Positions 1 to 51,332 of a stretch of DNA of 51,332 bases are shown piece by piece. The translations under genes were made by a program, and so were the position numbers. The notes beneath the pieces are model-generated. The model searched no databases and was not told the DNA's origin. It saw only the letters and a program-made list of their open reading frames with translations. The stretch spans positions 1 to 51,332 of the forward strand of contig JAFXMW010000103.1 of the NCBI GenBank assembly GCA_017530105.1, given 5' to 3'. Every line of letters starts with the position of its first letter. Position 1 is the first letter of the stretch. Source of the stretch: Bacteroidales bacterium (GTDB taxonomy: Bacteria > Bacteroidota > Bacteroidia > Bacteroidales > P3).

Positions 1-1
1 C

Positions 2-640
2 TGGGCTCGCGAGCGCATCAAATACCTCAGCTATCTTGCTGGTGAATATGCCAACGACCAGAACCCCACCGCCAAGCAGATATTGGAACTCGGCCTCAAA
101 TACAACCTCATGACCAACTACACCTCCTTCGTCGCCATCGACGAAGAGATAGTCAACAAGGACGGCAAGCAGACAACTGTCAAGCAGCCCATCCCCATGC
201 CCGAAGGAGTCTCGGACTATGCCATAGGTCATGGCGTCTCCGCCTTAAAGGCTGCACGAATCTCGTCTGTCGACCTCAGTCGTGTACCGTCGGTGCTCGA
301 AGAGGTTGAAGAGGAAGAAGAGGTCTTCATGTCAGTAGAGGAAGACCCTGAGTTTCCGGGGGGCCTTGACTCTCTCAGGGCTTTCATCCAGAGCAATCTT
401 CGCTATCCTGAAGAGGCAAAACTCAACAAGATTGAAGGCAAAGTATTCATCACCTTCACCATCGAGGTCGATGGCTCCATCAGCAATATCAAGATACTCC
501 GCGACATCGGTGGCGGTTGTGGTGCCGAGGCTGTCCGTGTGGTGAAACTGATGCCCAAGTGGAAACCCGGCAAACTGCAAGGTAAGGTAGTCCGCACCCA
601 ATTCAACCTGCCCATCCAATTTGTGTTACCCAAGGAATGA
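2..640 (+). CDS. VIT/vWA-type protein with C-terminal TonB domain (5' partial)
   Basis: The reading frame is open from the left edge, so only the last 212 residues are visible. The first part (WARERIKYLSYL, then YNLMTNYTSFVAIDEE and QPIPMPEGVSDYAIG) resembles the region following the von Willebrand A domain in bacterial VIT/vWA (inter-alpha-trypsin-inhibitor-like) proteins. An acidic linker follows (EEVEEEEEV), then about 95 residues of TonB C-terminal domain: FPGG, a YPEEA segment, GKVFITFTIEVDGSI and MPKWKPGK. TonB C-terminal domains bind TonB boxes of outer-membrane transporters, which implies periplasmic exposure. A start codon inside the window (TTG at 83) would cut the vWA-associated part and is not believed. 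The stop overlaps the next gene as ATGA, suggesting translational coupling. The domain assignment is fairly sure; the role in envelope signalling or transport is inferred. Confidence 0.8.
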   Translation, partial: WARERIKYLSYLAGEYANDQNPTAKQILELGLKYNLMTNYTSFVAIDEEIVNKDGKQTTVKQPIPMPEGVSDYAIGHGVSALKAARISSVDLSRVPSVLEEVEEEEEVFMSVEEDPEFPGGLDSLRAFIQSNLRYPEEAKLNKIEGKVFITFTIEVDGSISNIKILRDIGGGCGAEAVRVVKLMPKWKPGKLQGKVVRTQFNLPIQFVLPKE

Positions 641-1839
641 GCCGGAGTATCCTCATACTTCTTATGATAGCAGTGGTGTCTCTTCAAGCCTGTAAGGGCA
701 GGGGAGACACCTCTCCGCTTCCCGTTGCTGACACGCTGGCCCAGCCTTGTGACACCATCCCGCGCATCTCGGTCACCTTCATCATGGGCCGCGACAATTC
801 GGCCTACAACCCCTACTACTCCCTTGCCAACCAATATTACCGCCTCAATCCCGACGAGCGTACCGAGGTCGTTGTCGACTCCCTCACCGCCCTGAGTCAG
901 GTGCTCGACTGGCTCCGCCTTCATCCTGCCGACAACGGACTCCCTTATGGACTTGTCAATTTGGTGACCCATGGCAACGAGTTTGTCGACCTCCAGATGA
1001 CCGTCACCCCCGATGGCTCCCGTACCTCGGCCGAAACTCTCTGCCAGGCTATGGCCGACAGCCTTCTTCTCCCGCCCGACAGCACCGTTATCGACCGCCA
1101 CACCCTCATCTACCTCCATGGTTGTGCCGTGGGGCAGAACCAGTCGCTCCTCGACGCTTTGGCCCAGGCTTTCGGCAACCGCGCCACCGTTAAGGCTTCC
1201 AAACACTTCGAGTACTATGCCTACCTCTCCGCCAACCGCAATCCCCAGTCCATCAGGCATTATTTTGCCCGCACATGGTATGCCTTCTATCACCCCGATT
1301 CGGGCTATAACGAAACGGCAATAGTGCAACAGCTGCGTAGTCGTTACCCTGTCGACACCACCCACTGGTGCGAAGGGCTCCGTCGCCGCTTGCAGGAAAA
1401 CCCCTCGCAGCTCTACCACTACAGTTTCGTCGTCCCCTGTCTGTGGGATGAAGTCTATGCCTCGCCTGCTGATATGCCTCTTGTCAACACCCGTGCACGT
1501 CGCAGCCAATGGGTGGCCGGCAATGCCGACTTCCGCAGTCTCTTGGCGCGTACCCATATCCCGCAGGACTATTTCCAAGTCAAATTCTACCGCAAAACCT
1601 ATCTCATCTCCGACGACAGCCTGGCTCTCGGCCTCCATGTCAGGGCGCGTGCCGGGGTCGTCTGTCTTATCCAGCCCCTCGTGGCGGAAGACTCCGCAGG
1701 CAACCCCTTCACACCCGTTTGTCCCCAGCCTAACGACACGGCGGTCTTTGCCTTTTCGCAAAACGCCCACATCCTCTTGCCATCTTCTTTTCAATACATC
1801 CTTGGCTTGCCCGGCAGTCCGGTGCCGCCTTTTCTGTAG
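637..1839 (+). CDS. Lipoprotein with possible clan-CD (caspase-like) His/Cys dyad
   Basis: A 400-residue protein that starts inside the stop codon of the upstream TonB-domain gene. The N-terminus is a lipoprotein signal with lipobox LQAC (Cys19), so the mature protein is probably anchored in an envelope membrane. I do not recognise the family by name. Two short hydrophobic strands each end in a potential catalytic residue: VNLVTHGNE (His112-Gly113) and LIYLHGCAVG (His161, Cys163). This strand-HG, then strand-xC order is the clan CD cysteine peptidase pattern (caspases, gingipains, clostripain), but the Cys is preceded by HG rather than the usual Ala or Gln-Ala. The C-terminal 200 residues carry no motif I can name. 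The lipoprotein call is firm; a peptidase function is only a hypothesis. Confidence 0.75.
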   Translation: MSRSILILLMIAVVSLQACKGRGDTSPLPVADTLAQPCDTIPRISVTFIMGRDNSAYNPYYSLANQYYRLNPDERTEVVVDSLTALSQVLDWLRLHPADNGLPYGLVNLVTHGNEFVDLQMTVTPDGSRTSAETLCQAMADSLLLPPDSTVIDRHTLIYLHGCAVGQNQSLLDALAQAFGNRATVKASKHFEYYAYLSANRNPQSIRHYFARTWYAFYHPDSGYNETAIVQQLRSRYPVDTTHWCEGLRRRLQENPSQLYHYSFVVPCLWDEVYASPADMPLVNTRARRSQWVAGNADFRSLLARTHIPQDYFQVKFYRKTYLISDDSLALGLHVRARAGVVCLIQPLVAEDSAGNPFTPVCPQPNDTAVFAFSQNAHILLPSSFQYILGLPGSPVPPFL

Positions 1840-1981
1840 CAGTAAAAATCAAGTGTCAAACCATTGAAAGATATCTATTTATCATTCGTTCGAATGGAAA
1901 AAATCGTCGCCAAGTGTAATATATCCACCCTCTTCTGCGTTTATTGAATAAAAGAGTTCACCATCAAAATACATATCAGTC

Positions 1982-3043
1982 ATGAAACGTATTGTATCAA
2001 TACTCACTTTTGCCATTCTTGCCGTCACCCTCTCGGCGCAGAATCTCGTCGCCGTCAGCGGTGCTGTCTATGGGACCGCCAATGGCTGCGCCCCTGCTCC
2101 TTATGCCAAGATGGAGCTGCTCACCCCTGATGGCAAAATCGTCGTCAACACCCAATGCGACGGACAGGGGAACTATCGTCTCCAAGCCCCTGCGGGCAAA
2201 TACCATCTCCGTGTATCTTCCTTAGGCTATTATCCCACAGGGCGTGACCTGTCACTCGTGCAGGACATGTGTCTGGACACCATCAAGCTTTTCCCTGACA
2301 GGCCTGCGTCTGTATTGGGTGTCGAAATATTCCCTATCAAAGGCATGAACATCCAAGAAATGTACGACTTCAACCGCGGACATTGCGTCACCACAACCGA
2401 GGGGTTCTATCGCGCTGCCCGCCACGCAGTGTCGTACCGCATGGATGTTTACCATCCTTTCGACCGAGCCCGTCAGACAACCCTTTATGCCGAGGCAGGC
2501 TACACTTTCCACTTCAAACCCCGCTTGGGCGGCTGGGGCATCCATGCTGGCTGGGAGGGTGCCCAGTTCGGAGGCGGCTGGGATGATGTGTGGAACGCCT
2601 ATATGGTAGGTGTTGAATATGAGCGTTTCCGTCCCAACGGACACATGTATCACTTCCGGTTGCTCCTTCGTTACACCCATAACTTAGGATGGCCTTTCTT
2701 TTTCTCCTTCGATTGGGACATTCCGCGACTATTCACTGTCGAAGGACTCTCATTCTGCGGCAAACTCGACCTATTGGCCGATGAGTATTCCTTTGAGAGC
2801 GCTGAAACTTCATTCAAGGGCATGCTTGGTAGCATGCGCCTCGAACCGCAGATATGGTACAATCTAAGCCACCTGTGGAGCTCACAGGGCAAAGACCATT
2901 ACATGGGGCGCGAAGGGCTTGGAGTTTTCTTTAAATTACCCATCACATACAATTACCCGGGAGGGTGGTATTATGGCAATAATTACTATAAGAATTATTA
3001 TCGTAGCATAACCCCCTGCCTCGGCCTCCGCTGGGACTTCTAA
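1982..3043 (+). CDS. Secreted protein: carboxypeptidase-regulatory-like domain plus predicted outer-membrane barrel
   Basis: A 353-residue protein with a clear Sec signal peptide (cleavage likely after LSAQ). Residues about 25-105 form a carboxypeptidase-regulatory/CNA-B-like beta domain: SGAVYGTANGC, NTQCDGQGNYRLQAPAGKYHLRVSSLGYY. This is the fold that sits in front of many Bacteroidota outer-membrane proteins. The rest is rich in alternating aromatic strands and ends in an aromatic residue (LRWDF), as expected of a beta-barrel. It lacks a TonB plug, so it is not a SusC-type transporter. The next gene begins 10 bases downstream, so the two may be co-transcribed. Substrate unknown. Confidence 0.8.
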   Translation: MKRIVSILTFAILAVTLSAQNLVAVSGAVYGTANGCAPAPYAKMELLTPDGKIVVNTQCDGQGNYRLQAPAGKYHLRVSSLGYYPTGRDLSLVQDMCLDTIKLFPDRPASVLGVEIFPIKGMNIQEMYDFNRGHCVTTTEGFYRAARHAVSYRMDVYHPFDRARQTTLYAEAGYTFHFKPRLGGWGIHAGWEGAQFGGGWDDVWNAYMVGVEYERFRPNGHMYHFRLLLRYTHNLGWPFFFSFDWDIPRLFTVEGLSFCGKLDLLADEYSFESAETSFKGMLGSMRLEPQIWYNLSHLWSSQGKDHYMGREGLGVFFKLPITYNYPGGWYYGNNYYKNYYRSITPCLGLRWDF

Positions 3044-3053
3044 TGACCATCCC

Positions 3054-3857
3054 ATGAGCGAACACTGGGACATATACGCCGACTGGAACCCGTGGCACGG
3101 CTGCACCAAAATCAGTCCGGGCTGCAAATACTGCTATGTCTACCGTCAGGATGAGATGTACGGCAGCGAGATAGGCAGCAACATCGCCCGCAAGACCGCA
3201 GCCTTCAACCTCCCCCTAAAACGCCGTCGCGACAAGAGCTACAAGATACCCTCCGGCCGTATGGTTTTCACCTGCTTCACCTCCGACTTCTTGCTGCAGG
3301 ATGCCGACCCCTGGCGTCCCGAGTGCTGGGCCATGATGCGAGAGCGCTCCGACTTGTGGTTTTATTTCTTCACCAAACGCATAGACCGCTTTATGGAGTG
3401 CATCCCTCCCGACTGGGGCGACGGCTACGACAACGTACTGGTGGGCTGCACCGTCGAAAACCAGGCCATGGCCGACTACCGCCTGCCTATTTTCCGCTCG
3501 TTGCCAATCAAACACAAATCCATTATCGCCTCGCCGCTGATAGAAGGTATCGACCTGCTGCAATACCTCGACAACACCATCGAGGAGGTGAGCACAGGGG
3601 GCGAATCGGGGCGTGAGGCACGTCCCTGCCACTACGAATGGGTGCTCGACCTACGCCGCCAATGCATTGAGCAAGAGGTGCCTTTCCGCTTCCACCAGAC
3701 CGGCGCCCGTTTTGTCAAGGACGGCAGGATGTACTATGTGCGCCGTCCCTTCCAGCTCAGTCAGGCCCACAAGGCCAATATCGACTACCGCATTGGCCGC
3801 TTCTATGCCCCTGAGACCGCCCGCTGGCAATGGAGCGACGATGACTACACCCATTGA
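3054..3857 (+). CDS. DUF5131 (phage Gp37/Gp68-like) family protein
   Basis: A 267-residue protein whose N-terminus, WNPWHGCTKISPGCKYCY, is diagnostic of the DUF5131/Gp37-Gp68 family. It holds three cysteines as C17-x6-C24-x2-C27. Further family-like stretches are FTKRIDRF, VGCTVENQ, SPLIEGID, STGGESG and FHQTGARF. Related proteins occur in phages and bacterial chromosomes. The cysteine cluster suggests metal or iron-sulfur binding, resembling a radical-SAM arrangement without a canonical CxxxCxxC, but no reaction is established. No phage genes surround it, so it looks like a resident gene. The ATG at 3054, 10 bases after the upstream stop, gives the family's usual N-terminus. Confidence 0.88.
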   Translation: MSEHWDIYADWNPWHGCTKISPGCKYCYVYRQDEMYGSEIGSNIARKTAAFNLPLKRRRDKSYKIPSGRMVFTCFTSDFLLQDADPWRPECWAMMRERSDLWFYFFTKRIDRFMECIPPDWGDGYDNVLVGCTVENQAMADYRLPIFRSLPIKHKSIIASPLIEGIDLLQYLDNTIEEVSTGGESGREARPCHYEWVLDLRRQCIEQEVPFRFHQTGARFVKDGRMYYVRRPFQLSQAHKANIDYRIGRFYAPETARWQWSDDDYTH

Positions 3858-3891
3858 AATAAAAAAAACATTATAATTAAAAAAAAAATAG

Positions 3892-3899
3892 TACTTTTG
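3892..3899 (+). promoter_or_regulatory. Bacteroidota -7 promoter box for the DUF3078 gene
   Basis: TACTTTTG matches the Bacteroidota sigma-ABfr -7 consensus TAnnTTTG. It is followed by GC and lies after an A-rich tract in the 135-base gap ahead of the gene at 3993. That would give a leader of roughly 85-90 nt. No good TTG is seen at -33. Confidence 0.6.
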
Positions 3900-3992
3900 C
3901 ACTTTGTAACAAAAGTGCGAATGTGTAGGTCTTTGCCAGTATTGCCGCACTTGCAGAATAATGGAATTAACAATATAAAACAAACATAAACA

Positions 3993-5096
3993 ATGAAAAG
4001 AGTCATTACACTTTGTGCAACCCTTCTGATGGTTGCCACCATGGCTTCGGCCCAAGACGAATCAACAAACATCGTAACCGGCGGCAGTTGGTCCACCACC
4101 AGTACCCCGGCACTGAAAATCAGTGAATTCTTCTTCAACAACTGGGCTACCGCAGGTAACTCACAAATCGATGCTACCGCCACCTTCTTCGGCAACTACA
4201 AGTACACACATCCCAAATATGTGTGGGACAACATCGCCGACCTGGCCTACGGCTATGCTTGGCAAGACCTCGACGACAGTCGGGATCCTTCTTTCTTCGA
4301 AACCCGCCGCAAGAGCAACGATAAAATCGACCTCACCAGTGCCATTTCGTGGAATGCCTACAAGGGATGGGGCGCCAGCTTTACCGCCAACCTCAAAACC
4401 CAGTTTGGCGAAGGCTATGAGTATTTCGGCTACGGTCCAGATCAGGAAAAGAAAACCATCTCCGATTTCTTCGCTCCGGCTTATCTCACCACAGCTCTCT
4501 CTTTCGAGCACAAGCGCACCGACTGGTCGGTCTCTCTCTCTTTCCTCACTGGCAAGACAACCTTTGTCTATAACAATGATTTCATCGCTGAGGGACGCAA
4601 CTATGGTGTGTTGCAAGGCGTGAACTTCAACAGGGAAGACCCCTCCACCTTCAATCACGCCTATTTTGCTCTCGGTAGCTATGTGAAGCTTCAGTACCTG
4701 AAAAAATCTGTTCTCCCCAACCTTGACCTCTACGCCCGCGCCGAACTCTTCTATGACTACAAGAAACCCAAACACATGGCATGGGATGCCATCAACGCCT
4801 TTGTGCCTGATCCCGCAAACCCCGACGTGGTCCCCACCAAGGATTACACCCTCTCCGCCGGCGAGACATGGACTGACCTGCAAGGCAAAAACTGGTTGGC
4901 AAAGCGCGCCTTCGAAACCGACCTCGACTTTGAGTTGAAACTCGACTATCGTCTCTCGAGTTTCATTTCCGCCAACTTTGCCCTCAATCTGAAATGGGAT
5001 ACCGACTTCAGCGGCATGGGCAAGTGGGGTCATTGGCAGGTCTACCAAATGGCTGGCGTGCAGATTTACTTCAACTGGAAAACCCCTAAGAAATAA
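3993..5096 (+). CDS. DUF3078 domain-containing outer-membrane protein
   Basis: A 367-residue secreted protein with signal peptide MKRVITLCATLLMVATMASA and the hallmarks of Bacteroidota DUF3078 proteins: an early GGSWSTTSTPALKISEFFFNNWATAG-type segment followed by FGNYKYTHPKYVWDN. The remainder is alternating aromatic and polar strands with repeated tyrosines, ending FNWKTPKK, consistent with an outer-membrane beta-barrel. The family is common in Bacteroidota and has no known substrate. It stands alone behind its own promoter and is followed by a strong hairpin and a 103-bp palindromic element before the convergent DUF4159 gene. Confidence 0.88.
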   Translation: MKRVITLCATLLMVATMASAQDESTNIVTGGSWSTTSTPALKISEFFFNNWATAGNSQIDATATFFGNYKYTHPKYVWDNIADLAYGYAWQDLDDSRDPSFFETRRKSNDKIDLTSAISWNAYKGWGASFTANLKTQFGEGYEYFGYGPDQEKKTISDFFAPAYLTTALSFEHKRTDWSVSLSFLTGKTTFVYNNDFIAEGRNYGVLQGVNFNREDPSTFNHAYFALGSYVKLQYLKKSVLPNLDLYARAELFYDYKKPKHMAWDAINAFVPDPANPDVVPTKDYTLSAGETWTDLQGKNWLAKRAFETDLDFELKLDYRLSSFISANFALNLKWDTDFSGMGKWGHWQVYQMAGVQIYFNWKTPKK

Positions 5097-5176
5097 GCCA
5101 CTTCGCTTTTCTGCCGCTGAGGTTCAGGGCAGACACCGTGCCGCCCCGGCGAAACAAAAGTCAATTCAACACACCC

Positions 5177-5225
5177 CCGCAGGGGTTGCAGCAAACCGAA
5201 ACAATGGACGCTGCAACCCCTGTGG
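5177..5225 (+). terminator. Hairpin terminator after the DUF3078 gene
   Basis: CAGGGGTTGCAGC (5180-5192) pairs perfectly with GCTGCAACCCCTG (5210-5222) around a 17-nt loop. The stem extends outward with one mismatch and is followed by GTGGTTTTATAT. It lies 80 bases past the DUF3078 stop, so it is a good candidate rho-independent terminator. Confidence 0.65.
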
Positions 5226-5278
5226 TTTTATATATTATTGGTAATAAATCCGATGTTGATGAAAAGATGGGTGTACAT

Positions 5279-5381
5279 TCGCTCGTTCCCCGTTCCTTAT
5301 GCATCAGTTCTCCCATATTTCTCCCATCCTGCATGGGAGAAATATGGGAGAAATATGGGAGAACTGAGGGGGAACGAGCGA
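5279..5381. repeat. 103-bp palindromic element with 11-bp units, copy 1
   Basis: This is one of three elements of identical length in the window. It begins TCGCT and ends AGCGA. The dyad centre is at +52. The left inner arm holds two 11-bp units and the right arm three (ATGGGAGAAAT, ATGGGAGAAAT, ATGGGAGAACT). CAGTT lies at +27 to +31 and a 5-nt spacer (CCTGC) at the centre. The outer 13 bases of each end are complementary. It lies between the convergent DUF3078 and DUF4159 genes and abuts the DUF4159 stop codon. Flanking sequence is unrelated to that of the other copies. It could act as a bidirectional terminator, be a protein-binding site, or be a miniature mobile or REP-like unit. Confidence 0.9.
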
Positions 5382-6029
5382 CTATTGGGTGAAAACAAAT
5401 TGCAGAATGTTCTCGCCCATCTGGAAGGCTTTTTGGCGGATGGCCTGGCTGTCGTTGTGCACATCGGGGTCTTCCCAACCGTCGCCGAGGTCACATTCGT
5501 AGGTGAAAAGGCATACCAGACGGCCTTGATAGATAAGGCCGTAGGCTCGTGGAGGGAGGTTGTCGTGTTCGTGAATTTTGGGCAGACCATTGGGGAAGTG
5601 GTATTTCTGGTGGAAGATGGGGTGGGAGAAAGGCAGTTCGACAAAATCGAGTTCAGGGAAGACTTTTTTCATCTGAGGGATGACGTAGTCCTTGATGCCG
5701 TAGTTGTCGTCGATATGTAGGAAACCGCCGCCTATGAGGTAGTTGCGCAGGTTTTGCACTTCTTGGTTGTTGAAGAGTACGTTGCCGTGGCCGGTCATGT
5801 GGACGAAGGGGTGGTTGAAGAGCTGGCTGCTGCCCACGTCGACAACGGCATATTCGGTAGCGAGGTTCATGCGTGCGTCGGCGTTGCAGAAGGCTATGAG
5901 GTTGGTGAGGGAGGTGGGGTTGGCATACCAGTCGCCGCCCCCGCCGTATTTGAGGAGTGCTATCTGGGTCTGGCCTTTCACCAGCAGACAAGTGCAGCCG
6001 AGAAACAACAGTAAAAGAGTCTTTTTCAT
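5382..6029 (-). CDS. DUF4159 domain-containing protein
   Basis: A 215-residue secreted protein: signal peptide MKKTLLLLFLGCTCLLVKGQ, then the DUF4159 pattern KYGGGGDWYANPTSLTNLI, VDVGSSQLFNHPFVHMTGHG, NYLIGGGFLHIDDNYG, PFSHPIFH, HEHDNLPPRAYGL and LVCLFTYECDLGDGWEDP. DUF4159 has a glutamine-amidotransferase-like fold, and in many Bacteroidota the domain stands near gliding or envelope genes. No enzymatic activity is established. The gene is convergent with DUF3078, with a 103-bp palindrome directly at its 3' end. A good -7 box (minus strand) lies 27 bases upstream of the ATG. Confidence 0.9.
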   Translation of the reverse strand: MKKTLLLLFLGCTCLLVKGQTQIALLKYGGGGDWYANPTSLTNLIAFCNADARMNLATEYAVVDVGSSQLFNHPFVHMTGHGNVLFNNQEVQNLRNYLIGGGFLHIDDNYGIKDYVIPQMKKVFPELDFVELPFSHPIFHQKYHFPNGLPKIHEHDNLPPRAYGLIYQGRLVCLFTYECDLGDGWEDPDVHNDSQAIRQKAFQMGENILQFVFTQ

Positions 6030-6055
6030 GGGACTGTAGATATGTAATTACTTTG

Positions 6056-6063
6056 CAAAGATA
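6056..6063 (-). promoter_or_regulatory. -7 promoter box for the DUF4159 gene
   Basis: On the minus strand this reads TATCTTTG, matching TAnnTTTG, followed by C. It lies 27 bases upstream of the ATG at 6029, giving a short leader of about 20 nt. Confidence 0.6.
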
Positions 6064-6215
6064 CATCTTTTTTTTGTAATGACAGAAAAACGGAAATGCA
6101 AGGTGTGGCGAAGTTGCAGATGGCGGTGGTGGATGAATCGTTTTTTTTTTGAATAATTGTGTGTGATTTGAATATTTTTTGTATATTTACAGGACAAAAT
6201 ACAATAATAAAAACC

Positions 6216-7544
6216 ATGAAAAGATTACTTATTATTCTGTTTATGTGCTTTTTATCCCAGTTTGCCCTGGGGCAGGGGACTGCTTGCATCACCCAAAGCA
6301 ACCTGGTGGGCTACCCCCTATTTATACGACAATATGGGGAAGTACCCGGCCAACACCTGATTTATTTCACTGACTTGGCATCGAGTACGAAGGGCTATGT
6401 AGGGCTGACATCCCTGTTCAGTTATGGCATCTATTCACAACTGGTGAGCGACTGCACCGTGAAAGACATTGTGGTGCTGGGCAAGATGGCATATTTCTGC
6501 GGGCAGACCACTTCCAACGAAGCCTTGATAGGATGGTTTTTTCTTCATGATTTAGCCATGGGGAACGGTGCCAGTCCATATATCGACATGACTTTTTATT
6601 ATGGCAGTGGGCTGACATCGATTGACAACATCGAGGTGTATGCCAACGGGGGTGACACCATTGTTGTCGGCTACGGGACAGATGGTGACAGAAACTATGC
6701 AATAAAATACAATGTTTCGACCCATTACTATGAAACGTTGTACCTGATATACACACCTTGCGACCTGACGGTAACAGACAATTACATCGTGTATGCAGGA
6801 AGAGATGCAAACAATACCCAGATGATGATTCATCCGTTCTCAAAAACAGGTGCATTTGCGCTAACCCCTCCACAATATTGTACTTTCTTTCTGGGGTCAT
6901 TTACAGCAAGGGAGCCCTTTGGGGATTTGCGCATAGTCCATCGCACCGGAGATAAGGTGTCGACATTGTCCTACCGCACCGAATCAGGCGATAAATGGAT
7001 GATGCTGCGGGAATTTTCCATTTTCTCCTCCTCACCAACCATGACCGCCGCATACCAGATAGATTTTCAAAATAGTGCCTACAATATTCTTGATTTCAAA
7101 TATAGTTCAACACGGAATTCATATACCATATTGCACACTTATGAGGTCATATCGACCGAACTCTACAGCACGGTTACAAAAATAGATTTATCGAGCGGGA
7201 CACCCAGTTCTGTGCCATCGCACTACATCCCCAATCAAGACCATGTGATGAGAAGCCTGTCGCTTTCGGACAGTTCGATGTATGCCGTGTATGGGTATGA
7301 AACGGGCAGCTTCGAAAATATGTTTTGGAAAGACTATCAGTATGCCATCTGGCCTGAGCCTTGCCTGAAATGCGACGAACTCCCGTTTAATACCGTAACA
7401 ATCACTAATTCCACTCCAGTCCTTCCAGATGCTGGCAGTACCGGAACCGGAGGGGTGTCACTCCACACCACCTACGACCCCATGCTTACACCAATATCCA
7501 TTATATGCAATCGAATTATTAAAGAGAAAGGAGTGACAAAATGA
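6216..7544 (+). CDS. Secreted protein of unknown function
   Basis: A 442-residue protein beginning with a clean signal peptide (MKRLLIILFMCFLSQFALGQ). A longer in-frame reading from 6159 is possible, but its first 19 residues lack secretion features and would bury the signal, so the ATG at 6216 is chosen. The body is beta-rich, with many aromatic and Ser/Thr residues (repeated YxxxY segments), like a cell-surface or propeller-type protein. I recognise no named domain and no T9SS sorting tail. It is AT-richer than neighbouring genes. Its stop overlaps the start of the next gene (ATGA), so the two are probably translated together and act as a pair. Confidence 0.75.
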   Translation: MKRLLIILFMCFLSQFALGQGTACITQSNLVGYPLFIRQYGEVPGQHLIYFTDLASSTKGYVGLTSLFSYGIYSQLVSDCTVKDIVVLGKMAYFCGQTTSNEALIGWFFLHDLAMGNGASPYIDMTFYYGSGLTSIDNIEVYANGGDTIVVGYGTDGDRNYAIKYNVSTHYYETLYLIYTPCDLTVTDNYIVYAGRDANNTQMMIHPFSKTGAFALTPPQYCTFFLGSFTAREPFGDLRIVHRTGDKVSTLSYRTESGDKWMMLREFSIFSSSPTMTAAYQIDFQNSAYNILDFKYSSTRNSYTILHTYEVISTELYSTVTKIDLSSGTPSSVPSHYIPNQDHVMRSLSLSDSSMYAVYGYETGSFENMFWKDYQYAIWPEPCLKCDELPFNTVTITNSTPVLPDAGSTGTGGVSLHTTYDPMLTPISIICNRIIKEKGVTK

Positions 7545-9184
7545 AAAGAATAATTGTTTTGATGGTCATGCTTGCCATGGGTGTGGGCGTACATGCCCAG
7601 CGGCCTGTGGGCGACACGATAAATGTCGGCGAAGGGGACTATCGGTACGACACTGCTCATCGTGCAGGTTTATTTTATATTTCTTCAGGCATTCATTGTT
7701 ATTATGATTATGCGTCGTTATTTTTTGTCTTTGATTTATTATACAACAGAATGCCATATCCCGATGTGAATCCCGGTTATTTTGACGATATTCTTCTTCA
7801 GAGAACTTATCCCGATTTATGGGACAACGGTTCCCATATCGCTGGACAGCAATTCTGCCTATCGAGAGACGAGGAGATAAGGGTGATAGGTGTGGCGGTA
7901 TGCCCCTTGGTGAACCCACAATTGGAGGATAACATCGATTCTACCTGGTATCAAGGTATTTGGGTGGTTCCCATTCTTGATACCACGATGGCGGGTCGGC
8001 TGACGGAATATATGCAACTGTACACTGTTGATGCTGGGAACAGGACGCTACGGTTAAAGGCAGAGGGTCCATGGCGTTGGGAAGACCCGCACCGATATTT
8101 GCAATTTCCCCATTATTACGCTTGGCGGGACACGTTGGACGAAAACTCCAATCCATCCCGAGAATTTGTATTAATAGACAGCACTATTGTCACACCGTTA
8201 TACGAGGTGATGTTTGACACTGGCGTTGTGATACGGGACAGTGCTTTTGTAATTGCCGGCACATATTATAACAATAAATATAGTTTGTATGACTCTGCCA
8301 GTGATGATTATTGAATTCGAAGGATAGTTTTTCGTACACATGACCATTTGCCCACTTGCTATACCGCATGTTTTGTTCGGGAAATGCCCTCCTTTCATGA
8401 TAATACCTTGTGCCTGCCATTTCCCGATCTTGCCATCATTGACTCATTACCATTTTACCGTGAATTGTGGATGAAATATGACACTCTGCCATGGAAATGC
8501 TTAAACTCATGGGATTTAGGTAGGTACTGTAATGATTCACCTTTTGGGCATGACAAACCATATTGGGTTAATAATTTCTTTCCAATACTGGACACGCTGT
8601 GGGGGACACCCTGCGGGGCGGTGACCGGGATGCAAAGTGTGGTGATTGACTCGTCGACTGCTATGGTGATGTGGAGTTCGGACGCGCGTCACCATCGTTG
8701 GGAGGTGTCGTTCTTTCCCAGCGACGACCCTCATGGTGGCACGGTGGTTGACGTGGAGTCGCCACTCGTCACCTTGTCGAATCTGACACCCGGCAGGGAG
8801 TATGGGGTGACGGTACGTGGACTCTGCTACGAGAAGGATTACAGTCCTTGGGGCGACACTCTGTTGTTCACTATGCCGCAGGACACCGCCGCCATCGACA
8901 CCAATGGTGTCGACACCACCCACACGCAGGGAATCCGGCGGCTGAGCAACCTGGATCGCTTTACGCAGTTAACGCCAAACCCGGCATCGGTGGCGGTGAG
9001 AGTGTTCTCCTCCTACAGGTTGCAGTCGGTGGTGTTGTACGACCTGCAGGGGCGGCCGGTGCTGGAGCAGAAGGCCGAGGGTCTGTTCGCCACGGTGGAT
9101 GTCTCCGCCCTGTCGCGCGGCACCTATATAGCGGCAATCAGCACCCCGCAAGGCATCGCCACGAAGAAACTGATATTAAAGTGA
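7541..9184 (+). pseudogene. T9SS cargo protein interrupted by one in-frame TGA (residue 258)
   Basis: One reading frame runs through both parts, broken only by TGA at 8312-8314; without it the protein would be 547 residues. The first part (257 residues) has a signal peptide (MKRIIVLMVMLAMGVGVHAQ) and an unknown beta-rich domain. The second part keeps reading from the codon after the stop, carries one fibronectin-III-like domain (about residues 360-445: VVIDSSTAMVMWSS, EVSFFPSDD, GREYGVTVRGLC), and ends in a T9SS sorting domain (LTPNPASVAVRVFSSY, ALSRGTYIAAIS, TKKLILK). A single TGG-to-TGA change (Trp258) would explain the break. TGA is used as a normal stop by neighbours (stops at 640 and 7544), so general recoding is unlikely. 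It could be a recent pseudogene, a programmed readthrough site or an assembly error. It overlaps the upstream secreted-protein gene by four bases. Confidence 0.75.
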
Positions 9185-9278
9185 TGATGTGACGGTTGAG
9201 TCTATAACGCGGTCTTTTTTTTGTTGAGTACAATAAAAAGATGTTTTTTCCGTTAGAGTAGGAAAATTTGTCTGCGTT

Positions 9279-10475
9279 ATGAAGATTTTGGTTCTCAATT
9301 GTGGTAGTTCATCACTTAAGTATCAATTGATTGATGTGGATACCCGGGCTGTGTTGACAAAGGGGTTGTTGGAGCGTATTGGATTGGAGCAGGGAGTTTT
9401 TTCCTATACCAGCAAAGGGGAGAAGCATGTTGTTGAATGTCCTATTCCAAACCATACGGAAGGATTGCGTATGGTGATGGATGCTTTGGTGTGTCCAGAG
9501 ACAGGCGTGGTGGCTTCGCTGCAGGAGGTCTCGGCTGTGGGTCACAGATTTGCCCATGGCGGCGAGTATTTCAAGCAGAGCGTACTCATCACCCATGAGG
9601 TGCTGGAAAAGGCTCGTGCGCTCACCGACTTGGCTCCGTTGCATATTCCGGGCAATATTATGGGAGTGGAGGCCATGGAGCAGGTGCTTCCTGGTGTGAA
9701 GCAGGTGGCGGTGTTTGACACGGCTTTCAATTGCACGATTGAGCCAAAGGATTATCTTTATGGCATTCCGTATGAGTATTACGAGCAGTATGGGATACGC
9801 CGTTACGGGTTCCACGGGACGAGTCACCGTTTTGTGGCCAAGAAGGGTGCCAAGATGATAGGCAAGTATTGGAAAGACTTGAAGATTATCAGTTGCCATT
9901 TGGGCAGCGGAGCCAGTATCTGCGCCATTGACAAGGGAAGGAGTGTGAACAACAGCATGGGAATGACTTCGCTGGAGGGTTTGACCATGGGGTCGCGATG
10001 TGGCGACATCGACGTGGGTGCGTTGCTGTATCTGATGGAGAAAGCGAATTTGAGTGTTCAGCAGACCAACGATATCTTGTATAAGAAGAGCGGACTGGTG
10101 GGATTGACCGGTGGGGCACAGGACATGCGCGATATTTGGGCTGGCCGCAACAACGGAGACCAACGTTGTATCTATGCTTTCGATGTGTTTGCCCAGCGAT
10201 GCAAGAAATACATTGGAGCTTTTGCCGCCCAGATGAACGGGTGCGATTTGCTCGTTTTCACAGGTGGTATTGGCGAGAACGCTTGGTTTATGCGCCATGC
10301 CATTTTGCAGGACATGGATTGGCTTGGAATAGAGGTGGACATGAAGTTGAATGACCAGACTTCGGGTGTGGATGCCGTAATCTCGAAACCGGGTGCTCGG
10401 GTGGTCACTGCTGTGGTCACTACCGACGAGGAGTTGGCCATTGCCATTGACACGTTTAATATCATCACGGCTTGA
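9279..10475 (+). CDS. ackA: Acetate kinase
   Basis: A 398-residue cytoplasmic enzyme that converts acetyl phosphate and ADP to acetate and ATP, the last step of acetate fermentation. Family motifs are in order: N7 in LVLNCGSSSLKY, R90 in GHRFAHGGE, D147 in VFDTAF, H179/H183 in GFHGTSH, HLGSGAS at 207-213, R240 in GSRCGDID, FTGGIGEN and the C-terminal glutamates in TDEELAIA. Two deviations from the common sequences are visible: AFNCTI where AFHQTM is usual, and GSRCGD instead of GTRSGD. The key residues remain. The usual partner phosphotransacetylase (pta) is not adjacent; a DUF1905 gene follows nine bases downstream instead. Confidence 0.96.
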   Translation: MKILVLNCGSSSLKYQLIDVDTRAVLTKGLLERIGLEQGVFSYTSKGEKHVVECPIPNHTEGLRMVMDALVCPETGVVASLQEVSAVGHRFAHGGEYFKQSVLITHEVLEKARALTDLAPLHIPGNIMGVEAMEQVLPGVKQVAVFDTAFNCTIEPKDYLYGIPYEYYEQYGIRRYGFHGTSHRFVAKKGAKMIGKYWKDLKIISCHLGSGASICAIDKGRSVNNSMGMTSLEGLTMGSRCGDIDVGALLYLMEKANLSVQQTNDILYKKSGLVGLTGGAQDMRDIWAGRNNGDQRCIYAFDVFAQRCKKYIGAFAAQMNGCDLLVFTGGIGENAWFMRHAILQDMDWLGIEVDMKLNDQTSGVDAVISKPGARVVTAVVTTDEELAIAIDTFNIITA

Positions 10476-10484
10476 TGACGGGTT

Positions 10485-10757
10485 ATGTATAGTTTCAAAG
10501 CCATACTCGTCCAGAACAAGGGAATGGATGCCGCCTATGTGGAGGTGCCGATGGATATTAGGAAAGAGTTTGGGAAGGGTAGGCTGAAGGTGGAAGCCAC
10601 TTTCGACGGGGTTCCCTATAGCGGAAGCATAGTGAATATGGGTGTGAAGGACGCGGAGGGCAATATCTGCTATATCCTTGGGGTCACAAAAGCGATACGC
10701 AAACAGATAGGAAAGACCTTTGGGGAGGAGATTGAGGTAACGTTTTGTCCTGTTTGA
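10485..10757 (+). CDS. DUF1905 domain-containing protein
   Basis: A 90-residue soluble protein matching the small DUF1905 beta-barrel family: FKAILVQNKGMDAAYVEVP near the start, then GRLKVEATFDGVPYSGSI and GVTKAIRKQIGKTFGEEIEV. The family often appears alone or fused to YdeI-type domains, and its function is unknown. The short gap after acetate kinase suggests one transcript, but I see no biochemical link between them. Confidence 0.88.
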   Translation: MYSFKAILVQNKGMDAAYVEVPMDIRKEFGKGRLKVEATFDGVPYSGSIVNMGVKDAEGNICYILGVTKAIRKQIGKTFGEEIEVTFCPV

Positions 10758-10884
10758 AAAAGGAGATGGTAATGTGTTGAAAAGGAGTGTTGTGAATGGG
10801 TGTTGACTCAATGGCTTCAGGTGGGTGTTTACCACTTTATGGGGTTAAAGAGATAATTATTTCTGATATATCATTTTTTTTTAG

Positions 10885-10892
10885 TATTTTTG
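10885..10892 (+). promoter_or_regulatory. -7 promoter box directly upstream of the PqqD-like gene
   Basis: TATTTTTG followed by CATC, the same TTTGCATC context seen in front of several other genes in this window. It ends only four bases before the ATG at 10897, so transcription should begin at or next to the start codon, predicting a leaderless or near-leaderless mRNA. Confidence 0.6.
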
Positions 10893-10896
10893 CATC

Positions 10897-11169
10897 ATGA
10901 AAATTAATCCTATTTTTAAAGTCCGCAAAGTGGCGGGCGAGAACATAATCCTTTTACAAGGAAAGACTAACGGGGACATGACCCGTGTTGTTGCATTTAA
11001 CGAGTCGGCTCTGCTGATGTGGGATTCGCTGCAAGGCAAGGATTTCACTATAGACGATGCCGTGGCGGTGCTGCTTGACAATTATAATGTTGACGAGGCT
11101 ACCGCCCGCAAAGATGCCGAGAGATGGGAGGAGACCATTCGTGAGAATGGCTTGCTGTTGCCTGAATAA
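10897..11169 (+). CDS. PqqD family protein
   Basis: A 90-residue protein with the PqqD-like winged-helix layout: FKVRKVAGENIILLQG, then VVAFNESALLMWDSLQGKDFTIDDAVAVLLDNYNV, and a C-terminal helix ending ENGLLLPE. In characterised pathways PqqD-like domains bind the leader of a precursor peptide and present it to a modifying enzyme. Here the next genes are an HPr-kinase-like protein and a signal-peptidase-like protein; no radical SAM enzyme, cyclase or obvious precursor is adjacent. It is the first gene of a same-strand set running to about 13.65 kb. The family assignment is good; the client peptide is unknown. Confidence 0.88.
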   Translation: MKINPIFKVRKVAGENIILLQGKTNGDMTRVVAFNESALLMWDSLQGKDFTIDDAVAVLLDNYNVDEATARKDAERWEETIRENGLLLPE

Positions 11170-11181
11170 AAACCGTGTGCC

Positions 11182-12066
11182 ATGCCTGACAGTATTTCTT
11201 TTCTGATAGCAGGCCATAGGTTCCGCGTAGTGGGCGACAGGGAGTCGGCATTGTTAAGGACGATGCCAGGTTTTCCTGTTTTTGTGTCAGAGTATGAGGA
11301 ACCGGAATGGCAGGTGGTGTTTGGCTGTGAAATCGAAAAGCCCGACCAGTGGAAGGTGCTTTACGATTTTGTTTTCGAGGCCGATATAATGAAGTGCTTG
11401 TTCGCCAGGAAAGGCGATGAGTATTATTTTGTGATGGAGCCTTATGACGAGGCCGTAGCACCGTTGATGATGCGTTACCACTTGGGCGACAAGAAGGTGG
11501 AAGCCACACAGGGCGTGGATGCCGATATGCTCCGTTTTGCTTTGTGGATTGCATTGTCGATGATGTCGGCATCGAGCAAGATGACCCTTGTCCATTCGTC
11601 GACGATAGTCCACCAAGGCCGTGCAGTGCTGTTCTTGGGAGAGTCTGGTACTGGCAAGAGTACCCATACCCGTTTGTGGATGAAGAGTATTCCCGATGCG
11701 CATTTGCTCAACGACGACAGCCCGGTGTTGGCAGTGGAGAATGGCGAGGCAGTGGTGTATGGATCGCCGTGGAGCGGGAAGACCCATTGCTATCACCAGT
11801 TGCGTTTCCCCTTGGCGGGAGTGGTGAGGCTGTCGCAGGCCCCATATAACAGTATTCGCAGGTTGAGTATTATTGAGGCGTTCTCGGCATTGCATCCTTC
11901 GTTCCCTCCGGCTTTGGCACAGGACGACCGGTTCCAGGATATGTTGGTTGATATGCTTTCCGAGGTGCTTTCGTTGGTACCTGTATTCCATTTGGAATGT
12001 TTGCCCGACGAGGATGCCGCATGGACGAGCCGTGATGCCATCTTTAAAGGAGAACATCATCGTTGA
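11182..12066 (+). CDS. HPr kinase/PEP-carboxykinase-like P-loop protein
   Basis: A 294-residue protein with a Walker A motif GESGTGKST (from residue 153) preceded by HSSTIVHQGRAVLFLG and followed by HTRLWM and LLNDDSPVL. This is the layout of the C-terminal domain of HPr kinases and their relatives that travel with PqqD-like proteins. It lacks an obvious HprK N-terminal domain; the first 140 residues are divergent. Such relatives recur beside PqqD and S24/S26 peptidase genes in Bacteroidota and have been annotated as serine kinases. The substrate, possibly a peptide serine or a small molecule, is unknown. It starts 12 bases after the PqqD-like gene. Confidence 0.82.
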   Translation: MPDSISFLIAGHRFRVVGDRESALLRTMPGFPVFVSEYEEPEWQVVFGCEIEKPDQWKVLYDFVFEADIMKCLFARKGDEYYFVMEPYDEAVAPLMMRYHLGDKKVEATQGVDADMLRFALWIALSMMSASSKMTLVHSSTIVHQGRAVLFLGESGTGKSTHTRLWMKSIPDAHLLNDDSPVLAVENGEAVVYGSPWSGKTHCYHQLRFPLAGVVRLSQAPYNSIRRLSIIEAFSALHPSFPPALAQDDRFQDMLVDMLSEVLSLVPVFHLECLPDEDAAWTSRDAIFKGEHHR

Positions 12067-12088
12067 TGATTGATAATTGGAGGGTTTT

Positions 12089-12898
12089 GTGAGAACAATA
12101 CAAATATCTTTGCCCAACAGCCCCGACAATTTCCTTTTGGTGGAAATGTGTGAGCGATTGAAGGCCGGCCAGACGGTGACAATGCTGTTTGGCGGTGCCA
12201 GCATGTGGCCTATGATTAACGGCAACGGCGATAAAATCAGACTGCGTCCGTTGGATGCCGACGAGGAGTGCAAGCCCGGCAAGGTGTATCTTTTCTTCGA
12301 TGGCAATCATTACATCATCCATAGACTGATGAGGATAAAGAAGGGTGTGCATGATTTCAGGGGCGACAATTGCTTTAAACATGAGTATGTGCACCGCGAT
12401 GGTGTGTTGGCGCAACTGATGACCGTTATTCGCCCCGATGGGACAGAGGTGGACTGCGAAGGAGACTGGTGGCGCAAGCGTTCCCGTAAGGTGGTGCTGC
12501 GCCGTAGTGCCCGTAATTTGATTTACCGTGTGGCCAGTCGCAAGGCACGCAGAAAATGGTCGGTGCTTTATTTTGTGTTGCTTGCCGTGTTGATGTGGGC
12601 TCCGTTGAACGGGCTTGGGCTGCCATTGAATAATTATGTCTTTGGCCTTAGGCTTGACCACCTGTTGCATGGGTTGGTATTTATTCCGTGTGCCTTTTTC
12701 TTGATGGATTGGCTACGACGCCGCCAATGGACGGTGTTGGGGGTGGCAATACTGATAGGCCTGATTACAGAGTTTGGGCAGTATCTTTTGCCATTCCGTG
12801 GTTTTGATGTCAATGATTTGATAGCCAACTTCGGGGGCTCGTTTCTTGGATGGCTTGCCATATTGCCATTTATGCTGCGTCGTCCCTTTAAACAATAA
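12089..12898 (+). CDS. SipW/ER-type S26 signal peptidase fused to a VanZ-like membrane domain
   Basis: The N-terminal half is an S24/S26 peptidase of the Ser-His type. GGASMWPMI holds the nucleophile Ser38, YIIHRLMRI holds His78 in place of the bacterial Lys, and RGDNC holds Asp93 (numbering from the GTG at 12089). The C-terminal half, from about residue 157, has several membrane helices and a VanZ-like signature ending EFGQYLLPFRGFDVNDLIAN. No N-terminal membrane anchor is seen, so the VanZ-like part probably anchors the enzyme. The GTG is preferred to a TTG at 12077 because GGAGGG lies just upstream at normal spacing; the longer form adds four residues. It follows the HPr-kinase-like gene closely and probably processes or releases a product of the PqqD set. 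Confidence 0.82.
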   Translation: MRTIQISLPNSPDNFLLVEMCERLKAGQTVTMLFGGASMWPMINGNGDKIRLRPLDADEECKPGKVYLFFDGNHYIIHRLMRIKKGVHDFRGDNCFKHEYVHRDGVLAQLMTVIRPDGTEVDCEGDWWRKRSRKVVLRRSARNLIYRVASRKARRKWSVLYFVLLAVLMWAPLNGLGLPLNNYVFGLRLDHLLHGLVFIPCAFFLMDWLRRRQWTVLGVAILIGLITEFGQYLLPFRGFDVNDLIANFGGSFLGWLAILPFMLRRPFKQ

Positions 12899-12927
12899 AT
12901 GTCTAACTACATAACATTTAACTTGGT

Positions 12928-13653
12928 ATGTCTGATACACTTGTAATAACGCCTACCTATAATGAGAAAGAGAATATAGAGAATATTATACGCAAGGTGT
13001 TTTCCCTTGGGAAGGAATTCGATATGCTCATTATCGAGGATAATTCGCCCGATGGTACTGCCGACATCGTGAAACGTCTGATGCAGGAGTTTCCCAACCG
13101 TCTCTTTATTAAGGAACGCAAAGGAAAGCTGGGCTTGGGTACCGCCTACCTTGATGGTTTCCGCTGGGGTTTGGAGCATGGTTATGAGTATATGATAGAG
13201 ATGGATGCGGACTTCTCGCATAATCCCGATGACTTGCCGCGACTTTACGAGGCGTGCTCCTCGGGTAAAGGCGATGTGGTGGTCGGCTCGCGCTATGTCG
13301 ATGGGAAAATCAGTGTGGTTAACTGGCCCATGGGACGTTTGATGATGTCTTACTATGCTTCGGTATATGTGCGGTTGGTGACTGGAATGAAAGTGATGGA
13401 TGCCACGGCAGGTTTTGTGTGCTACAGCCGCAAGGTGTTGGAGAAAATGAGATTCGACAAGGTGAAATTTGTAGGCTACGCTTTTCAAATAGAGATGAAG
13501 TACACTGCCACACGTCTTGGTTTCCGTATCTATGAGGTGCCTATTGTTTTTACCGACAGGGTTTTGGGTACGTCGAAGATGAGTATGAAGATTTTCAAAG
13601 AGGCATTTTTCGGAGTGTTCAATCTACGTTTGCGTAATTGGAAAAATTATTAA
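12928..13653 (+). CDS. Polyprenol-phosphate mannosyltransferase-like GT2 (Dpm1 family)
   Basis: A 241-residue glycosyltransferase family 2 enzyme. Visible motifs are VITPTYNEKENI at the start, IIEDNSPDGTADIV, the DxD motif EMDADFSHNP (Asp93, Asp95), and VVGSRYVDG, all typical of polyprenol monophosphomannose synthases. The C-terminus has no transmembrane segments, so it is the short, peripheral Dpm1-like type. It would move a sugar from a nucleotide donor to polyprenyl phosphate at the inner membrane, supplying a lipid-linked donor for surface glycosylation. It lies 29 bases after the peptidase-VanZ gene on the same strand. Confidence 0.9.
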   Translation: MSDTLVITPTYNEKENIENIIRKVFSLGKEFDMLIIEDNSPDGTADIVKRLMQEFPNRLFIKERKGKLGLGTAYLDGFRWGLEHGYEYMIEMDADFSHNPDDLPRLYEACSSGKGDVVVGSRYVDGKISVVNWPMGRLMMSYYASVYVRLVTGMKVMDATAGFVCYSRKVLEKMRFDKVKFVGYAFQIEMKYTATRLGFRIYEVPIVFTDRVLGTSKMSMKIFKEAFFGVFNLRLRNWKNY

Positions 13654-13733
13654 TCCAACATGTTTGGTAGTCTTCCGCCTGACAACAGGGGGGATGTGGT
13701 AACATGAAAGAACTAAGAAAAACACAATAACCC

Positions 13734-15878
13734 ATGAAGAAAACGTTATTTGTTGTGGCACTGATGCTTTCGGTCAGTGTACTCGCACAAGACAAAATGC
13801 TCAGCTCAAAGCAGCTGATGACAAGAGGCCTCTATCCCCAGGCCACAATGTGGGGATTACAATTCGTAGGCAACGGTAACCAGATAGCCTACATACAGGA
13901 CACGGTGCTTTATATGGGTGCTCCCGGCAAGGCCAAGGCACGCCTGACTCTGGGTGATTTGAACAAGGTGCTGGTTGCTTCGGGCGAAGAGTCGATGCGC
14001 TATATGCCATCGTGCAAGATACTTAATGACAAGGAAGTCCGCTTCAGTACCAAAGGAAAGATTCTTGTTTATAACTTTTCAAAGCGCACATTATCGGTGG
14101 TGGCAAATTATCCCACCGATGGTGCTAAAAACATCGACATTGAGGAGACTGGTTTCAAGTCCGCCTACACAGAGAACAATAACCTCTATATAAAGAATGG
14201 CAGCAAGGTGTTTTCCATAGAATCACCAGACCAGGATATTGTCTACGGCCAGTCAGTTCACCGCAATGAATTCGGCATTGAAAAAGGCACTTTCTGGTCC
14301 CCGCAAGGTAATTTCCTGGCTTTTTATCGCATGGACCAGTCAATGGTGACGGATTACCCGCTGGTAAACACTACCGCCCGTATTGCTCGTGAACAGCCTT
14401 TCAAATATCCCATGGCTGGAATGAAGAGTCACGAAGTGACAGTTGGCATCTATGATGCTGCACAAGGAACAGTTTTGTATCTTGATTCCCGTCGTGATGA
14501 AAGTGTTGCCGAGCGTGAGAATTACCTCACTAATCTCAGTTGGGACCCTGCTGAGGAGTATCTCTATATTGCCAAGGTGAACCGTGAGCAGAACCGGATG
14601 TGGTTGGAACGCTACTATGTGTCCGATGGTGAGTTTGACACAGTCCTCTTCGTGGAGTCCAATAGCCGTTATGTGGAGCCCTGTGACCCGATGGTTTTTG
14701 TTCCCAACCACGGCGACCAGTTTCTTTGGTTTAGCCTCCGTGACGGTTATAAGCATCTTTATCTCTACAACACCGACGGGCAAATGCTTCGCCAGATTAC
14801 CAAAGGCAATTATGAGGTAGAGGGTATTATCGGTTTCGACGAGAAAGGAGAAAACGTCTTTGTCTATGCCAATAAAGAAAGTGCAATAGGCCGTGCCGCC
14901 TACCGCGTCAATCTGTCAACCGGCGAGATGGTGCTCCTCACTCCTGCCAAGGGTACCCATTCGGTGGTCATCAACCCAAAAGGTACAATGCTTATCGACA
15001 GTTACAATAGTGTGGAGAATCCCGGGTGTGCCCAGGTTATCGACATCAAGAAAGGCAAACCAGTTGCTAAGCTTTATCAGCTGGACAACCCCTTGGCAGA
15101 GTATGCCATGCCCGACATCAAGATGGGTTCCATCAAGGCTGCCGATGGTGTTACCGACCTTTACTATCGCTTGATTACGCCTCCCAATATGAAGGCTGGA
15201 GAGAAATATCCCACATTGGTTTATGTCTATGGTGGCCCTCATAGTCAGTTGGTCACTGACACTTGGTTGGGTGGTGGAAACCTCTATTTCCTTTTCTTGG
15301 CTCAACAGGGCTATGTGGTATTTACACTTGACAACCGTGGTACCGACAACCGTGGATTTGAGTTTGAGAGCTGCACACACCGCCAGCTGGGTACCATTGA
15401 GATGGCTGACCAGATGGAAGGAGTCAAATTCCTCCACACATTGCCCTATGTGGATAAAGACCGCATGGGTGTGGAAGGTTGGAGCTTTGGTGGCTTTATG
15501 ACCATTACCATGAAACTGGCTCATCCCGAAGTGTTCAAGGTGGGTTGTGCCGGAGGTCCTGTCATTGACTGGAAATGGTACGAAATCATGTATGGCGAGC
15601 GTTATATGGATACCCCGCAGGAGAATCCCGACGGCTATGCAAAGAATTCCCTTCTTGGCAAAGCCAAAGACCTTCAGGGGCGGCTGTTGGTCATCCATGG
15701 TGCCGAGGATAATACTGTGGTTTGGCAGCATAGCATTGAGTTCATCGATGCGTGTATCAAGGCGGGAAAACAAGTGGACTATTTTATTTATCCCCACCAC
15801 GAACATAACGTCCGTGGCTACGACCGCATCCATCTTTACGAGAAGATGTTCGACTATTATGAGACATTCTTGAAATAG
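13734..15878 (+). CDS. Dipeptidyl peptidase IV (S9 family)
   Basis: A 714-residue secreted serine peptidase with signal peptide MKKTLFVVALMLSVSVLAQ. The beta-propeller half carries the family segment NEFGIEKGTFWSPQGNFLAF. The alpha/beta-hydrolase half has the catalytic triad: Ser584 in GWSFGGFMT, Asp659 in GAEDNTV and His691 in HHEHNVRG. Enzymes of this family release Xaa-Pro dipeptides from peptide N-termini, part of protein foraging in Bacteroidales. The full triad and near-standard length suggest an active enzyme. A stem-loop follows 23 bases after the stop. Confidence 0.95.
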   Translation: MKKTLFVVALMLSVSVLAQDKMLSSKQLMTRGLYPQATMWGLQFVGNGNQIAYIQDTVLYMGAPGKAKARLTLGDLNKVLVASGEESMRYMPSCKILNDKEVRFSTKGKILVYNFSKRTLSVVANYPTDGAKNIDIEETGFKSAYTENNNLYIKNGSKVFSIESPDQDIVYGQSVHRNEFGIEKGTFWSPQGNFLAFYRMDQSMVTDYPLVNTTARIAREQPFKYPMAGMKSHEVTVGIYDAAQGTVLYLDSRRDESVAERENYLTNLSWDPAEEYLYIAKVNREQNRMWLERYYVSDGEFDTVLFVESNSRYVEPCDPMVFVPNHGDQFLWFSLRDGYKHLYLYNTDGQMLRQITKGNYEVEGIIGFDEKGENVFVYANKESAIGRAAYRVNLSTGEMVLLTPAKGTHSVVINPKGTMLIDSYNSVENPGCAQVIDIKKGKPVAKLYQLDNPLAEYAMPDIKMGSIKAADGVTDLYYRLITPPNMKAGEKYPTLVYVYGGPHSQLVTDTWLGGGNLYFLFLAQQGYVVFTLDNRGTDNRGFEFESCTHRQLGTIEMADQMEGVKFLHTLPYVDKDRMGVEGWSFGGFMTITMKLAHPEVFKVGCAGGPVIDWKWYEIMYGERYMDTPQENPDGYAKNSLLGKAKDLQGRLLVIHGAEDNTVVWQHSIEFIDACIKAGKQVDYFIYPHHEHNVRGYDRIHLYEKMFDYYETFLK

Positions 15879-15901
15879 GTATTTTTTACATGGTGATGCA
15901 G

Positions 15902-15921
15902 AGGCGACAGCAATGTCGCCT
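15902..15921 (+). terminator. Rho-independent terminator after DPP IV
   Basis: AGGCGAC pairs with GTCGCCT around a 6-nt loop, followed by TTGCTTTTATT. It lies 23 bases after the stop codon. Confidence 0.7.
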
Positions 15922-16099
15922 TTGCTTTTATTATCAAATGCGGTAACGGTTGAAATTAGATTTTGGATAAACCCAAATCGGTCATTGGATTGTGCCCATT
16001 CGCCCCCCAATGGGTAGCACCATACTCCGCAAGAGTTTTCGGCTTCATGACATCACCCCTGACACCAAACCAAATAACCGATTAAGGTTATTAGTAAGG
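15922..16099. other. Non-coding gap without recognised feature
   Basis: About 180 bases between the DPP IV terminator and the diverged 11-bp element. I found no convincing gene, tRNA-like structure or promoter here. A GGTT/AACC-rich stretch is near 16070. Confidence 0.5.
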
Positions 16100-16210
16100 T
16101 CGCTTATGGGGCATCGTTTCGTCATCAGTTGTCCTGTACTTCTATATTCATTGGATATAGAAGTAATATATATGTGATATATATGTAATATAGAAGTAAT
16201 ATATATGTAA
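16100..16210. repeat. Diverged relative of the 103-bp palindromic element, with five 11-bp units
   Basis: It begins TCGCT, and CAGTT follows after exactly 21 bases, the same spacing as in the three 103-bp copies. ACTTCTATA (16138-16146) and TATAGAAGT (16156-16164) form a dyad centred at 16151, which is +52, again identical. From 16156 five 11-bp units run in register: TATAGAAGTAA, TATATATGTGA, TATATATGTAA, TATAGAAGTAA, TATATATGTAA. Unit sequence differs from the other copies and no clear AGCGA right end is seen, so kinship is inferred from geometry and the left end. Confidence 0.65.
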
Positions 16211-16265
16211 CGAAAAAACTAATGACCAATTTTTGGAAAAAAAATGCATATTGAAGGAAAAGTAG

Positions 16266-16273
16266 TATCTTTG
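16266..16273 (+). promoter_or_regulatory. -7 promoter box for the nuclease pair
   Basis: TATCTTTG followed by CACC fits TAnnTTTG. It lies 23 bases before the ATG at 16297, giving a short leader. It probably drives both nuclease genes, which are four bases apart. Confidence 0.65.
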
Positions 16274-16296
16274 CACCGGATTTGTAGCATCAGATT

Positions 16297-16824
16297 ATGC
16301 TGAAATATATTGCAGATAAGGAGCATTACACAGAGGTTCTTTCGCTGTGCGAAGGAGTAAAACACGACCTTTGGATAGCAACGGCAGACCTAAAGGATCT
16401 TTATGTCGCCAAGGGGCGCGGAGTAGAGCCTTTCCTTGCGGTATTGGACCGCCTGCTGCATCGGGGTGTGGAGGTGAGGTTGCTACATGCCAAGGAGCCT
16501 GGCGAGCGTTTTAGGGAGGACTTTGACCGTTACCCAGGGTTGTGGTCGCGGCTGGAGAGGAGACTCTGTCCCAGGGTACATTTCAAAATGATGATTTTCG
16601 ACTGTACGATGGCTTATATCGGGTCGGCCAACCTAACGGGCGCAGGCATGGGCATGAAGAGCGCCGACGGCCGCAATTTTGAGGCGGGAATACTAACCGA
16701 CGACCCTTCGTTGGTGGATGCTGCTGCCGACCATGTGGAGAGCGTATGGCAGGGACGCCATTGTGCGGGATGTCGTCATAAAAACATTTGTGGCGACCGT
16801 TTGGACGATAATCTAAAAAGATGA
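16297..16824 (+). CDS. Phospholipase D-like (single HKD motif) protein
   Basis: A 175-residue protein with one HKD motif: His95-x-Lys97-x4-Asp102 in VHFKMMIFDCTMAYIGSANLTG, followed by the GSAN segment. A single motif means an active enzyme must dimerise, as Nuc-type nucleases do. The C-terminus has a Cys cluster (Cys156, Cys159, Cys165 in CAGCRHKNIC) that could bind zinc. No signal peptide is seen, so it acts in the cytoplasm. A DEDDh exonuclease follows four bases later, which favours a nucleic-acid substrate over phospholipid. Confidence 0.85.
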   Translation: MLKYIADKEHYTEVLSLCEGVKHDLWIATADLKDLYVAKGRGVEPFLAVLDRLLHRGVEVRLLHAKEPGERFREDFDRYPGLWSRLERRLCPRVHFKMMIFDCTMAYIGSANLTGAGMGMKSADGRNFEAGILTDDPSLVDAAADHVESVWQGRHCAGCRHKNICGDRLDDNLKR

Positions 16825-16828
16825 TAAA

Positions 16829-17320
16829 ATGTTAGATTTTGCAGCGATAGATTTTGAGACTGCCAATGGTCAACCGAGCAGCGTTTGCAGTGTAGGAGTA
16901 GTGATAGTTCGTGGCGGTGAAGTGAAGGAGAAGTTTTATAGTCTTATCCAGCCAGAGCCAAACTATTATGCATGGTTCTGCCGAAAAGTACATGGGTTGG
17001 GGCCTGAGGACACCGATGATGCCGAGGTGTTTCCTAAAGTGTGGTCACGGGTGGCTCCGTTGATAGAGGGATTGCCGTTGGTGGCACACAATTCGCCTTT
17101 TGACGAGGGGTGTTTAAGGGCAGTGATGCGGGTTTATCAGATGGATTGGCCCGACTATAAGTTTTACTGTACTTGCAGGGCTGCCCGTAGAAAGATGAAA
17201 TGGCTGCCCAATCACCAGTTGCATACGGTGGCGGAGGCGTGCGGCTTTGTGTTGGAGAATCATCACCATGCTTTGGCCGACGCCGAGGCTTGTGCGGCAA
17301 TAGCAATTAAATTATTATAA
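16829..17320 (+). CDS. DEDDh 3'-5' exonuclease (DNA polymerase III epsilon-like)
   Basis: A 163-residue exonuclease domain with all four acidic ligands and the histidine: Asp8 and Glu10 in AIDFETAN, Asp92 in AHNSPFDEG, and His147/Asp151 in HHALADAEA. It lacks any polymerase-associated or BRCT extension, so it resembles stand-alone epsilon-like exonucleases. It is translated with the HKD protein upstream and probably trims DNA or RNA ends in the same process. Confidence 0.92.
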   Translation: MLDFAAIDFETANGQPSSVCSVGVVIVRGGEVKEKFYSLIQPEPNYYAWFCRKVHGLGPEDTDDAEVFPKVWSRVAPLIEGLPLVAHNSPFDEGCLRAVMRVYQMDWPDYKFYCTCRAARRKMKWLPNHQLHTVAEACGFVLENHHHALADAEACAAIAIKLL

Positions 17321-17328
17321 ACTTATAT

Positions 17329-17613
17329 TCAGGGTACGGGGTCGTAGCCGGAGCCGCCAAATGGATTGCATCGCAAAATGCGCCGGAAGGCCAGCCATCC
17401 GCCTTTGAAAGGCCCGTATTTCTTGATGGCTTCGACAGCGTATTGCGAGCAGGTGGGGGTAAAGCGGCAGGTGGGAGGTTTGAGAGGAGATATGCAATGA
17501 CGATAGAACCAAATAAGTGCCAGCATGATTTTGGAAAGCAATATGACGATAGTACGGTAGAGGAGATTGGCTCCTTTACATAATGTTTTCCAAACGATGG
17601 CGGGGATGCTCAT
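17329..17613 (-). CDS. yidD: Membrane protein insertion efficiency factor YidD
   Basis: A 94-residue protein with the family core [46 protein letters not shown] and GGSGYDPVP. YidD assists YidC-dependent insertion of inner-membrane proteins. The N-terminal 35 residues form an amphipathic or membrane-associated helix. It overlaps rnpA by four bases, the standard order rnpA-yidD. The usual neighbour rpmH is not here; hemD precedes rnpA instead, as in other Bacteroidales. Confidence 0.95.
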
Positions 17614-18017
17614 GAGGCAGAGGGGTAATATTTGGAGATGTTTTCAATAAGGCTGTCGGTAAGTTTGTCAAACTTGTGATTGAGGGTGTGGTAGTCGAAA
17701 ATATCGGTATGGATATAATTGAAAGCAAGAACAATGGTTAGGCCATTGATGTTGAGGAAGTCATATAGGTTTGGCTTGTGTGTGCGATAACACTCGCGAG
17801 TTAGCCGTTTCACACGGTTGCGGTCAACAGCATGATGGTATTTCTTCTTGGAGGTGCTTATCAGTACTTGGGCAGGGATATTGGGAGGGAGTGTGCCTGG
17901 AGGACATGCCATCCAGTGCACACTGTAGGGGAATGCCATGAGTTTGTGGCCGGATTGAAAAAGAGCGTCTATCAGTTTTTTGCTGCATAGACGTTCTTGT
18001 TTGGTGAAGGTGTACAT
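17610..18017 (-). CDS. rnpA: Ribonuclease P protein component
   Basis: A 135-residue basic protein, the protein subunit of RNase P that helps remove tRNA 5' leaders. Family features are [18 protein letters not shown] at the N-terminus, [25 protein letters not shown] containing the RNR motif (residues 66-71), and the following helix. It overlaps yidD and lies 15 bases after hemD, so it is probably on the same transcript as hemD and DUF4271. Confidence 0.94.
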
Positions 18018-18032
18018 GTTGTTACCGATGGC

Positions 18033-19001
18033 TTATGCCTTTGTGTCGACTTTGGCGGTGACTTGAGCCTCTTTGGCAGCCATCCTTTCGGCACGACGTG
18101 CGGCGGCTTGGGCCTTGCGTTCTTCTTGCAGCTGTTTGTATTTTGCTTTGTTGGCGAAGACCGATTTGGGCTTTCGGGATGTACCTGATGAAGTGCCAAC
18201 ACCTTTGTGAGAACTGTCCTTTTTAAGGGATGAAGGGCGTGATATCACGGCTTCGTCTTGTCCCTTGCCGTTGATGTAATTCTCTATGGCCATGGCCATG
18301 GAAGGCGATGCCTTGGTGGGTGCGGCAATGGCTAATTTGATTCCTGCGGCTTTAAGAGCGGAATGGGTTGAAGTGCCAAAAGCGGCGATAGTGACGTTTT
18401 CGTTTGCCACATTGGGAAAACTTTGCAGCAAAGAGCGTACACCGATGGGGGAGAAAAGGCATACGACATCATACGCCTTAAGGTCAAATTGCTTTAAGTC
18501 ACGGGGTACGGAAGTGTACATTGTGGCCTTGGTGTATTTGAACTTGGCTTTGTCGAGCATTTTGGTGTATTCGGTCTGCTTTTCATCAGAGCAGGGGAAA
18601 AGGAACTTCTCTTCACGGTGTTTTCCAAGTACTTCAATAAGGTCGGCAAAGTATTGGTTGCCAAAGAATATTTTGCGTTTTCGGTACTGGATGTAGTTTT
18701 GTAGGTAGTGGGCGATAGCTTCGGACGAACAAAAGTATTTCATGGAGTCTGGAATTACTTCGCGTAATTCTTTAGCAAGACGGAAGAAGTGGTCGACAGA
18801 GTTCTTGCTGTTGAATATAACAGCGGTGTATTCGTTGAGGTGAATACGTGATTTGCGGAACTCAGAAACGGTTAAACCGACTACCTCAAAAAATTTATAG
18901 AAAGTGATGTCGACACCGTATTTTGTGACTAAATTTTTATAGGGTGATTTCTCTAAATCGGCAGGTTCGGGCTGCGAAACGAGGATTTTTTTGACTTTCA
19001 T
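18033..19001 (-). CDS. hemD: Uroporphyrinogen-III synthase family protein with basic C-terminal tail
   Basis: A 322-residue protein; residues 1-245 match HemD-like folds (KILVSQPEPADLEKSPYKNL, VIFNSKNSVDHFF, VVCLFSPIGVRSL, IAAFGTSTHSALKAAGIK). It sits in the DUF4271-hemD-rnpA-yidD order known from Bacteroidales. The last 75 residues are a low-complexity tail rich in Lys, Arg and Ala (RKPKSVFANKAKYKQLQEER), not needed for the enzyme fold. HemD closes hydroxymethylbilane to uroporphyrinogen III, but no other haem gene is nearby, so its activity in this organism cannot be confirmed from the window. Confidence 0.88.
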   Translation of the reverse strand: MKVKKILVSQPEPADLEKSPYKNLVTKYGVDITFYKFFEVVGLTVSEFRKSRIHLNEYTAVIFNSKNSVDHFFRLAKELREVIPDSMKYFCSSEAIAHYLQNYIQYRKRKIFFGNQYFADLIEVLGKHREEKFLFPCSDEKQTEYTKMLDKAKFKYTKATMYTSVPRDLKQFDLKAYDVVCLFSPIGVRSLLQSFPNVANENVTIAAFGTSTHSALKAAGIKLAIAAPTKASPSMAMAIENYINGKGQDEAVISRPSSLKKDSSHKGVGTSSGTSRKPKSVFANKAKYKQLQEERKAQAAARRAERMAAKEAQVTAKVDTKA

Positions 19002-19032
19002 GAATGTTTTACTATTTTACTCAACGCTCAAA

Positions 19033-19860
19033 CTATGAATAATTTACAACCTTAATTAACACGATAATCGGTACGATTTCGAGAATGCAAAGATAATAAA
19101 ATAAATACAATTTTGGCGTTTTTGAATATGTTAAAATTAGTTGCATGCCCCGAAGGAACCGAATTATGAAGAGTAGAGCAATGATTCCGTAAAGGATGTA
19201 AAGAAAGGTTTGTCCGGCGTAATCGGTGTAAAAGATAAAGAAAGCAAAGGCAGTGGCAACAATGCCATACAGTAGATGATATATGTAGTTGCTTGAAAGG
19301 TATATGTGTACAGATTCACGATTCTCAAAGGCGTTGCCAATAAACCGTAATATGCCATTGCGGGTGAAGTAAATGGTGCAACATACTACAACGAGCAAAA
19401 GGTATTGAAGAATATCAATCCAAGTGTTGCTTACGTGAGGAATGAAAGCATGGTAGCCAATGAGTGAGATAGGGATTAACATAAGGGGTGCTATTATGGC
19501 TTGGTCGGTGGCATGGGTGAGATTTGCGTCGCGCAACATGCGGTCCATGGCGCGGGAGTCGATGGCGGAGTGGAGTAATTCAACGAGGGATAGTTGTTTG
19601 TGGCGCAGGAACAGGCAAATGAGGCCTATGGATAGGGCTATGAAAATGAAAAGCCATCCGGGTGAACCGTGATGCTGGATGGTGATTTCATGGCTGTTCT
19701 TAACAGGGAGCAGATGATGGGTGAAAAGACTTTTGTGGAGGACGGGTTCCACCTTGTCCATAGGTGTGAAGAGGGTATCGTATGCACAGAGAACCTGCTG
19801 GCTGTCTATCGTTGAGTCAATCAGTGTGGTGTAGGGTGGCAATGTGTCGATTTGCAACAT
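19033..19860 (-). CDS. DUF4271 integral membrane protein
   Basis: A 275-residue protein with a polar N-terminal region of about 65 residues and then six or so hydrophobic segments (near WLFIFIALSIGLICLFL, DILQYLLLVVVCCTIYF, FLYILYGIIALLFIIRFL, and the C-terminal LYYLCILEIVPIIVLI type helix). This is the DUF4271 pattern, found in Bacteroidota immediately upstream of hemD. Function unknown. The start is placed at the ATG three bases after the C25 protease stop on the same strand, which suggests read-through transcription from that gene. Confidence 0.85.
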   Translation of the reverse strand: MLQIDTLPPYTTLIDSTIDSQQVLCAYDTLFTPMDKVEPVLHKSLFTHHLLPVKNSHEITIQHHGSPGWLFIFIALSIGLICLFLRHKQLSLVELLHSAIDSRAMDRMLRDANLTHATDQAIIAPLMLIPISLIGYHAFIPHVSNTWIDILQYLLLVVVCCTIYFTRNGILRFIGNAFENRESVHIYLSSNYIYHLLYGIVATAFAFFIFYTDYAGQTFLYILYGIIALLFIIRFLRGMQLILTYSKTPKLYLFYYLCILEIVPIIVLIKVVNYS

Positions 19861-19863
19861 GGA

Positions 19864-22674
19864 TTATCGGATAACAATCATTTTTTTAGTAAAAGTATCT
19901 TCTTTGTCATACATTACGAGTGTATAAATGCCTAAACGTAGATGTGAGGTGAAATATTGTGTTGAAGAGGTGCAAGAAGGAATATTTATTTTGTCGGCAA
20001 GGCGGCCTATATTGTCGTACACCATGATGGTGCGGTTTTTTGTGCTTTCTGGGAGTTGGATGGTGACAACGGAGTGAACGGGGTTGGGGAAAAGGGTGAT
20101 TTGTTGTTCACATGAGGGGGTGGGGAGGATGGCAAGGTTGTTGTCGGCTGCCGGTGTACCATAGGGTTGTGACCATAAGGCAAGGGGCAGGGTTATGTCG
20201 TCGATATAGGCGCAGTCGTCGTGTTCGCTTATGGAGACGTCTTTTTGATAAACCCATTCCAGCCGGTGTCGCCCGGAGGATAAAAGGAAAGAGTAGCGTT
20301 TCCATCCATTGTTGCCACTCCAATAGTTTTTCCGTAGGCCGTCGACATAGAAAAAAAGCCAGTCACGTACTTCGCTTGAAACATTATAGTAGAATGAAAC
20401 CGAGTCTTCATTCATGACGTTCAAGTCAAGGGACATGACGGACTTTTGTGAATTGTCTATGGGTGCTGACCGAAGACAGAAATTGCCGTTGTGTGAATGG
20501 GTGGAGTCGATTAACCAGGAGTATAAGTTGGTTTGTTGCCAAGGAGGGCAGGAAAGATTGCCCGTTTCAAACCCTTCGGTAGTCTTGTGTGCGGTCAACC
20601 AGTAGGAGTAACGGCTGCTCCAGTTTTTGCGTTGCGGTGTGACGGCGAGGTGAAGGTGGTTGAAACTGTCGGGGGTGTGGATATGGGAGACAATGGTGTT
20701 GGCGGAAGGGTATAGGGTAATAGCAGGATAGTCGGCAACCTCAATGGTGACAGAGTCAGCCATGTGGGCAAAGGTGAGTGAAAGCTGGTAGTCACTGTCT
20801 GGCAGTAATTGGAGGCAGACACTGTTGTCCATATTGAGGAGTTGCAGTTGTGTCAAGACAGGTCGAATGTCGGGCAAAGGGATGGACAGGTGGAGAGTGC
20901 TATAGGTATCCCGATTGCTGTCTTGCATCAACAGATTGGCTGAAAAACAAGGCCAAGTGTAGGGTGTCGTTTCGCTAAGGATAAAGCTGATAACAGTGTC
21001 GTGTAAGATGCCGAGATATGGTATGACTGTAGAGTAGGCGTCGTGTGGGGAGGCGTTTGGGGACAGAAATAGATAATGGTTAATGGCTGGTTGTAAGCCC
21101 ACATTTTTTATTCTAATAGTGAGCAGGCTGTCATCGAGGTGATAGTCTGCTGCTGCAAGCGTGGCGGTTTGTGGAGGGAAAACAGCATGGTTGCTGATGT
21201 GGCAGATGGCTTCGGCTCGGGTAGCAGTGAGGGTGAGGCTGTCGCTGTCTAAAGCGTGAGGGAACCATAGGGTTGCCATCCCGTCAGCATCGGTGATCCC
21301 TGTGGCCAGCAGGGTGGTGTCAATGGTGACGCTAACACGTGAATAGGGGTTGCAATGGAGGGTAACCGAGGTTGCACCGGCTGGTAGACTATCGGGGGCG
21401 ACTATGGCAAGGGTATCGGGATGAGTCCAGTAAGGAGTCATGGAGGGGTCTCCGAGCAGGCAGTATATCTCCCAGTAAAAAGCGTCGAAAGGTGACCCCG
21501 ATAGGGTGACCGCGCTGCAGCCGCTATAAAGGAGCGCCCCCAGTGAGGCCAATCCCTCCATGTTTGGAATGTCGTGGCGGGAGTGGGTGATAGCAGGGTC
21601 AAAGGCCCCAGGAAGGAGGCTGTCGTATATTGGGGTAAGCGAAACGGGATGTTTGGCTCCTACAGCCCAGTAGTAGTCTTCGTCCCAAAGGGTTTCGTTG
21701 GTGGCTCCAATAACGGCTGCGGCACCCCCTTGTGGCTTTCGGAGTAGTTCTTCTCCTATGCAATTGCCGCCAAATGCATTCGACCGGCAACAATTGTTGA
21801 CAAAGATGCTGGGCACAGGGATGTCAATGGTGTCAAGTGCCGCAATGGACAGCTCTGGCCTGGTCCATCCTTGGGCTGTGCAGTGGGAGGTGTAGTTGAC
21901 TATGGTGTTGCCTTGATTTAAAGCAATAATAATGTCGTTTATTTCTGATCCAGATGCGGGATTGTGGAAACAGATGGTATCTGTTTCAGGGCGATAGAGC
22001 GATGTCAGTTGCGACAGGTAGTTCACTTGTCCATTGGTGGTGACAGGTGCCGGAGTACGCGTCTCTTCCCCGGCAACCAAAAGTATTTGTGAATAAGCAT
22101 TGGCGTAATAACCCTGTTCATAAGAGATGATTTTTCTCACAACATTCTCCAACTCAACAGAGTCTGCCACCGACAGTCTTCCCACCAGTGCTTCAGGGAT
22201 ATAGTCCCCCGAATACTCCCCGTAATACAGGTCGGTGTTATGATTGCTAAGCCCGGAGGGGCGGTATTTGCCTTGAAAAGCAGGGATTCTGTCCACATCA
22301 CCCACCAGAAGAACATAAAACGGAGTAATGGTGCATGAATGATAGATTTTCGATAGAGAGGCGCGGATACTGTCGCGATGAGGAGATTCTGTGCAGAGTG
22401 TTCGAACCCGGAACCCTTGCTGTCGTTTCCATTGTTCAAAGGGCTGCATGGTTGCTGCCAAGTCGGTGGTGGTGACAATAATGTAGCTTCCGGCGGTTGA
22501 GTCTTCCGGCATAGCCTTATGCTTAGGCATTTGGACGGGTGCAATTGCAGGCTTTTCAGCGGGCATAATGTATGTGCCCGACTTTGTAATATAGTCTTGC
22601 CCCCATGCCGTCATGGCGAGGAATGTTGCACACAATAGTGTGTATGCCCGTTTTATGTGTCGGATTCTCTCCAT
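19864..22674 (-). CDS. Gingipain-family (C25) cysteine protease with T9SS sorting domain
   Basis: A 936-residue secreted protease with signal peptide MERIRHIKRAYTLLCATFLA. The caspase-like C25 domain spans about residues 60-420. It shows PFYVLLVGDVDRIP, the catalytic His264 in NYTSHCTAQGW, and Cys296 (or adjacent Cys295) in FVNNCCRSNAF, followed by GGAAAVIGAT. Middle beta domains follow, including a likely adhesin jelly roll near residues 760-870. The tail (ITLFPNPVHSVVTIQLPEST, KKMIVIR) is a T9SS sorting domain. The ATG at 22674 is chosen because the longer frame upstream has no signal sequence and would overlap the divergent promoter region. Likely a surface or released endopeptidase; specificity cannot be read from the sequence. 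Confidence 0.92.
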   Translation of the reverse strand: MERIRHIKRAYTLLCATFLAMTAWGQDYITKSGTYIMPAEKPAIAPVQMPKHKAMPEDSTAGSYIIVTTTDLAATMQPFEQWKRQQGFRVRTLCTESPHRDSIRASLSKIYHSCTITPFYVLLVGDVDRIPAFQGKYRPSGLSNHNTDLYYGEYSGDYIPEALVGRLSVADSVELENVVRKIISYEQGYYANAYSQILLVAGEETRTPAPVTTNGQVNYLSQLTSLYRPETDTICFHNPASGSEINDIIIALNQGNTIVNYTSHCTAQGWTRPELSIAALDTIDIPVPSIFVNNCCRSNAFGGNCIGEELLRKPQGGAAAVIGATNETLWDEDYYWAVGAKHPVSLTPIYDSLLPGAFDPAITHSRHDIPNMEGLASLGALLYSGCSAVTLSGSPFDAFYWEIYCLLGDPSMTPYWTHPDTLAIVAPDSLPAGATSVTLHCNPYSRVSVTIDTTLLATGITDADGMATLWFPHALDSDSLTLTATRAEAICHISNHAVFPPQTATLAAADYHLDDSLLTIRIKNVGLQPAINHYLFLSPNASPHDAYSTVIPYLGILHDTVISFILSETTPYTWPCFSANLLMQDSNRDTYSTLHLSIPLPDIRPVLTQLQLLNMDNSVCLQLLPDSDYQLSLTFAHMADSVTIEVADYPAITLYPSANTIVSHIHTPDSFNHLHLAVTPQRKNWSSRYSYWLTAHKTTEGFETGNLSCPPWQQTNLYSWLIDSTHSHNGNFCLRSAPIDNSQKSVMSLDLNVMNEDSVSFYYNVSSEVRDWLFFYVDGLRKNYWSGNNGWKRYSFLLSSGRHRLEWVYQKDVSISEHDDCAYIDDITLPLALWSQPYGTPAADNNLAILPTPSCEQQITLFPNPVHSVVTIQLPESTKNRTIMVYDNIGRLADKINIPSCTSSTQYFTSHLRLGIYTLVMYDKEDTFTKKMIVIR

Positions 22675-22684
22675 ATCGGAAATG

Positions 22685-22692
22685 CAAAAATA
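22685..22692 (-). promoter_or_regulatory. Possible -7 promoter box for the C25 protease
   Basis: On the minus strand this reads TATTTTTG followed by C, matching TAnnTTTG. It ends ten bases before the ATG at 22674, so the leader would be very short. It lies back to back with the promoter of the giant surface protein. Confidence 0.5.
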
Positions 22693-22724
22693 GATAAAAA
22701 AAGCAATATAATAAAAAAAAGTTG

Positions 22725-22732
22725 TATATTTG
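22725..22732 (+). promoter_or_regulatory. -7 promoter box for the first giant surface protein
   Basis: TATATTTG followed by CATC. It implies a leader of about 190 nt before the ATG at 22927, unusually long for this window and worth considering for post-transcriptional control. Confidence 0.6.
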
Positions 22733-22926
22733 CATCGCCGATTGTGCGTGTACATTTTGTTCCTGAAATACAACCAGAGACGCTTGGGAAAGAAAGAGGT
22801 ACTACCAAATGTGGTCAAAAACAACTCGTTCCACTTTTTTTCTCGTTTTCTGAATGGTTCATTGAACGACTTGTATGTGTTGCGAAAAAAGGAAATAGAT
22901 TGATAAAAATAAATAAACATAATATC

Positions 22927-25900
22927 ATGAAACGATTAAGATTATTATTTGTGATGTTGGTTGCGCTGTTGCCGCTGGCTTCCCGCTCGCAGGTATATGT
23001 CAGCGACTACCAGTTCTCATCCAACACAGGTGGTTTCCTGTCCATCTCTTCCACAGGCACTGAAATTACTTCGTTTGCCACTGCCACTTCCAATGCGTCC
23101 GAACAGTTGCCGCTCCAATTCGTTTTCCCCTTTGGGCAGGACACTTGCTCGTTTGTGACGGTAGGCTCCACAGGACAGATAGGCATTGGTGCTGCCAATC
23201 CGACCTCAGGTGGGTATTTTTCGGAACACGCCAACGACATGAGCATCATCGCTCCTCTTGGCATGCCGTATCTTCTCCAAAATGCTCCGGGCGAATGGCA
23301 TGTCTATTACGAGGCCGGTGGCATAGCTCCCGACCGCACCATGACCATTGAGTATAACCACATGAGGCCAAATCTCAGCTCCCCCGTTGCCGATTCGGAG
23401 TACTTCACATTTCAGGTAATTCTCCACGAAACGGGAGACATTGAATTCGTTTATGATACCCTCCATGTTCTCTCGAATCATTCTATGTTAATTTTTATTC
23501 GCGAACATGGCGCCAATGCTGCCTCTTTTGTTACGGGATCGTTTTCCAGCCCGACGATTGTACACAGTTTGGATGACATTGTTTTGTCTACAACCAACCT
23601 CCCCACACCGGGTTTAACCATGACTTTCTCTCGCATTGAGAACAGTTGTCCCCGTCCACTCAACTTCTCTTGCATGTCGGTTTTCCGTCCCGACAGCATT
23701 GTTTTTGGTTGGAATACAGCCCCGACAACCTCCATGTGGGAATTGCGTTATGATACAGTGGGAACACCTGTCGGCAGTATGCAAAACGTAATACAATATA
23801 TTTCCGACTCTTTCTATGTATGCTCCACCATGGTTGCCGGAGGTTTATATGATGCTTATCTCCGCACCGACTGTGGGGGCGAACAGAGTTTCTGGGAAGG
23901 GCCTGTAACAGTTTCCCCAGGCTCCTATAACATGCCCATAGTTGGAACAAATACTATTTACGCCTGTGGCGGTACCATCTATGACAACGGTGGTGCATCA
24001 GGCAACTATTCCGAAAACTGCAACTCCATCTTCATCATTCAACCCTCGCATCCCGATTCCGTTGTTGTCATTAGCGGTACCCTCAACTCTGAATCCAGCT
24101 ACGACTATCTCTACATTTATGACGGTGCCGGGGTTTCGGGATCATTGCTCTTCCAGGGTAGTGGGAGCCAAACCATCAATGCCGTCCGTTCCTTGTCGGG
24201 TCCTCTCACGGTCCGTTTTACCTCTGATGGAAGTGTGAATAGAAGCGGCTTTGCTCTTTACGTGAGTTGTGAAAGGGCTCCGATGTGCCGCACGGTTGTC
24301 AACACAGAGATATCCCACATTGCCGGTGCCTCGGCATTGTTTACGTGGTCTTTGATGGGGACTACAAATATTCCCAACTATTTCATTGTCAAGTTGCGTA
24401 ATCTCTCCGACCCAACGGAAGCCGTATTCTCCGTTACCACAAATAGTCTCGAGTACTTCTTCTCGGAATTGAATCCCCAAACCATGTACAGAGCCTGTGT
24501 CTCCAGCGTCTGCGGCGCCGACACGATAGTGGGTGACTCGGTTGAGTTCACTACAGCCTGCCTTTTGGGTGGATTGTCACAACCCTCGGGATATGGCAAT
24601 TCTCAAATCACAGGTATACCCGTCTACTCTAGTTGGGGTAATTCTTTTTGCCAAAGCATTTTCACGCTTTCTGAATTGAATGACATGGGGATATCTGCCG
24701 GACCAATCACGGGTATTACCTATACATGGGCCAGTGCGGGGTCATACAATAAGGATTTGGTCATTTTCATGGGGCATACCACCAATAACACCTTTACCAG
24801 TTTCTCGCCCCTTACTGGCAGTATGACCCAGGTCTACCAAGGTCCACGTACCACTTCCGATGTGGGTACTATCGAATATCATTTCGACACTGCTTTTATT
24901 TGGGACGGTGTCAGTAATATTGTAGTCTCCTCTTTCGTCAATCAGCCTTCCGGCGCAAGCCATGCATCCTCTGGTTTTTATGGCTACAGTTCCAACTGCG
25001 GTTCCAGCCGTTCCATTTATGGCTACAAGGACAATGTTGCTTACACTCTCAGTAACCTCACCACAAACAGCGGTACCAGTGTCTCGTCCTATCGTCCCAA
25101 TATCAGTTTTATTATGCCTTGCGACACCACGGCAACCTGTGTGGCTCCCAATTTGGTACTTCGTGAGGTGACAACCGACAGTGTCAAACTGTTCTGGGCT
25201 CCAGGATACAACGAAACCGCATGGAATATTCAGTATAAGGAAGCCAGCGAGGATACCTGGGCTACCATCGCCACCAATATTACTGCTACCAACTACGAGA
25301 TTGGAGGCCTGCAGCCCATGACCGATTATCTCTTCCGTGTCCTTCCCGTATGCGGTGGCGACAGCATCTATGCTGTGGTAAGTGCCACCACTCCTTGTGT
25401 GCCTTTAACCGATCTCCCCTTTACCGAGGATTTCGAGAACTTTAACGCTCTTTCCTCAATGGGGTCTGACATTACAAATTGCTGGTACCGTGGAACCAAT
25501 TATCCGAGTTCGTTCTTCCCCTATCGCTCAACCAGCTATGCCCATAGTGGCAGCGCTTCCATGTATTTCTATGCCAGTTCTTCTTATCATTGTTATTTGG
25601 CACTCCCTGCCTTCGACGTGAATGCCGATACCTTGCAAATCAGTTTCGCAGCCAGGAAAACCTCTGCATCCTATAGCATTCAGGTGGGCGTCATGACCGA
25701 TCCTAACGATTTCTCCACTTTCTCACCCGTCGCCATCATCTCACCCGAAACGGTCAACAACTGGGAGATGTTTGAAGTTCCCTTGTCCTCTTACATGGGC
25801 GATGGAAAACATATTGCACTGGCAGGCTCTTCAGGCTATGTATATATCGACGACATCGAAGTGTCCTACATCCCGAATTGTGCCAGACCACGCAATGTTG

Positions 25901-28900
25901 CTGCCACCGCCACCACAACCACTGCCACCATCCATTGGGATGGGTCTGGCAGCAATTTCTTTGAAATAGAATATGGCCCAAGAGGTTTCGCCCATGGTTC
26001 CGGTATCATTGTCACCAGCACCGTCGACAGTGTCACAATCTATGGTCTCAACCATTCCTCAGCATACGAAGTATATGTCAGAAGCATCTGTAGCCTCTCC
26101 GACACTTCCAACTGGTCGTTTGTTTATTATTTCAACACCCAGTGCGGTGTCATAGACTCACTTCCTTTCTCCGAAAACTTCACCACATGGGGCTATGGCA
26201 CATCGGTCCGTCCCAACTGTTGGAGTTGCGGTGGATATAGCAATTATCCATACATCACTACCAATAACGATGTGGAAAACAATGTCTCTGATTTGGTTCT
26301 TTACATGTACTCCTACAGCTCCAATCAGGTCTATGCCTCCCTGCCTGAACTCGACAGTGTCAGTTATCCAATCAACATTACCCAAACAGTTTTCCGTGCT
26401 TGGTCAAACATCTCATCTTCTTATTACTCTCATATCCTGATAGTGGGTGTTTGCTCCGAACAAGGCAATTTGGCCACTTTCACTCCCGTCGACACTGTTG
26501 TGCTTTCGGGAGAACCGACAACCTATGAAGTGGCTTTCGACGAGGTTGCCGATGCAGGCAAATACATCACATTCGTCTCCACATGTATCGATCCCTCGGC
26601 CTATTACAATTATGTATATCTTGACAGCGTTGCCATAGAACTGATACCCAATTGTCAGCGTCCCAACCGTCTGCGTGCCGCTGCCGTCACAGCCAATAGT
26701 GCCACCCTCCAGTGGAACGAACGCAACCTCTCCACTACTTGGCAGGTAGAATATGGTCCACACGGCTTTGTCATGGGTACAGGCACCCGTGTCATCACTT
26801 CCAGCAACCCCCTCACTGTATCGGGTCTCCTTCCTTCCACAGTCTATGATTTCTATGTGCGTACCATCTGCTCATCCTCCGACACCTCGCTTTGGTCTGC
26901 CACACCAGGCCAGTTCGTTACCCGTCAAAATCCCGCTTCGGTTCCCTATTTCTACGATTTTGAAACCGCTGAAGAATGGGGCAACTGGCAAACCAACAGC
27001 AACACCACCATCAACTGGTACCGTGGCACCGATGCCGGCAATGGTGACATCGGAATTGAAGTAACTGGACAATACTCCATATTCGTTTCGGCCGATACAG
27101 GCCGCACCTATGGTACTTCGCTCGACCGTGTGGTTAACGCCACCACCTACCGCGACTTCGACTTCGGCCCGGTCGACTCCAGTTTCACACTTACCTTCCG
27201 TGCCAGAGCCGGTGGCACCCCCTCGCAAGGCTATGATGGTCTCATGGTCTTCCTTGTCGATCCCGACACCCCTGTTGTTGCCTCTAATGCCAACATCACT
27301 TCGCCTTGGGGCGATGTCCGCGACCTCACGCCGCTTGTCACGGTTCGTGTAAGCAGCTATTGGAACACCTACAGTGCGGTGCTTGACAATATCTCAGGTG
27401 TCCACCGTATTGCCTTCTTCTGGTTCAACCAGTCCACCGCCAGCACACCTTTCCTTGGTGGACCTGCTGCTGTCGACAATGTCAGCATCAATTATATAGG
27501 CTGCCCGCGTGCGGCAAATGTTCGTGCCGAAAACGTCACCATGGCCTCGGCCAATATTGTATGGGACGGCCCCTCATCAGCCGAATACCGTGTCACTTGC
27601 CACCGTGCTGGCTATACCCTTGTCAATGAAATTGTCAACACCAATAGCCTCCGCATCACCGGCCTCGACCCGGGATCGCGCTACACTGTCTATGTCCGCC
27701 GCCTCTGCAGTGACACCGACAGCGCCACCCTTTCGCTTGTCTGCAACTTCACTACCAAGATATGCAACGATGCCGTAGACGATGTTATCGGCGACACAAC
27801 AGGCACTACGGTCTCTTACTATATCCCCGTCAACAACTACTATAATTTTTCCTACACTCAGCAAATAGTCCCTTCAAGTGAAGTTAACGGTGTGGGTGAA
27901 ATCACCTCCATTAGTTTCAGATACGACATTGCCACTGCCTCCACTTCCAAAACCAACTGCACCATCTACATGGGTCACACCTCCCGCCATAGTTTCGCCA
28001 ACTCAAGCGATTTTGTTGACCCCGACAGTCTGCGGATGGTTTACACGGGCAATCTCAACTGTGAGCAAGGTTGGAACCAGTTCTTGCTCAACACGCCATT
28101 TGCCTATGACGGAGTCAGCAACCTGGTCATTGCTGTCGACGACAATAGTGATTCCTACAACGGCTCCAACTATACTTTCAACATCTCCAATACCGGTGGG
28201 TCGGCAATCACATTCTATAGCGACGTGTCCAATCCTGACCCCTCTTCACGTAGCAGCCTCGAGGCCTTCTTGGATTCGCGTTCCGTACATTCTTTCATCA
28301 ACCAAATGCGGGTCGAGTTCTGTCCTCCCAATGCTTGTCCTCCCCCCACCCTCCGCGAACCTATTATCCGCTCCTCTGGTGTAACCCTACGTTGGCGCAA
28401 CACCTCCGACCTCTATCAGATAAGCTATCGCCCCGCATATACCACCAGCTGGACTACCAGCAACCTCCGTGTCACCGACACCTTCTACACCATCCATTCC
28501 CTCTATCCCATGACCGACTACGTCTATCAAGTGCGCCAGCACTGCGACAGCACCGGTGTCTCCAACTGGGTCTCCGGCACCTTCAATTCCAGCAACGTGC
28601 CTTGTCTGCCCCCAATGGATCTCCATGTAACCAATGTCACTAACAACAAGGTGGATTTTGCATGGACTCCCGAGGAAAACAACAACGGTTATCGCCTGCA
28701 TGTGTTCAACTCCTATTTCGACAAGACGATTACCACTTATGTGGCCCATCGTTCTGTTTCAGGCCTCGATGGAGGTATGACCTACTATGCAGCTGTCAGA
28801 GCCGAATGTGAAGGCTTTGATGAACTCGGACAATGGAGCGACACCATATCGTTCACCACCGACGTTTGTCCCGATGCCACCGACCTTACCTATTCCGACC

Positions 28901-29409
28901 TGCAGGGTAATAGCGTGGTCCTCGATTGGGTTGAAGGCGGACGTGCCGATCGATGGGAAATCCAGTTCGGTCCTGCCGGTTTCGACCAAGGCACAGGTGT
29001 CTCCGAAATCGCCGACCACCACCCCTATACCCTTAGACACCTCATCGGCGAAACGGACTACGACATCTACGTGCGTGCCATCTGCGGTGAGAACTTCTAC
29101 AGCGAACACTGGTCCAACCTCATCAGCATCACCACTCCCTACAGCAGCATCTCCAGTGCCACCGACGATGCCCGCGTAAAACTCGCACCCAACCCCACCA
29201 GCGGCGATGTAACAGTTACTCTGCCGTCTGTCAGCGGTTCCGTGAAGGTGGAAGTGTTGGATATGTCGGGTCGTGAGCAGTTGTCACAAACACTCCCGTC
29301 GGGTACCGAATCGGTAATTCTTGCCACTTCGCAACTTAGCCAAGGTGCCTACTTTGTCCGAGTAACGGGTGATAGCATCAACACTGTCAAGAAATTGATT
29401 GTACGTTAA
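22927..29409 (+). CDS. Giant multidomain T9SS surface protein A (2160 residues)
   Basis: The signal peptide (MKRLRLLFVMLVALLPLASRSQ) fixes the ATG at 22927; the open frame upstream to 22657 lacks any such feature. Modules in order, approximate residues: N-terminal beta domain 22-235; FN3-like 245-335; CUB-like 343-448 (CGGTIYDNGG, YDYLYIYDG); FN3 449-540; a recurrent unnamed module 548-728; FN3; three jelly-roll (choice-of-anchor J/cleaved-adhesin-like) domains near 828-983, 1077-1241 and 1337-1524, each followed by FN3; a second unnamed module 1622-1798 (NCTIYMGHTS, YDGVSNLVIAVDD); three FN3; T9SS tail 2083-2160 (LAPNPTSGDVTVTLP, VKKLIVR). FN3 units repeat the motif EYGPxGF. Likely an adhesin or ligand-binding surface protein. 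It is paralogous to the next gene and divergent from the C25 protease. Confidence 0.92.
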   Translation: MKRLRLLFVMLVALLPLASRSQVYVSDYQFSSNTGGFLSISSTGTEITSFATATSNASEQLPLQFVFPFGQDTCSFVTVGSTGQIGIGAANPTSGGYFSEHANDMSIIAPLGMPYLLQNAPGEWHVYYEAGGIAPDRTMTIEYNHMRPNLSSPVADSEYFTFQVILHETGDIEFVYDTLHVLSNHSMLIFIREHGANAASFVTGSFSSPTIVHSLDDIVLSTTNLPTPGLTMTFSRIENSCPRPLNFSCMSVFRPDSIVFGWNTAPTTSMWELRYDTVGTPVGSMQNVIQYISDSFYVCSTMVAGGLYDAYLRTDCGGEQSFWEGPVTVSPGSYNMPIVGTNTIYACGGTIYDNGGASGNYSENCNSIFIIQPSHPDSVVVISGTLNSESSYDYLYIYDGAGVSGSLLFQGSGSQTINAVRSLSGPLTVRFTSDGSVNRSGFALYVSCERAPMCRTVVNTEISHIAGASALFTWSLMGTTNIPNYFIVKLRNLSDPTEAVFSVTTNSLEYFFSELNPQTMYRACVSSVCGADTIVGDSVEFTTACLLGGLSQPSGYGNSQITGIPVYSSWGNSFCQSIFTLSELNDMGISAGPITGITYTWASAGSYNKDLVIFMGHTTNNTFTSFSPLTGSMTQVYQGPRTTSDVGTIEYHFDTAFIWDGVSNIVVSSFVNQPSGASHASSGFYGYSSNCGSSRSIYGYKDNVAYTLSNLTTNSGTSVSSYRPNISFIMPCDTTATCVAPNLVLREVTTDSVKLFWAPGYNETAWNIQYKEASEDTWATIATNITATNYEIGGLQPMTDYLFRVLPVCGGDSIYAVVSATTPCVPLTDLPFTEDFENFNALSSMGSDITNCWYRGTNYPSSFFPYRSTSYAHSGSASMYFYASSSYHCYLALPAFDVNADTLQISFAARKTSASYSIQVGVMTDPNDFSTFSPVAIISPETVNNWEMFEVPLSSYMGDGKHIALAGSSGYVYIDDIEVSYIPNCARPRNVAATATTTTATIHWDGSGSNFFEIEYGPRGFAHGSGIIVTSTVDSVTIYGLNHSSAYEVYVRSICSLSDTSNWSFVYYFNTQCGVIDSLPFSENFTTWGYGTSVRPNCWSCGGYSNYPYITTNNDVENNVSDLVLYMYSYSSNQVYASLPELDSVSYPINITQTVFRAWSNISSSYYSHILIVGVCSEQGNLATFTPVDTVVLSGEPTTYEVAFDEVADAGKYITFVSTCIDPSAYYNYVYLDSVAIELIPNCQRPNRLRAAAVTANSATLQWNERNLSTTWQVEYGPHGFVMGTGTRVITSSNPLTVSGLLPSTVYDFYVRTICSSSDTSLWSATPGQFVTRQNPASVPYFYDFETAEEWGNWQTNSNTTINWYRGTDAGNGDIGIEVTGQYSIFVSADTGRTYGTSLDRVVNATTYRDFDFGPVDSSFTLTFRARAGGTPSQGYDGLMVFLVDPDTPVVASNANITSPWGDVRDLTPLVTVRVSSYWNTYSAVLDNISGVHRIAFFWFNQSTASTPFLGGPAAVDNVSINYIGCPRAANVRAENVTMASANIVWDGPSSAEYRVTCHRAGYTLVNEIVNTNSLRITGLDPGSRYTVYVRRLCSDTDSATLSLVCNFTTKICNDAVDDVIGDTTGTTVSYYIPVNNYYNFSYTQQIVPSSEVNGVGEITSISFRYDIATASTSKTNCTIYMGHTSRHSFANSSDFVDPDSLRMVYTGNLNCEQGWNQFLLNTPFAYDGVSNLVIAVDDNSDSYNGSNYTFNISNTGGSAITFYSDVSNPDPSSRSSLEAFLDSRSVHSFINQMRVEFCPPNACPPPTLREPIIRSSGVTLRWRNTSDLYQISYRPAYTTSWTTSNLRVTDTFYTIHSLYPMTDYVYQVRQHCDSTGVSNWVSGTFNSSNVPCLPPMDLHVTNVTNNKVDFAWTPEENNNGYRLHVFNSYFDKTITTYVAHRSVSGLDGGMTYYAAVRAECEGFDELGQWSDTISFTTDVCPDATDLTYSDLQGNSVVLDWVEGGRADRWEIQFGPAGFDQGTGVSEIADHHPYTLRHLIGETDYDIYVRAICGENFYSEHWSNLISITTPYSSISSATDDARVKLAPNPTSGDVTVTLPSVSGSVKVEVLDMSGREQLSQTLPSGTESVILATSQLSQGAYFVRVTGDSINTVKKLIVR

Positions 29410-29415
29410 TACTCA

Positions 29416-29436
29416 CAGGAAATCTTCGATTTCCTG
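29416..29436 (+). terminator. Hairpin after giant protein A
   Basis: CAGGAAATC and GATTTCCTG form a perfect 9-bp stem with a 3-nt loop, seven bases after the stop codon. No U-tract follows, so it may protect the mRNA end or act with the structures downstream. Confidence 0.5.
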
Positions 29437-29447
29437 ATATCCCCATT

Positions 29448-29480
29448 CATATCGAGCGATGCATAGTTTCGCTCGATATG
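29448..29480. repeat. 12-bp perfect inverted repeat overlapping the left end of the 103-bp element copy 2
   Basis: CATATCGAGCGA (29448-29459) is the exact reverse complement of TCGCTCGATATG (29469-29480) with a 9-nt loop. The right arm starts precisely at the first base of the 103-bp element. This hairpin and the element's own outer stem cannot form at once. Confidence 0.8.
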
Positions 29481-29571
29481 CTATATATATACCTCAGTTC
29501 TCCCATATTTCTCCCATCTGCGATGGGAGAAATATGGGAGAAATATGGGAGAACTAAGGTAGGACGAGCGA
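29469..29571. repeat. 103-bp palindromic element with 11-bp units, copy 2
   Basis: Same length, ends (TCGCT and AGCGA), CAGTT position (+27) and inner units as copies 1 and 3; centre CTGCG. The variable 21-base stretch near its left end is AT-rich here (CGATATGCTATATATATACC) and unlike the other two. It sits between the two giant genes, which point the same way. Confidence 0.9.
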
Positions 29572-29804
29572 ACCGTGGCGGGGCTGTCTGTGACTGTTGG
29601 ACAGGGGGCAAAGGGGTGCTTCCTGTAGGATTAGGGGTCGAATAAGGCGCTTCAAATCGGTTTTTCCCCATTTCTGTCCATTAAATCACGCTTGAAATCT
29701 TAATTTTCGTCGTGCATTTTTCTTATTTCATCCGTTTTTTCATGATTTTCGCCACAAAAAAATTTTTTTTGTCACTTTTATATAAAATTATGAATAATAA
29801 TATG
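29572..29804. other. Non-coding leader region of the second giant gene
   Basis: About 230 bases with no recognisable gene. It becomes very AT-rich from about 29700 to the promoter at 29805. Confidence 0.5.
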
Positions 29805-29812
29805 TACCTTTG
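29805..29812 (+). promoter_or_regulatory. -7 promoter box for giant protein B
   Basis: TACCTTTG followed by CATC matches TAnnTTTG. It lies 37 bases before the ATG at 29850 and downstream of an AT-rich tract, so the tandem giant genes can be transcribed separately. Confidence 0.65.
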
Positions 29813-29849
29813 CATCAAAATTAAATGTTTAACTAAAATTATTGTACCA

Positions 29850-32800
29850 ATGAAAAAGTTCTTACGATTTCTATGCATTATGGCCTTTGCCCTAATGCCG
29901 CTTTGGGGTCATAGCCAAAGCCCCGTGGTAGACACCGTACCGTACTTTTGCGATTTTGAGGACACGGTGTGGAATCATTCGCATTGGACGTTGATAAACG
30001 GTTCGTGCTATAACTTTTTTGTCATTGACACGAGTACCAATGCCACCCCTGGGGGTGAGCGGTCTCTGTATGTGACCGAGATGTACCAGGATGCTTTGCC
30101 CTATTCGTACAAGCCGGGTTCTTCGGTATCGGGTGCGGAAAGCGATGTGGCATCGCGTGTGTTTGCCGTGGCGGTTATTAATTTCCCTGACACCGGTTTA
30201 TACGACATCGGTTTCTGGTGGAACTGCTATGGCGAAAATGTCTATGACTATGGCCGTGTTATTTTGGCCCCCACCACGTACGTCTTCACAGCCAGTACCG
30301 GCCAGTGGGACACCAACACCTCAGTTCCGGGCGAATATCTCGGCTCTGTCACCACTCCGAGCAACTGCATTAACCTCAATGGTAACTCACCTCTTTCCAA
30401 CGTCACTGGTCCGCAGTACCGTTACATGACTTTCCATATTGGCACAGCCGGCAACTATCAGTTGGCAGTCATGTGGCTGAACGACGGTAACACGGGTGAC
30501 CAACCTCCTTTGATGATTGACGACATCACCATCACCCCCCACCTCTGTGAGGCCCCCACTAATTTGATGGTTGACTACTTTACCGGCGACACTGTTGTCA
30601 TGCGCTGGGACAATGTTGCACCCAGTTATGTGGTAAAATGGGACACTGCCGGTGTATCAGTATCGTACTCACATGTCGATACGATTAACACCAATTCGTA
30701 CATGATTACCGGCTTGCCACAAAACGGCCAGTATGAAATGTTGGTGCAGGCTGTCTGCCCCAACAATTCCCTCAGTATGGCATCCAACTACCATATCGTT
30801 ATGCCGGACTACAGCTGCTCTATTACCGAACTGCCCTATACGATTAACTTCGACACTATTACCGTTATGGGTGATGCCGGTACTCCCGCCGACATCCCTT
30901 GTTGGATACATCTGACCAATTTCTCCAATCTTACCTATGCGGGATACCCCTACGTTAGCCCAAATTCTTCGTATGCCCACACTGGATCCAATGTATTGTA
31001 TTACGAGTATGCTCCGAATTATGTTACCCGCAATGGTTGGTGTTTGCCGATACTCGACAGATCGTTTGACCTGCCAGGAGTAGTGGTCGAGTTCTGGGGA
31101 GCTACCACCTCCACCGAGGCTCGCATGGTGGTGGGTGTTATGAGCGACCCGAATAACCTCGAATCGCTCGTGGCCTGCGACACTGTGATTATGACCGGTT
31201 CTACCCCCACTCAGTATACAGTGCCGCTATCCAATTATATGGGCAATGGCCGCTATATTGCCATTATGATGGTTAATCCGACCTCTACAGGCACTTATGT
31301 TTACGCCTATGTTGACGATATCTCGTTGTCGTATGAGCCTTGTATGCGTCCGGGTGTTGTCAGCAGTGTGATTACCGACACGTCGGCTGTCATCACTTGG
31401 GCTCCGACCAATGGTTATTACTACGAGTGGACAATGGATTTGAGCGATGATGCCGAGATTAACCGTATCAACGACACCACGCTGGTTTTAAGTGACCTCA
31501 GTCCTTCGACATATTATACGGTATATTTGCGTTCGATGTGCGATGCTCCGGGTATGTGGAATGCATACCGTTTCCGCACCCCCTGTGGCCCCCTGCGCAG
31601 TCTACCCTATTTTGAGAACTTTGATGCTTACGGTAGTGGCTCCACCACGGCCGGCACTCCATTTATCGACTGCTGGGAGCGTTGGGTGGACGGCATCTAT
31701 TGGTATCCGTATATTTACAGTTATGCTTCGTATGCCCACAGTGGCACCACCTCCATCTACTGGTATAGAAACAGCACCGCTGGTGACTATGGCACTACTA
31801 ACTATGTAGTCTTGCCTGGCATCGACACCAACTACATCCCGATGCAGAACGTGATGCTTAAGTTCTGGGCTAAATCCAGTTCCACCTCCTATTCACCCTC
31901 GTTCGAGATTGGTGTGATGAACAGTGCATCCGACACCGCCTCCTTCCGTTCAGTCGGTTTTATCGATATTGAGAGTACTGATTATATGGAGTATTCTATC
32001 TCATTTGAGAATTATACTGATACGGGCTCCTACATTGCGGTCCGTTCGCATCATACGGGACAGAGCTGGACGGCTTATCTCGACGATTTCACTATCGACA
32101 ATCTGCCCACTTGCCCCAATATTATTATTCCGGATGAACTCAGTGCTGGAACCACGTCGGTTTACCTTACTTGGGAGAATTCTCTGTCAATTGACAGTGC
32201 CATTTCTTACGATATCGAAGTGGTGGATGTCGATTCGAACAACGCACCAGCCACCTACACCACCAATACCATTGGATACTTTGTCACCGGTCTCACCACC
32301 AATACTGAATATAATGTCAGAATGCGTGCTTCTTGCGACACCAGTGAAGGTGGCTGGGCCTACGCCACTTTCCAAACCAGAGACCTGCCGTGTGGTTCCT
32401 TCGACTCGACAAGTCTCGACACTGCCCAAATCGGCAATGGCACCGGTACCGATTATTATATCCCGCTGAATAATTTCTACAATTATTCCTATACGCAGCA
32501 GATTGTCACTGCAAGCGAACTGGGTACTACAAATAATACGCTTACTGGTATTGATTTCGAGTTCTCTTATACCACTGCAACCACGTCCAAGACTAATTGC
32601 ACCATCTATATGGCTCACACCAACCTTTCCGACCTCTCATCGGGTTGGATACCGTTTGACGATAGTTTCGTACCTGTATATGTGGGTCATCTCAATGCAC
32701 AGTCAGGATGGAACCACTATGAATTTACCAATCCTTTCACCTATGATGGCACAAGCAATATTGTCATATCCATTCTGGACAACTCGGGTGCGTACAACGG

Positions 32801-35800
32801 CTCTGCATACACTTTCTATAATCATAACGCCCCGAACAAAACCCGTTATATCTATCAGGACGGTTCGCGTTACAATCCCCAAGCACTCTCAGGGACAGGT
32901 ACGCTCTACTCTTCGCGCAGCAATATGAAGATTTATTCGGCAGAATGTCTTGGTCAAGGCGTATGTGCTGCTCCCAACGTTGTTGTTACAGAAGTCGGCA
33001 TCAACGATGTCTCCATCCAATGGGCGGCCGGCAACACTGAAACATCATGGGTTCTGGAATACAAGGCCGAAAGCGACACTAACTGGACTAGTTTGGGTGC
33101 GGTCTCAGCAACGAGCTACACTTTCAGTGATCTTACCCCCAGCACCACTTACCATTTCAGGGTGTCTGCCATGTGTGGCACCGAGTTGTACCCCACTACT
33201 GTCTCGTCACGTACTTTCTGCGAGTTCTGGTCAATCCCCTTCTTCGAGACTTTCCAGAGTTGGACGGCATCGTCGTCAGCACCTGCTCCCGATTGTTGGT
33301 ACAAGGCTTCGACCTACAACCCCAATTATCCTTATGTTACAACCTCGTATAACCACGGTGAAGGCAACCGCTCGATGTACATGTATAATAGCGGCTTTAA
33401 TTATACTTATGTGGTTCTGCCTCGTTTCGATGCACCGATTGACTCCCTCGAGGTCTCTTTCTTCATGTTGAAGACCAACAGTAGTTATAGGCATTCGCTG
33501 CGTGTAGGTGTGATGACCGATCCTAACGACATTAGTACTTTCCAGACCATACAAACGGTCTCTCCCGATCGGACTAACCAATGGAAAGGTGTGGTTGTGC
33601 CATTGGATTCCTATCACGGAAATGGCCAATTTATTGCCATCCGTACTTCTCCTGGATATAACTACCCCTATATCGATGATATCGGAGTCAATTATATTAG
33701 GCCGTGTATGCGTCCCGCCAACTTAAGTGTTGATAATGTAACCCGGAATTCGGTTACTGTTTACTGGGAAGATACATGCACATCGAACTTCGAGGTAGAG
33801 TGGGGTCCCGCGGGATTCTCTCGTGGCTCAGGCACTCTCACGACGGTATCTGCCGATAGTATTGATTTGACAGGATTGACAGTTAATACCCAGTACGATA
33901 TTTATGTGCGTGGTATCTGTGGAGAGAACGACACCAGTTACTGGTCGATCCCCTATACTTTCTGGAGTGGTTGCTATATTATCGACTCGCTCCCGTTCCA
34001 TGAAGATTTCGAGGGCATGCCTTCGTCTGATTCCTATAATCCCGAATTTGTTCATTGTTGGACCCGTCTTTCGGGTGATACCTACATCTACCCCTATCTT
34101 GGCGGTAGCACTTCCTATTCGCACGGCGGCGGCAACAGGGGACTCTATTGGTACTGCACCAACTCCTCTGGCTACAACTATGGTTCTGTCCCGGCGAGAT
34201 TTGTGGTACTTCCCGAGGTTGACACTCTTGCCCTGCCCATGAACACCCTTCAGCTCTCCTTCTGGGCAAAGCCTTCCAGCTCCACTTATCGTCCCGAATT
34301 TGCTGTCGGTGTGATGACCGATCCCAACGACCACACCACCTTTACTCCTGTCGACACTGTTGTTATCACCAGCACAGATTGGACCTATGTCGATATACCG
34401 ATGAACAACTATACGGGCCACGGCAGTTTCTTCTGCCTGAAGGACATCTATACTTCCTATTGGTATGCATACGTTGATGACTTCACGATTTCCGAGGCTC
34501 CGGATTGTCCTTCCCCCAATCGTTTGACCACGACGGGCAATACCAATACCTCGGTTGACCTGACCTGGCGTGAGCGCGGCAGTGCTACCATGTGGCAGGT
34601 GGGCTATTCCATTGGTGACGCCACTACAATGGTGTTCGACACTCTGGTCACCACCACCAGCATCACCATTCCCGGACTCACGTCGGGATTTAGATATAAT
34701 TTTGCTGTCCGTTCCATCTGCGGCTCTGGTGACACCACCGATTGGTCTCCTTCCATATCCGCAACACCCGGCTCATGGTTGATGCGTCCCAACATGAACG
34801 ACACGCTCCGTACCTGTTCTGCTGTCATCTATGACGACGGTGGCCCCGATAATACCTATAGTGCATCGCAGACCGACTACCTCGTCATCTATCCCGAGGA
34901 TGGAAGGTCGTTGATTGAGATTGAAGGTACCTGGCACGGCGAAAGCTGCTGTGACTATCTTGGCATCTACGATGGTGTGGGCAATAGCGGTACACAATTC
35001 TACTATGGTATTTCCGGATCCGAAATAAATCTCGGACCGTTCCTCTCCTCTTCCGGCCCCATTACTGTCTATTTCCATTCTGATGGTTCTGGCCAGTATG
35101 CCGGTTATGAGTTACATGTCAGTTGTGTCTCCACTACCTGCCGTGTATCCGATATTCGTATCGACACCACCTATCCCACCAGCGACGAGATGCTGCATGT
35201 CGTTTGGGAGCAACCTGAGGATGCCTCGTACTATGAGGTGGAGTATGGCAACCATGGCTTCATCCCCGGCACGGGTACTCAGATGGTTGTGTATAATAAT
35301 CATGCCACTCTGGCTGGTCTCACTCCGTTCACCAACTACGATGTGTATGTCCGTTGCTTCTGCACCACTGGCGATACAGGTTCTTGGGATATGCAAACCT
35401 TGCAGACCGATATGTGCTCCAACCTGACTTTAAAATATAGTTACGACAGCACTACCATGTCCACCACCACAAGCAGTTACGGCCCCTTGGGCTACAGTTT
35501 CTACAATTACGGCTTTACTCAGACCATTGTGGACAGTGCCATGCTGGCCGGCTTGGTCGATCCCATTAATGCCTTTGCGTTCCGTCCGGCAACCAGCAGC
35601 CAAGGCGATTACTACACACACATGGATGTCTATCTCGCCAATGTGCCCGAGAGCAACTTGTCTAGCGGGTTCATTTTGCCCGACAGCAACCACCAGTATG
35701 TTAGAGTTCTGCATGATGCCAACTTGTGTTACAATAACACCAACTGGCAGATGCACGGCTTCGACACTCCCTTCACATGGGACGGCCACAGCAACCTGCT

Positions 35801-37640
35801 GGTTTCTGTCAGCCGCCGTCATGGCGTTTATCAGAGCGGTGCGTCATTCGCTGCCCACAGCGCTTCGAGTGCCAAGACCCGTTATGTCTATCAAGATGGT
35901 AGTATCTACGACCCGTACACTCCTTCATCCCTCTCCTCTGGTAGTTCCGGCACCGAGAACTTAGTGGCTGACCTTATCTTCTATGCCTGCGGAGTCAGCA
36001 TTACGTGTCAGCCGCCTGTCATCTCCAATGTCACCCACGACTACGAAACTGCCACCATTACTTGGGTGGGTTCGGGTTCGGACTATGAAGTTAATATCAA
36101 AGAGAGTTCTGCCGCCAACTGGCCTGCCACCGACATTGTCGTCTCTGGCAACAGCTACACCTTCACCGGTCTGCAGGCAGCCACCTACTACACCTTCCGT
36201 GTCCGTAAGCACTGTGTCGAAGACAGCATGTACAGCATCTGGGTCGAGGACGGCATCCTCACCGACAGCCTGCCCTGCATCCCTCCCGACAGCCTGCATG
36301 CCACTGCCGTCACCAACACCACGGCCACCCTCGACTGGTCTGTCAACGGTTATGAAACTCAATGGGACATCCACGTCTGGTACTCTGGCTTCGACAGCAT
36401 TTATCGCGTTACCAGCCATCCTGTCACCATCGGTGGATTTATCCCCGGTGTCACCTACAACGCTGCCATACGTCCTCTCTGTGGTGTCGACCTGCTCGAA
36501 GGCGGCTGGAGCGACACGGTGACCTTCACCACTGCCGTATGCCCCAATGTCACCGGACTCACCGCCGGCAACATCACAGCCAACAGCATTACCCTCAACT
36601 GGACGGCCGACCCGATGGCACAGAGCTGGGTAATCGAGTATGGCTACTATGGCTTCGACCAAGGTACTGGCACTCAGGTCAACACTACCACCAACAGCTA
36701 TGTGTTCAACGGTCTTGAAGACGAAACCGACTACGACTTCTACGTCAAAGCCGTCTGCGGCACCGACTGGATGAGCGAAAACTGGACTAACACCAACGCC
36801 ACCACCCTCAGCGGCGGTGTCACCTGCGAGGCTCCCGTAGCAGTCCATACCACCGTGGCCGACAACAGCGTCACCGTCAACTGGACAGCCGGCGAAGGCA
36901 ACAACACCTTCGAGCTTGAGTACGGTCCCCACGGCTTCAGCCATAGCGCTGGAACCATTGTCAGTGCCAACGCCTCACCCGCCACTATCAGCAACCTCGA
37001 CTACGAGACCCAGTACGACGTATATGTGCGCGCCATCTGCGACCAGAACACCTACAGTGCCTGGAGCACCGTGTCCACCTTCACCACCGGCGAGCAACCC
37101 TCCGAGGACTGCGACCCCGTCGCCAACCTCACCGTGGTTGAGATTACCGAGACCACTGCCACCGTCACCTGGACACCCGGTGCCACCGGCGACCATTGGC
37201 AGGTAGTGGTGAGCGATGCCAACGGCAGCACTGTCAGCGATGCCACTGTCAGCGAACCGCGTGCCAACCTCACCGGCCTCACCCGCCGTACCAACTACAC
37301 CGTCAGTGTCCGCACCGACTGCGGCGAGGGCAACCATAGCTCCTATGTCACTGCCAACTTCCGCACCGAAGGCGAAGGCATCGACGATGTCACATCAGCC
37401 ACCTGCACCATCTATCCCAACCCGACCAGCAACTCCACCACCATCAGCGTGAGCGGAGTGAACGGAAAGGTTAAGATTGCCGTCGTCGACATGAACGGCC
37501 GCACCGTAGCCACCGAGACCCTCGAGTGCAACAGCGACTGCGCCAAGACGATGGATGTCGACAACCTCGCCCAGGGTGCCTACTTCGTACGCATCACCAG
37601 CGACAGCGTCAACATGGTCAAGAAACTGATTGTGCGCTAA
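29850..37640 (+). CDS. Giant multidomain T9SS surface protein B (2596 residues)
   Basis: The ATG at 29850 is set by the signal peptide (MKKFLRFLCIMAFALMPLWG) and by the promoter at 29805, which lies inside the longer open frame. Approximate modules: jelly-roll domains near residues 29-230, 321-497, 581-754, 1124-1284 and 1377-1550, each followed by an FN3-like unit; the same unnamed module as in protein A near 849-1032 and 1857-2047 (NCTIYMAHTN, YDGTSNIVISILD); a CUB-like domain 1647-1760 (CSAVIYDDGG, CDYLGIYDG); FN3 and then five consecutive FN3 units before the T9SS tail 2514-2596 (IYPNPTSNSTTISVSG, VKKLIVR). The 3' third is visibly richer in C-ending codons than the 5' part. A paralogue of protein A, likely an adhesin or matrix protein. 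Confidence 0.92.
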   Translation: MKKFLRFLCIMAFALMPLWGHSQSPVVDTVPYFCDFEDTVWNHSHWTLINGSCYNFFVIDTSTNATPGGERSLYVTEMYQDALPYSYKPGSSVSGAESDVASRVFAVAVINFPDTGLYDIGFWWNCYGENVYDYGRVILAPTTYVFTASTGQWDTNTSVPGEYLGSVTTPSNCINLNGNSPLSNVTGPQYRYMTFHIGTAGNYQLAVMWLNDGNTGDQPPLMIDDITITPHLCEAPTNLMVDYFTGDTVVMRWDNVAPSYVVKWDTAGVSVSYSHVDTINTNSYMITGLPQNGQYEMLVQAVCPNNSLSMASNYHIVMPDYSCSITELPYTINFDTITVMGDAGTPADIPCWIHLTNFSNLTYAGYPYVSPNSSYAHTGSNVLYYEYAPNYVTRNGWCLPILDRSFDLPGVVVEFWGATTSTEARMVVGVMSDPNNLESLVACDTVIMTGSTPTQYTVPLSNYMGNGRYIAIMMVNPTSTGTYVYAYVDDISLSYEPCMRPGVVSSVITDTSAVITWAPTNGYYYEWTMDLSDDAEINRINDTTLVLSDLSPSTYYTVYLRSMCDAPGMWNAYRFRTPCGPLRSLPYFENFDAYGSGSTTAGTPFIDCWERWVDGIYWYPYIYSYASYAHSGTTSIYWYRNSTAGDYGTTNYVVLPGIDTNYIPMQNVMLKFWAKSSSTSYSPSFEIGVMNSASDTASFRSVGFIDIESTDYMEYSISFENYTDTGSYIAVRSHHTGQSWTAYLDDFTIDNLPTCPNIIIPDELSAGTTSVYLTWENSLSIDSAISYDIEVVDVDSNNAPATYTTNTIGYFVTGLTTNTEYNVRMRASCDTSEGGWAYATFQTRDLPCGSFDSTSLDTAQIGNGTGTDYYIPLNNFYNYSYTQQIVTASELGTTNNTLTGIDFEFSYTTATTSKTNCTIYMAHTNLSDLSSGWIPFDDSFVPVYVGHLNAQSGWNHYEFTNPFTYDGTSNIVISILDNSGAYNGSAYTFYNHNAPNKTRYIYQDGSRYNPQALSGTGTLYSSRSNMKIYSAECLGQGVCAAPNVVVTEVGINDVSIQWAAGNTETSWVLEYKAESDTNWTSLGAVSATSYTFSDLTPSTTYHFRVSAMCGTELYPTTVSSRTFCEFWSIPFFETFQSWTASSSAPAPDCWYKASTYNPNYPYVTTSYNHGEGNRSMYMYNSGFNYTYVVLPRFDAPIDSLEVSFFMLKTNSSYRHSLRVGVMTDPNDISTFQTIQTVSPDRTNQWKGVVVPLDSYHGNGQFIAIRTSPGYNYPYIDDIGVNYIRPCMRPANLSVDNVTRNSVTVYWEDTCTSNFEVEWGPAGFSRGSGTLTTVSADSIDLTGLTVNTQYDIYVRGICGENDTSYWSIPYTFWSGCYIIDSLPFHEDFEGMPSSDSYNPEFVHCWTRLSGDTYIYPYLGGSTSYSHGGGNRGLYWYCTNSSGYNYGSVPARFVVLPEVDTLALPMNTLQLSFWAKPSSSTYRPEFAVGVMTDPNDHTTFTPVDTVVITSTDWTYVDIPMNNYTGHGSFFCLKDIYTSYWYAYVDDFTISEAPDCPSPNRLTTTGNTNTSVDLTWRERGSATMWQVGYSIGDATTMVFDTLVTTTSITIPGLTSGFRYNFAVRSICGSGDTTDWSPSISATPGSWLMRPNMNDTLRTCSAVIYDDGGPDNTYSASQTDYLVIYPEDGRSLIEIEGTWHGESCCDYLGIYDGVGNSGTQFYYGISGSEINLGPFLSSSGPITVYFHSDGSGQYAGYELHVSCVSTTCRVSDIRIDTTYPTSDEMLHVVWEQPEDASYYEVEYGNHGFIPGTGTQMVVYNNHATLAGLTPFTNYDVYVRCFCTTGDTGSWDMQTLQTDMCSNLTLKYSYDSTTMSTTTSSYGPLGYSFYNYGFTQTIVDSAMLAGLVDPINAFAFRPATSSQGDYYTHMDVYLANVPESNLSSGFILPDSNHQYVRVLHDANLCYNNTNWQMHGFDTPFTWDGHSNLLVSVSRRHGVYQSGASFAAHSASSAKTRYVYQDGSIYDPYTPSSLSSGSSGTENLVADLIFYACGVSITCQPPVISNVTHDYETATITWVGSGSDYEVNIKESSAANWPATDIVVSGNSYTFTGLQAATYYTFRVRKHCVEDSMYSIWVEDGILTDSLPCIPPDSLHATAVTNTTATLDWSVNGYETQWDIHVWYSGFDSIYRVTSHPVTIGGFIPGVTYNAAIRPLCGVDLLEGGWSDTVTFTTAVCPNVTGLTAGNITANSITLNWTADPMAQSWVIEYGYYGFDQGTGTQVNTTTNSYVFNGLEDETDYDFYVKAVCGTDWMSENWTNTNATTLSGGVTCEAPVAVHTTVADNSVTVNWTAGEGNNTFELEYGPHGFSHSAGTIVSANASPATISNLDYETQYDVYVRAICDQNTYSAWSTVSTFTTGEQPSEDCDPVANLTVVEITETTATVTWTPGATGDHWQVVVSDANGSTVSDATVSEPRANLTGLTRRTNYTVSVRTDCGEGNHSSYVTANFRTEGEGIDDVTSATCTIYPNPTSNSTTISVSGVNGKVKIAVVDMNGRTVATETLECNSDCAKTMDVDNLAQGAYFVRITSDSVNMVKKLIVR

Positions 37641-37645
37641 CCTCA

Positions 37646-37678
37646 TTGGGAATCCTATGATTTCATAGGATTTCCCAA
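37646..37678 (+). terminator. Hairpin after giant protein B
   Basis: TTGGGAATCCTATGA pairs with TCATAGGATTTCCCAA (one bulged T) just after the stop codon. Confidence 0.5.
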
Positions 37679-37690
37679 ACACCCTATACC

Positions 37691-37721
37691 AAGTTGGGCG
37701 GCGCGAAGCGCCGCCCAACTT
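37691..37721 (+). terminator. Strong rho-independent terminator after giant protein B
   Basis: A perfect 14-bp GC-rich stem (AAGTTGGGCGGCGC / GCGCCGCCCAACTT) with loop GAA, followed by TATATTTTTT. Confidence 0.9.
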
Positions 37722-37793
37722 ATATTTTTTCATTTCAGCACAATAAAAATACAGTCTTTATGTTATTATTGGATATTTTTAATCTCTCATACT

Positions 37794-39140
37794 ATGAAAT
37801 GTAGCATCCCTAAAGGTACTCGCGACTTCCTGCCTGCTGAAATGGCACGTCGCAACTATATTTTCGATACTATCCGCGAAGTCTTTAAGAACTTTGCTTT
37901 TGAACCCATCGAAACCCCTTCGCTCGAGAACCTCTCAACCCTCATGGGCAAATACGGGGAGGAGGGCGACAAACTCCTCTTCAAAGTTCTCAACTCGGGC
38001 GATTTTATGGACGGGGTTGATTTCTCACAAGACTATCACAAGGTAGCCCCCAGAATATGCGACCGTGGTCTGCGCTACGACCTCACCGTACCCTTTGCTC
38101 GTTTTGTTGTCCAGCACCGCGACCAGCTCACCTTCCCCTTCCGCCGCTATCAGTTGCAGCCCGTGTGGCGTGCCGACCGCCCGCAGAAAGGCCGCTACCG
38201 CGAATTCTACCAGTGCGATGCCGACATGATTGGCAGCGCCTCCTTGCTCAACGAGTTGGAACTGGTACAGATGATCGATGCCGTGTTCCAGAAACTGGGT
38301 ATCGAAGTAACCCTTAAAATCAACAACCGAAAAGTCCTTGCAGGCATTGCCGACCACATCGGCGCCCCCGACAAACTGGTGGACATAACCGTGGCAATTG
38401 ACAAACTGGACAAAATCGGCCTCGACAATGTCCGTGCCGAATTGCGCGAGCGTGGGCTGACCGACACCCAGGTTGCCGCCCTCGACCCCGTTTTTGCCCT
38501 ATCGGGCGATGCCGCCGCTAAGTTGGAGCAATTGTCCGCCTTGTTCGCCGGCAACGAAATAGGCACCAAAGGTGTGGAAGAATTGAAAGAACTCTTCGGC
38601 TACATCAATCAAGTGAAACCCCACTGCGAGGTGGAGTTGGATTTGACTCTGGCCCGCGGTCTCAACTACTACACTGGTGCCATCTTCGAAGTCAAGGCCC
38701 GCAACGTCAGCATCGGCAGCATCTGTGGCGGTGGCCGCTACGACAATTTGACGGGCATTTTCGGTATGCCCGATGTGTCGGGGGTGGGCATCTCCTTCGG
38801 TGCCGACCGCATCTACGATGTCCTCACCGAGCTCGACAAATTCCCTCCCAGTCTTGGCCAGTCGGCGCGTGCCCTCTTCATCAACTTCGGTGCCGACAGC
38901 CTGCCCTACGCCATCACTTGTGCCGCACAGTTGCGTGCCGCCGGCGTCAGCACACTCATCTACCCCGACAACGCCAAGATGAAAAAGCAGATGGACTATG
39001 CCAACCGTTGCCATGTGCCGTATGTGATTTTCGTGGGCGAAACCGAAATCGCCGCCCAAACCCTCACCGTTAAAGACATGACCTCCGGCACCCAGAGCAC
39101 CCTCTCTATGCCCGAAGTGCTGGCTTTGTTGAAAGAATAA
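37794..39140 (+). CDS. hisS: Histidine--tRNA ligase
   Basis: A 448-residue class II aminoacyl-tRNA synthetase. Signatures are [10 protein letters not shown] at the N-terminus, motif 2 around [15 protein letters not shown] with [19 protein letters not shown], the HisA motif [12 protein letters not shown], motif 3 GGGRYDNL and [10 protein letters not shown], and the C-terminal anticodon-binding domain from about residue 355. It charges tRNA-His in the cytoplasm. The length is normal and no deviation is seen. It is separated from the giant gene by terminators. Confidence 0.97.
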
Positions 39141-39169
39141 CAGTCTTTTGAAAGCTTATTTTCAATACG

Positions 39170-40126
39170 ATGAAATATAGATTTTTTCTTGCACTGTTGA
39201 TGTGTATGCTTGTTGCGGGTCTTGCCCAAGGGCAGGACACCGTGCGGCTGCGCGACACAGTCCTGCTGTTCCGCACCGACACCCTTGTCCTTCAACGTAC
39301 CGACACCGTGGTGGTGAAAGTGGTGGACAGCACTATGCTGCGCAATGTGCAGGAGCGCGAAGCCTTGATGGCCGAAAAAGAGCGGTTCTATAAGGAAATC
39401 TTCACCAAATCAGGCGTCGACCAGAACAAGATTGAGGCCGACCGCGACCACTACCGCCATCTGGTGGACTCGCTGAGGGGGCTGGTGCATCAGGCCGAGT
39501 TGGAGAACGTGCGCAAGGAGGAGGCCAACAAATACCTCTTGCAACGTGCCAAGGACGCCGAGTCGAAAGTGGCCGATGCCACCAACCGCAAAAAGAAAGT
39601 GCGCGCCATACAGGGCATTGCCATGCGTTTCTACCGCACCCCCAATTGGGAGGTCCGTCTGCAACCCGCTGAAGAACTCGGCACCTACAACAAAGTGCTC
39701 CGCAACCGCAATGCAGGCAACATCGAGTTCGACTTTGTCACCGGTGCCTCGGTAATGCTGTGGGACTTGACTCAGTATTTCAACAAGGATCATAAATCGG
39801 TCAAGATAGGGGAGACCAATCTCAAAACCCCCGAACTGCGCAAATTCGACCAGGATTTTGCCTACGATGTGGGCATCTATGTCGGCTTCGGCGGCAGTAA
39901 CCTTTTCAAAAACTTCTACGTGGGTCCCTCGTTCCGCTTTGTCGATTTCTTCTATTTCACGGTGGGCGTCAACATTGCCGAATACAATGTACTAGTGTCG
40001 GGCTACGAAGAGGGCTCTGTGCTCAAGTCCGAGACCATCGACGATGTCACCGCCAAGTCGTGGCTTTTGAAACCTTTCATTGCCCTCAGCATCGACCTCG
40101 ATTTCCTCTCCTACATAAAAAAATAG
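39170..40126 (+). CDS. Secreted outer-membrane-type protein with coiled coil, unknown function
   Basis: A 318-residue protein with signal peptide MKYRFFLALLMCMLVAGLAQG. The start of the mature chain has a Thr-Asp repeat (DTVRLRDTVLLFRTDTLVLQ, RTDTVVVK). Residues about 55-145 are heptad-rich and charged, predicted coiled coil. The last 170 residues look like beta strands with aromatic girdles (FVGPSFRFVDFFYF-like order), possibly a small outer-membrane barrel or beta domain. I know no family name for it. It lies 29 bases after hisS and is convergent with rubrerythrin. Confidence 0.78.
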   Translation: MKYRFFLALLMCMLVAGLAQGQDTVRLRDTVLLFRTDTLVLQRTDTVVVKVVDSTMLRNVQEREALMAEKERFYKEIFTKSGVDQNKIEADRDHYRHLVDSLRGLVHQAELENVRKEEANKYLLQRAKDAESKVADATNRKKKVRAIQGIAMRFYRTPNWEVRLQPAEELGTYNKVLRNRNAGNIEFDFVTGASVMLWDLTQYFNKDHKSVKIGETNLKTPELRKFDQDFAYDVGIYVGFGGSNLFKNFYVGPSFRFVDFFYFTVGVNIAEYNVLVSGYEEGSVLKSETIDDVTAKSWLLKPFIALSIDLDFLSYIKK

Positions 40127-40140
40127 GCCGTTCTGCCTAA

Positions 40141-40166
40141 TGCCGGTGTGCTTTTACACTCCGGCA
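40141..40166 (+). terminator. Weak hairpin after the coiled-coil protein gene
   Basis: TGCCGG pairs with CCGGCA, extended imperfectly inward by GTG/CAC-type pairing. It lies 14 bases after the stop, with no U-tract. Confidence 0.35.
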
Positions 40167-40192
40167 GAAGCCGTAGAACCGGTTACATTCCG

Positions 40193-40256
40193 CTTGTTTT
40201 ACACTTTTTCTACACTTGTTTTACACTTTAAAAGTGTAAAACAAGTGTAAAACAAG
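40193..40256. repeat. Palindrome of 11-bp tandem units (TGTAAAACAAG type)
   Basis: The left arm holds three 11-bp units (CTTGTTTTACA, CTTTTTCTACA, CTTGTTTTACA; 40193-40225). The right arm holds two copies of the exact reverse complement TGTAAAACAAG (40235-40256). The centre is CTTTAAAAG. It has a three-versus-two arrangement like the 103-bp elements but an unrelated unit sequence, and it sits between convergent genes. It is treated as an architectural analogue; common origin is not shown. Confidence 0.8.
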
Positions 40257-40278
40257 CTTAGGAGGAGTGAAAATAAAA

Positions 40279-40306
40279 CAGCGGGTATCCTATGGGATGC
40301 CCGCTG
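40279..40306 (+). terminator. Terminator between the convergent coiled-coil and rubrerythrin genes
   Basis: CAGCGGGTATCC pairs with GGGATGCCCGCTG and is followed by GTTGTTTTTTG. On the minus strand the hairpin is followed by TTTTATTTTC, so it can serve both genes. Confidence 0.8.
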
Positions 40307-40329
40307 GTTGTTTTTTGTTATTCGACTTC

Positions 40330-40872
40330 TTATTTGTTGAAGTAGCGGTTCAGGAGGCCTTCGAGGGCTTTGCCGTGGCGAGCCTCGTCGCGTGCCATCT
40401 CATGGACGGTGTCGTGGATGGCATCGAGGTTCAGAGCCTTGGCACGCTTGGCGAGGTCGGTCTTGCCGGCGGTGGCACCATACTCGGCGTCAACGCGCAT
40501 CTTCAGGTTCTGTGCGGTGCTGTCGGTGAGCACTTCGCCCAGCAACTCGGCGAATTTGGCGGCGTGTTCAGCCTCCTCGAAAGCGGCCTTCTCCCAGTAG
40601 AGGCCAATCTCGGGATAGCCCTCGCGGTGAGCCACGCGGGCCATGGCCAGGTACATGCCCACTTCCTTGCATTCGCCTTCAAAGTTCATGCGAAGGTCGG
40701 CCTTGATGTCTTCGGGGGCATCCTTTGCCACACCGACGATATGCTCGGCGGCCCAGGTCTTGATGTCCTCTTTCACTTCCTGCATTTGTTTGCCGCAGAT
40801 GGGGCATTTCTCGGGCATGGTGTCGCCTTCATAAACATAGCCGCACACGGGGCAGATGAATTTTTTACTCAT
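40330..40872 (-). CDS. Reverse rubrerythrin (N-terminal rubredoxin)
   Basis: A 180-residue protein with the rubredoxin domain first: Cys7, Cys10, Cys23 and Cys26 in [13 protein letters not shown] and KCPICGKQ. A four-helix diiron domain follows with the expected Glu/His ligands ([45 protein letters not shown]). Classical rubrerythrins have rubredoxin at the C-terminus; this order is the 'reverse' form studied in clostridia, which reduces hydrogen peroxide and oxygen with electrons from NADH via redox partners. It closes the oxygen-defence island, together with ferritin, FprA and the flavin reductase-rubredoxin fusion. Confidence 0.94.
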
Positions 40873-40899
40873 TGTATTTTTTGATTTTTAGGGTTAATA

Positions 40900-41187
40900 T
40901 TATTTTTGAAATAAGTCAGAATGTGTTCCTGTTCGTAAAAGTGAGATAATCTGAATTGCATCTTTCTTCTTGTAGATAAGCAACCAATCAGGGTTGATGT
41001 GACATTCACGATATCCTTTATAGTTGCCAGTCAAAAGGTGGTCACGATACTGAACTGGAAGGATTATTCCGTTTTGCAACAAGTCGGTTACGACTTTGAG
41101 TTGGCGAAGGTCAAGTCCACGTCGCTTGGCAAGTTTCAAGTCTTTTAGGAACTTGCTGCTATACTCCAGCTCATAGTGTTTTTTCAT
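40900..41187 (-). CDS. YafQ-type toxin (RelE/ParE superfamily mRNA interferase)
   Basis: A 95-residue toxin. His50, His63, Asp67, Trp68, His89 and Phe93 lie in DHLLTGN, ECHINPDWLLIY and TGTHSDLF, reproducing the active-site pattern of Escherichia coli YafQ, a ribosome-dependent mRNA endonuclease. Its start overlaps the antitoxin stop, so the pair is translationally coupled. The pair is inserted between rubrerythrin and ferritin. Confidence 0.9.
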   Translation of the reverse strand: MKKHYELEYSSKFLKDLKLAKRRGLDLRQLKVVTDLLQNGIILPVQYRDHLLTGNYKGYRECHINPDWLLIYKKKDAIQIISLLRTGTHSDLFQK

Positions 41188-41420
41188 ATCGCTGCCAAAA
41201 GCTCATCAATGTTTTTGCAGCGAACAACGTTTTTGCCGTCTTCTACATCGCGAATGGCTTGCATTGTCTCCTCGTTGAGGTATTCACCGCTTTCGGGGTC
41301 AAAAAGTGCATCAGGTGTAGGTATCTCCTGCACGTTCCAGCCCATGCGTTTACCCAGCATGAGAAGGAATGCCCTGTCACTCCGTGGTAGATTGATATTC
41401 AGATTTACGCTGTTTGTCAT
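41184..41420 (-). CDS. RelB/DinJ-type antitoxin
   Basis: A 78-residue protein with an N-terminal beta strand and helix (VNLNINLPRSDRAFLLMLGK), typical of ribbon-helix-helix DNA binding, and an acidic C-terminal arm (EYLNEETMQAIRDVEDGKN) of the type that wraps the YafQ-like toxin. It precedes and overlaps the toxin. It has its own -7 box, so it probably autorepresses the pair. Confidence 0.88.
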   Translation of the reverse strand: MTNSVNLNINLPRSDRAFLLMLGKRMGWNVQEIPTPDALFDPESGEYLNEETMQAIRDVEDGKNVVRCKNIDELLAAI

Positions 41421-41448
41421 ATCAAAAATGGTGTTTTTATTTCAAGTG

Positions 41449-41456
41449 CAAAGATA
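41449..41456 (-). promoter_or_regulatory. -7 promoter box for the toxin-antitoxin pair
   Basis: On the minus strand this reads TATCTTTG followed by C; the box ends 28 bases upstream of the antitoxin ATG at 41420. It makes the pair independent of the ferritin operon. Confidence 0.6.
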
Positions 41457-41578
41457 CTACTTTTTCGTGACATGGTGAAATTATTTTTGTCATGTCGTTT
41501 TTTTTGTTTTTTTGCATCGGGTTTCAATGAGAAATCACGAAGCGTTATGCTCGTGTTATTGCTTTGTTTGGGTGGTTA

Positions 41579-41658
41579 TTCCGTGGTTGTTATTGATATG
41601 TCAAAATGTGGAGTAATAGAATGAATTATTACTGAAAAGGGAGTGAATAACAACGGAA
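41579..41658 (-). ncRNA. Possible structured RNA in the ferritin 3' region
   Basis: TTCCGTGGTTGTTATT (41579-41594) can pair with GAATAACAACGGAA (41645-41658) apart from a two-base bulge. Inside it AGTAATA (41612-41618) pairs with TATTACT (41627-41633). The structure would lie between the ferritin terminator hairpin and the toxin-antitoxin promoter. There is no evidence of expression. Confidence 0.3.
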
Positions 41659-41688
41659 AAAGCGCGCCCGGTAGAGGACGCGCTTTCA
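41657..41688 (-). terminator. Terminator after ferritin
   Basis: Read on the minus strand, AAAGCGCG pairs with CGCGCTTT around a 12-nt loop and is followed by TTCC. It lies just downstream of the ferritin stop codon. Confidence 0.75.
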
Positions 41689-41709
41689 CTTTTTTGTAAC
41701 GTACTGCTT

Positions 41710-42225
41710 TTAGTCGAGTACCAGGCTGGGGGCGCTGTAGGTGCGGCCGGCCAGTTCTTGGTTAAGCATGTAGAGGCTCTTGGGATCGTTGCCGAAGAGT
41801 TCCATCTTGGTGATCATGTCGCGGGCGTTGGTTTCCTCTTCACCCTGCTCCTTGACAAACCAGTCGAGGAACTGCATGGTGCGGAAGTCTTTTACCTTGT
41901 AGGCGGCATCATAGATGGTGTGGATGCTGGCGGTGACATACTCTTCGTGTTCCAGTCCGGCTTTCAACACATCCATGTCGGCCTTGAAGACCTTGTCGGG
42001 CTTGGCGATGGCGTCGAGGGTGACGGGGCAGTCGTTGTTCTGCATGTACTGGTAGAAAAGCATGGCGTGGTCGCGCTCTTCCTGGGCTTGGATCATGTAC
42101 CAGTTGGCGAAGCCGTTGAGGCCGCGCTGCTGGAAATAGTTGTTCATGTCGAGGTAGAGATAGGCGGAGTAGAGCTCTTTATTGATTTGCTCGTTGAGCA
42201 GGTCTGCTACTTTTTTGTTAATCAT
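41710..42225 (-). CDS. ftnA: Ferritin
   Basis: A 171-residue non-haem ferritin that stores iron as a 24-subunit shell and oxidises Fe(II) at a ferroxidase centre. Ligands are Glu17 (NEQINKELYSAYLYLDM), Glu50 and His53 (EERDHAML), Glu94 (HEEYV) and the GEEE segment. It is in an operon with the flavin reductase-rubredoxin fusion (27 bases) and FprA, where removing free iron limits Fenton chemistry during oxygen exposure. Confidence 0.95.
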   Translation of the reverse strand: MINKKVADLLNEQINKELYSAYLYLDMNNYFQQRGLNGFANWYMIQAQEERDHAMLFYQYMQNNDCPVTLDAIAKPDKVFKADMDVLKAGLEHEEYVTASIHTIYDAAYKVKDFRTMQFLDWFVKEQGEEETNARDMITKMELFGNDPKSLYMLNQELAGRTYSAPSLVLD

Positions 42226-42252
42226 AATATTGTTTTTTAATAGGTTAATAAT

Positions 42253-42888
42253 TTAATCAGTAATCTTGATAAAGTCGGCTTTGCCGTGTTTGCACCATGG
42301 GCAGATGAAGTCGTCTGGCATTTCGTCGCCCTCGTACACATAGCCGCAGGTCTGGCACACCCAGCGGGTCTTACCGTCGCCGGTGGGTTCTGCCATGGCT
42401 GCGGGCTTGGGTTTGATGTGCTGGTGGTAGTACTCGTAGGTGAGGGAGGGGTCGTTGTTGAGGAGCACCGACTCGGTGATCTCGGCAATGAAGAGGGTGT
42501 GGGTGCCGAGGTCTACCATCTGGTTCACCTTGCCGCTGATGTAGGCGTTGGTGTAGCGTGGCACATAGCGTAGCCCGTTGCTGGAGCGCATATCGGTCAG
42601 GCTGTTTTCGAACTTGTTTACATCCTTCCCGCTTTGGAAGCCGAAATGCTGGATGATGTGCAGGGGTGTGTGTTCGGTGAGGAGCGAGATGTTGAACAAT
42701 CCCGTGCGGGCAATCATACCGTGGGTGTAATTCTGTTTGTTGACGGACACGAGCATCTGCAGGGGGGTGTCGGTCAGTTGAGGAGCCACGTTGATGATGC
42801 AGCCATTGTCTTTGTCTCCCTCGCGGGCGGTGAGGACGTAGAGGCCGTAGCTCAGTTTGAACAGGGCGTTCTGGTTGTGGGTATTCAT
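42253..42888 (-). CDS. Flavin reductase-rubredoxin fusion (Hrb-like high-molecular-weight rubredoxin)
   Basis: A 211-residue protein. Residues 1-155 form a flavin-reductase-like FMN domain (ALFKLSYGLYVLTA, NKQNYTHGMI, FNISLLTE, HFGFQSGKDVNKF). Residues 172-211 are a rubredoxin with Cys178, Cys181, Cys196 and Cys199, although the second pair reads CPWCKHG rather than CPxCG. The domain order matches Hrb, the NADH:FprA electron carrier first described in Moorella. It is immediately downstream of FprA in one operon, exactly as expected for its electron donor. It probably carries electrons from NAD(P)H to the flavodiiron protein and perhaps to rubrerythrin. Confidence 0.92.
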   Translation of the reverse strand: MNTHNQNALFKLSYGLYVLTAREGDKDNGCIINVAPQLTDTPLQMLVSVNKQNYTHGMIARTGLFNISLLTEHTPLHIIQHFGFQSGKDVNKFENSLTDMRSSNGLRYVPRYTNAYISGKVNQMVDLGTHTLFIAEITESVLLNNDPSLTYEYYHQHIKPKPAAMAEPTGDGKTRWVCQTCGYVYEGDEMPDDFICPWCKHGKADFIKITD

Positions 42889-42918
42889 ATTGTGTGGGTG
42901 TTAATGGGTGGCAATGTA

Positions 42919-44127
42919 TTATTCGTTGTTAAGGTTGACGGCAATGAGGTCGGCAAGGAATTTCATGTCTTCCAGCTGGTTCTCTTTCATGGCCGATTTA
43001 AGTGAGATGTCCTCTCCCAGGATGGTGATGTTCTTCATCTCCTCGAGCAGGGTGCGCATCTGTTTGCCGCTTTGGGCTGCCCAGGTGCCGTTCTCGATGA
43101 CGGCCACGGTGCGGTTCTGCCAGGCATGGGCTTTGAGGTCGTGGAGGAGGTCTTCGATGGGTGTGAAGATGCCGGCGTTGTAGGTGGAGCAGGCGAGGAC
43201 GAGGTGGCTGTAGCGGAAGCACTCGCTCACCAGTTGGCTGACATGGGTGTGGGAGGCGTCGTACATGGCTATGCCTTTAATGCCGTGTTCGGCCAGCAGG
43301 GAGGCCATCTTTTCGGCTGCGGCTGCGGTATGGCCGTAGATGCTGCCGTAGATGATTAGCACTCCACGCTCTTCGGGCTTGTAGCTGCTCCAGGTGACGT
43401 GTTTGTCGATGTAGTAGCCCAAGTCTTTCCGCCATATTGGGCCGTGCAGCGGGCAAATCATCTCGATGTCGAGAGCCGAGGCTTTCTTCAACAGATTTTG
43501 CACCTGCATACCATACTTGCCCACAATGTTGATGTAGTAGCGGCGGGCATCGTCCAGCCAGTCGCGGTCGAAGTTTACTTCGTCGGCAAAGATGTTGCCG
43601 TTCAGGGCACCGAAAGTGCCGAAGGCATCGGCCGAGAAGAGTACTTTGTCGGTGGTGTCGTAGGTGACCATGGCTTCGGGCCAGTGTACCATGGGAGCCA
43701 TGACAAAGGTGAGGGTGTGGCGGCCGGTGCACAGGGTGGCTCCTTCGGCAACGGTTTGCAGGCGGTTGTCGATGTCAAGGTTGAAGAACTGCCGTATCAT
43801 GTTCGCTGCTTTGGCATTGGTGACGATGGTCACTTCGGGGTAGCGCAGCAGCAGGTCTTCTATCAGGGCGCAGTGGTCGGGTTCCATGTGGTTCACCACA
43901 AGGTAGTCGAGTTTCCGGCCATTCAGCACGGCGGCTACATTCTCGAAAAACTGCGCTCCCACGGCGGCATCGGCAGTGTCCAAAAGCACGGTTTTCTCGT
44001 CCAGCAGGACATAACTGTTATACGATACACCACGGGGGATGGGGTAGATGTTTTCAAACAATGCGAGCTTTCTGTCGCTTGCGCCTACATAGTGGAGGTC
44101 TTTGTTTATCTGTCGTGAATTTTGCAT
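42919..44127 (-). CDS. fprA: Flavodiiron protein FprA (oxygen reductase)
   Basis: A 402-residue enzyme. The metallo-beta-lactamase-like domain has all diiron ligands: His80, Glu82, Asp84 and His85 in VVNHMEPDHC, His148 (HWPE), Asp167 (SADAFG) and His228 (PLHGP). A flavodoxin domain follows from about residue 255 (VLIIYGSIYGHT, LACSTYNAGIF). It reduces oxygen to water, and may reduce NO, with electrons from the rubredoxin fusion encoded next. First gene of the operon fprA-hrb-ftn. Confidence 0.96.
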   Translation of the reverse strand: MQNSRQINKDLHYVGASDRKLALFENIYPIPRGVSYNSYVLLDEKTVLLDTADAAVGAQFFENVAAVLNGRKLDYLVVNHMEPDHCALIEDLLLRYPEVTIVTNAKAANMIRQFFNLDIDNRLQTVAEGATLCTGRHTLTFVMAPMVHWPEAMVTYDTTDKVLFSADAFGTFGALNGNIFADEVNFDRDWLDDARRYYINIVGKYGMQVQNLLKKASALDIEMICPLHGPIWRKDLGYYIDKHVTWSSYKPEERGVLIIYGSIYGHTAAAAEKMASLLAEHGIKGIAMYDASHTHVSQLVSECFRYSHLVLACSTYNAGIFTPIEDLLHDLKAHAWQNRTVAVIENGTWAAQSGKQMRTLLEEMKNITILGEDISLKSAMKENQLEDMKFLADLIAVNLNNE

Positions 44128-44150
44128 GTTTTTAAGGTAATTGAGAATTG

Positions 44151-44158
44151 CAAAAATA
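44151..44158 (-). promoter_or_regulatory. -7 promoter box for the FprA-Hrb-ferritin operon
   Basis: On the minus strand this reads TATTTTTG followed by C. It ends 23 bases upstream of the FprA ATG. Confidence 0.65.
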
Positions 44159-44230
44159 CATTTTTTTTCACATATAGAATGTTTTTTTCACAAAAAAGTT
44201 TATTTTGCCTGCCAAGTCGTTTTTTTTATG

Positions 44231-44238
44231 TATTTTTG
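44231..44238 (+). promoter_or_regulatory. -7 promoter box for lpxK
   Basis: TATTTTTG followed by CATCG, the same TTTGCATC context as other boxes here. It lies 43 bases before the ATG at 44282 and is divergent from the FprA promoter. Confidence 0.6.
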
Positions 44239-44281
44239 CATCGTGTTATTATTTGTCATTCATTATTAAGTTTTGTTCGTT

Positions 44282-45379
44282 ATGTCGTTCCGTAAGACAA
44301 TTTCTTGGTATCTTTTCCCCCTGACAATGTGGTATGCTGTGGGGGTCTGGTTTCGCAATTTGATGTTCGCGATAGGTGTCAAAAAGCAGGTGGCTCCGCC
44401 GGTCACTACCATTGGTGTGGGCAATTTGTGTGCCGGAGGGGCTGGCAAAACACCCCATGTGGAGTATCTGTTGCAGCTTTTGTCCGGACAATATGAGACT
44501 GCCTTGCTTAGCCGGGGCTACCGCCGCAAGACCCGGGGCTTTATACTCGACGATGGCAGCCACAGTGCCTCTCGGTTGGGCGACGAACCCGCCATGTTGT
44601 CCGTCAAGTTCCCCAAGATAACGGTTGCCGTGTGCGAAAGACGTGTTGCGGGAGTGCTGCAGTTGTTGCAACGCGAGGTGCCGCCACAGCTTATTGTGAT
44701 GGATGATGTTTTCCAGCACCGGCAGATAAAGCCTACGGTCAACATCCTGCTTACCGAATACGATAACCCCTATTTCAAGGACTACATCATGCCTTTCGGC
44801 GACCTGCGGGAGTTCCGTTCTGCGTGCCGTCGGGCTAACATGGTGGTCATCACCAAGGCTCCGCGGCAGATTAATCCTGTCGACAGGCACAATTACATCT
44901 CACGGCTGAAACTCCGTCCTCACCAGAAGGTCTTTTTCAGCCAAATTGACTATTGCCACCCCTTGCCGTTGATGGGCACGGCTGAACTGCCTTTGGACAC
45001 TATTGACAGTGCTTTGGTGGTGACGGGCATCGCCCACCCCGAACCCATGGTTCAATACGTCTCCGGCTTATGCTCTGTCTCTGCTTTGCGCTATGCCGAC
45101 CATCACCGTTTCACCACTGGCGACCTCAAGGCCATCCGCAAGGCTTTTGAACAACTCAAGGGCTCGCGCAAGATTATCCTCACCACTGAGAAGGATGCCG
45201 TCCGTCTCCGCGAGTTGGCAGGCTCCGAACTCATGGTTGGCCTTCCCATCTATTATCTTCCCATCAAAGTGAGTTTCAGTCAAACTACCGACCATAATTT
45301 CGACCACGAGATAGAAGCCATTGTCCACGAGAATGTCTCCTTCCTCGACAGGATGAAAAAGACCAAATTCAATTTCTAA
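44282..45379 (+). CDS. lpxK: Tetraacyldisaccharide 4'-kinase
   Basis: A 365-residue membrane-associated kinase that phosphorylates the 4' position of the lipid A precursor. The N-terminal helix (WYLFPLTMWYAVGVWFRN) is the membrane anchor. The P-loop reads GVGNLCAGGAGKTPHVEYL with Lys56. Further motifs are LLSRGYRRKTRGFIL, GDEPAMLS, DDVFQHRQIKP and LTTEKDAVRL. The ATG at 44282 is preferred over a TTG nine bases upstream because it fits the family N-terminus. Confirms an LPS-bearing outer membrane. It starts a same-strand run into cutC. Confidence 0.95.
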   Translation: MSFRKTISWYLFPLTMWYAVGVWFRNLMFAIGVKKQVAPPVTTIGVGNLCAGGAGKTPHVEYLLQLLSGQYETALLSRGYRRKTRGFILDDGSHSASRLGDEPAMLSVKFPKITVAVCERRVAGVLQLLQREVPPQLIVMDDVFQHRQIKPTVNILLTEYDNPYFKDYIMPFGDLREFRSACRRANMVVITKAPRQINPVDRHNYISRLKLRPHQKVFFSQIDYCHPLPLMGTAELPLDTIDSALVVTGIAHPEPMVQYVSGLCSVSALRYADHHRFTTGDLKAIRKAFEQLKGSRKIILTTEKDAVRLRELAGSELMVGLPIYYLPIKVSFSQTTDHNFDHEIEAIVHENVSFLDRMKKTKFNF

Positions 45380-45392
45380 ATACCCACATGCA

Positions 45393-46073
45393 ATGATAGT
45401 AGAGATATGTGCCAATTCCCGCCAGTCGGCTGAGAATGCCCTAAAAGGAGGTGCCTCGCGCATTGAATTGTGCCGGAAACTCGAGGTTGGGGGATTGACA
45501 CCCCTCGTCGAAGACATCGACTATTGTGTACGCCAGCTAAAGCTCCGCACTCATGTGCTGGTGCGTCCCCGCGACGGGGACTTTTGCTATTCGCCGACAG
45601 AATACGAAACCATCTGTGGCGAAGTGGAGCAATGTCGCCGGCTGGGTGCCCATGCCGTCGTGGTGGGTTTCCTCACCCCAGAGGGACGAATAGACAAGGA
45701 ACTTACACGCCGTATTGTTCAACTTGCCGCGCCCATGCAGGTTACTTTCCACCGTGCTTTTGACGAAATCAAACAAGACCCCGTCGAAGCCCTCGAAGAG
45801 GTCATTTCCACCGGATGCCACCGCATCCTCACCTCGGGTTGCCAACCCTCTGCCGAGCTGGGCATCCCCACCTTGCGCACTCTTGTCCGGCAGGCGGCAG
45901 GGCGTATCACCATTCTTGCCGGTGCCGGTGTCACCCCCGGCAATGCAGCGCGCATCGTCCGCGAGACAGGTGTCACCGAAATCCACGGTTCCTGCAAGAC
46001 CACCCTGCCCGATGGCACCATACAAACCGACCCCGAAACAGTAATACAACTAATAAAAACAACAACCCTATGA
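45393..46073 (+). CDS. cutC: CutC family protein
   Basis: A 226-residue TIM-barrel protein with the family segments EICANSRQSAENALKGGASRIELC, GGLTPLV, HVLVRPRDGDFCYS, VVVGFLTPEGRID, VTFHRAFDEI and ILTSGCQPSA. The family is named for copper homeostasis, but its biochemical role is disputed. It lies 13 bases after lpxK and overlaps the next gene (ATGA), so three genes are likely on one transcript. Confidence 0.94.
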   Translation: MIVEICANSRQSAENALKGGASRIELCRKLEVGGLTPLVEDIDYCVRQLKLRTHVLVRPRDGDFCYSPTEYETICGEVEQCRRLGAHAVVVGFLTPEGRIDKELTRRIVQLAAPMQVTFHRAFDEIKQDPVEALEEVISTGCHRILTSGCQPSAELGIPTLRTLVRQAAGRITILAGAGVTPGNAARIVRETGVTEIHGSCKTTLPDGTIQTDPETVIQLIKTTTL

Positions 46074-48739
46074 AAACAAGACCGCTATCCATTCTTTTAA
46101 TGCTATTAATTCTATCCCTCTCCTCCTGCCACCGCAATCCCCATTTCCTCACCGACCGCACCTACCGCCAGCAGGTGGAACAGGACTACGAGACCCGTCT
46201 TTCTCAATTCTCAGCCCTCGATTCTCAATTGCAGTTAGACACTCTCAGTCGTGCCGAGCGCGAGGCCATGCAATTCCTCTACGCCTACATGCCCTACAGC
46301 GACCTCGCCGACTACACCCCGGCCTTCTACCTCAATCAAGTGCGCTATGCCTTTACCGCCCGCGAACAAATGCCTTGGGGCAAAGCCGTCCCCGAAGACA
46401 TTTTCCGCCACTTTGTGCTGGTCTACCGCGTCAATAATGAAAACCTCGATACTGCCCGCATGGTCTTTTACCGCGAACTGAAAGACCGCGTCAAAGACCT
46501 CACTATGGAGCAGGCCGCCCTCGAGGTCAACCATTGGTGCCACGAGCATGTGGCCTACCGTGCCGCCGACAGCCGTACCAGTGCCCCCTTGGCCACCATG
46601 CGCACCTCCCTCGGCCGTTGCGGAGAGGAGAGCACCTTTGCCGTCACCGCACTCCGCTCCGTGGGCATCCCTGCCCGCCAGTGCTATACACCCCGCTGGG
46701 CGCACTGCGACGACAACCACGCCTGGGTCGAAGTCTGGATAGCCAACCCCGACGGCAAGGGCGGCGAATGGAAGTTCCTTGGTGCTTGCGAGCCGGACCC
46801 CGAGCTCAACATGGGCTGGTTCTCCGTTCCCTCCACACGCTGTCTGATGGTTCACTCCAAAGCCTTTGGCCGTTATCATGGCGACGAAGAGGTGGTCAAG
46901 CAGACCGCCCTCTACAGCGAGCTGAACCTCCTCAGCCACTATGCCCCCACACGCCGTGTCACCGTCACCGTCACCGACCCTCAGGGCAAGCCTCTCCCTG
47001 ATGCCACCATCAAATTCAAGATGTACAACTACGCCGAGTACTACACCCTGGCCACCTACCAGGCCGATGCCAAAGGGCAGGCCTCCCTCACCACCGGCCT
47101 TGGCGACATCCTTGTCTGGGTCACCGACGGCACCCGCTACACCTTCAGCAAACTCGATGTAAGACAAGACAGCGCCATAACACTAACCCTCTCCGACAAG
47201 TCTGACCCGTCCGACATCCTCTTAGAAATAGTCCCCCCAGCACCCGGCAAAGCCAAAGTAGAAGCCACCCCCGAGAAGGCTGCTGCCAACGCCCGTCGCC
47301 TCGCCTACGAAGACTCCCTGCGCAACGCCTACACCGCCACCTTCCCCACCAAGGACAACTTCAAGAGCTATCTCCCCAAGAACTGGCTCTGGAACCAGAA
47401 ACTGTTCTCCGATGCCCAAGTGTGGGAAATCATCCAAAAGTCCGAAGGCAACTATGCCGAGATATACAAATACTTTGAGCACTGGCCTGGCCAGTACCGC
47501 TCAGGCGAACACATCTACGACTATCTTAAGTCCTATTCCGACAAAGACCTGCGCGACATCACCGCCGATGTGCTCCAAGCCCACGAAACAGAATTCGACT
47601 GGCTGGACCACGCCAAAGGAACCTGCACCAACCGTCCCTATACCTATGAGGTCTATAAGAAAGGCATCCTCCCCGCAAGAATCAGCAACGAGCTGGTGCG
47701 CCCCTACCGCAAGGAACTCTCCTCCTTCAAGGGCATGACATCCGACCAAATCCATCAGTGGATCCTCGACAGCATCGCCGTCGACGACACGGGCAACTAC
47801 TACAACTGTCCCGTCTCGCCAGTGGGAGTCTACCGCCTGCGCCATGCCGACCCCCACAGTCGCGACATCTTCTTCGTGGCCGCCTGCCGTGCTGCCGAAA
47901 TACCCGCCTACCTCGACAACGCCACCAATACCATCTACGTCTGGGACGGCACCGCCTGGCAAAAGACCGACCTCAACCACAAATCAGAAACCGACAATTC
48001 TCAATTCTCAATTCTCAATTCCCAATTAACCCTAACCTACCGCGGCAAAGAACCCGCCAAACCCATCTACTACCCCCACTTCACCCTCCAAAAGCTTGAG
48101 AACGGCGACTTCCGCACCTTCGACTTCGAGGACGACCCACGCATGGCCTCTTTCCCCGCCACCATCTCCCTTGAGCCCGGCACCTATTGCCTCTCCACCG
48201 GCAACCGCTACCCCGACGGCACCGTCCGCAGCCGCATGGAATTCTTCCAAGTCAAAGCCGGTGAACGGCTCACCAAAGAGATTATCCTCCTTCCGCTTGT
48301 ACCCCAAACAGCCAACCTTGGCGAACTGCCCAAGTTGCCCGAAGGCTTTGAACTCATCGACGGGGTTCCCCTCGCCGACTATGCAGGCAATACAGGGTGT
48401 ATCCTTGCCTTTCTCGGCCCCCATCGCGAGCCAGCCAAGCACCTCGTCAAAGAGATGCTTGAACACAGCACCGCTTTCCGCCAGTGGGGAGGCATGACCT
48501 TTGCTGTCACCACCGACCCCGCCAACCGCGAACTCAACCGGCTCCCCAACACCGATGTCACCGGCATCGCCTCCGGTGTGCAGGACCCCGCCGAGAAGGT
48601 TCTTGCCCAAGCCCTCAAACTCGACAAATATGAATACCCCCTTGTGGCCGTGGTGGACCGCCGCGGCCGCATCCTCTTCCACAGCAACGGCTACAGCATT
48701 GGCCTCGCCGAGCAACTTCTTAAACATTGCAAACAATAA
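46070..48739 (+). CDS. Lipoprotein with transglutaminase-like and thioredoxin-fold domains
   Basis: An 889-residue protein. The ATG at 46070 is chosen because it gives a lipoprotein signal (LILSLSSC); the open frame upstream to 45815 overlaps cutC and is not secreted. The transglutaminase-like core has Cys184 (LGRCGEESTF), His217 (DDNHAWVEVW) and Asp243 (CEPDPELN), the usual Cys-His-Asp order. A carboxypeptidase-regulatory-like beta domain follows (about 300-375), then a second, degenerate transglutaminase-like region near 575-640, and a C-terminal thioredoxin-like fold (LVAVVDRRGRILFHSNGY) without a CxxC. It probably acts as a peptidase or cross-linker at the envelope. The reading frame contains two Asn/Gln/Ser-rich stretches from AATTCTC repeats. 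Confidence 0.85.
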   Translation: MKTRPLSILLMLLILSLSSCHRNPHFLTDRTYRQQVEQDYETRLSQFSALDSQLQLDTLSRAEREAMQFLYAYMPYSDLADYTPAFYLNQVRYAFTAREQMPWGKAVPEDIFRHFVLVYRVNNENLDTARMVFYRELKDRVKDLTMEQAALEVNHWCHEHVAYRAADSRTSAPLATMRTSLGRCGEESTFAVTALRSVGIPARQCYTPRWAHCDDNHAWVEVWIANPDGKGGEWKFLGACEPDPELNMGWFSVPSTRCLMVHSKAFGRYHGDEEVVKQTALYSELNLLSHYAPTRRVTVTVTDPQGKPLPDATIKFKMYNYAEYYTLATYQADAKGQASLTTGLGDILVWVTDGTRYTFSKLDVRQDSAITLTLSDKSDPSDILLEIVPPAPGKAKVEATPEKAAANARRLAYEDSLRNAYTATFPTKDNFKSYLPKNWLWNQKLFSDAQVWEIIQKSEGNYAEIYKYFEHWPGQYRSGEHIYDYLKSYSDKDLRDITADVLQAHETEFDWLDHAKGTCTNRPYTYEVYKKGILPARISNELVRPYRKELSSFKGMTSDQIHQWILDSIAVDDTGNYYNCPVSPVGVYRLRHADPHSRDIFFVAACRAAEIPAYLDNATNTIYVWDGTAWQKTDLNHKSETDNSQFSILNSQLTLTYRGKEPAKPIYYPHFTLQKLENGDFRTFDFEDDPRMASFPATISLEPGTYCLSTGNRYPDGTVRSRMEFFQVKAGERLTKEIILLPLVPQTANLGELPKLPEGFELIDGVPLADYAGNTGCILAFLGPHREPAKHLVKEMLEHSTAFRQWGGMTFAVTTDPANRELNRLPNTDVTGIASGVQDPAEKVLAQALKLDKYEYPLVAVVDRRGRILFHSNGYSIGLAEQLLKHCKQ
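46199..46234. repeat. Degenerate AATTCTC repeat inside the transglutaminase-like gene
   Basis: Two TTCTCAATT-type units separated by a related stretch encode LSQFSALDSQLQL, similar to the second repeat in the same gene. Confidence 0.55.
47996..48027. repeat. Heptanucleotide tandem repeat AATTCTC inside the coding sequence
   Basis: Three perfect copies of AATTCTC, a fourth reading AATTCCC and a final AATT. The unit length is not a multiple of three, so gain or loss of one copy would shift the frame. It encodes NSQFSILNSQL. Confidence 0.85.
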
Positions 48740-48792
48740 AACTATCCCCATCCATGGAATCCAATATTATAACCAATAAAAAACACTACACA

Positions 48793-51069
48793 ATGAAAAA
48801 GAAAACAATTCTTTTTGCCCTCGGCCTCTTGCTCCTGGGCAGCCTCAAGGCGCAGACCTCCATGCCGGTACCCCACGGCAGTTTCGAACAGTGGACCTCC
48901 CATCCGGCTTACAGCCTTTCCTTTTTCGGCATGAGTTTCCCTATCCACGACAGCTGTCCCTATCCCACCGGATGGAACTACCTCTCCTATCCGGTCAACG
49001 AGACCGTCCCCGTTCTAAACCTCAACATCAATACTAACTTACCCTTGATGAAGATAAGCCGCGAGACAGGTTCCGTACCCGACAGCAACTCGGCTGCCAA
49101 ACTGCAGACTTTCATGCTCGAGGATCTAATCTTTGATAACATTTACAGCCTTGTGGAGTCCCAACTCGACTCCATGCTCACCCAGACTGTTTTCCCCTCA
49201 GTACTCTCCACCGGTGCCGTCGACCTCGAAACCTTCATACCCATAGTGAGCAACCTCCTTTCCAACATGGACAGTGTCGAGGACATTCTGGCATCGCTGG
49301 CCACAATGGATGTCAACGAACTCATCTCCGGGGGCATCGCCCTCAACGGTTTTGAACCTTCAAGACTGACGGGTAGCTATAAATACCACTCCGCCGTCAG
49401 CGGCGACAATGGTGCAGTCATCCTCCTCGGCACCCACTACAACCCCGTCACCCAGCAGCGCGACGTGGTGGGCGGTGGCGCCAACACCTCCCTCACCGAC
49501 ATCGCCAACTACTCCCCCTTCACCGTCGATTACCTCTCCCTCCACTCGCTCGACTCCTCCTTCCCCGAGCAGGCTCCCGACTCCCTCATTGTCATCCTCC
49601 TCTCCTCCGCCAGCGAAAACATGCAACAGGGTTCATACCTCTGTGTCGACAACCTCCTGTTGTGGCACGACACCATACCGGTTGTCCCTCCCGACACCTG
49701 TGCCGCCATTGCCGGGCTGACGGCTGCCCCAGCCACCCACGAAACTACCCTCAATTGGAGCACCACCGCCGTGGTCAACGGCTATGAATTGGAATACGGC
49801 CTTGCCGGTTTCTCCTTGGGCAGCGGCACCCGTCTTACCCTCACCAACAACACCGCCACCCTTACAGGCCTTGCCGCCAACACCCTTTACAGTGTCTTCC
49901 TTCGCACCCTCTGCTCCGACAGCATCTATGGCGAATGGACTTCCCTCCAGTTCCTCACAAACCCCGACACCTGTGCCTCCATCACCGGTCTGACGGCAAC
50001 CCCCGACATCCACGAGGCGGTGATTGAATGGAGCACCACCGGCACTGTGAGCGGCTACGAGCTGGAATACGGTCTGGCAGGCTTCTCCCAAGGCAGTGGC
50101 ACCTCAGTGTTTCTCTCAGCCAACACTGTCACCCTCATCGGTCTGATAGCCAATACCCACTACGACCTATATCTCCGCACCCGCTGCTCCGACAGCATCT
50201 ACGGCAACTGGGTTCCCCTCCAGTTCCGCACACTCCCCGACACCTGCGCCACGGTGCTTGACTTAGTAATTGTTGCCACCCCGGACATCCCCACATATTA
50301 TTCCCTGCAATGGTCGAGCAGCTCAGAACCCCAATCATGGGAAGTGGAGTACGGTCTACATGGCTTTGCCCTCGGCACAGGTACAGTGTTGCAGGTGAAC
50401 AACCATAACCATTATCTGTTTATCTCTGCCCTCGACCTCGACAACAACACCGACTACGACTTCTATCTCCGCTCTGTGTGCGACGGCAGCATCTATGGGG
50501 AATGGGACTCCGTACTTTTCCACAGTCCCTGTGGCAGGGTTGATCATGGATTCGTGCACGACAATAACCTCTCCTTTACCCCTGACAGTCTCGTCAACGG
50601 ATACCGTGTCTCATGGGGTGACCGCGATGGTATCAGTGAGTGGGAAGTGAGGTTCGGGAACGATACCCTTGGCTACCAAACAGCTATAGTCAGCCAACCC
50701 AACATCGACTTGCCTCCGCTCATGCCCAACACCCGTTACACCGTATTGGTGGCTTCCCGTTGCGGTGAGGATGCCTATGGCGAATGGTACCCGGTGGTTT
50801 TCACCACCATCGAATTACCCGTGGGCATAGACCAAGCGGAAACCCTTGCTCTCACTGTCACTCCCAACCCCGCACACGGTAGCTGCACCGTGACTCTCCC
50901 CTGTGGCGAACCCACCGAACTGAAACTCTTCAGCCTCGACGGCCGTCTGCTGCAGACCGTTTTTGCCGAAGGAACGTCAGCCACGCTGCTCCTTCCCTCG
51001 TCAGGTGTGTTCCTGCTGCAGGCCACCACTCCGTCAGGCATTGCCACCCGCAAGATTGTCAACAAATAG
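48793..51069 (+). CDS. Secreted FN3-repeat protein with T9SS sorting domain
   Basis: A 758-residue protein; the ATG at 48793 gives the signal peptide MKKKTILFALGLLLLGSLKA, and upstream in-frame starts would hide it. Residues about 24-290 resemble the PCMD-type putative carbohydrate-binding jelly roll (HGSFEQWTS, PTGWNYLSYP, GSYKYHS, YLCVDNLLLWHD), a tentative match. Four fibronectin-III-like units follow (about 300-670), repeating ELEYGLAGF and LYLRT. The C-terminal T9SS tail is VTPNPAHGSCTVTLP, LFSLDGRLLQTV and TRKIVNK. Likely a cell-surface glycan or host-binding protein. It follows the transglutaminase-like lipoprotein by 53 bases on the same strand. Confidence 0.9.
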   Translation: MKKKTILFALGLLLLGSLKAQTSMPVPHGSFEQWTSHPAYSLSFFGMSFPIHDSCPYPTGWNYLSYPVNETVPVLNLNINTNLPLMKISRETGSVPDSNSAAKLQTFMLEDLIFDNIYSLVESQLDSMLTQTVFPSVLSTGAVDLETFIPIVSNLLSNMDSVEDILASLATMDVNELISGGIALNGFEPSRLTGSYKYHSAVSGDNGAVILLGTHYNPVTQQRDVVGGGANTSLTDIANYSPFTVDYLSLHSLDSSFPEQAPDSLIVILLSSASENMQQGSYLCVDNLLLWHDTIPVVPPDTCAAIAGLTAAPATHETTLNWSTTAVVNGYELEYGLAGFSLGSGTRLTLTNNTATLTGLAANTLYSVFLRTLCSDSIYGEWTSLQFLTNPDTCASITGLTATPDIHEAVIEWSTTGTVSGYELEYGLAGFSQGSGTSVFLSANTVTLIGLIANTHYDLYLRTRCSDSIYGNWVPLQFRTLPDTCATVLDLVIVATPDIPTYYSLQWSSSSEPQSWEVEYGLHGFALGTGTVLQVNNHNHYLFISALDLDNNTDYDFYLRSVCDGSIYGEWDSVLFHSPCGRVDHGFVHDNNLSFTPDSLVNGYRVSWGDRDGISEWEVRFGNDTLGYQTAIVSQPNIDLPPLMPNTRYTVLVASRCGEDAYGEWYPVVFTTIELPVGIDQAETLALTVTPNPAHGSCTVTLPCGEPTELKLFSLDGRLLQTVFAEGTSATLLLPSSGVFLLQATTPSGIATRKIVNK

Positions 51070-51084
51070 AGACGAACAGTAGGT

Positions 51085-51187
51085 TCGCTCCTTCACCGTT
51101 TCTTATCCGTCAGTTCTCCCATATTTCTCCCATCCGGGATGGGAGAAATATGGGAGAAATATGGGAGAACTGGGGGTGAACGAGCGA
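51085..51187. repeat. 103-bp palindromic element with 11-bp units, copy 3
   Basis: Same length and ends (TCGCT, AGCGA) as copies 1 and 2, with CAGTT at +27, the three inner units ATGGGAGAAAT, ATGGGAGAAAT, ATGGGAGAACT and centre CCGGG. Its outer pairing is the best of the three, extending three bases beyond the element (GGT/ACC). It lies between convergent genes. Confidence 0.9.
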
Positions 51188-51218
51188 ACCATGGGTTGCC
51201 TGCACGGTTGTTATCGGG

Positions 51219-51332
51219 TTATCGTTTTATGGTCAGTTTCTGCGAGGAGGCACCTGCGGGGGTGCGGACAATGGCTATGTAGGTGCCTTCGGGCCAGCTG
51301 GAGGCGTCGATTGTGGCGGAGTGGCCTTGGCA
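51219..51332 (-). CDS. C-terminal end of a T9SS cargo protein (5' part outside window)
   Basis: On the minus strand a frame runs from the window edge to the TAA at 51219-51221, encoding 37 residues that include ATIDASSWPEGTYIAIVRT and end SQKLTIKR. This is the last part of a T9SS sorting domain, matching the tails of the other cargo genes. The protein itself lies to the right of the window. Confidence 0.75.
   Translation of the reverse strand, partial: CQGHSATIDASSWPEGTYIAIVRTPAGASSQKLTIKR

Follow-up and report, generated by a model that had tools for sequence, protein, structure and literature searches.

Three palindromes in the window, the whole 51,332-nucleotide stretch of Bacteroidales DNA analyzed here, are members of a large family of dispersed intergenic arrays built from 11-bp units. 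The wide spacing of these arrays, together with an 11-letter unit that differs from species to species within a single, uncultured Bacteroidales genus, suggests that they are docking sites for a DNA-wrapping protein. We assign a probability of about 0.37 to the reading that they are dispersed, dyad-symmetric docking sites for such a protein, most likely gyrase, that have been spread by a copying process.

Structure and copy number of the arrays in the source genome

The first-pass annotation had described palindromes of exactly 103 bp at positions 5279 to 5381, 29469 to 29571, and 51085 to 51187, and that description is exact. Each starts with TCGCT, ends with AGCGA, has CAGTT at +27, and consists of two 49-bp arms around a 5-bp center. 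The left arm contains two inner 11-bp units; the right arm contains three, namely two copies of ATGGGAGAAAT followed by ATGGGAGAACT. Repeat detection places all three in a single direct-repeat family and also recovers them as inverted repeats; Rfam has no matches in the window at gathering score. The arrays and their neighboring genes, including two diverged arrays chosen after inspection, are as follows.

5279..5381, + strand: element 1; L (long) arm on the left, S (short-outer) arm on the right with 3 clean units; spacer CCTGC at 5328-5332
29468..29572, + strand: element 2; 105-bp frame TTCGCT...AGCGAA; spacer CTGCG at 29518-29522
51084..51188, + strand: element 3; 105-bp frame; spacer CCGGG at 51134-51138
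16138..16208, + strand: diverged member; single left unit ACTTCTATATT, CATTG spacer, then five units on the right, one every 11 bp; framing read from the sequence
40195..40254, + strand: diverged member; left TGTTTTACACT, TTTTCTACACT, TGTTTTACACT; spacer TTAAA; right AGTGTAAAACA twice; framing read from the sequence
3993..5096, + strand: DUF3078 gene, left of element 1, convergent with the DUF4159 gene
5382..6029, - strand: DUF4159 gene, right of element 1; its stop codon abuts element 1
22951..29409, + strand: gene for an fn3 surface protein with a Por_Secre_tail sorting domain, left of element 2
48754..51069, + strand: fn3 protein gene, left of element 3; alternative start at 48727 in the ORF list

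The core pattern TTCTCCCAT-N(1-12)-ATGGGAGAA has 71 matches in the source genome of the window (G000, which is 82.7% complete), compared with 0 for the same pattern read backwards. Because of this difference, and because the spacer is 5 nt in 71 of 71 copies, we conclude that the family does not reflect chance. The arrangement of left and right units is 2+3 in 54 copies, 2+2 in 11, and 3+3 in 3, with single copies of 1+3, 1+2, and 2+4. The length of 103 bp is correct for the elements as first described, but the true repeat is 105 bp, with an extra T at the left end in 49 of 54 copies and an extra A at the right end in 48 of 54. The full frame is thus TTCGCT, four 11-bp units, a 5-bp center, four inverted units, and AGCGAA; in element 1, a C replaces the A at the right end. 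Conservation continues weakly for ~5 bp beyond both ends of the frame. The left spacer does have the 21 bases originally reported, and it contains a further, degraded 11-bp unit, which means that TT recurs every 11 bp across both arms. Flanking DNA, which had been called unrelated, is unrelated among the three window elements, but the flank of the third reappears next to two other G000 copies.

Occurrence in related genomes

The three palindromes were to be regarded as chance-like local duplications if the genome held no further copies and relatives showed no conserved length or ends. Neither condition holds: in addition to the 71 copies in G000, both length and ends are shared by two relatives, G103 and G081, which have the same 104- to 105-bp frame with different 11-mers. 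The frame is 104 bp in 22 and 105 bp in 11 of 33 N-free G103 copies, and 105 bp in 14 and 104 bp in 4 of 18 G081 copies (one 94-bp copy excluded). A sequence-only model (R1) was built on 36 copies out of 45 selected in three species. Within the genus it matches 64 of 119 genomes, the three training species included; among 197 other genomes from the order it matches none. R1 was scored on up to 33 candidates per genome in one survey and up to 20 in the other. Its match numbers are not copy numbers, since it can hit a given place on either strand and did so at some of them, and for 17 of the 64 genomes they are lower bounds.

The letters of the unit differ between species, and in three of five further species a single unit is found at every sampled locus. 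G099 has unit variants shuffled among its loci. Position 2 of the unit is G in 18 of 25 species and position 8 is C in 21 of 25, while the remaining letters vary, except that the invariance of positions 3, 4, and 6 is imposed by the pattern with which units were read. Dyad symmetry is near-perfect in some species (0.95 in G116, 0.92 in G099, and 0.92 in G011).

Four of 11 comparable intergenic sites are occupied in both G000 and G103, each with the species' own units. The other seven have no detected element in G103 (six if a truncated array missed by the detector is counted), as determined from 1.086 Mb of the ~2.7-Mb genome with a detector that was partly trained on nine G103 arms from the same sample and that missed at least one truncated copy. 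At one orthologous site the gap is 153 bp in G000 and 26 bp in G103, which is 127 bp shorter. Sites without a detected element, which the first-pass annotation proposed to look for, partly support its suggestion of a mobile element.

Gene orientation and spacing

All three window elements lie at gene 3' ends, as originally stated: element 1 is between convergent genes, element 2 is between tandem genes, and element 3 faces a minus-strand frame that ends in a stop codon and is cut by the contig end (read by eye, this frame encodes a putative T9SS-type tail). Genome-wide, 59 of 71 G000 copies could be classified with a custom ORF scorer as 22 convergent, 28 tandem, and 9 divergent, with Pfam hits on both sides in only 2 of the 9 divergent calls. 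Convergent sites account for 22 of 59 copies in G000 versus 16 of 145 in the background (p=4e-5), 14 of 36 versus 39 of 397 in G103 (p=1.6e-5), and 4 of 18 versus 1 of 32 in G081 (p=0.05). Such enrichment is also expected from harmless insertion.

Among the pairs analyzed, detected arrays are not close neighbors. Pairs closer than 10 kb, a limit set after the distances were seen, number 0 of 16 in G000, 0 of 13 in G081, and 0 of 3 in G103 (0 of 32 in all), compared with 6.5, 3.1, and 2.3 expected (p=5e-5, 0.02, and 0.01, respectively). An unconditional test for G103 gives 0 pairs versus 8.9 expected (0 of 3000 simulations). With a 5-kb limit, p is 0.015 for G000, 0.16 for G081, and 0.16 (conditional) or 0.001 (unconditional) for G103. 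The spacing data come from those contigs or stretches that carry two or more copies, and the G081 copy list is partial; close repeat pairs may drop out at contig breaks in draft genomes, and the detector overlooks truncated copies.

Folding, termination, and Rho loading

The folds are very stable in G000 (mean of -58.5 kcal/mol versus -25.7 for shuffled sequence) and also exceed shuffled values in G103 (-38.9 versus -27.4) and G081 (-30.6 versus -19.6). The outer ends pair, as had been noted, but the arms of a copy pair no better with each other than with the arms of different copies: exchanging arms between copies leaves the folding energy unchanged in all three species. We found no arm-arm covariation or compensatory hairpin changes in 54 of 71 G000 copies, 33 of 42 G103 copies (those free of N), and 18 of 19 G081 loci, and so nothing indicates that the sequence is maintained by base pairing. 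The stem is not a conserved property of the arrays. The suggestion of a bidirectional terminator is not supported either. Elements 1 and 2 have no terminator-like site (GC stem plus T run), neither of two weak sites near element 3 (one overlapping its left end) uses its stem, and at least two other G000 copies lie upstream of both neighboring genes. Since swapped arms pair equally well and no terminator-like site falls on the window stems, we rejected a stem-loop or terminator as the conserved property.

It is accordingly improbable that the arrays act as RNA hairpins at mRNA 3' ends, whether as bidirectional terminators or as stabilizers. The stable folds, the near-perfect dyads of G116, G099, and G011, and the enrichment between convergent genes are what such hairpins would produce, but stability that is indifferent to arm swapping in three species, window elements without a stem-based terminator-like site, and 9 of 59 copies that appear divergent (2 with Pfam support on both sides) argue against them. 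Somewhat more improbable still is a bidirectional Rho-loading (rut-like) element, in which transcription on either strand would enter a C/U-rich, G-poor arm with a pyrimidine-C step about every 11 nt. The arms have a median C/G ratio of 5.0 versus 1.25 in control 3' flanks, a spaced-C motif occurs in 51 of 142 element sides versus 24 of 176 controls, and the 11-bp pitch matches the rut rule of a C every 11 to 13 nt given in PMC6407284. Nevertheless, only about one-third of element sides satisfy that rule, and G000 arms fold, whereas rut sites are described there as unstructured. In addition, it is TT that is phased in all three species, while TTC is phased in G000 and less so in G081, and the pyrimidine-C step, which most units have, is absent from 3 of 7 pattern hits at one G122 locus and 4 of 14 at one G036 locus.

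Comparison with mobile elements and known repeats

The usual explanation for dispersed repeats in bacteria is that they are relics of REP/RAYT systems or of MITEs. Like REPIN and REP sequences with their RAYT transposases, the arrays are short, extragenic, inverted, and present in high copy number, with letters that differ between species; in PMC3116915 and PMC3733652, however, compensatory changes are reported as common in REPINs and neighbor distances as random beyond 200 bp, while the arrays have no compensatory changes and no detected pairs within 10 kb. The arrays further differ in being built of 11-bp units and in the lack of a RAYT match in G000. REPIN end tags are rare within 8 bp of the array ends: among 54 copies, four have GTAG near the L end and none has CGTC, while CTAC and GACG occur near the S end in one copy each. 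We therefore rejected REP/REPIN identity on the basis of RAYT, covariation, and end tag.

The BrickBuilt MITE of Porphyromonas gingivalis resembles the arrays in being an intergenic Bacteroidota repeat with tandem units and small inverted ends, some copies of which are near T9SS (PorSS) genes, but the available text of PMC4596501 describes 23-nt direct-repeat units in 1 to 22.8 repeats spanning 84 to 991 nt; the arrays have 11-bp units, not 23-nt units, inverted around a center at near-fixed length. PINSR of Prevotella intermedia/nigrescens is likewise a lineage-restricted, intergenic Bacteroidota repeat (177 to 184 copies) with no assigned function, but it is 188 bp long, is reported to lack terminal inverted repeats, and is described without 11-bp units in the accessible part of PMC4755523. 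Inspection led us to set aside integron-like attC sites and CRISPR as possible identities. A search of titles and the beginnings of abstracts, with most subscription papers beyond reach, found no published description of inverted 11-bp arrays in Bacteroidota.

Helical phasing and resemblance to gyrase sites

AA/TT coherence at 10.5 bp is 0.63 in G000, 0.51 in G103, and 0.42 in G081, compared with Markov means of 0.25, 0.26, and 0.20; single Markov sequences have a 95th percentile of 0.54, which exceeds the G103 mean. The arms are roughly in phase, with mean arm-to-arm differences of 53, 24, and 1 degrees across the three species. GC periodicity peaks at ~10.5 bp with a similar phase in all three and fades near +/-57 bp. 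Periods of 10.5 and 11 bp are inseparable over 50 bp; slippage alone can create exact 11-bp units, and phasing follows automatically when a TT is fixed in the unit. The conserved features are the dyad symmetry and a phasing of AA/TT and GC close to 10.5 bp. The protein array proposed in the first-pass annotation gains indirect support from inverted units in helical phase, from a phase that is conserved as the letters change, and from the lack of arm covariation.

A type II enzyme requires a 4-bp stagger, and the G000 center is 5 bp; overall, each array has two arms of four 11-bp units opposed across 4 to 5 bp. The E. coli gyrase motif, according to PMC6379681, is 130 bp long; on either side of a 4-bp staggered cut, about which it is symmetrical, lies a 47-bp flank with a GC periodicity of 10.75 bp. 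Strong gyrase sites in E. coli thus share with the arrays symmetry about a central few base pairs, ~50-bp arms, and composition that is periodic at 10 to 11 bp, and it is from this resemblance that gyrase appears the most likely protein to bind the arrays. The same paper reports that BIME-2 repeats, which like the arrays are intergenic and repeated, are bound by gyrase and have the properties of strong gyrase sites. There are also differences: the array element is ~105 to 117 bp rather than 130 bp, the E. coli motif is degenerate without fixed letters while the arrays have 11-mers in each arm, and BIME-2 consists of REP palindromes. Gyrase cleavage preferences are species specific, with a GC periodicity of 10 to 11 bp (PMC12324340). 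Any DNA-wrapping protein would fit equally well, and a nucleoid protein other than gyrase is a less likely candidate.

Weighing the explanations

A MITE-like, nonautonomous mobile element, with the 11-bp units as subterminal sites for a transposase acting in trans and the spacing as target immunity of the Mu/Tn7 kind, is possible but doubtful. High copy number within a species, imperfect inverted ends (TTCGCT/AGCGAA) with inverted arms in three species, and occupied and empty sites in relatives are all MITE-like. MuB-based cis-immunity is a known phenomenon, and target immunity could act over 10 kb; no detected neighbors lie within that distance. On the other hand, we detected no direct-repeat excess beyond permutation that would indicate target-site duplication (54 copies, offsets tried). 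The cognate RAYT-like transposase that had been suggested was not found: G000 has 0 matches to PF01797 (Y1_Tnp), as does G028 (97% complete, with at least 33 array matches), and G001 has seven such matches and no array match. An orphan-arm search, with a pattern that spans half of the possible next letters, gave six hits, all without array context, and the idea of an autonomous parent with split arms was dropped. A phage or plasmid origin was also dropped, since plasmids, phages, and viral contigs have no match to the tested query or patterns. Finally, 4 of the 11 comparable sites are occupied in G103 too but carry each species' own units, which a simple insertion history does not explain.

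The partly shared unit (G at position 2, C at position 8) with other letters free to vary, and the restriction to the genus within the searches made, would also be consistent with a genus-specific, non-gyrase DNA-binding protein whose specificity drifts with the unit. This is unlikely, and the constancy of unit positions 3, 4, and 6 is set by the reading pattern. Least probable of all is a passive repeat without function, in which slippage and gene conversion make and homogenize inverted arrays. Unit numbers vary among G000 copies, and G099 variants are shuffled between loci; a passive repeat would not, however, be expected to have a constant frame and spacer, to be enriched between convergent genes, or to be widely spaced.

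If the arrays are docking sites for gyrase or another wrapping protein, the array would bend DNA around a two-fold symmetric protein. Gyrase would make its 4-bp staggered cut at the dyad, each arm being wound around a GyrA C-terminal domain, and, docked at arrays, it would relieve the positive supercoiling that accumulates between convergent genes; the wide spacing would provide about one docking site per supercoil domain. Gyrase sites tolerate differing letters across loci, so the homogeneity of the units requires a second cause. We propose that each species has its own units because a copying process, which may be gene conversion or a trans-acting transposase, spreads copies or keeps them alike within each genome.

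The family combines rigid geometry, a species-differing unit, gaps occupied in two species despite changed letters, and avoidance of close neighbors. Tentatively, and with less confidence than in the docking-site reading itself, we suggest that it may be a genus-wide chromosomal set of protein-wrapping arrays at least ~10 kb apart, with an 11-bp unit rewritten in concert in each species, that serve as spaced supercoil-domain docking sites co-evolving with gyrase or another wrapping protein. Should the arrays be mobile, they would represent a short element, immune over long range, for which searches with PF01797 and orphan arms have so far found no transposase. Should they instead be occupied by gyrase or a different wrapping protein, they would amount to a sequence-defined map of supercoil domains in a bacterium, and their differing letters would offer a natural set of variants with which to learn what such a protein recognizes.

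Copies and anatomy of the arrays

The three palindromes that the first-pass annotation described in the window (5279-5381, 29469-29571 and 51085-51187) are found exactly as given and form one repeat family within the window. They are not merely three local duplications, since the core, TTCTCCCAT-N(1-12)-ATGGGAGAA, occurs 71 times in the source genome, G000 (2.75 Mb in 146 contigs, 82.7% complete), and the reversed control pattern occurs 0 times. The gap between the inverted core units is 5 nt in 71/71 G000 copies, and the clean units per arm are 2+3 in 54 copies, 2+2 in 11, 3+3 in 3 and odd in 3. The element frame is 105 bp, consisting of TTCGCT, four 11-bp units, a 5-bp centre, four inverted 11-bp units and AGCGAA, with weak conservation extending ~5 bp beyond each end. 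The S arm is a run of clean units, and the L arm has degraded outer units. The region described as a 21-base left spacer exists but is not a mere spacer, as it holds an additional degraded 11-bp unit. TT at positions 9, 20, 31 and 42 (mean of both arms) stands at 0.90 to 1.00 in G000, 0.64 to 0.91 in G103 (UBA1208) and 0.69 to 0.94 in G081 (RUG360), the latter two being genomes of the same genus.

Arrays in related genomes

A strict pattern of the element ends matches in 5/120 genus members and 5/190 family members, with every match within 1/12 genera. G081 and G103 have many copies, with units unlike those of G000 (AGTTCTCTAAC/ATTTGTTCCTC/ATTTCTTCCTT in G081 and CGTTCTCCCAT in G103). In 1.086 Mb of G103, 42 copies are found by a position-weight detector trained in part on the same G103 sample; on Markov-shuffled sequence it gives 0 with cut-offs of 20, 24 and 28. 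In a GTDB-wide scan, the array is present in 23 of 41 stretches (18 RUG360, 3 UBA1208, 1 RGIG5033 and 1 SRR8387719_bin.62), and the other 18 are chance-like by eye.

The profile search of relatives proposed in the first-pass annotation, using a sequence-only model built from 36 copies of G000, G103 and G081, matches 64/119 genus genomes (E ≤ 0.001) and 0/197 other genomes drawn from the order. Seventeen of the 64 have at least 33 matches each, some places being counted on both strands. In 25 further matching genomes (one locus each), mean identity is 0.62 at lag 11 and 0.52 at lag 22 and ranges from 0.22 to 0.35 over the rest of the 5-30 range; of lags 5 to 21, lag 11 gives the highest identity in 24/25. 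The model has a preference for TT every 11 bp and none for repetition of the other letters. The unit is AGTTCTCCAAC in 6/6 loci fetched from G087, [AC]GTTCTTCGAT in 4/4 from G099 and AGTTATACCTT in 2/2 from G116; it is looser across the six loci of G133, and the two loci of G088 are unlike each other. At one locus of G122, the outer motif seen in the window species, CGCTCGTT...AACGAGCG, encloses units that are different and AT-rich, as though the ends evolved independently of the units.

Relation to known repeats and terminators

In excerpts of PMC3116915, REPINs are RAYT associated, have compensatory changes and are randomly spaced above 200 bp, and the arrays differ in all three respects. 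The cognate RAYT-like transposase that the first-pass annotation proposed looking for is not apparent in G000: PF01797 was not found in that genome or in G028, which has at least 33 array matches. It is present in 16/21 genomes tested, and G001 has seven PF01797 matches and no array match. BrickBuilt units are 23 nt rather than 11 bp (PMC4596501, in part), and PINSR is reported without inverted ends in the portion of PMC4755523 consulted, whereas the arrays have them. A search of the window against Rfam gave zero matches. Based on these differences, and because our literature search turned up no description of inverted 11-bp arrays, we conclude that they are dispersed extragenic repeats with a geometry not met in the literature searched.

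If pairing were important, the two arms of a copy would be expected to match one another more closely than they match arms taken from other copies. Own-arm fit is no better than cross-copy fit, and the pair number in G000 is near the independent-column expectation. Mean folding energies of real versus arm-swapped elements are -58.5 versus -58.7 kcal/mol in G000, -38.9 versus -39.1 in G103 and -30.6 versus -31.2 in G081, a result that arm exchange between copies by recombination would also give. Real elements fold more stably than dinucleotide-shuffled sequence in all three sets, and there is no sign in them of selection on the stem. The suggestion of a bidirectional terminator is not supported at the three window elements, where no terminator-like site uses the stem. 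In the window, an apparent ordinary intrinsic terminator (stem 40279-40306 plus a T run) lies beyond the diverged array at 40195-40254, and a G110 array has a similar neighbour by eye; the two kinds of feature seem to be distinct.

Genomic sites and their history

With gene orientation taken from a home-made gene caller, convergent gaps hold 22/59 classified copies in G000 versus 16/145 in the background (p=4e-5), 14/36 versus 39/397 in G103 (p=1.6e-5) and 4/18 versus 1/32 in G081 (p=0.05). There is no significant depletion of divergent sites; nine G000 copies were called divergent, and at two of them both flanking genes have Pfam support (ClpB-type/epimerase and RimP/SIMPL).

On contigs with at least two detected copies, no neighbours lie within 10 kb: 0/16 pairs in G000 (6.5 expected, p=5e-5), 0/13 in G081 (3.1 expected, p=0.02) and 0/3 in G103 (2.3 expected, p=0.01; unconditional test, 0 versus 8.9), although contig breaks at close repeats could explain part of this. 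At a 5-kb limit, p is 0.015 in G000, 0.16 in G081 and 0.16 in G103 (0.001 unconditionally). Two diverged arrays, noticed afterwards and outside the spacing test, lie between the main window arrays:

16138-16208, diverged array
40195-40254, diverged array

With both included, centre spacings in the window are ~10.8, 13.4, 10.7 and 10.9 kb. A lag-11 scan of 490 kb around the other 68 G000 copies gave no additional array.

Among gaps whose two neighbour genes have matched counterparts in G000 and in the G103 sample, 4/11 with a G000 element also hold a detected G103 element, versus 1/45 with none in G000 (p=0.004). The other seven lack a detected element in G103 and are candidates for the empty sites in relatives that had been sought. 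At one of the seven (L093/L261), a unit is present in the corresponding G103 gap, evidently as part of a truncated array overlooked by the detector, which would raise the shared count to 5/11. The four common sites carry each species' own unit, a pattern consistent with concerted change or with the same gaps being used more than once. G063, G143 and G081 have one locus in common, with the same flanks.

The 80-bp flanks show signatures of a longer repeat in 21/42 G103 copies, with consensus AACCCAAATCaGtcATTAGGCTA... upstream and CCAAGGgCAGTGCgAAA... downstream (e.g., L227, L229 and L250), and a similar CCCAAAT..GTCATTA motif lies near G000 locus L093. A multi-copy gene, its tail resembling a T9SS sorting domain, precedes three G000 copies (beside window 51188-51332 and at the ends of C100 and C132) and one G103 copy (C98), which lie past its 3' end. 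All four copies are close to a contig end, and the repeat probably breaks the assembly there. The flanks of the C98 element (L194) match two different G000 loci (L035, window 51085), one on the L side and the other on the S side, reflecting either recombination at the element or misassembly near the contig end. Window 22951-37640 and 48754-51069 encode very large fn3 surface proteins sharing DNA repeats, the first fn3 protein in 22951-37640 having a T9SS sorting tail.

Helical phase and a possible gyrase role

AA/TT coherence at 10.5 bp is 0.63 in G000, 0.51 in G103 and 0.42 in G081, compared with Markov means of 0.25, 0.26 and 0.20, the G103 mean being just below the 95th percentile of single shuffles. 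The mean phase difference between arms is 53, 24 and 1 degrees, respectively. In all three genomes, GC content around the dyad is most strongly periodic near 10.5 bp, with similar phase, and the signal fades beyond ~57 bp. Overall, the evidence favours a dyad-symmetric array acting at the DNA level over an RNA.

The main rival explanation is a transposase-driven MITE with target immunity, followed by a candidate genus-specific DNA binder. As excerpted from PMC6379681, the Escherichia coli gyrase site spans 130 bp and is symmetric about a 4-bp staggered cut, its flanks are 47 bp with 10.75-bp GC periodicity, and BIME-2 repeats share properties with strong gyrase sites; gyrase preferences are described as species specific in part of PMC12324340. 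By analogy, we infer that the arrays may be gyrase sites acting as a supercoil sink, a role that their convergent placement and wide spacing would suit.
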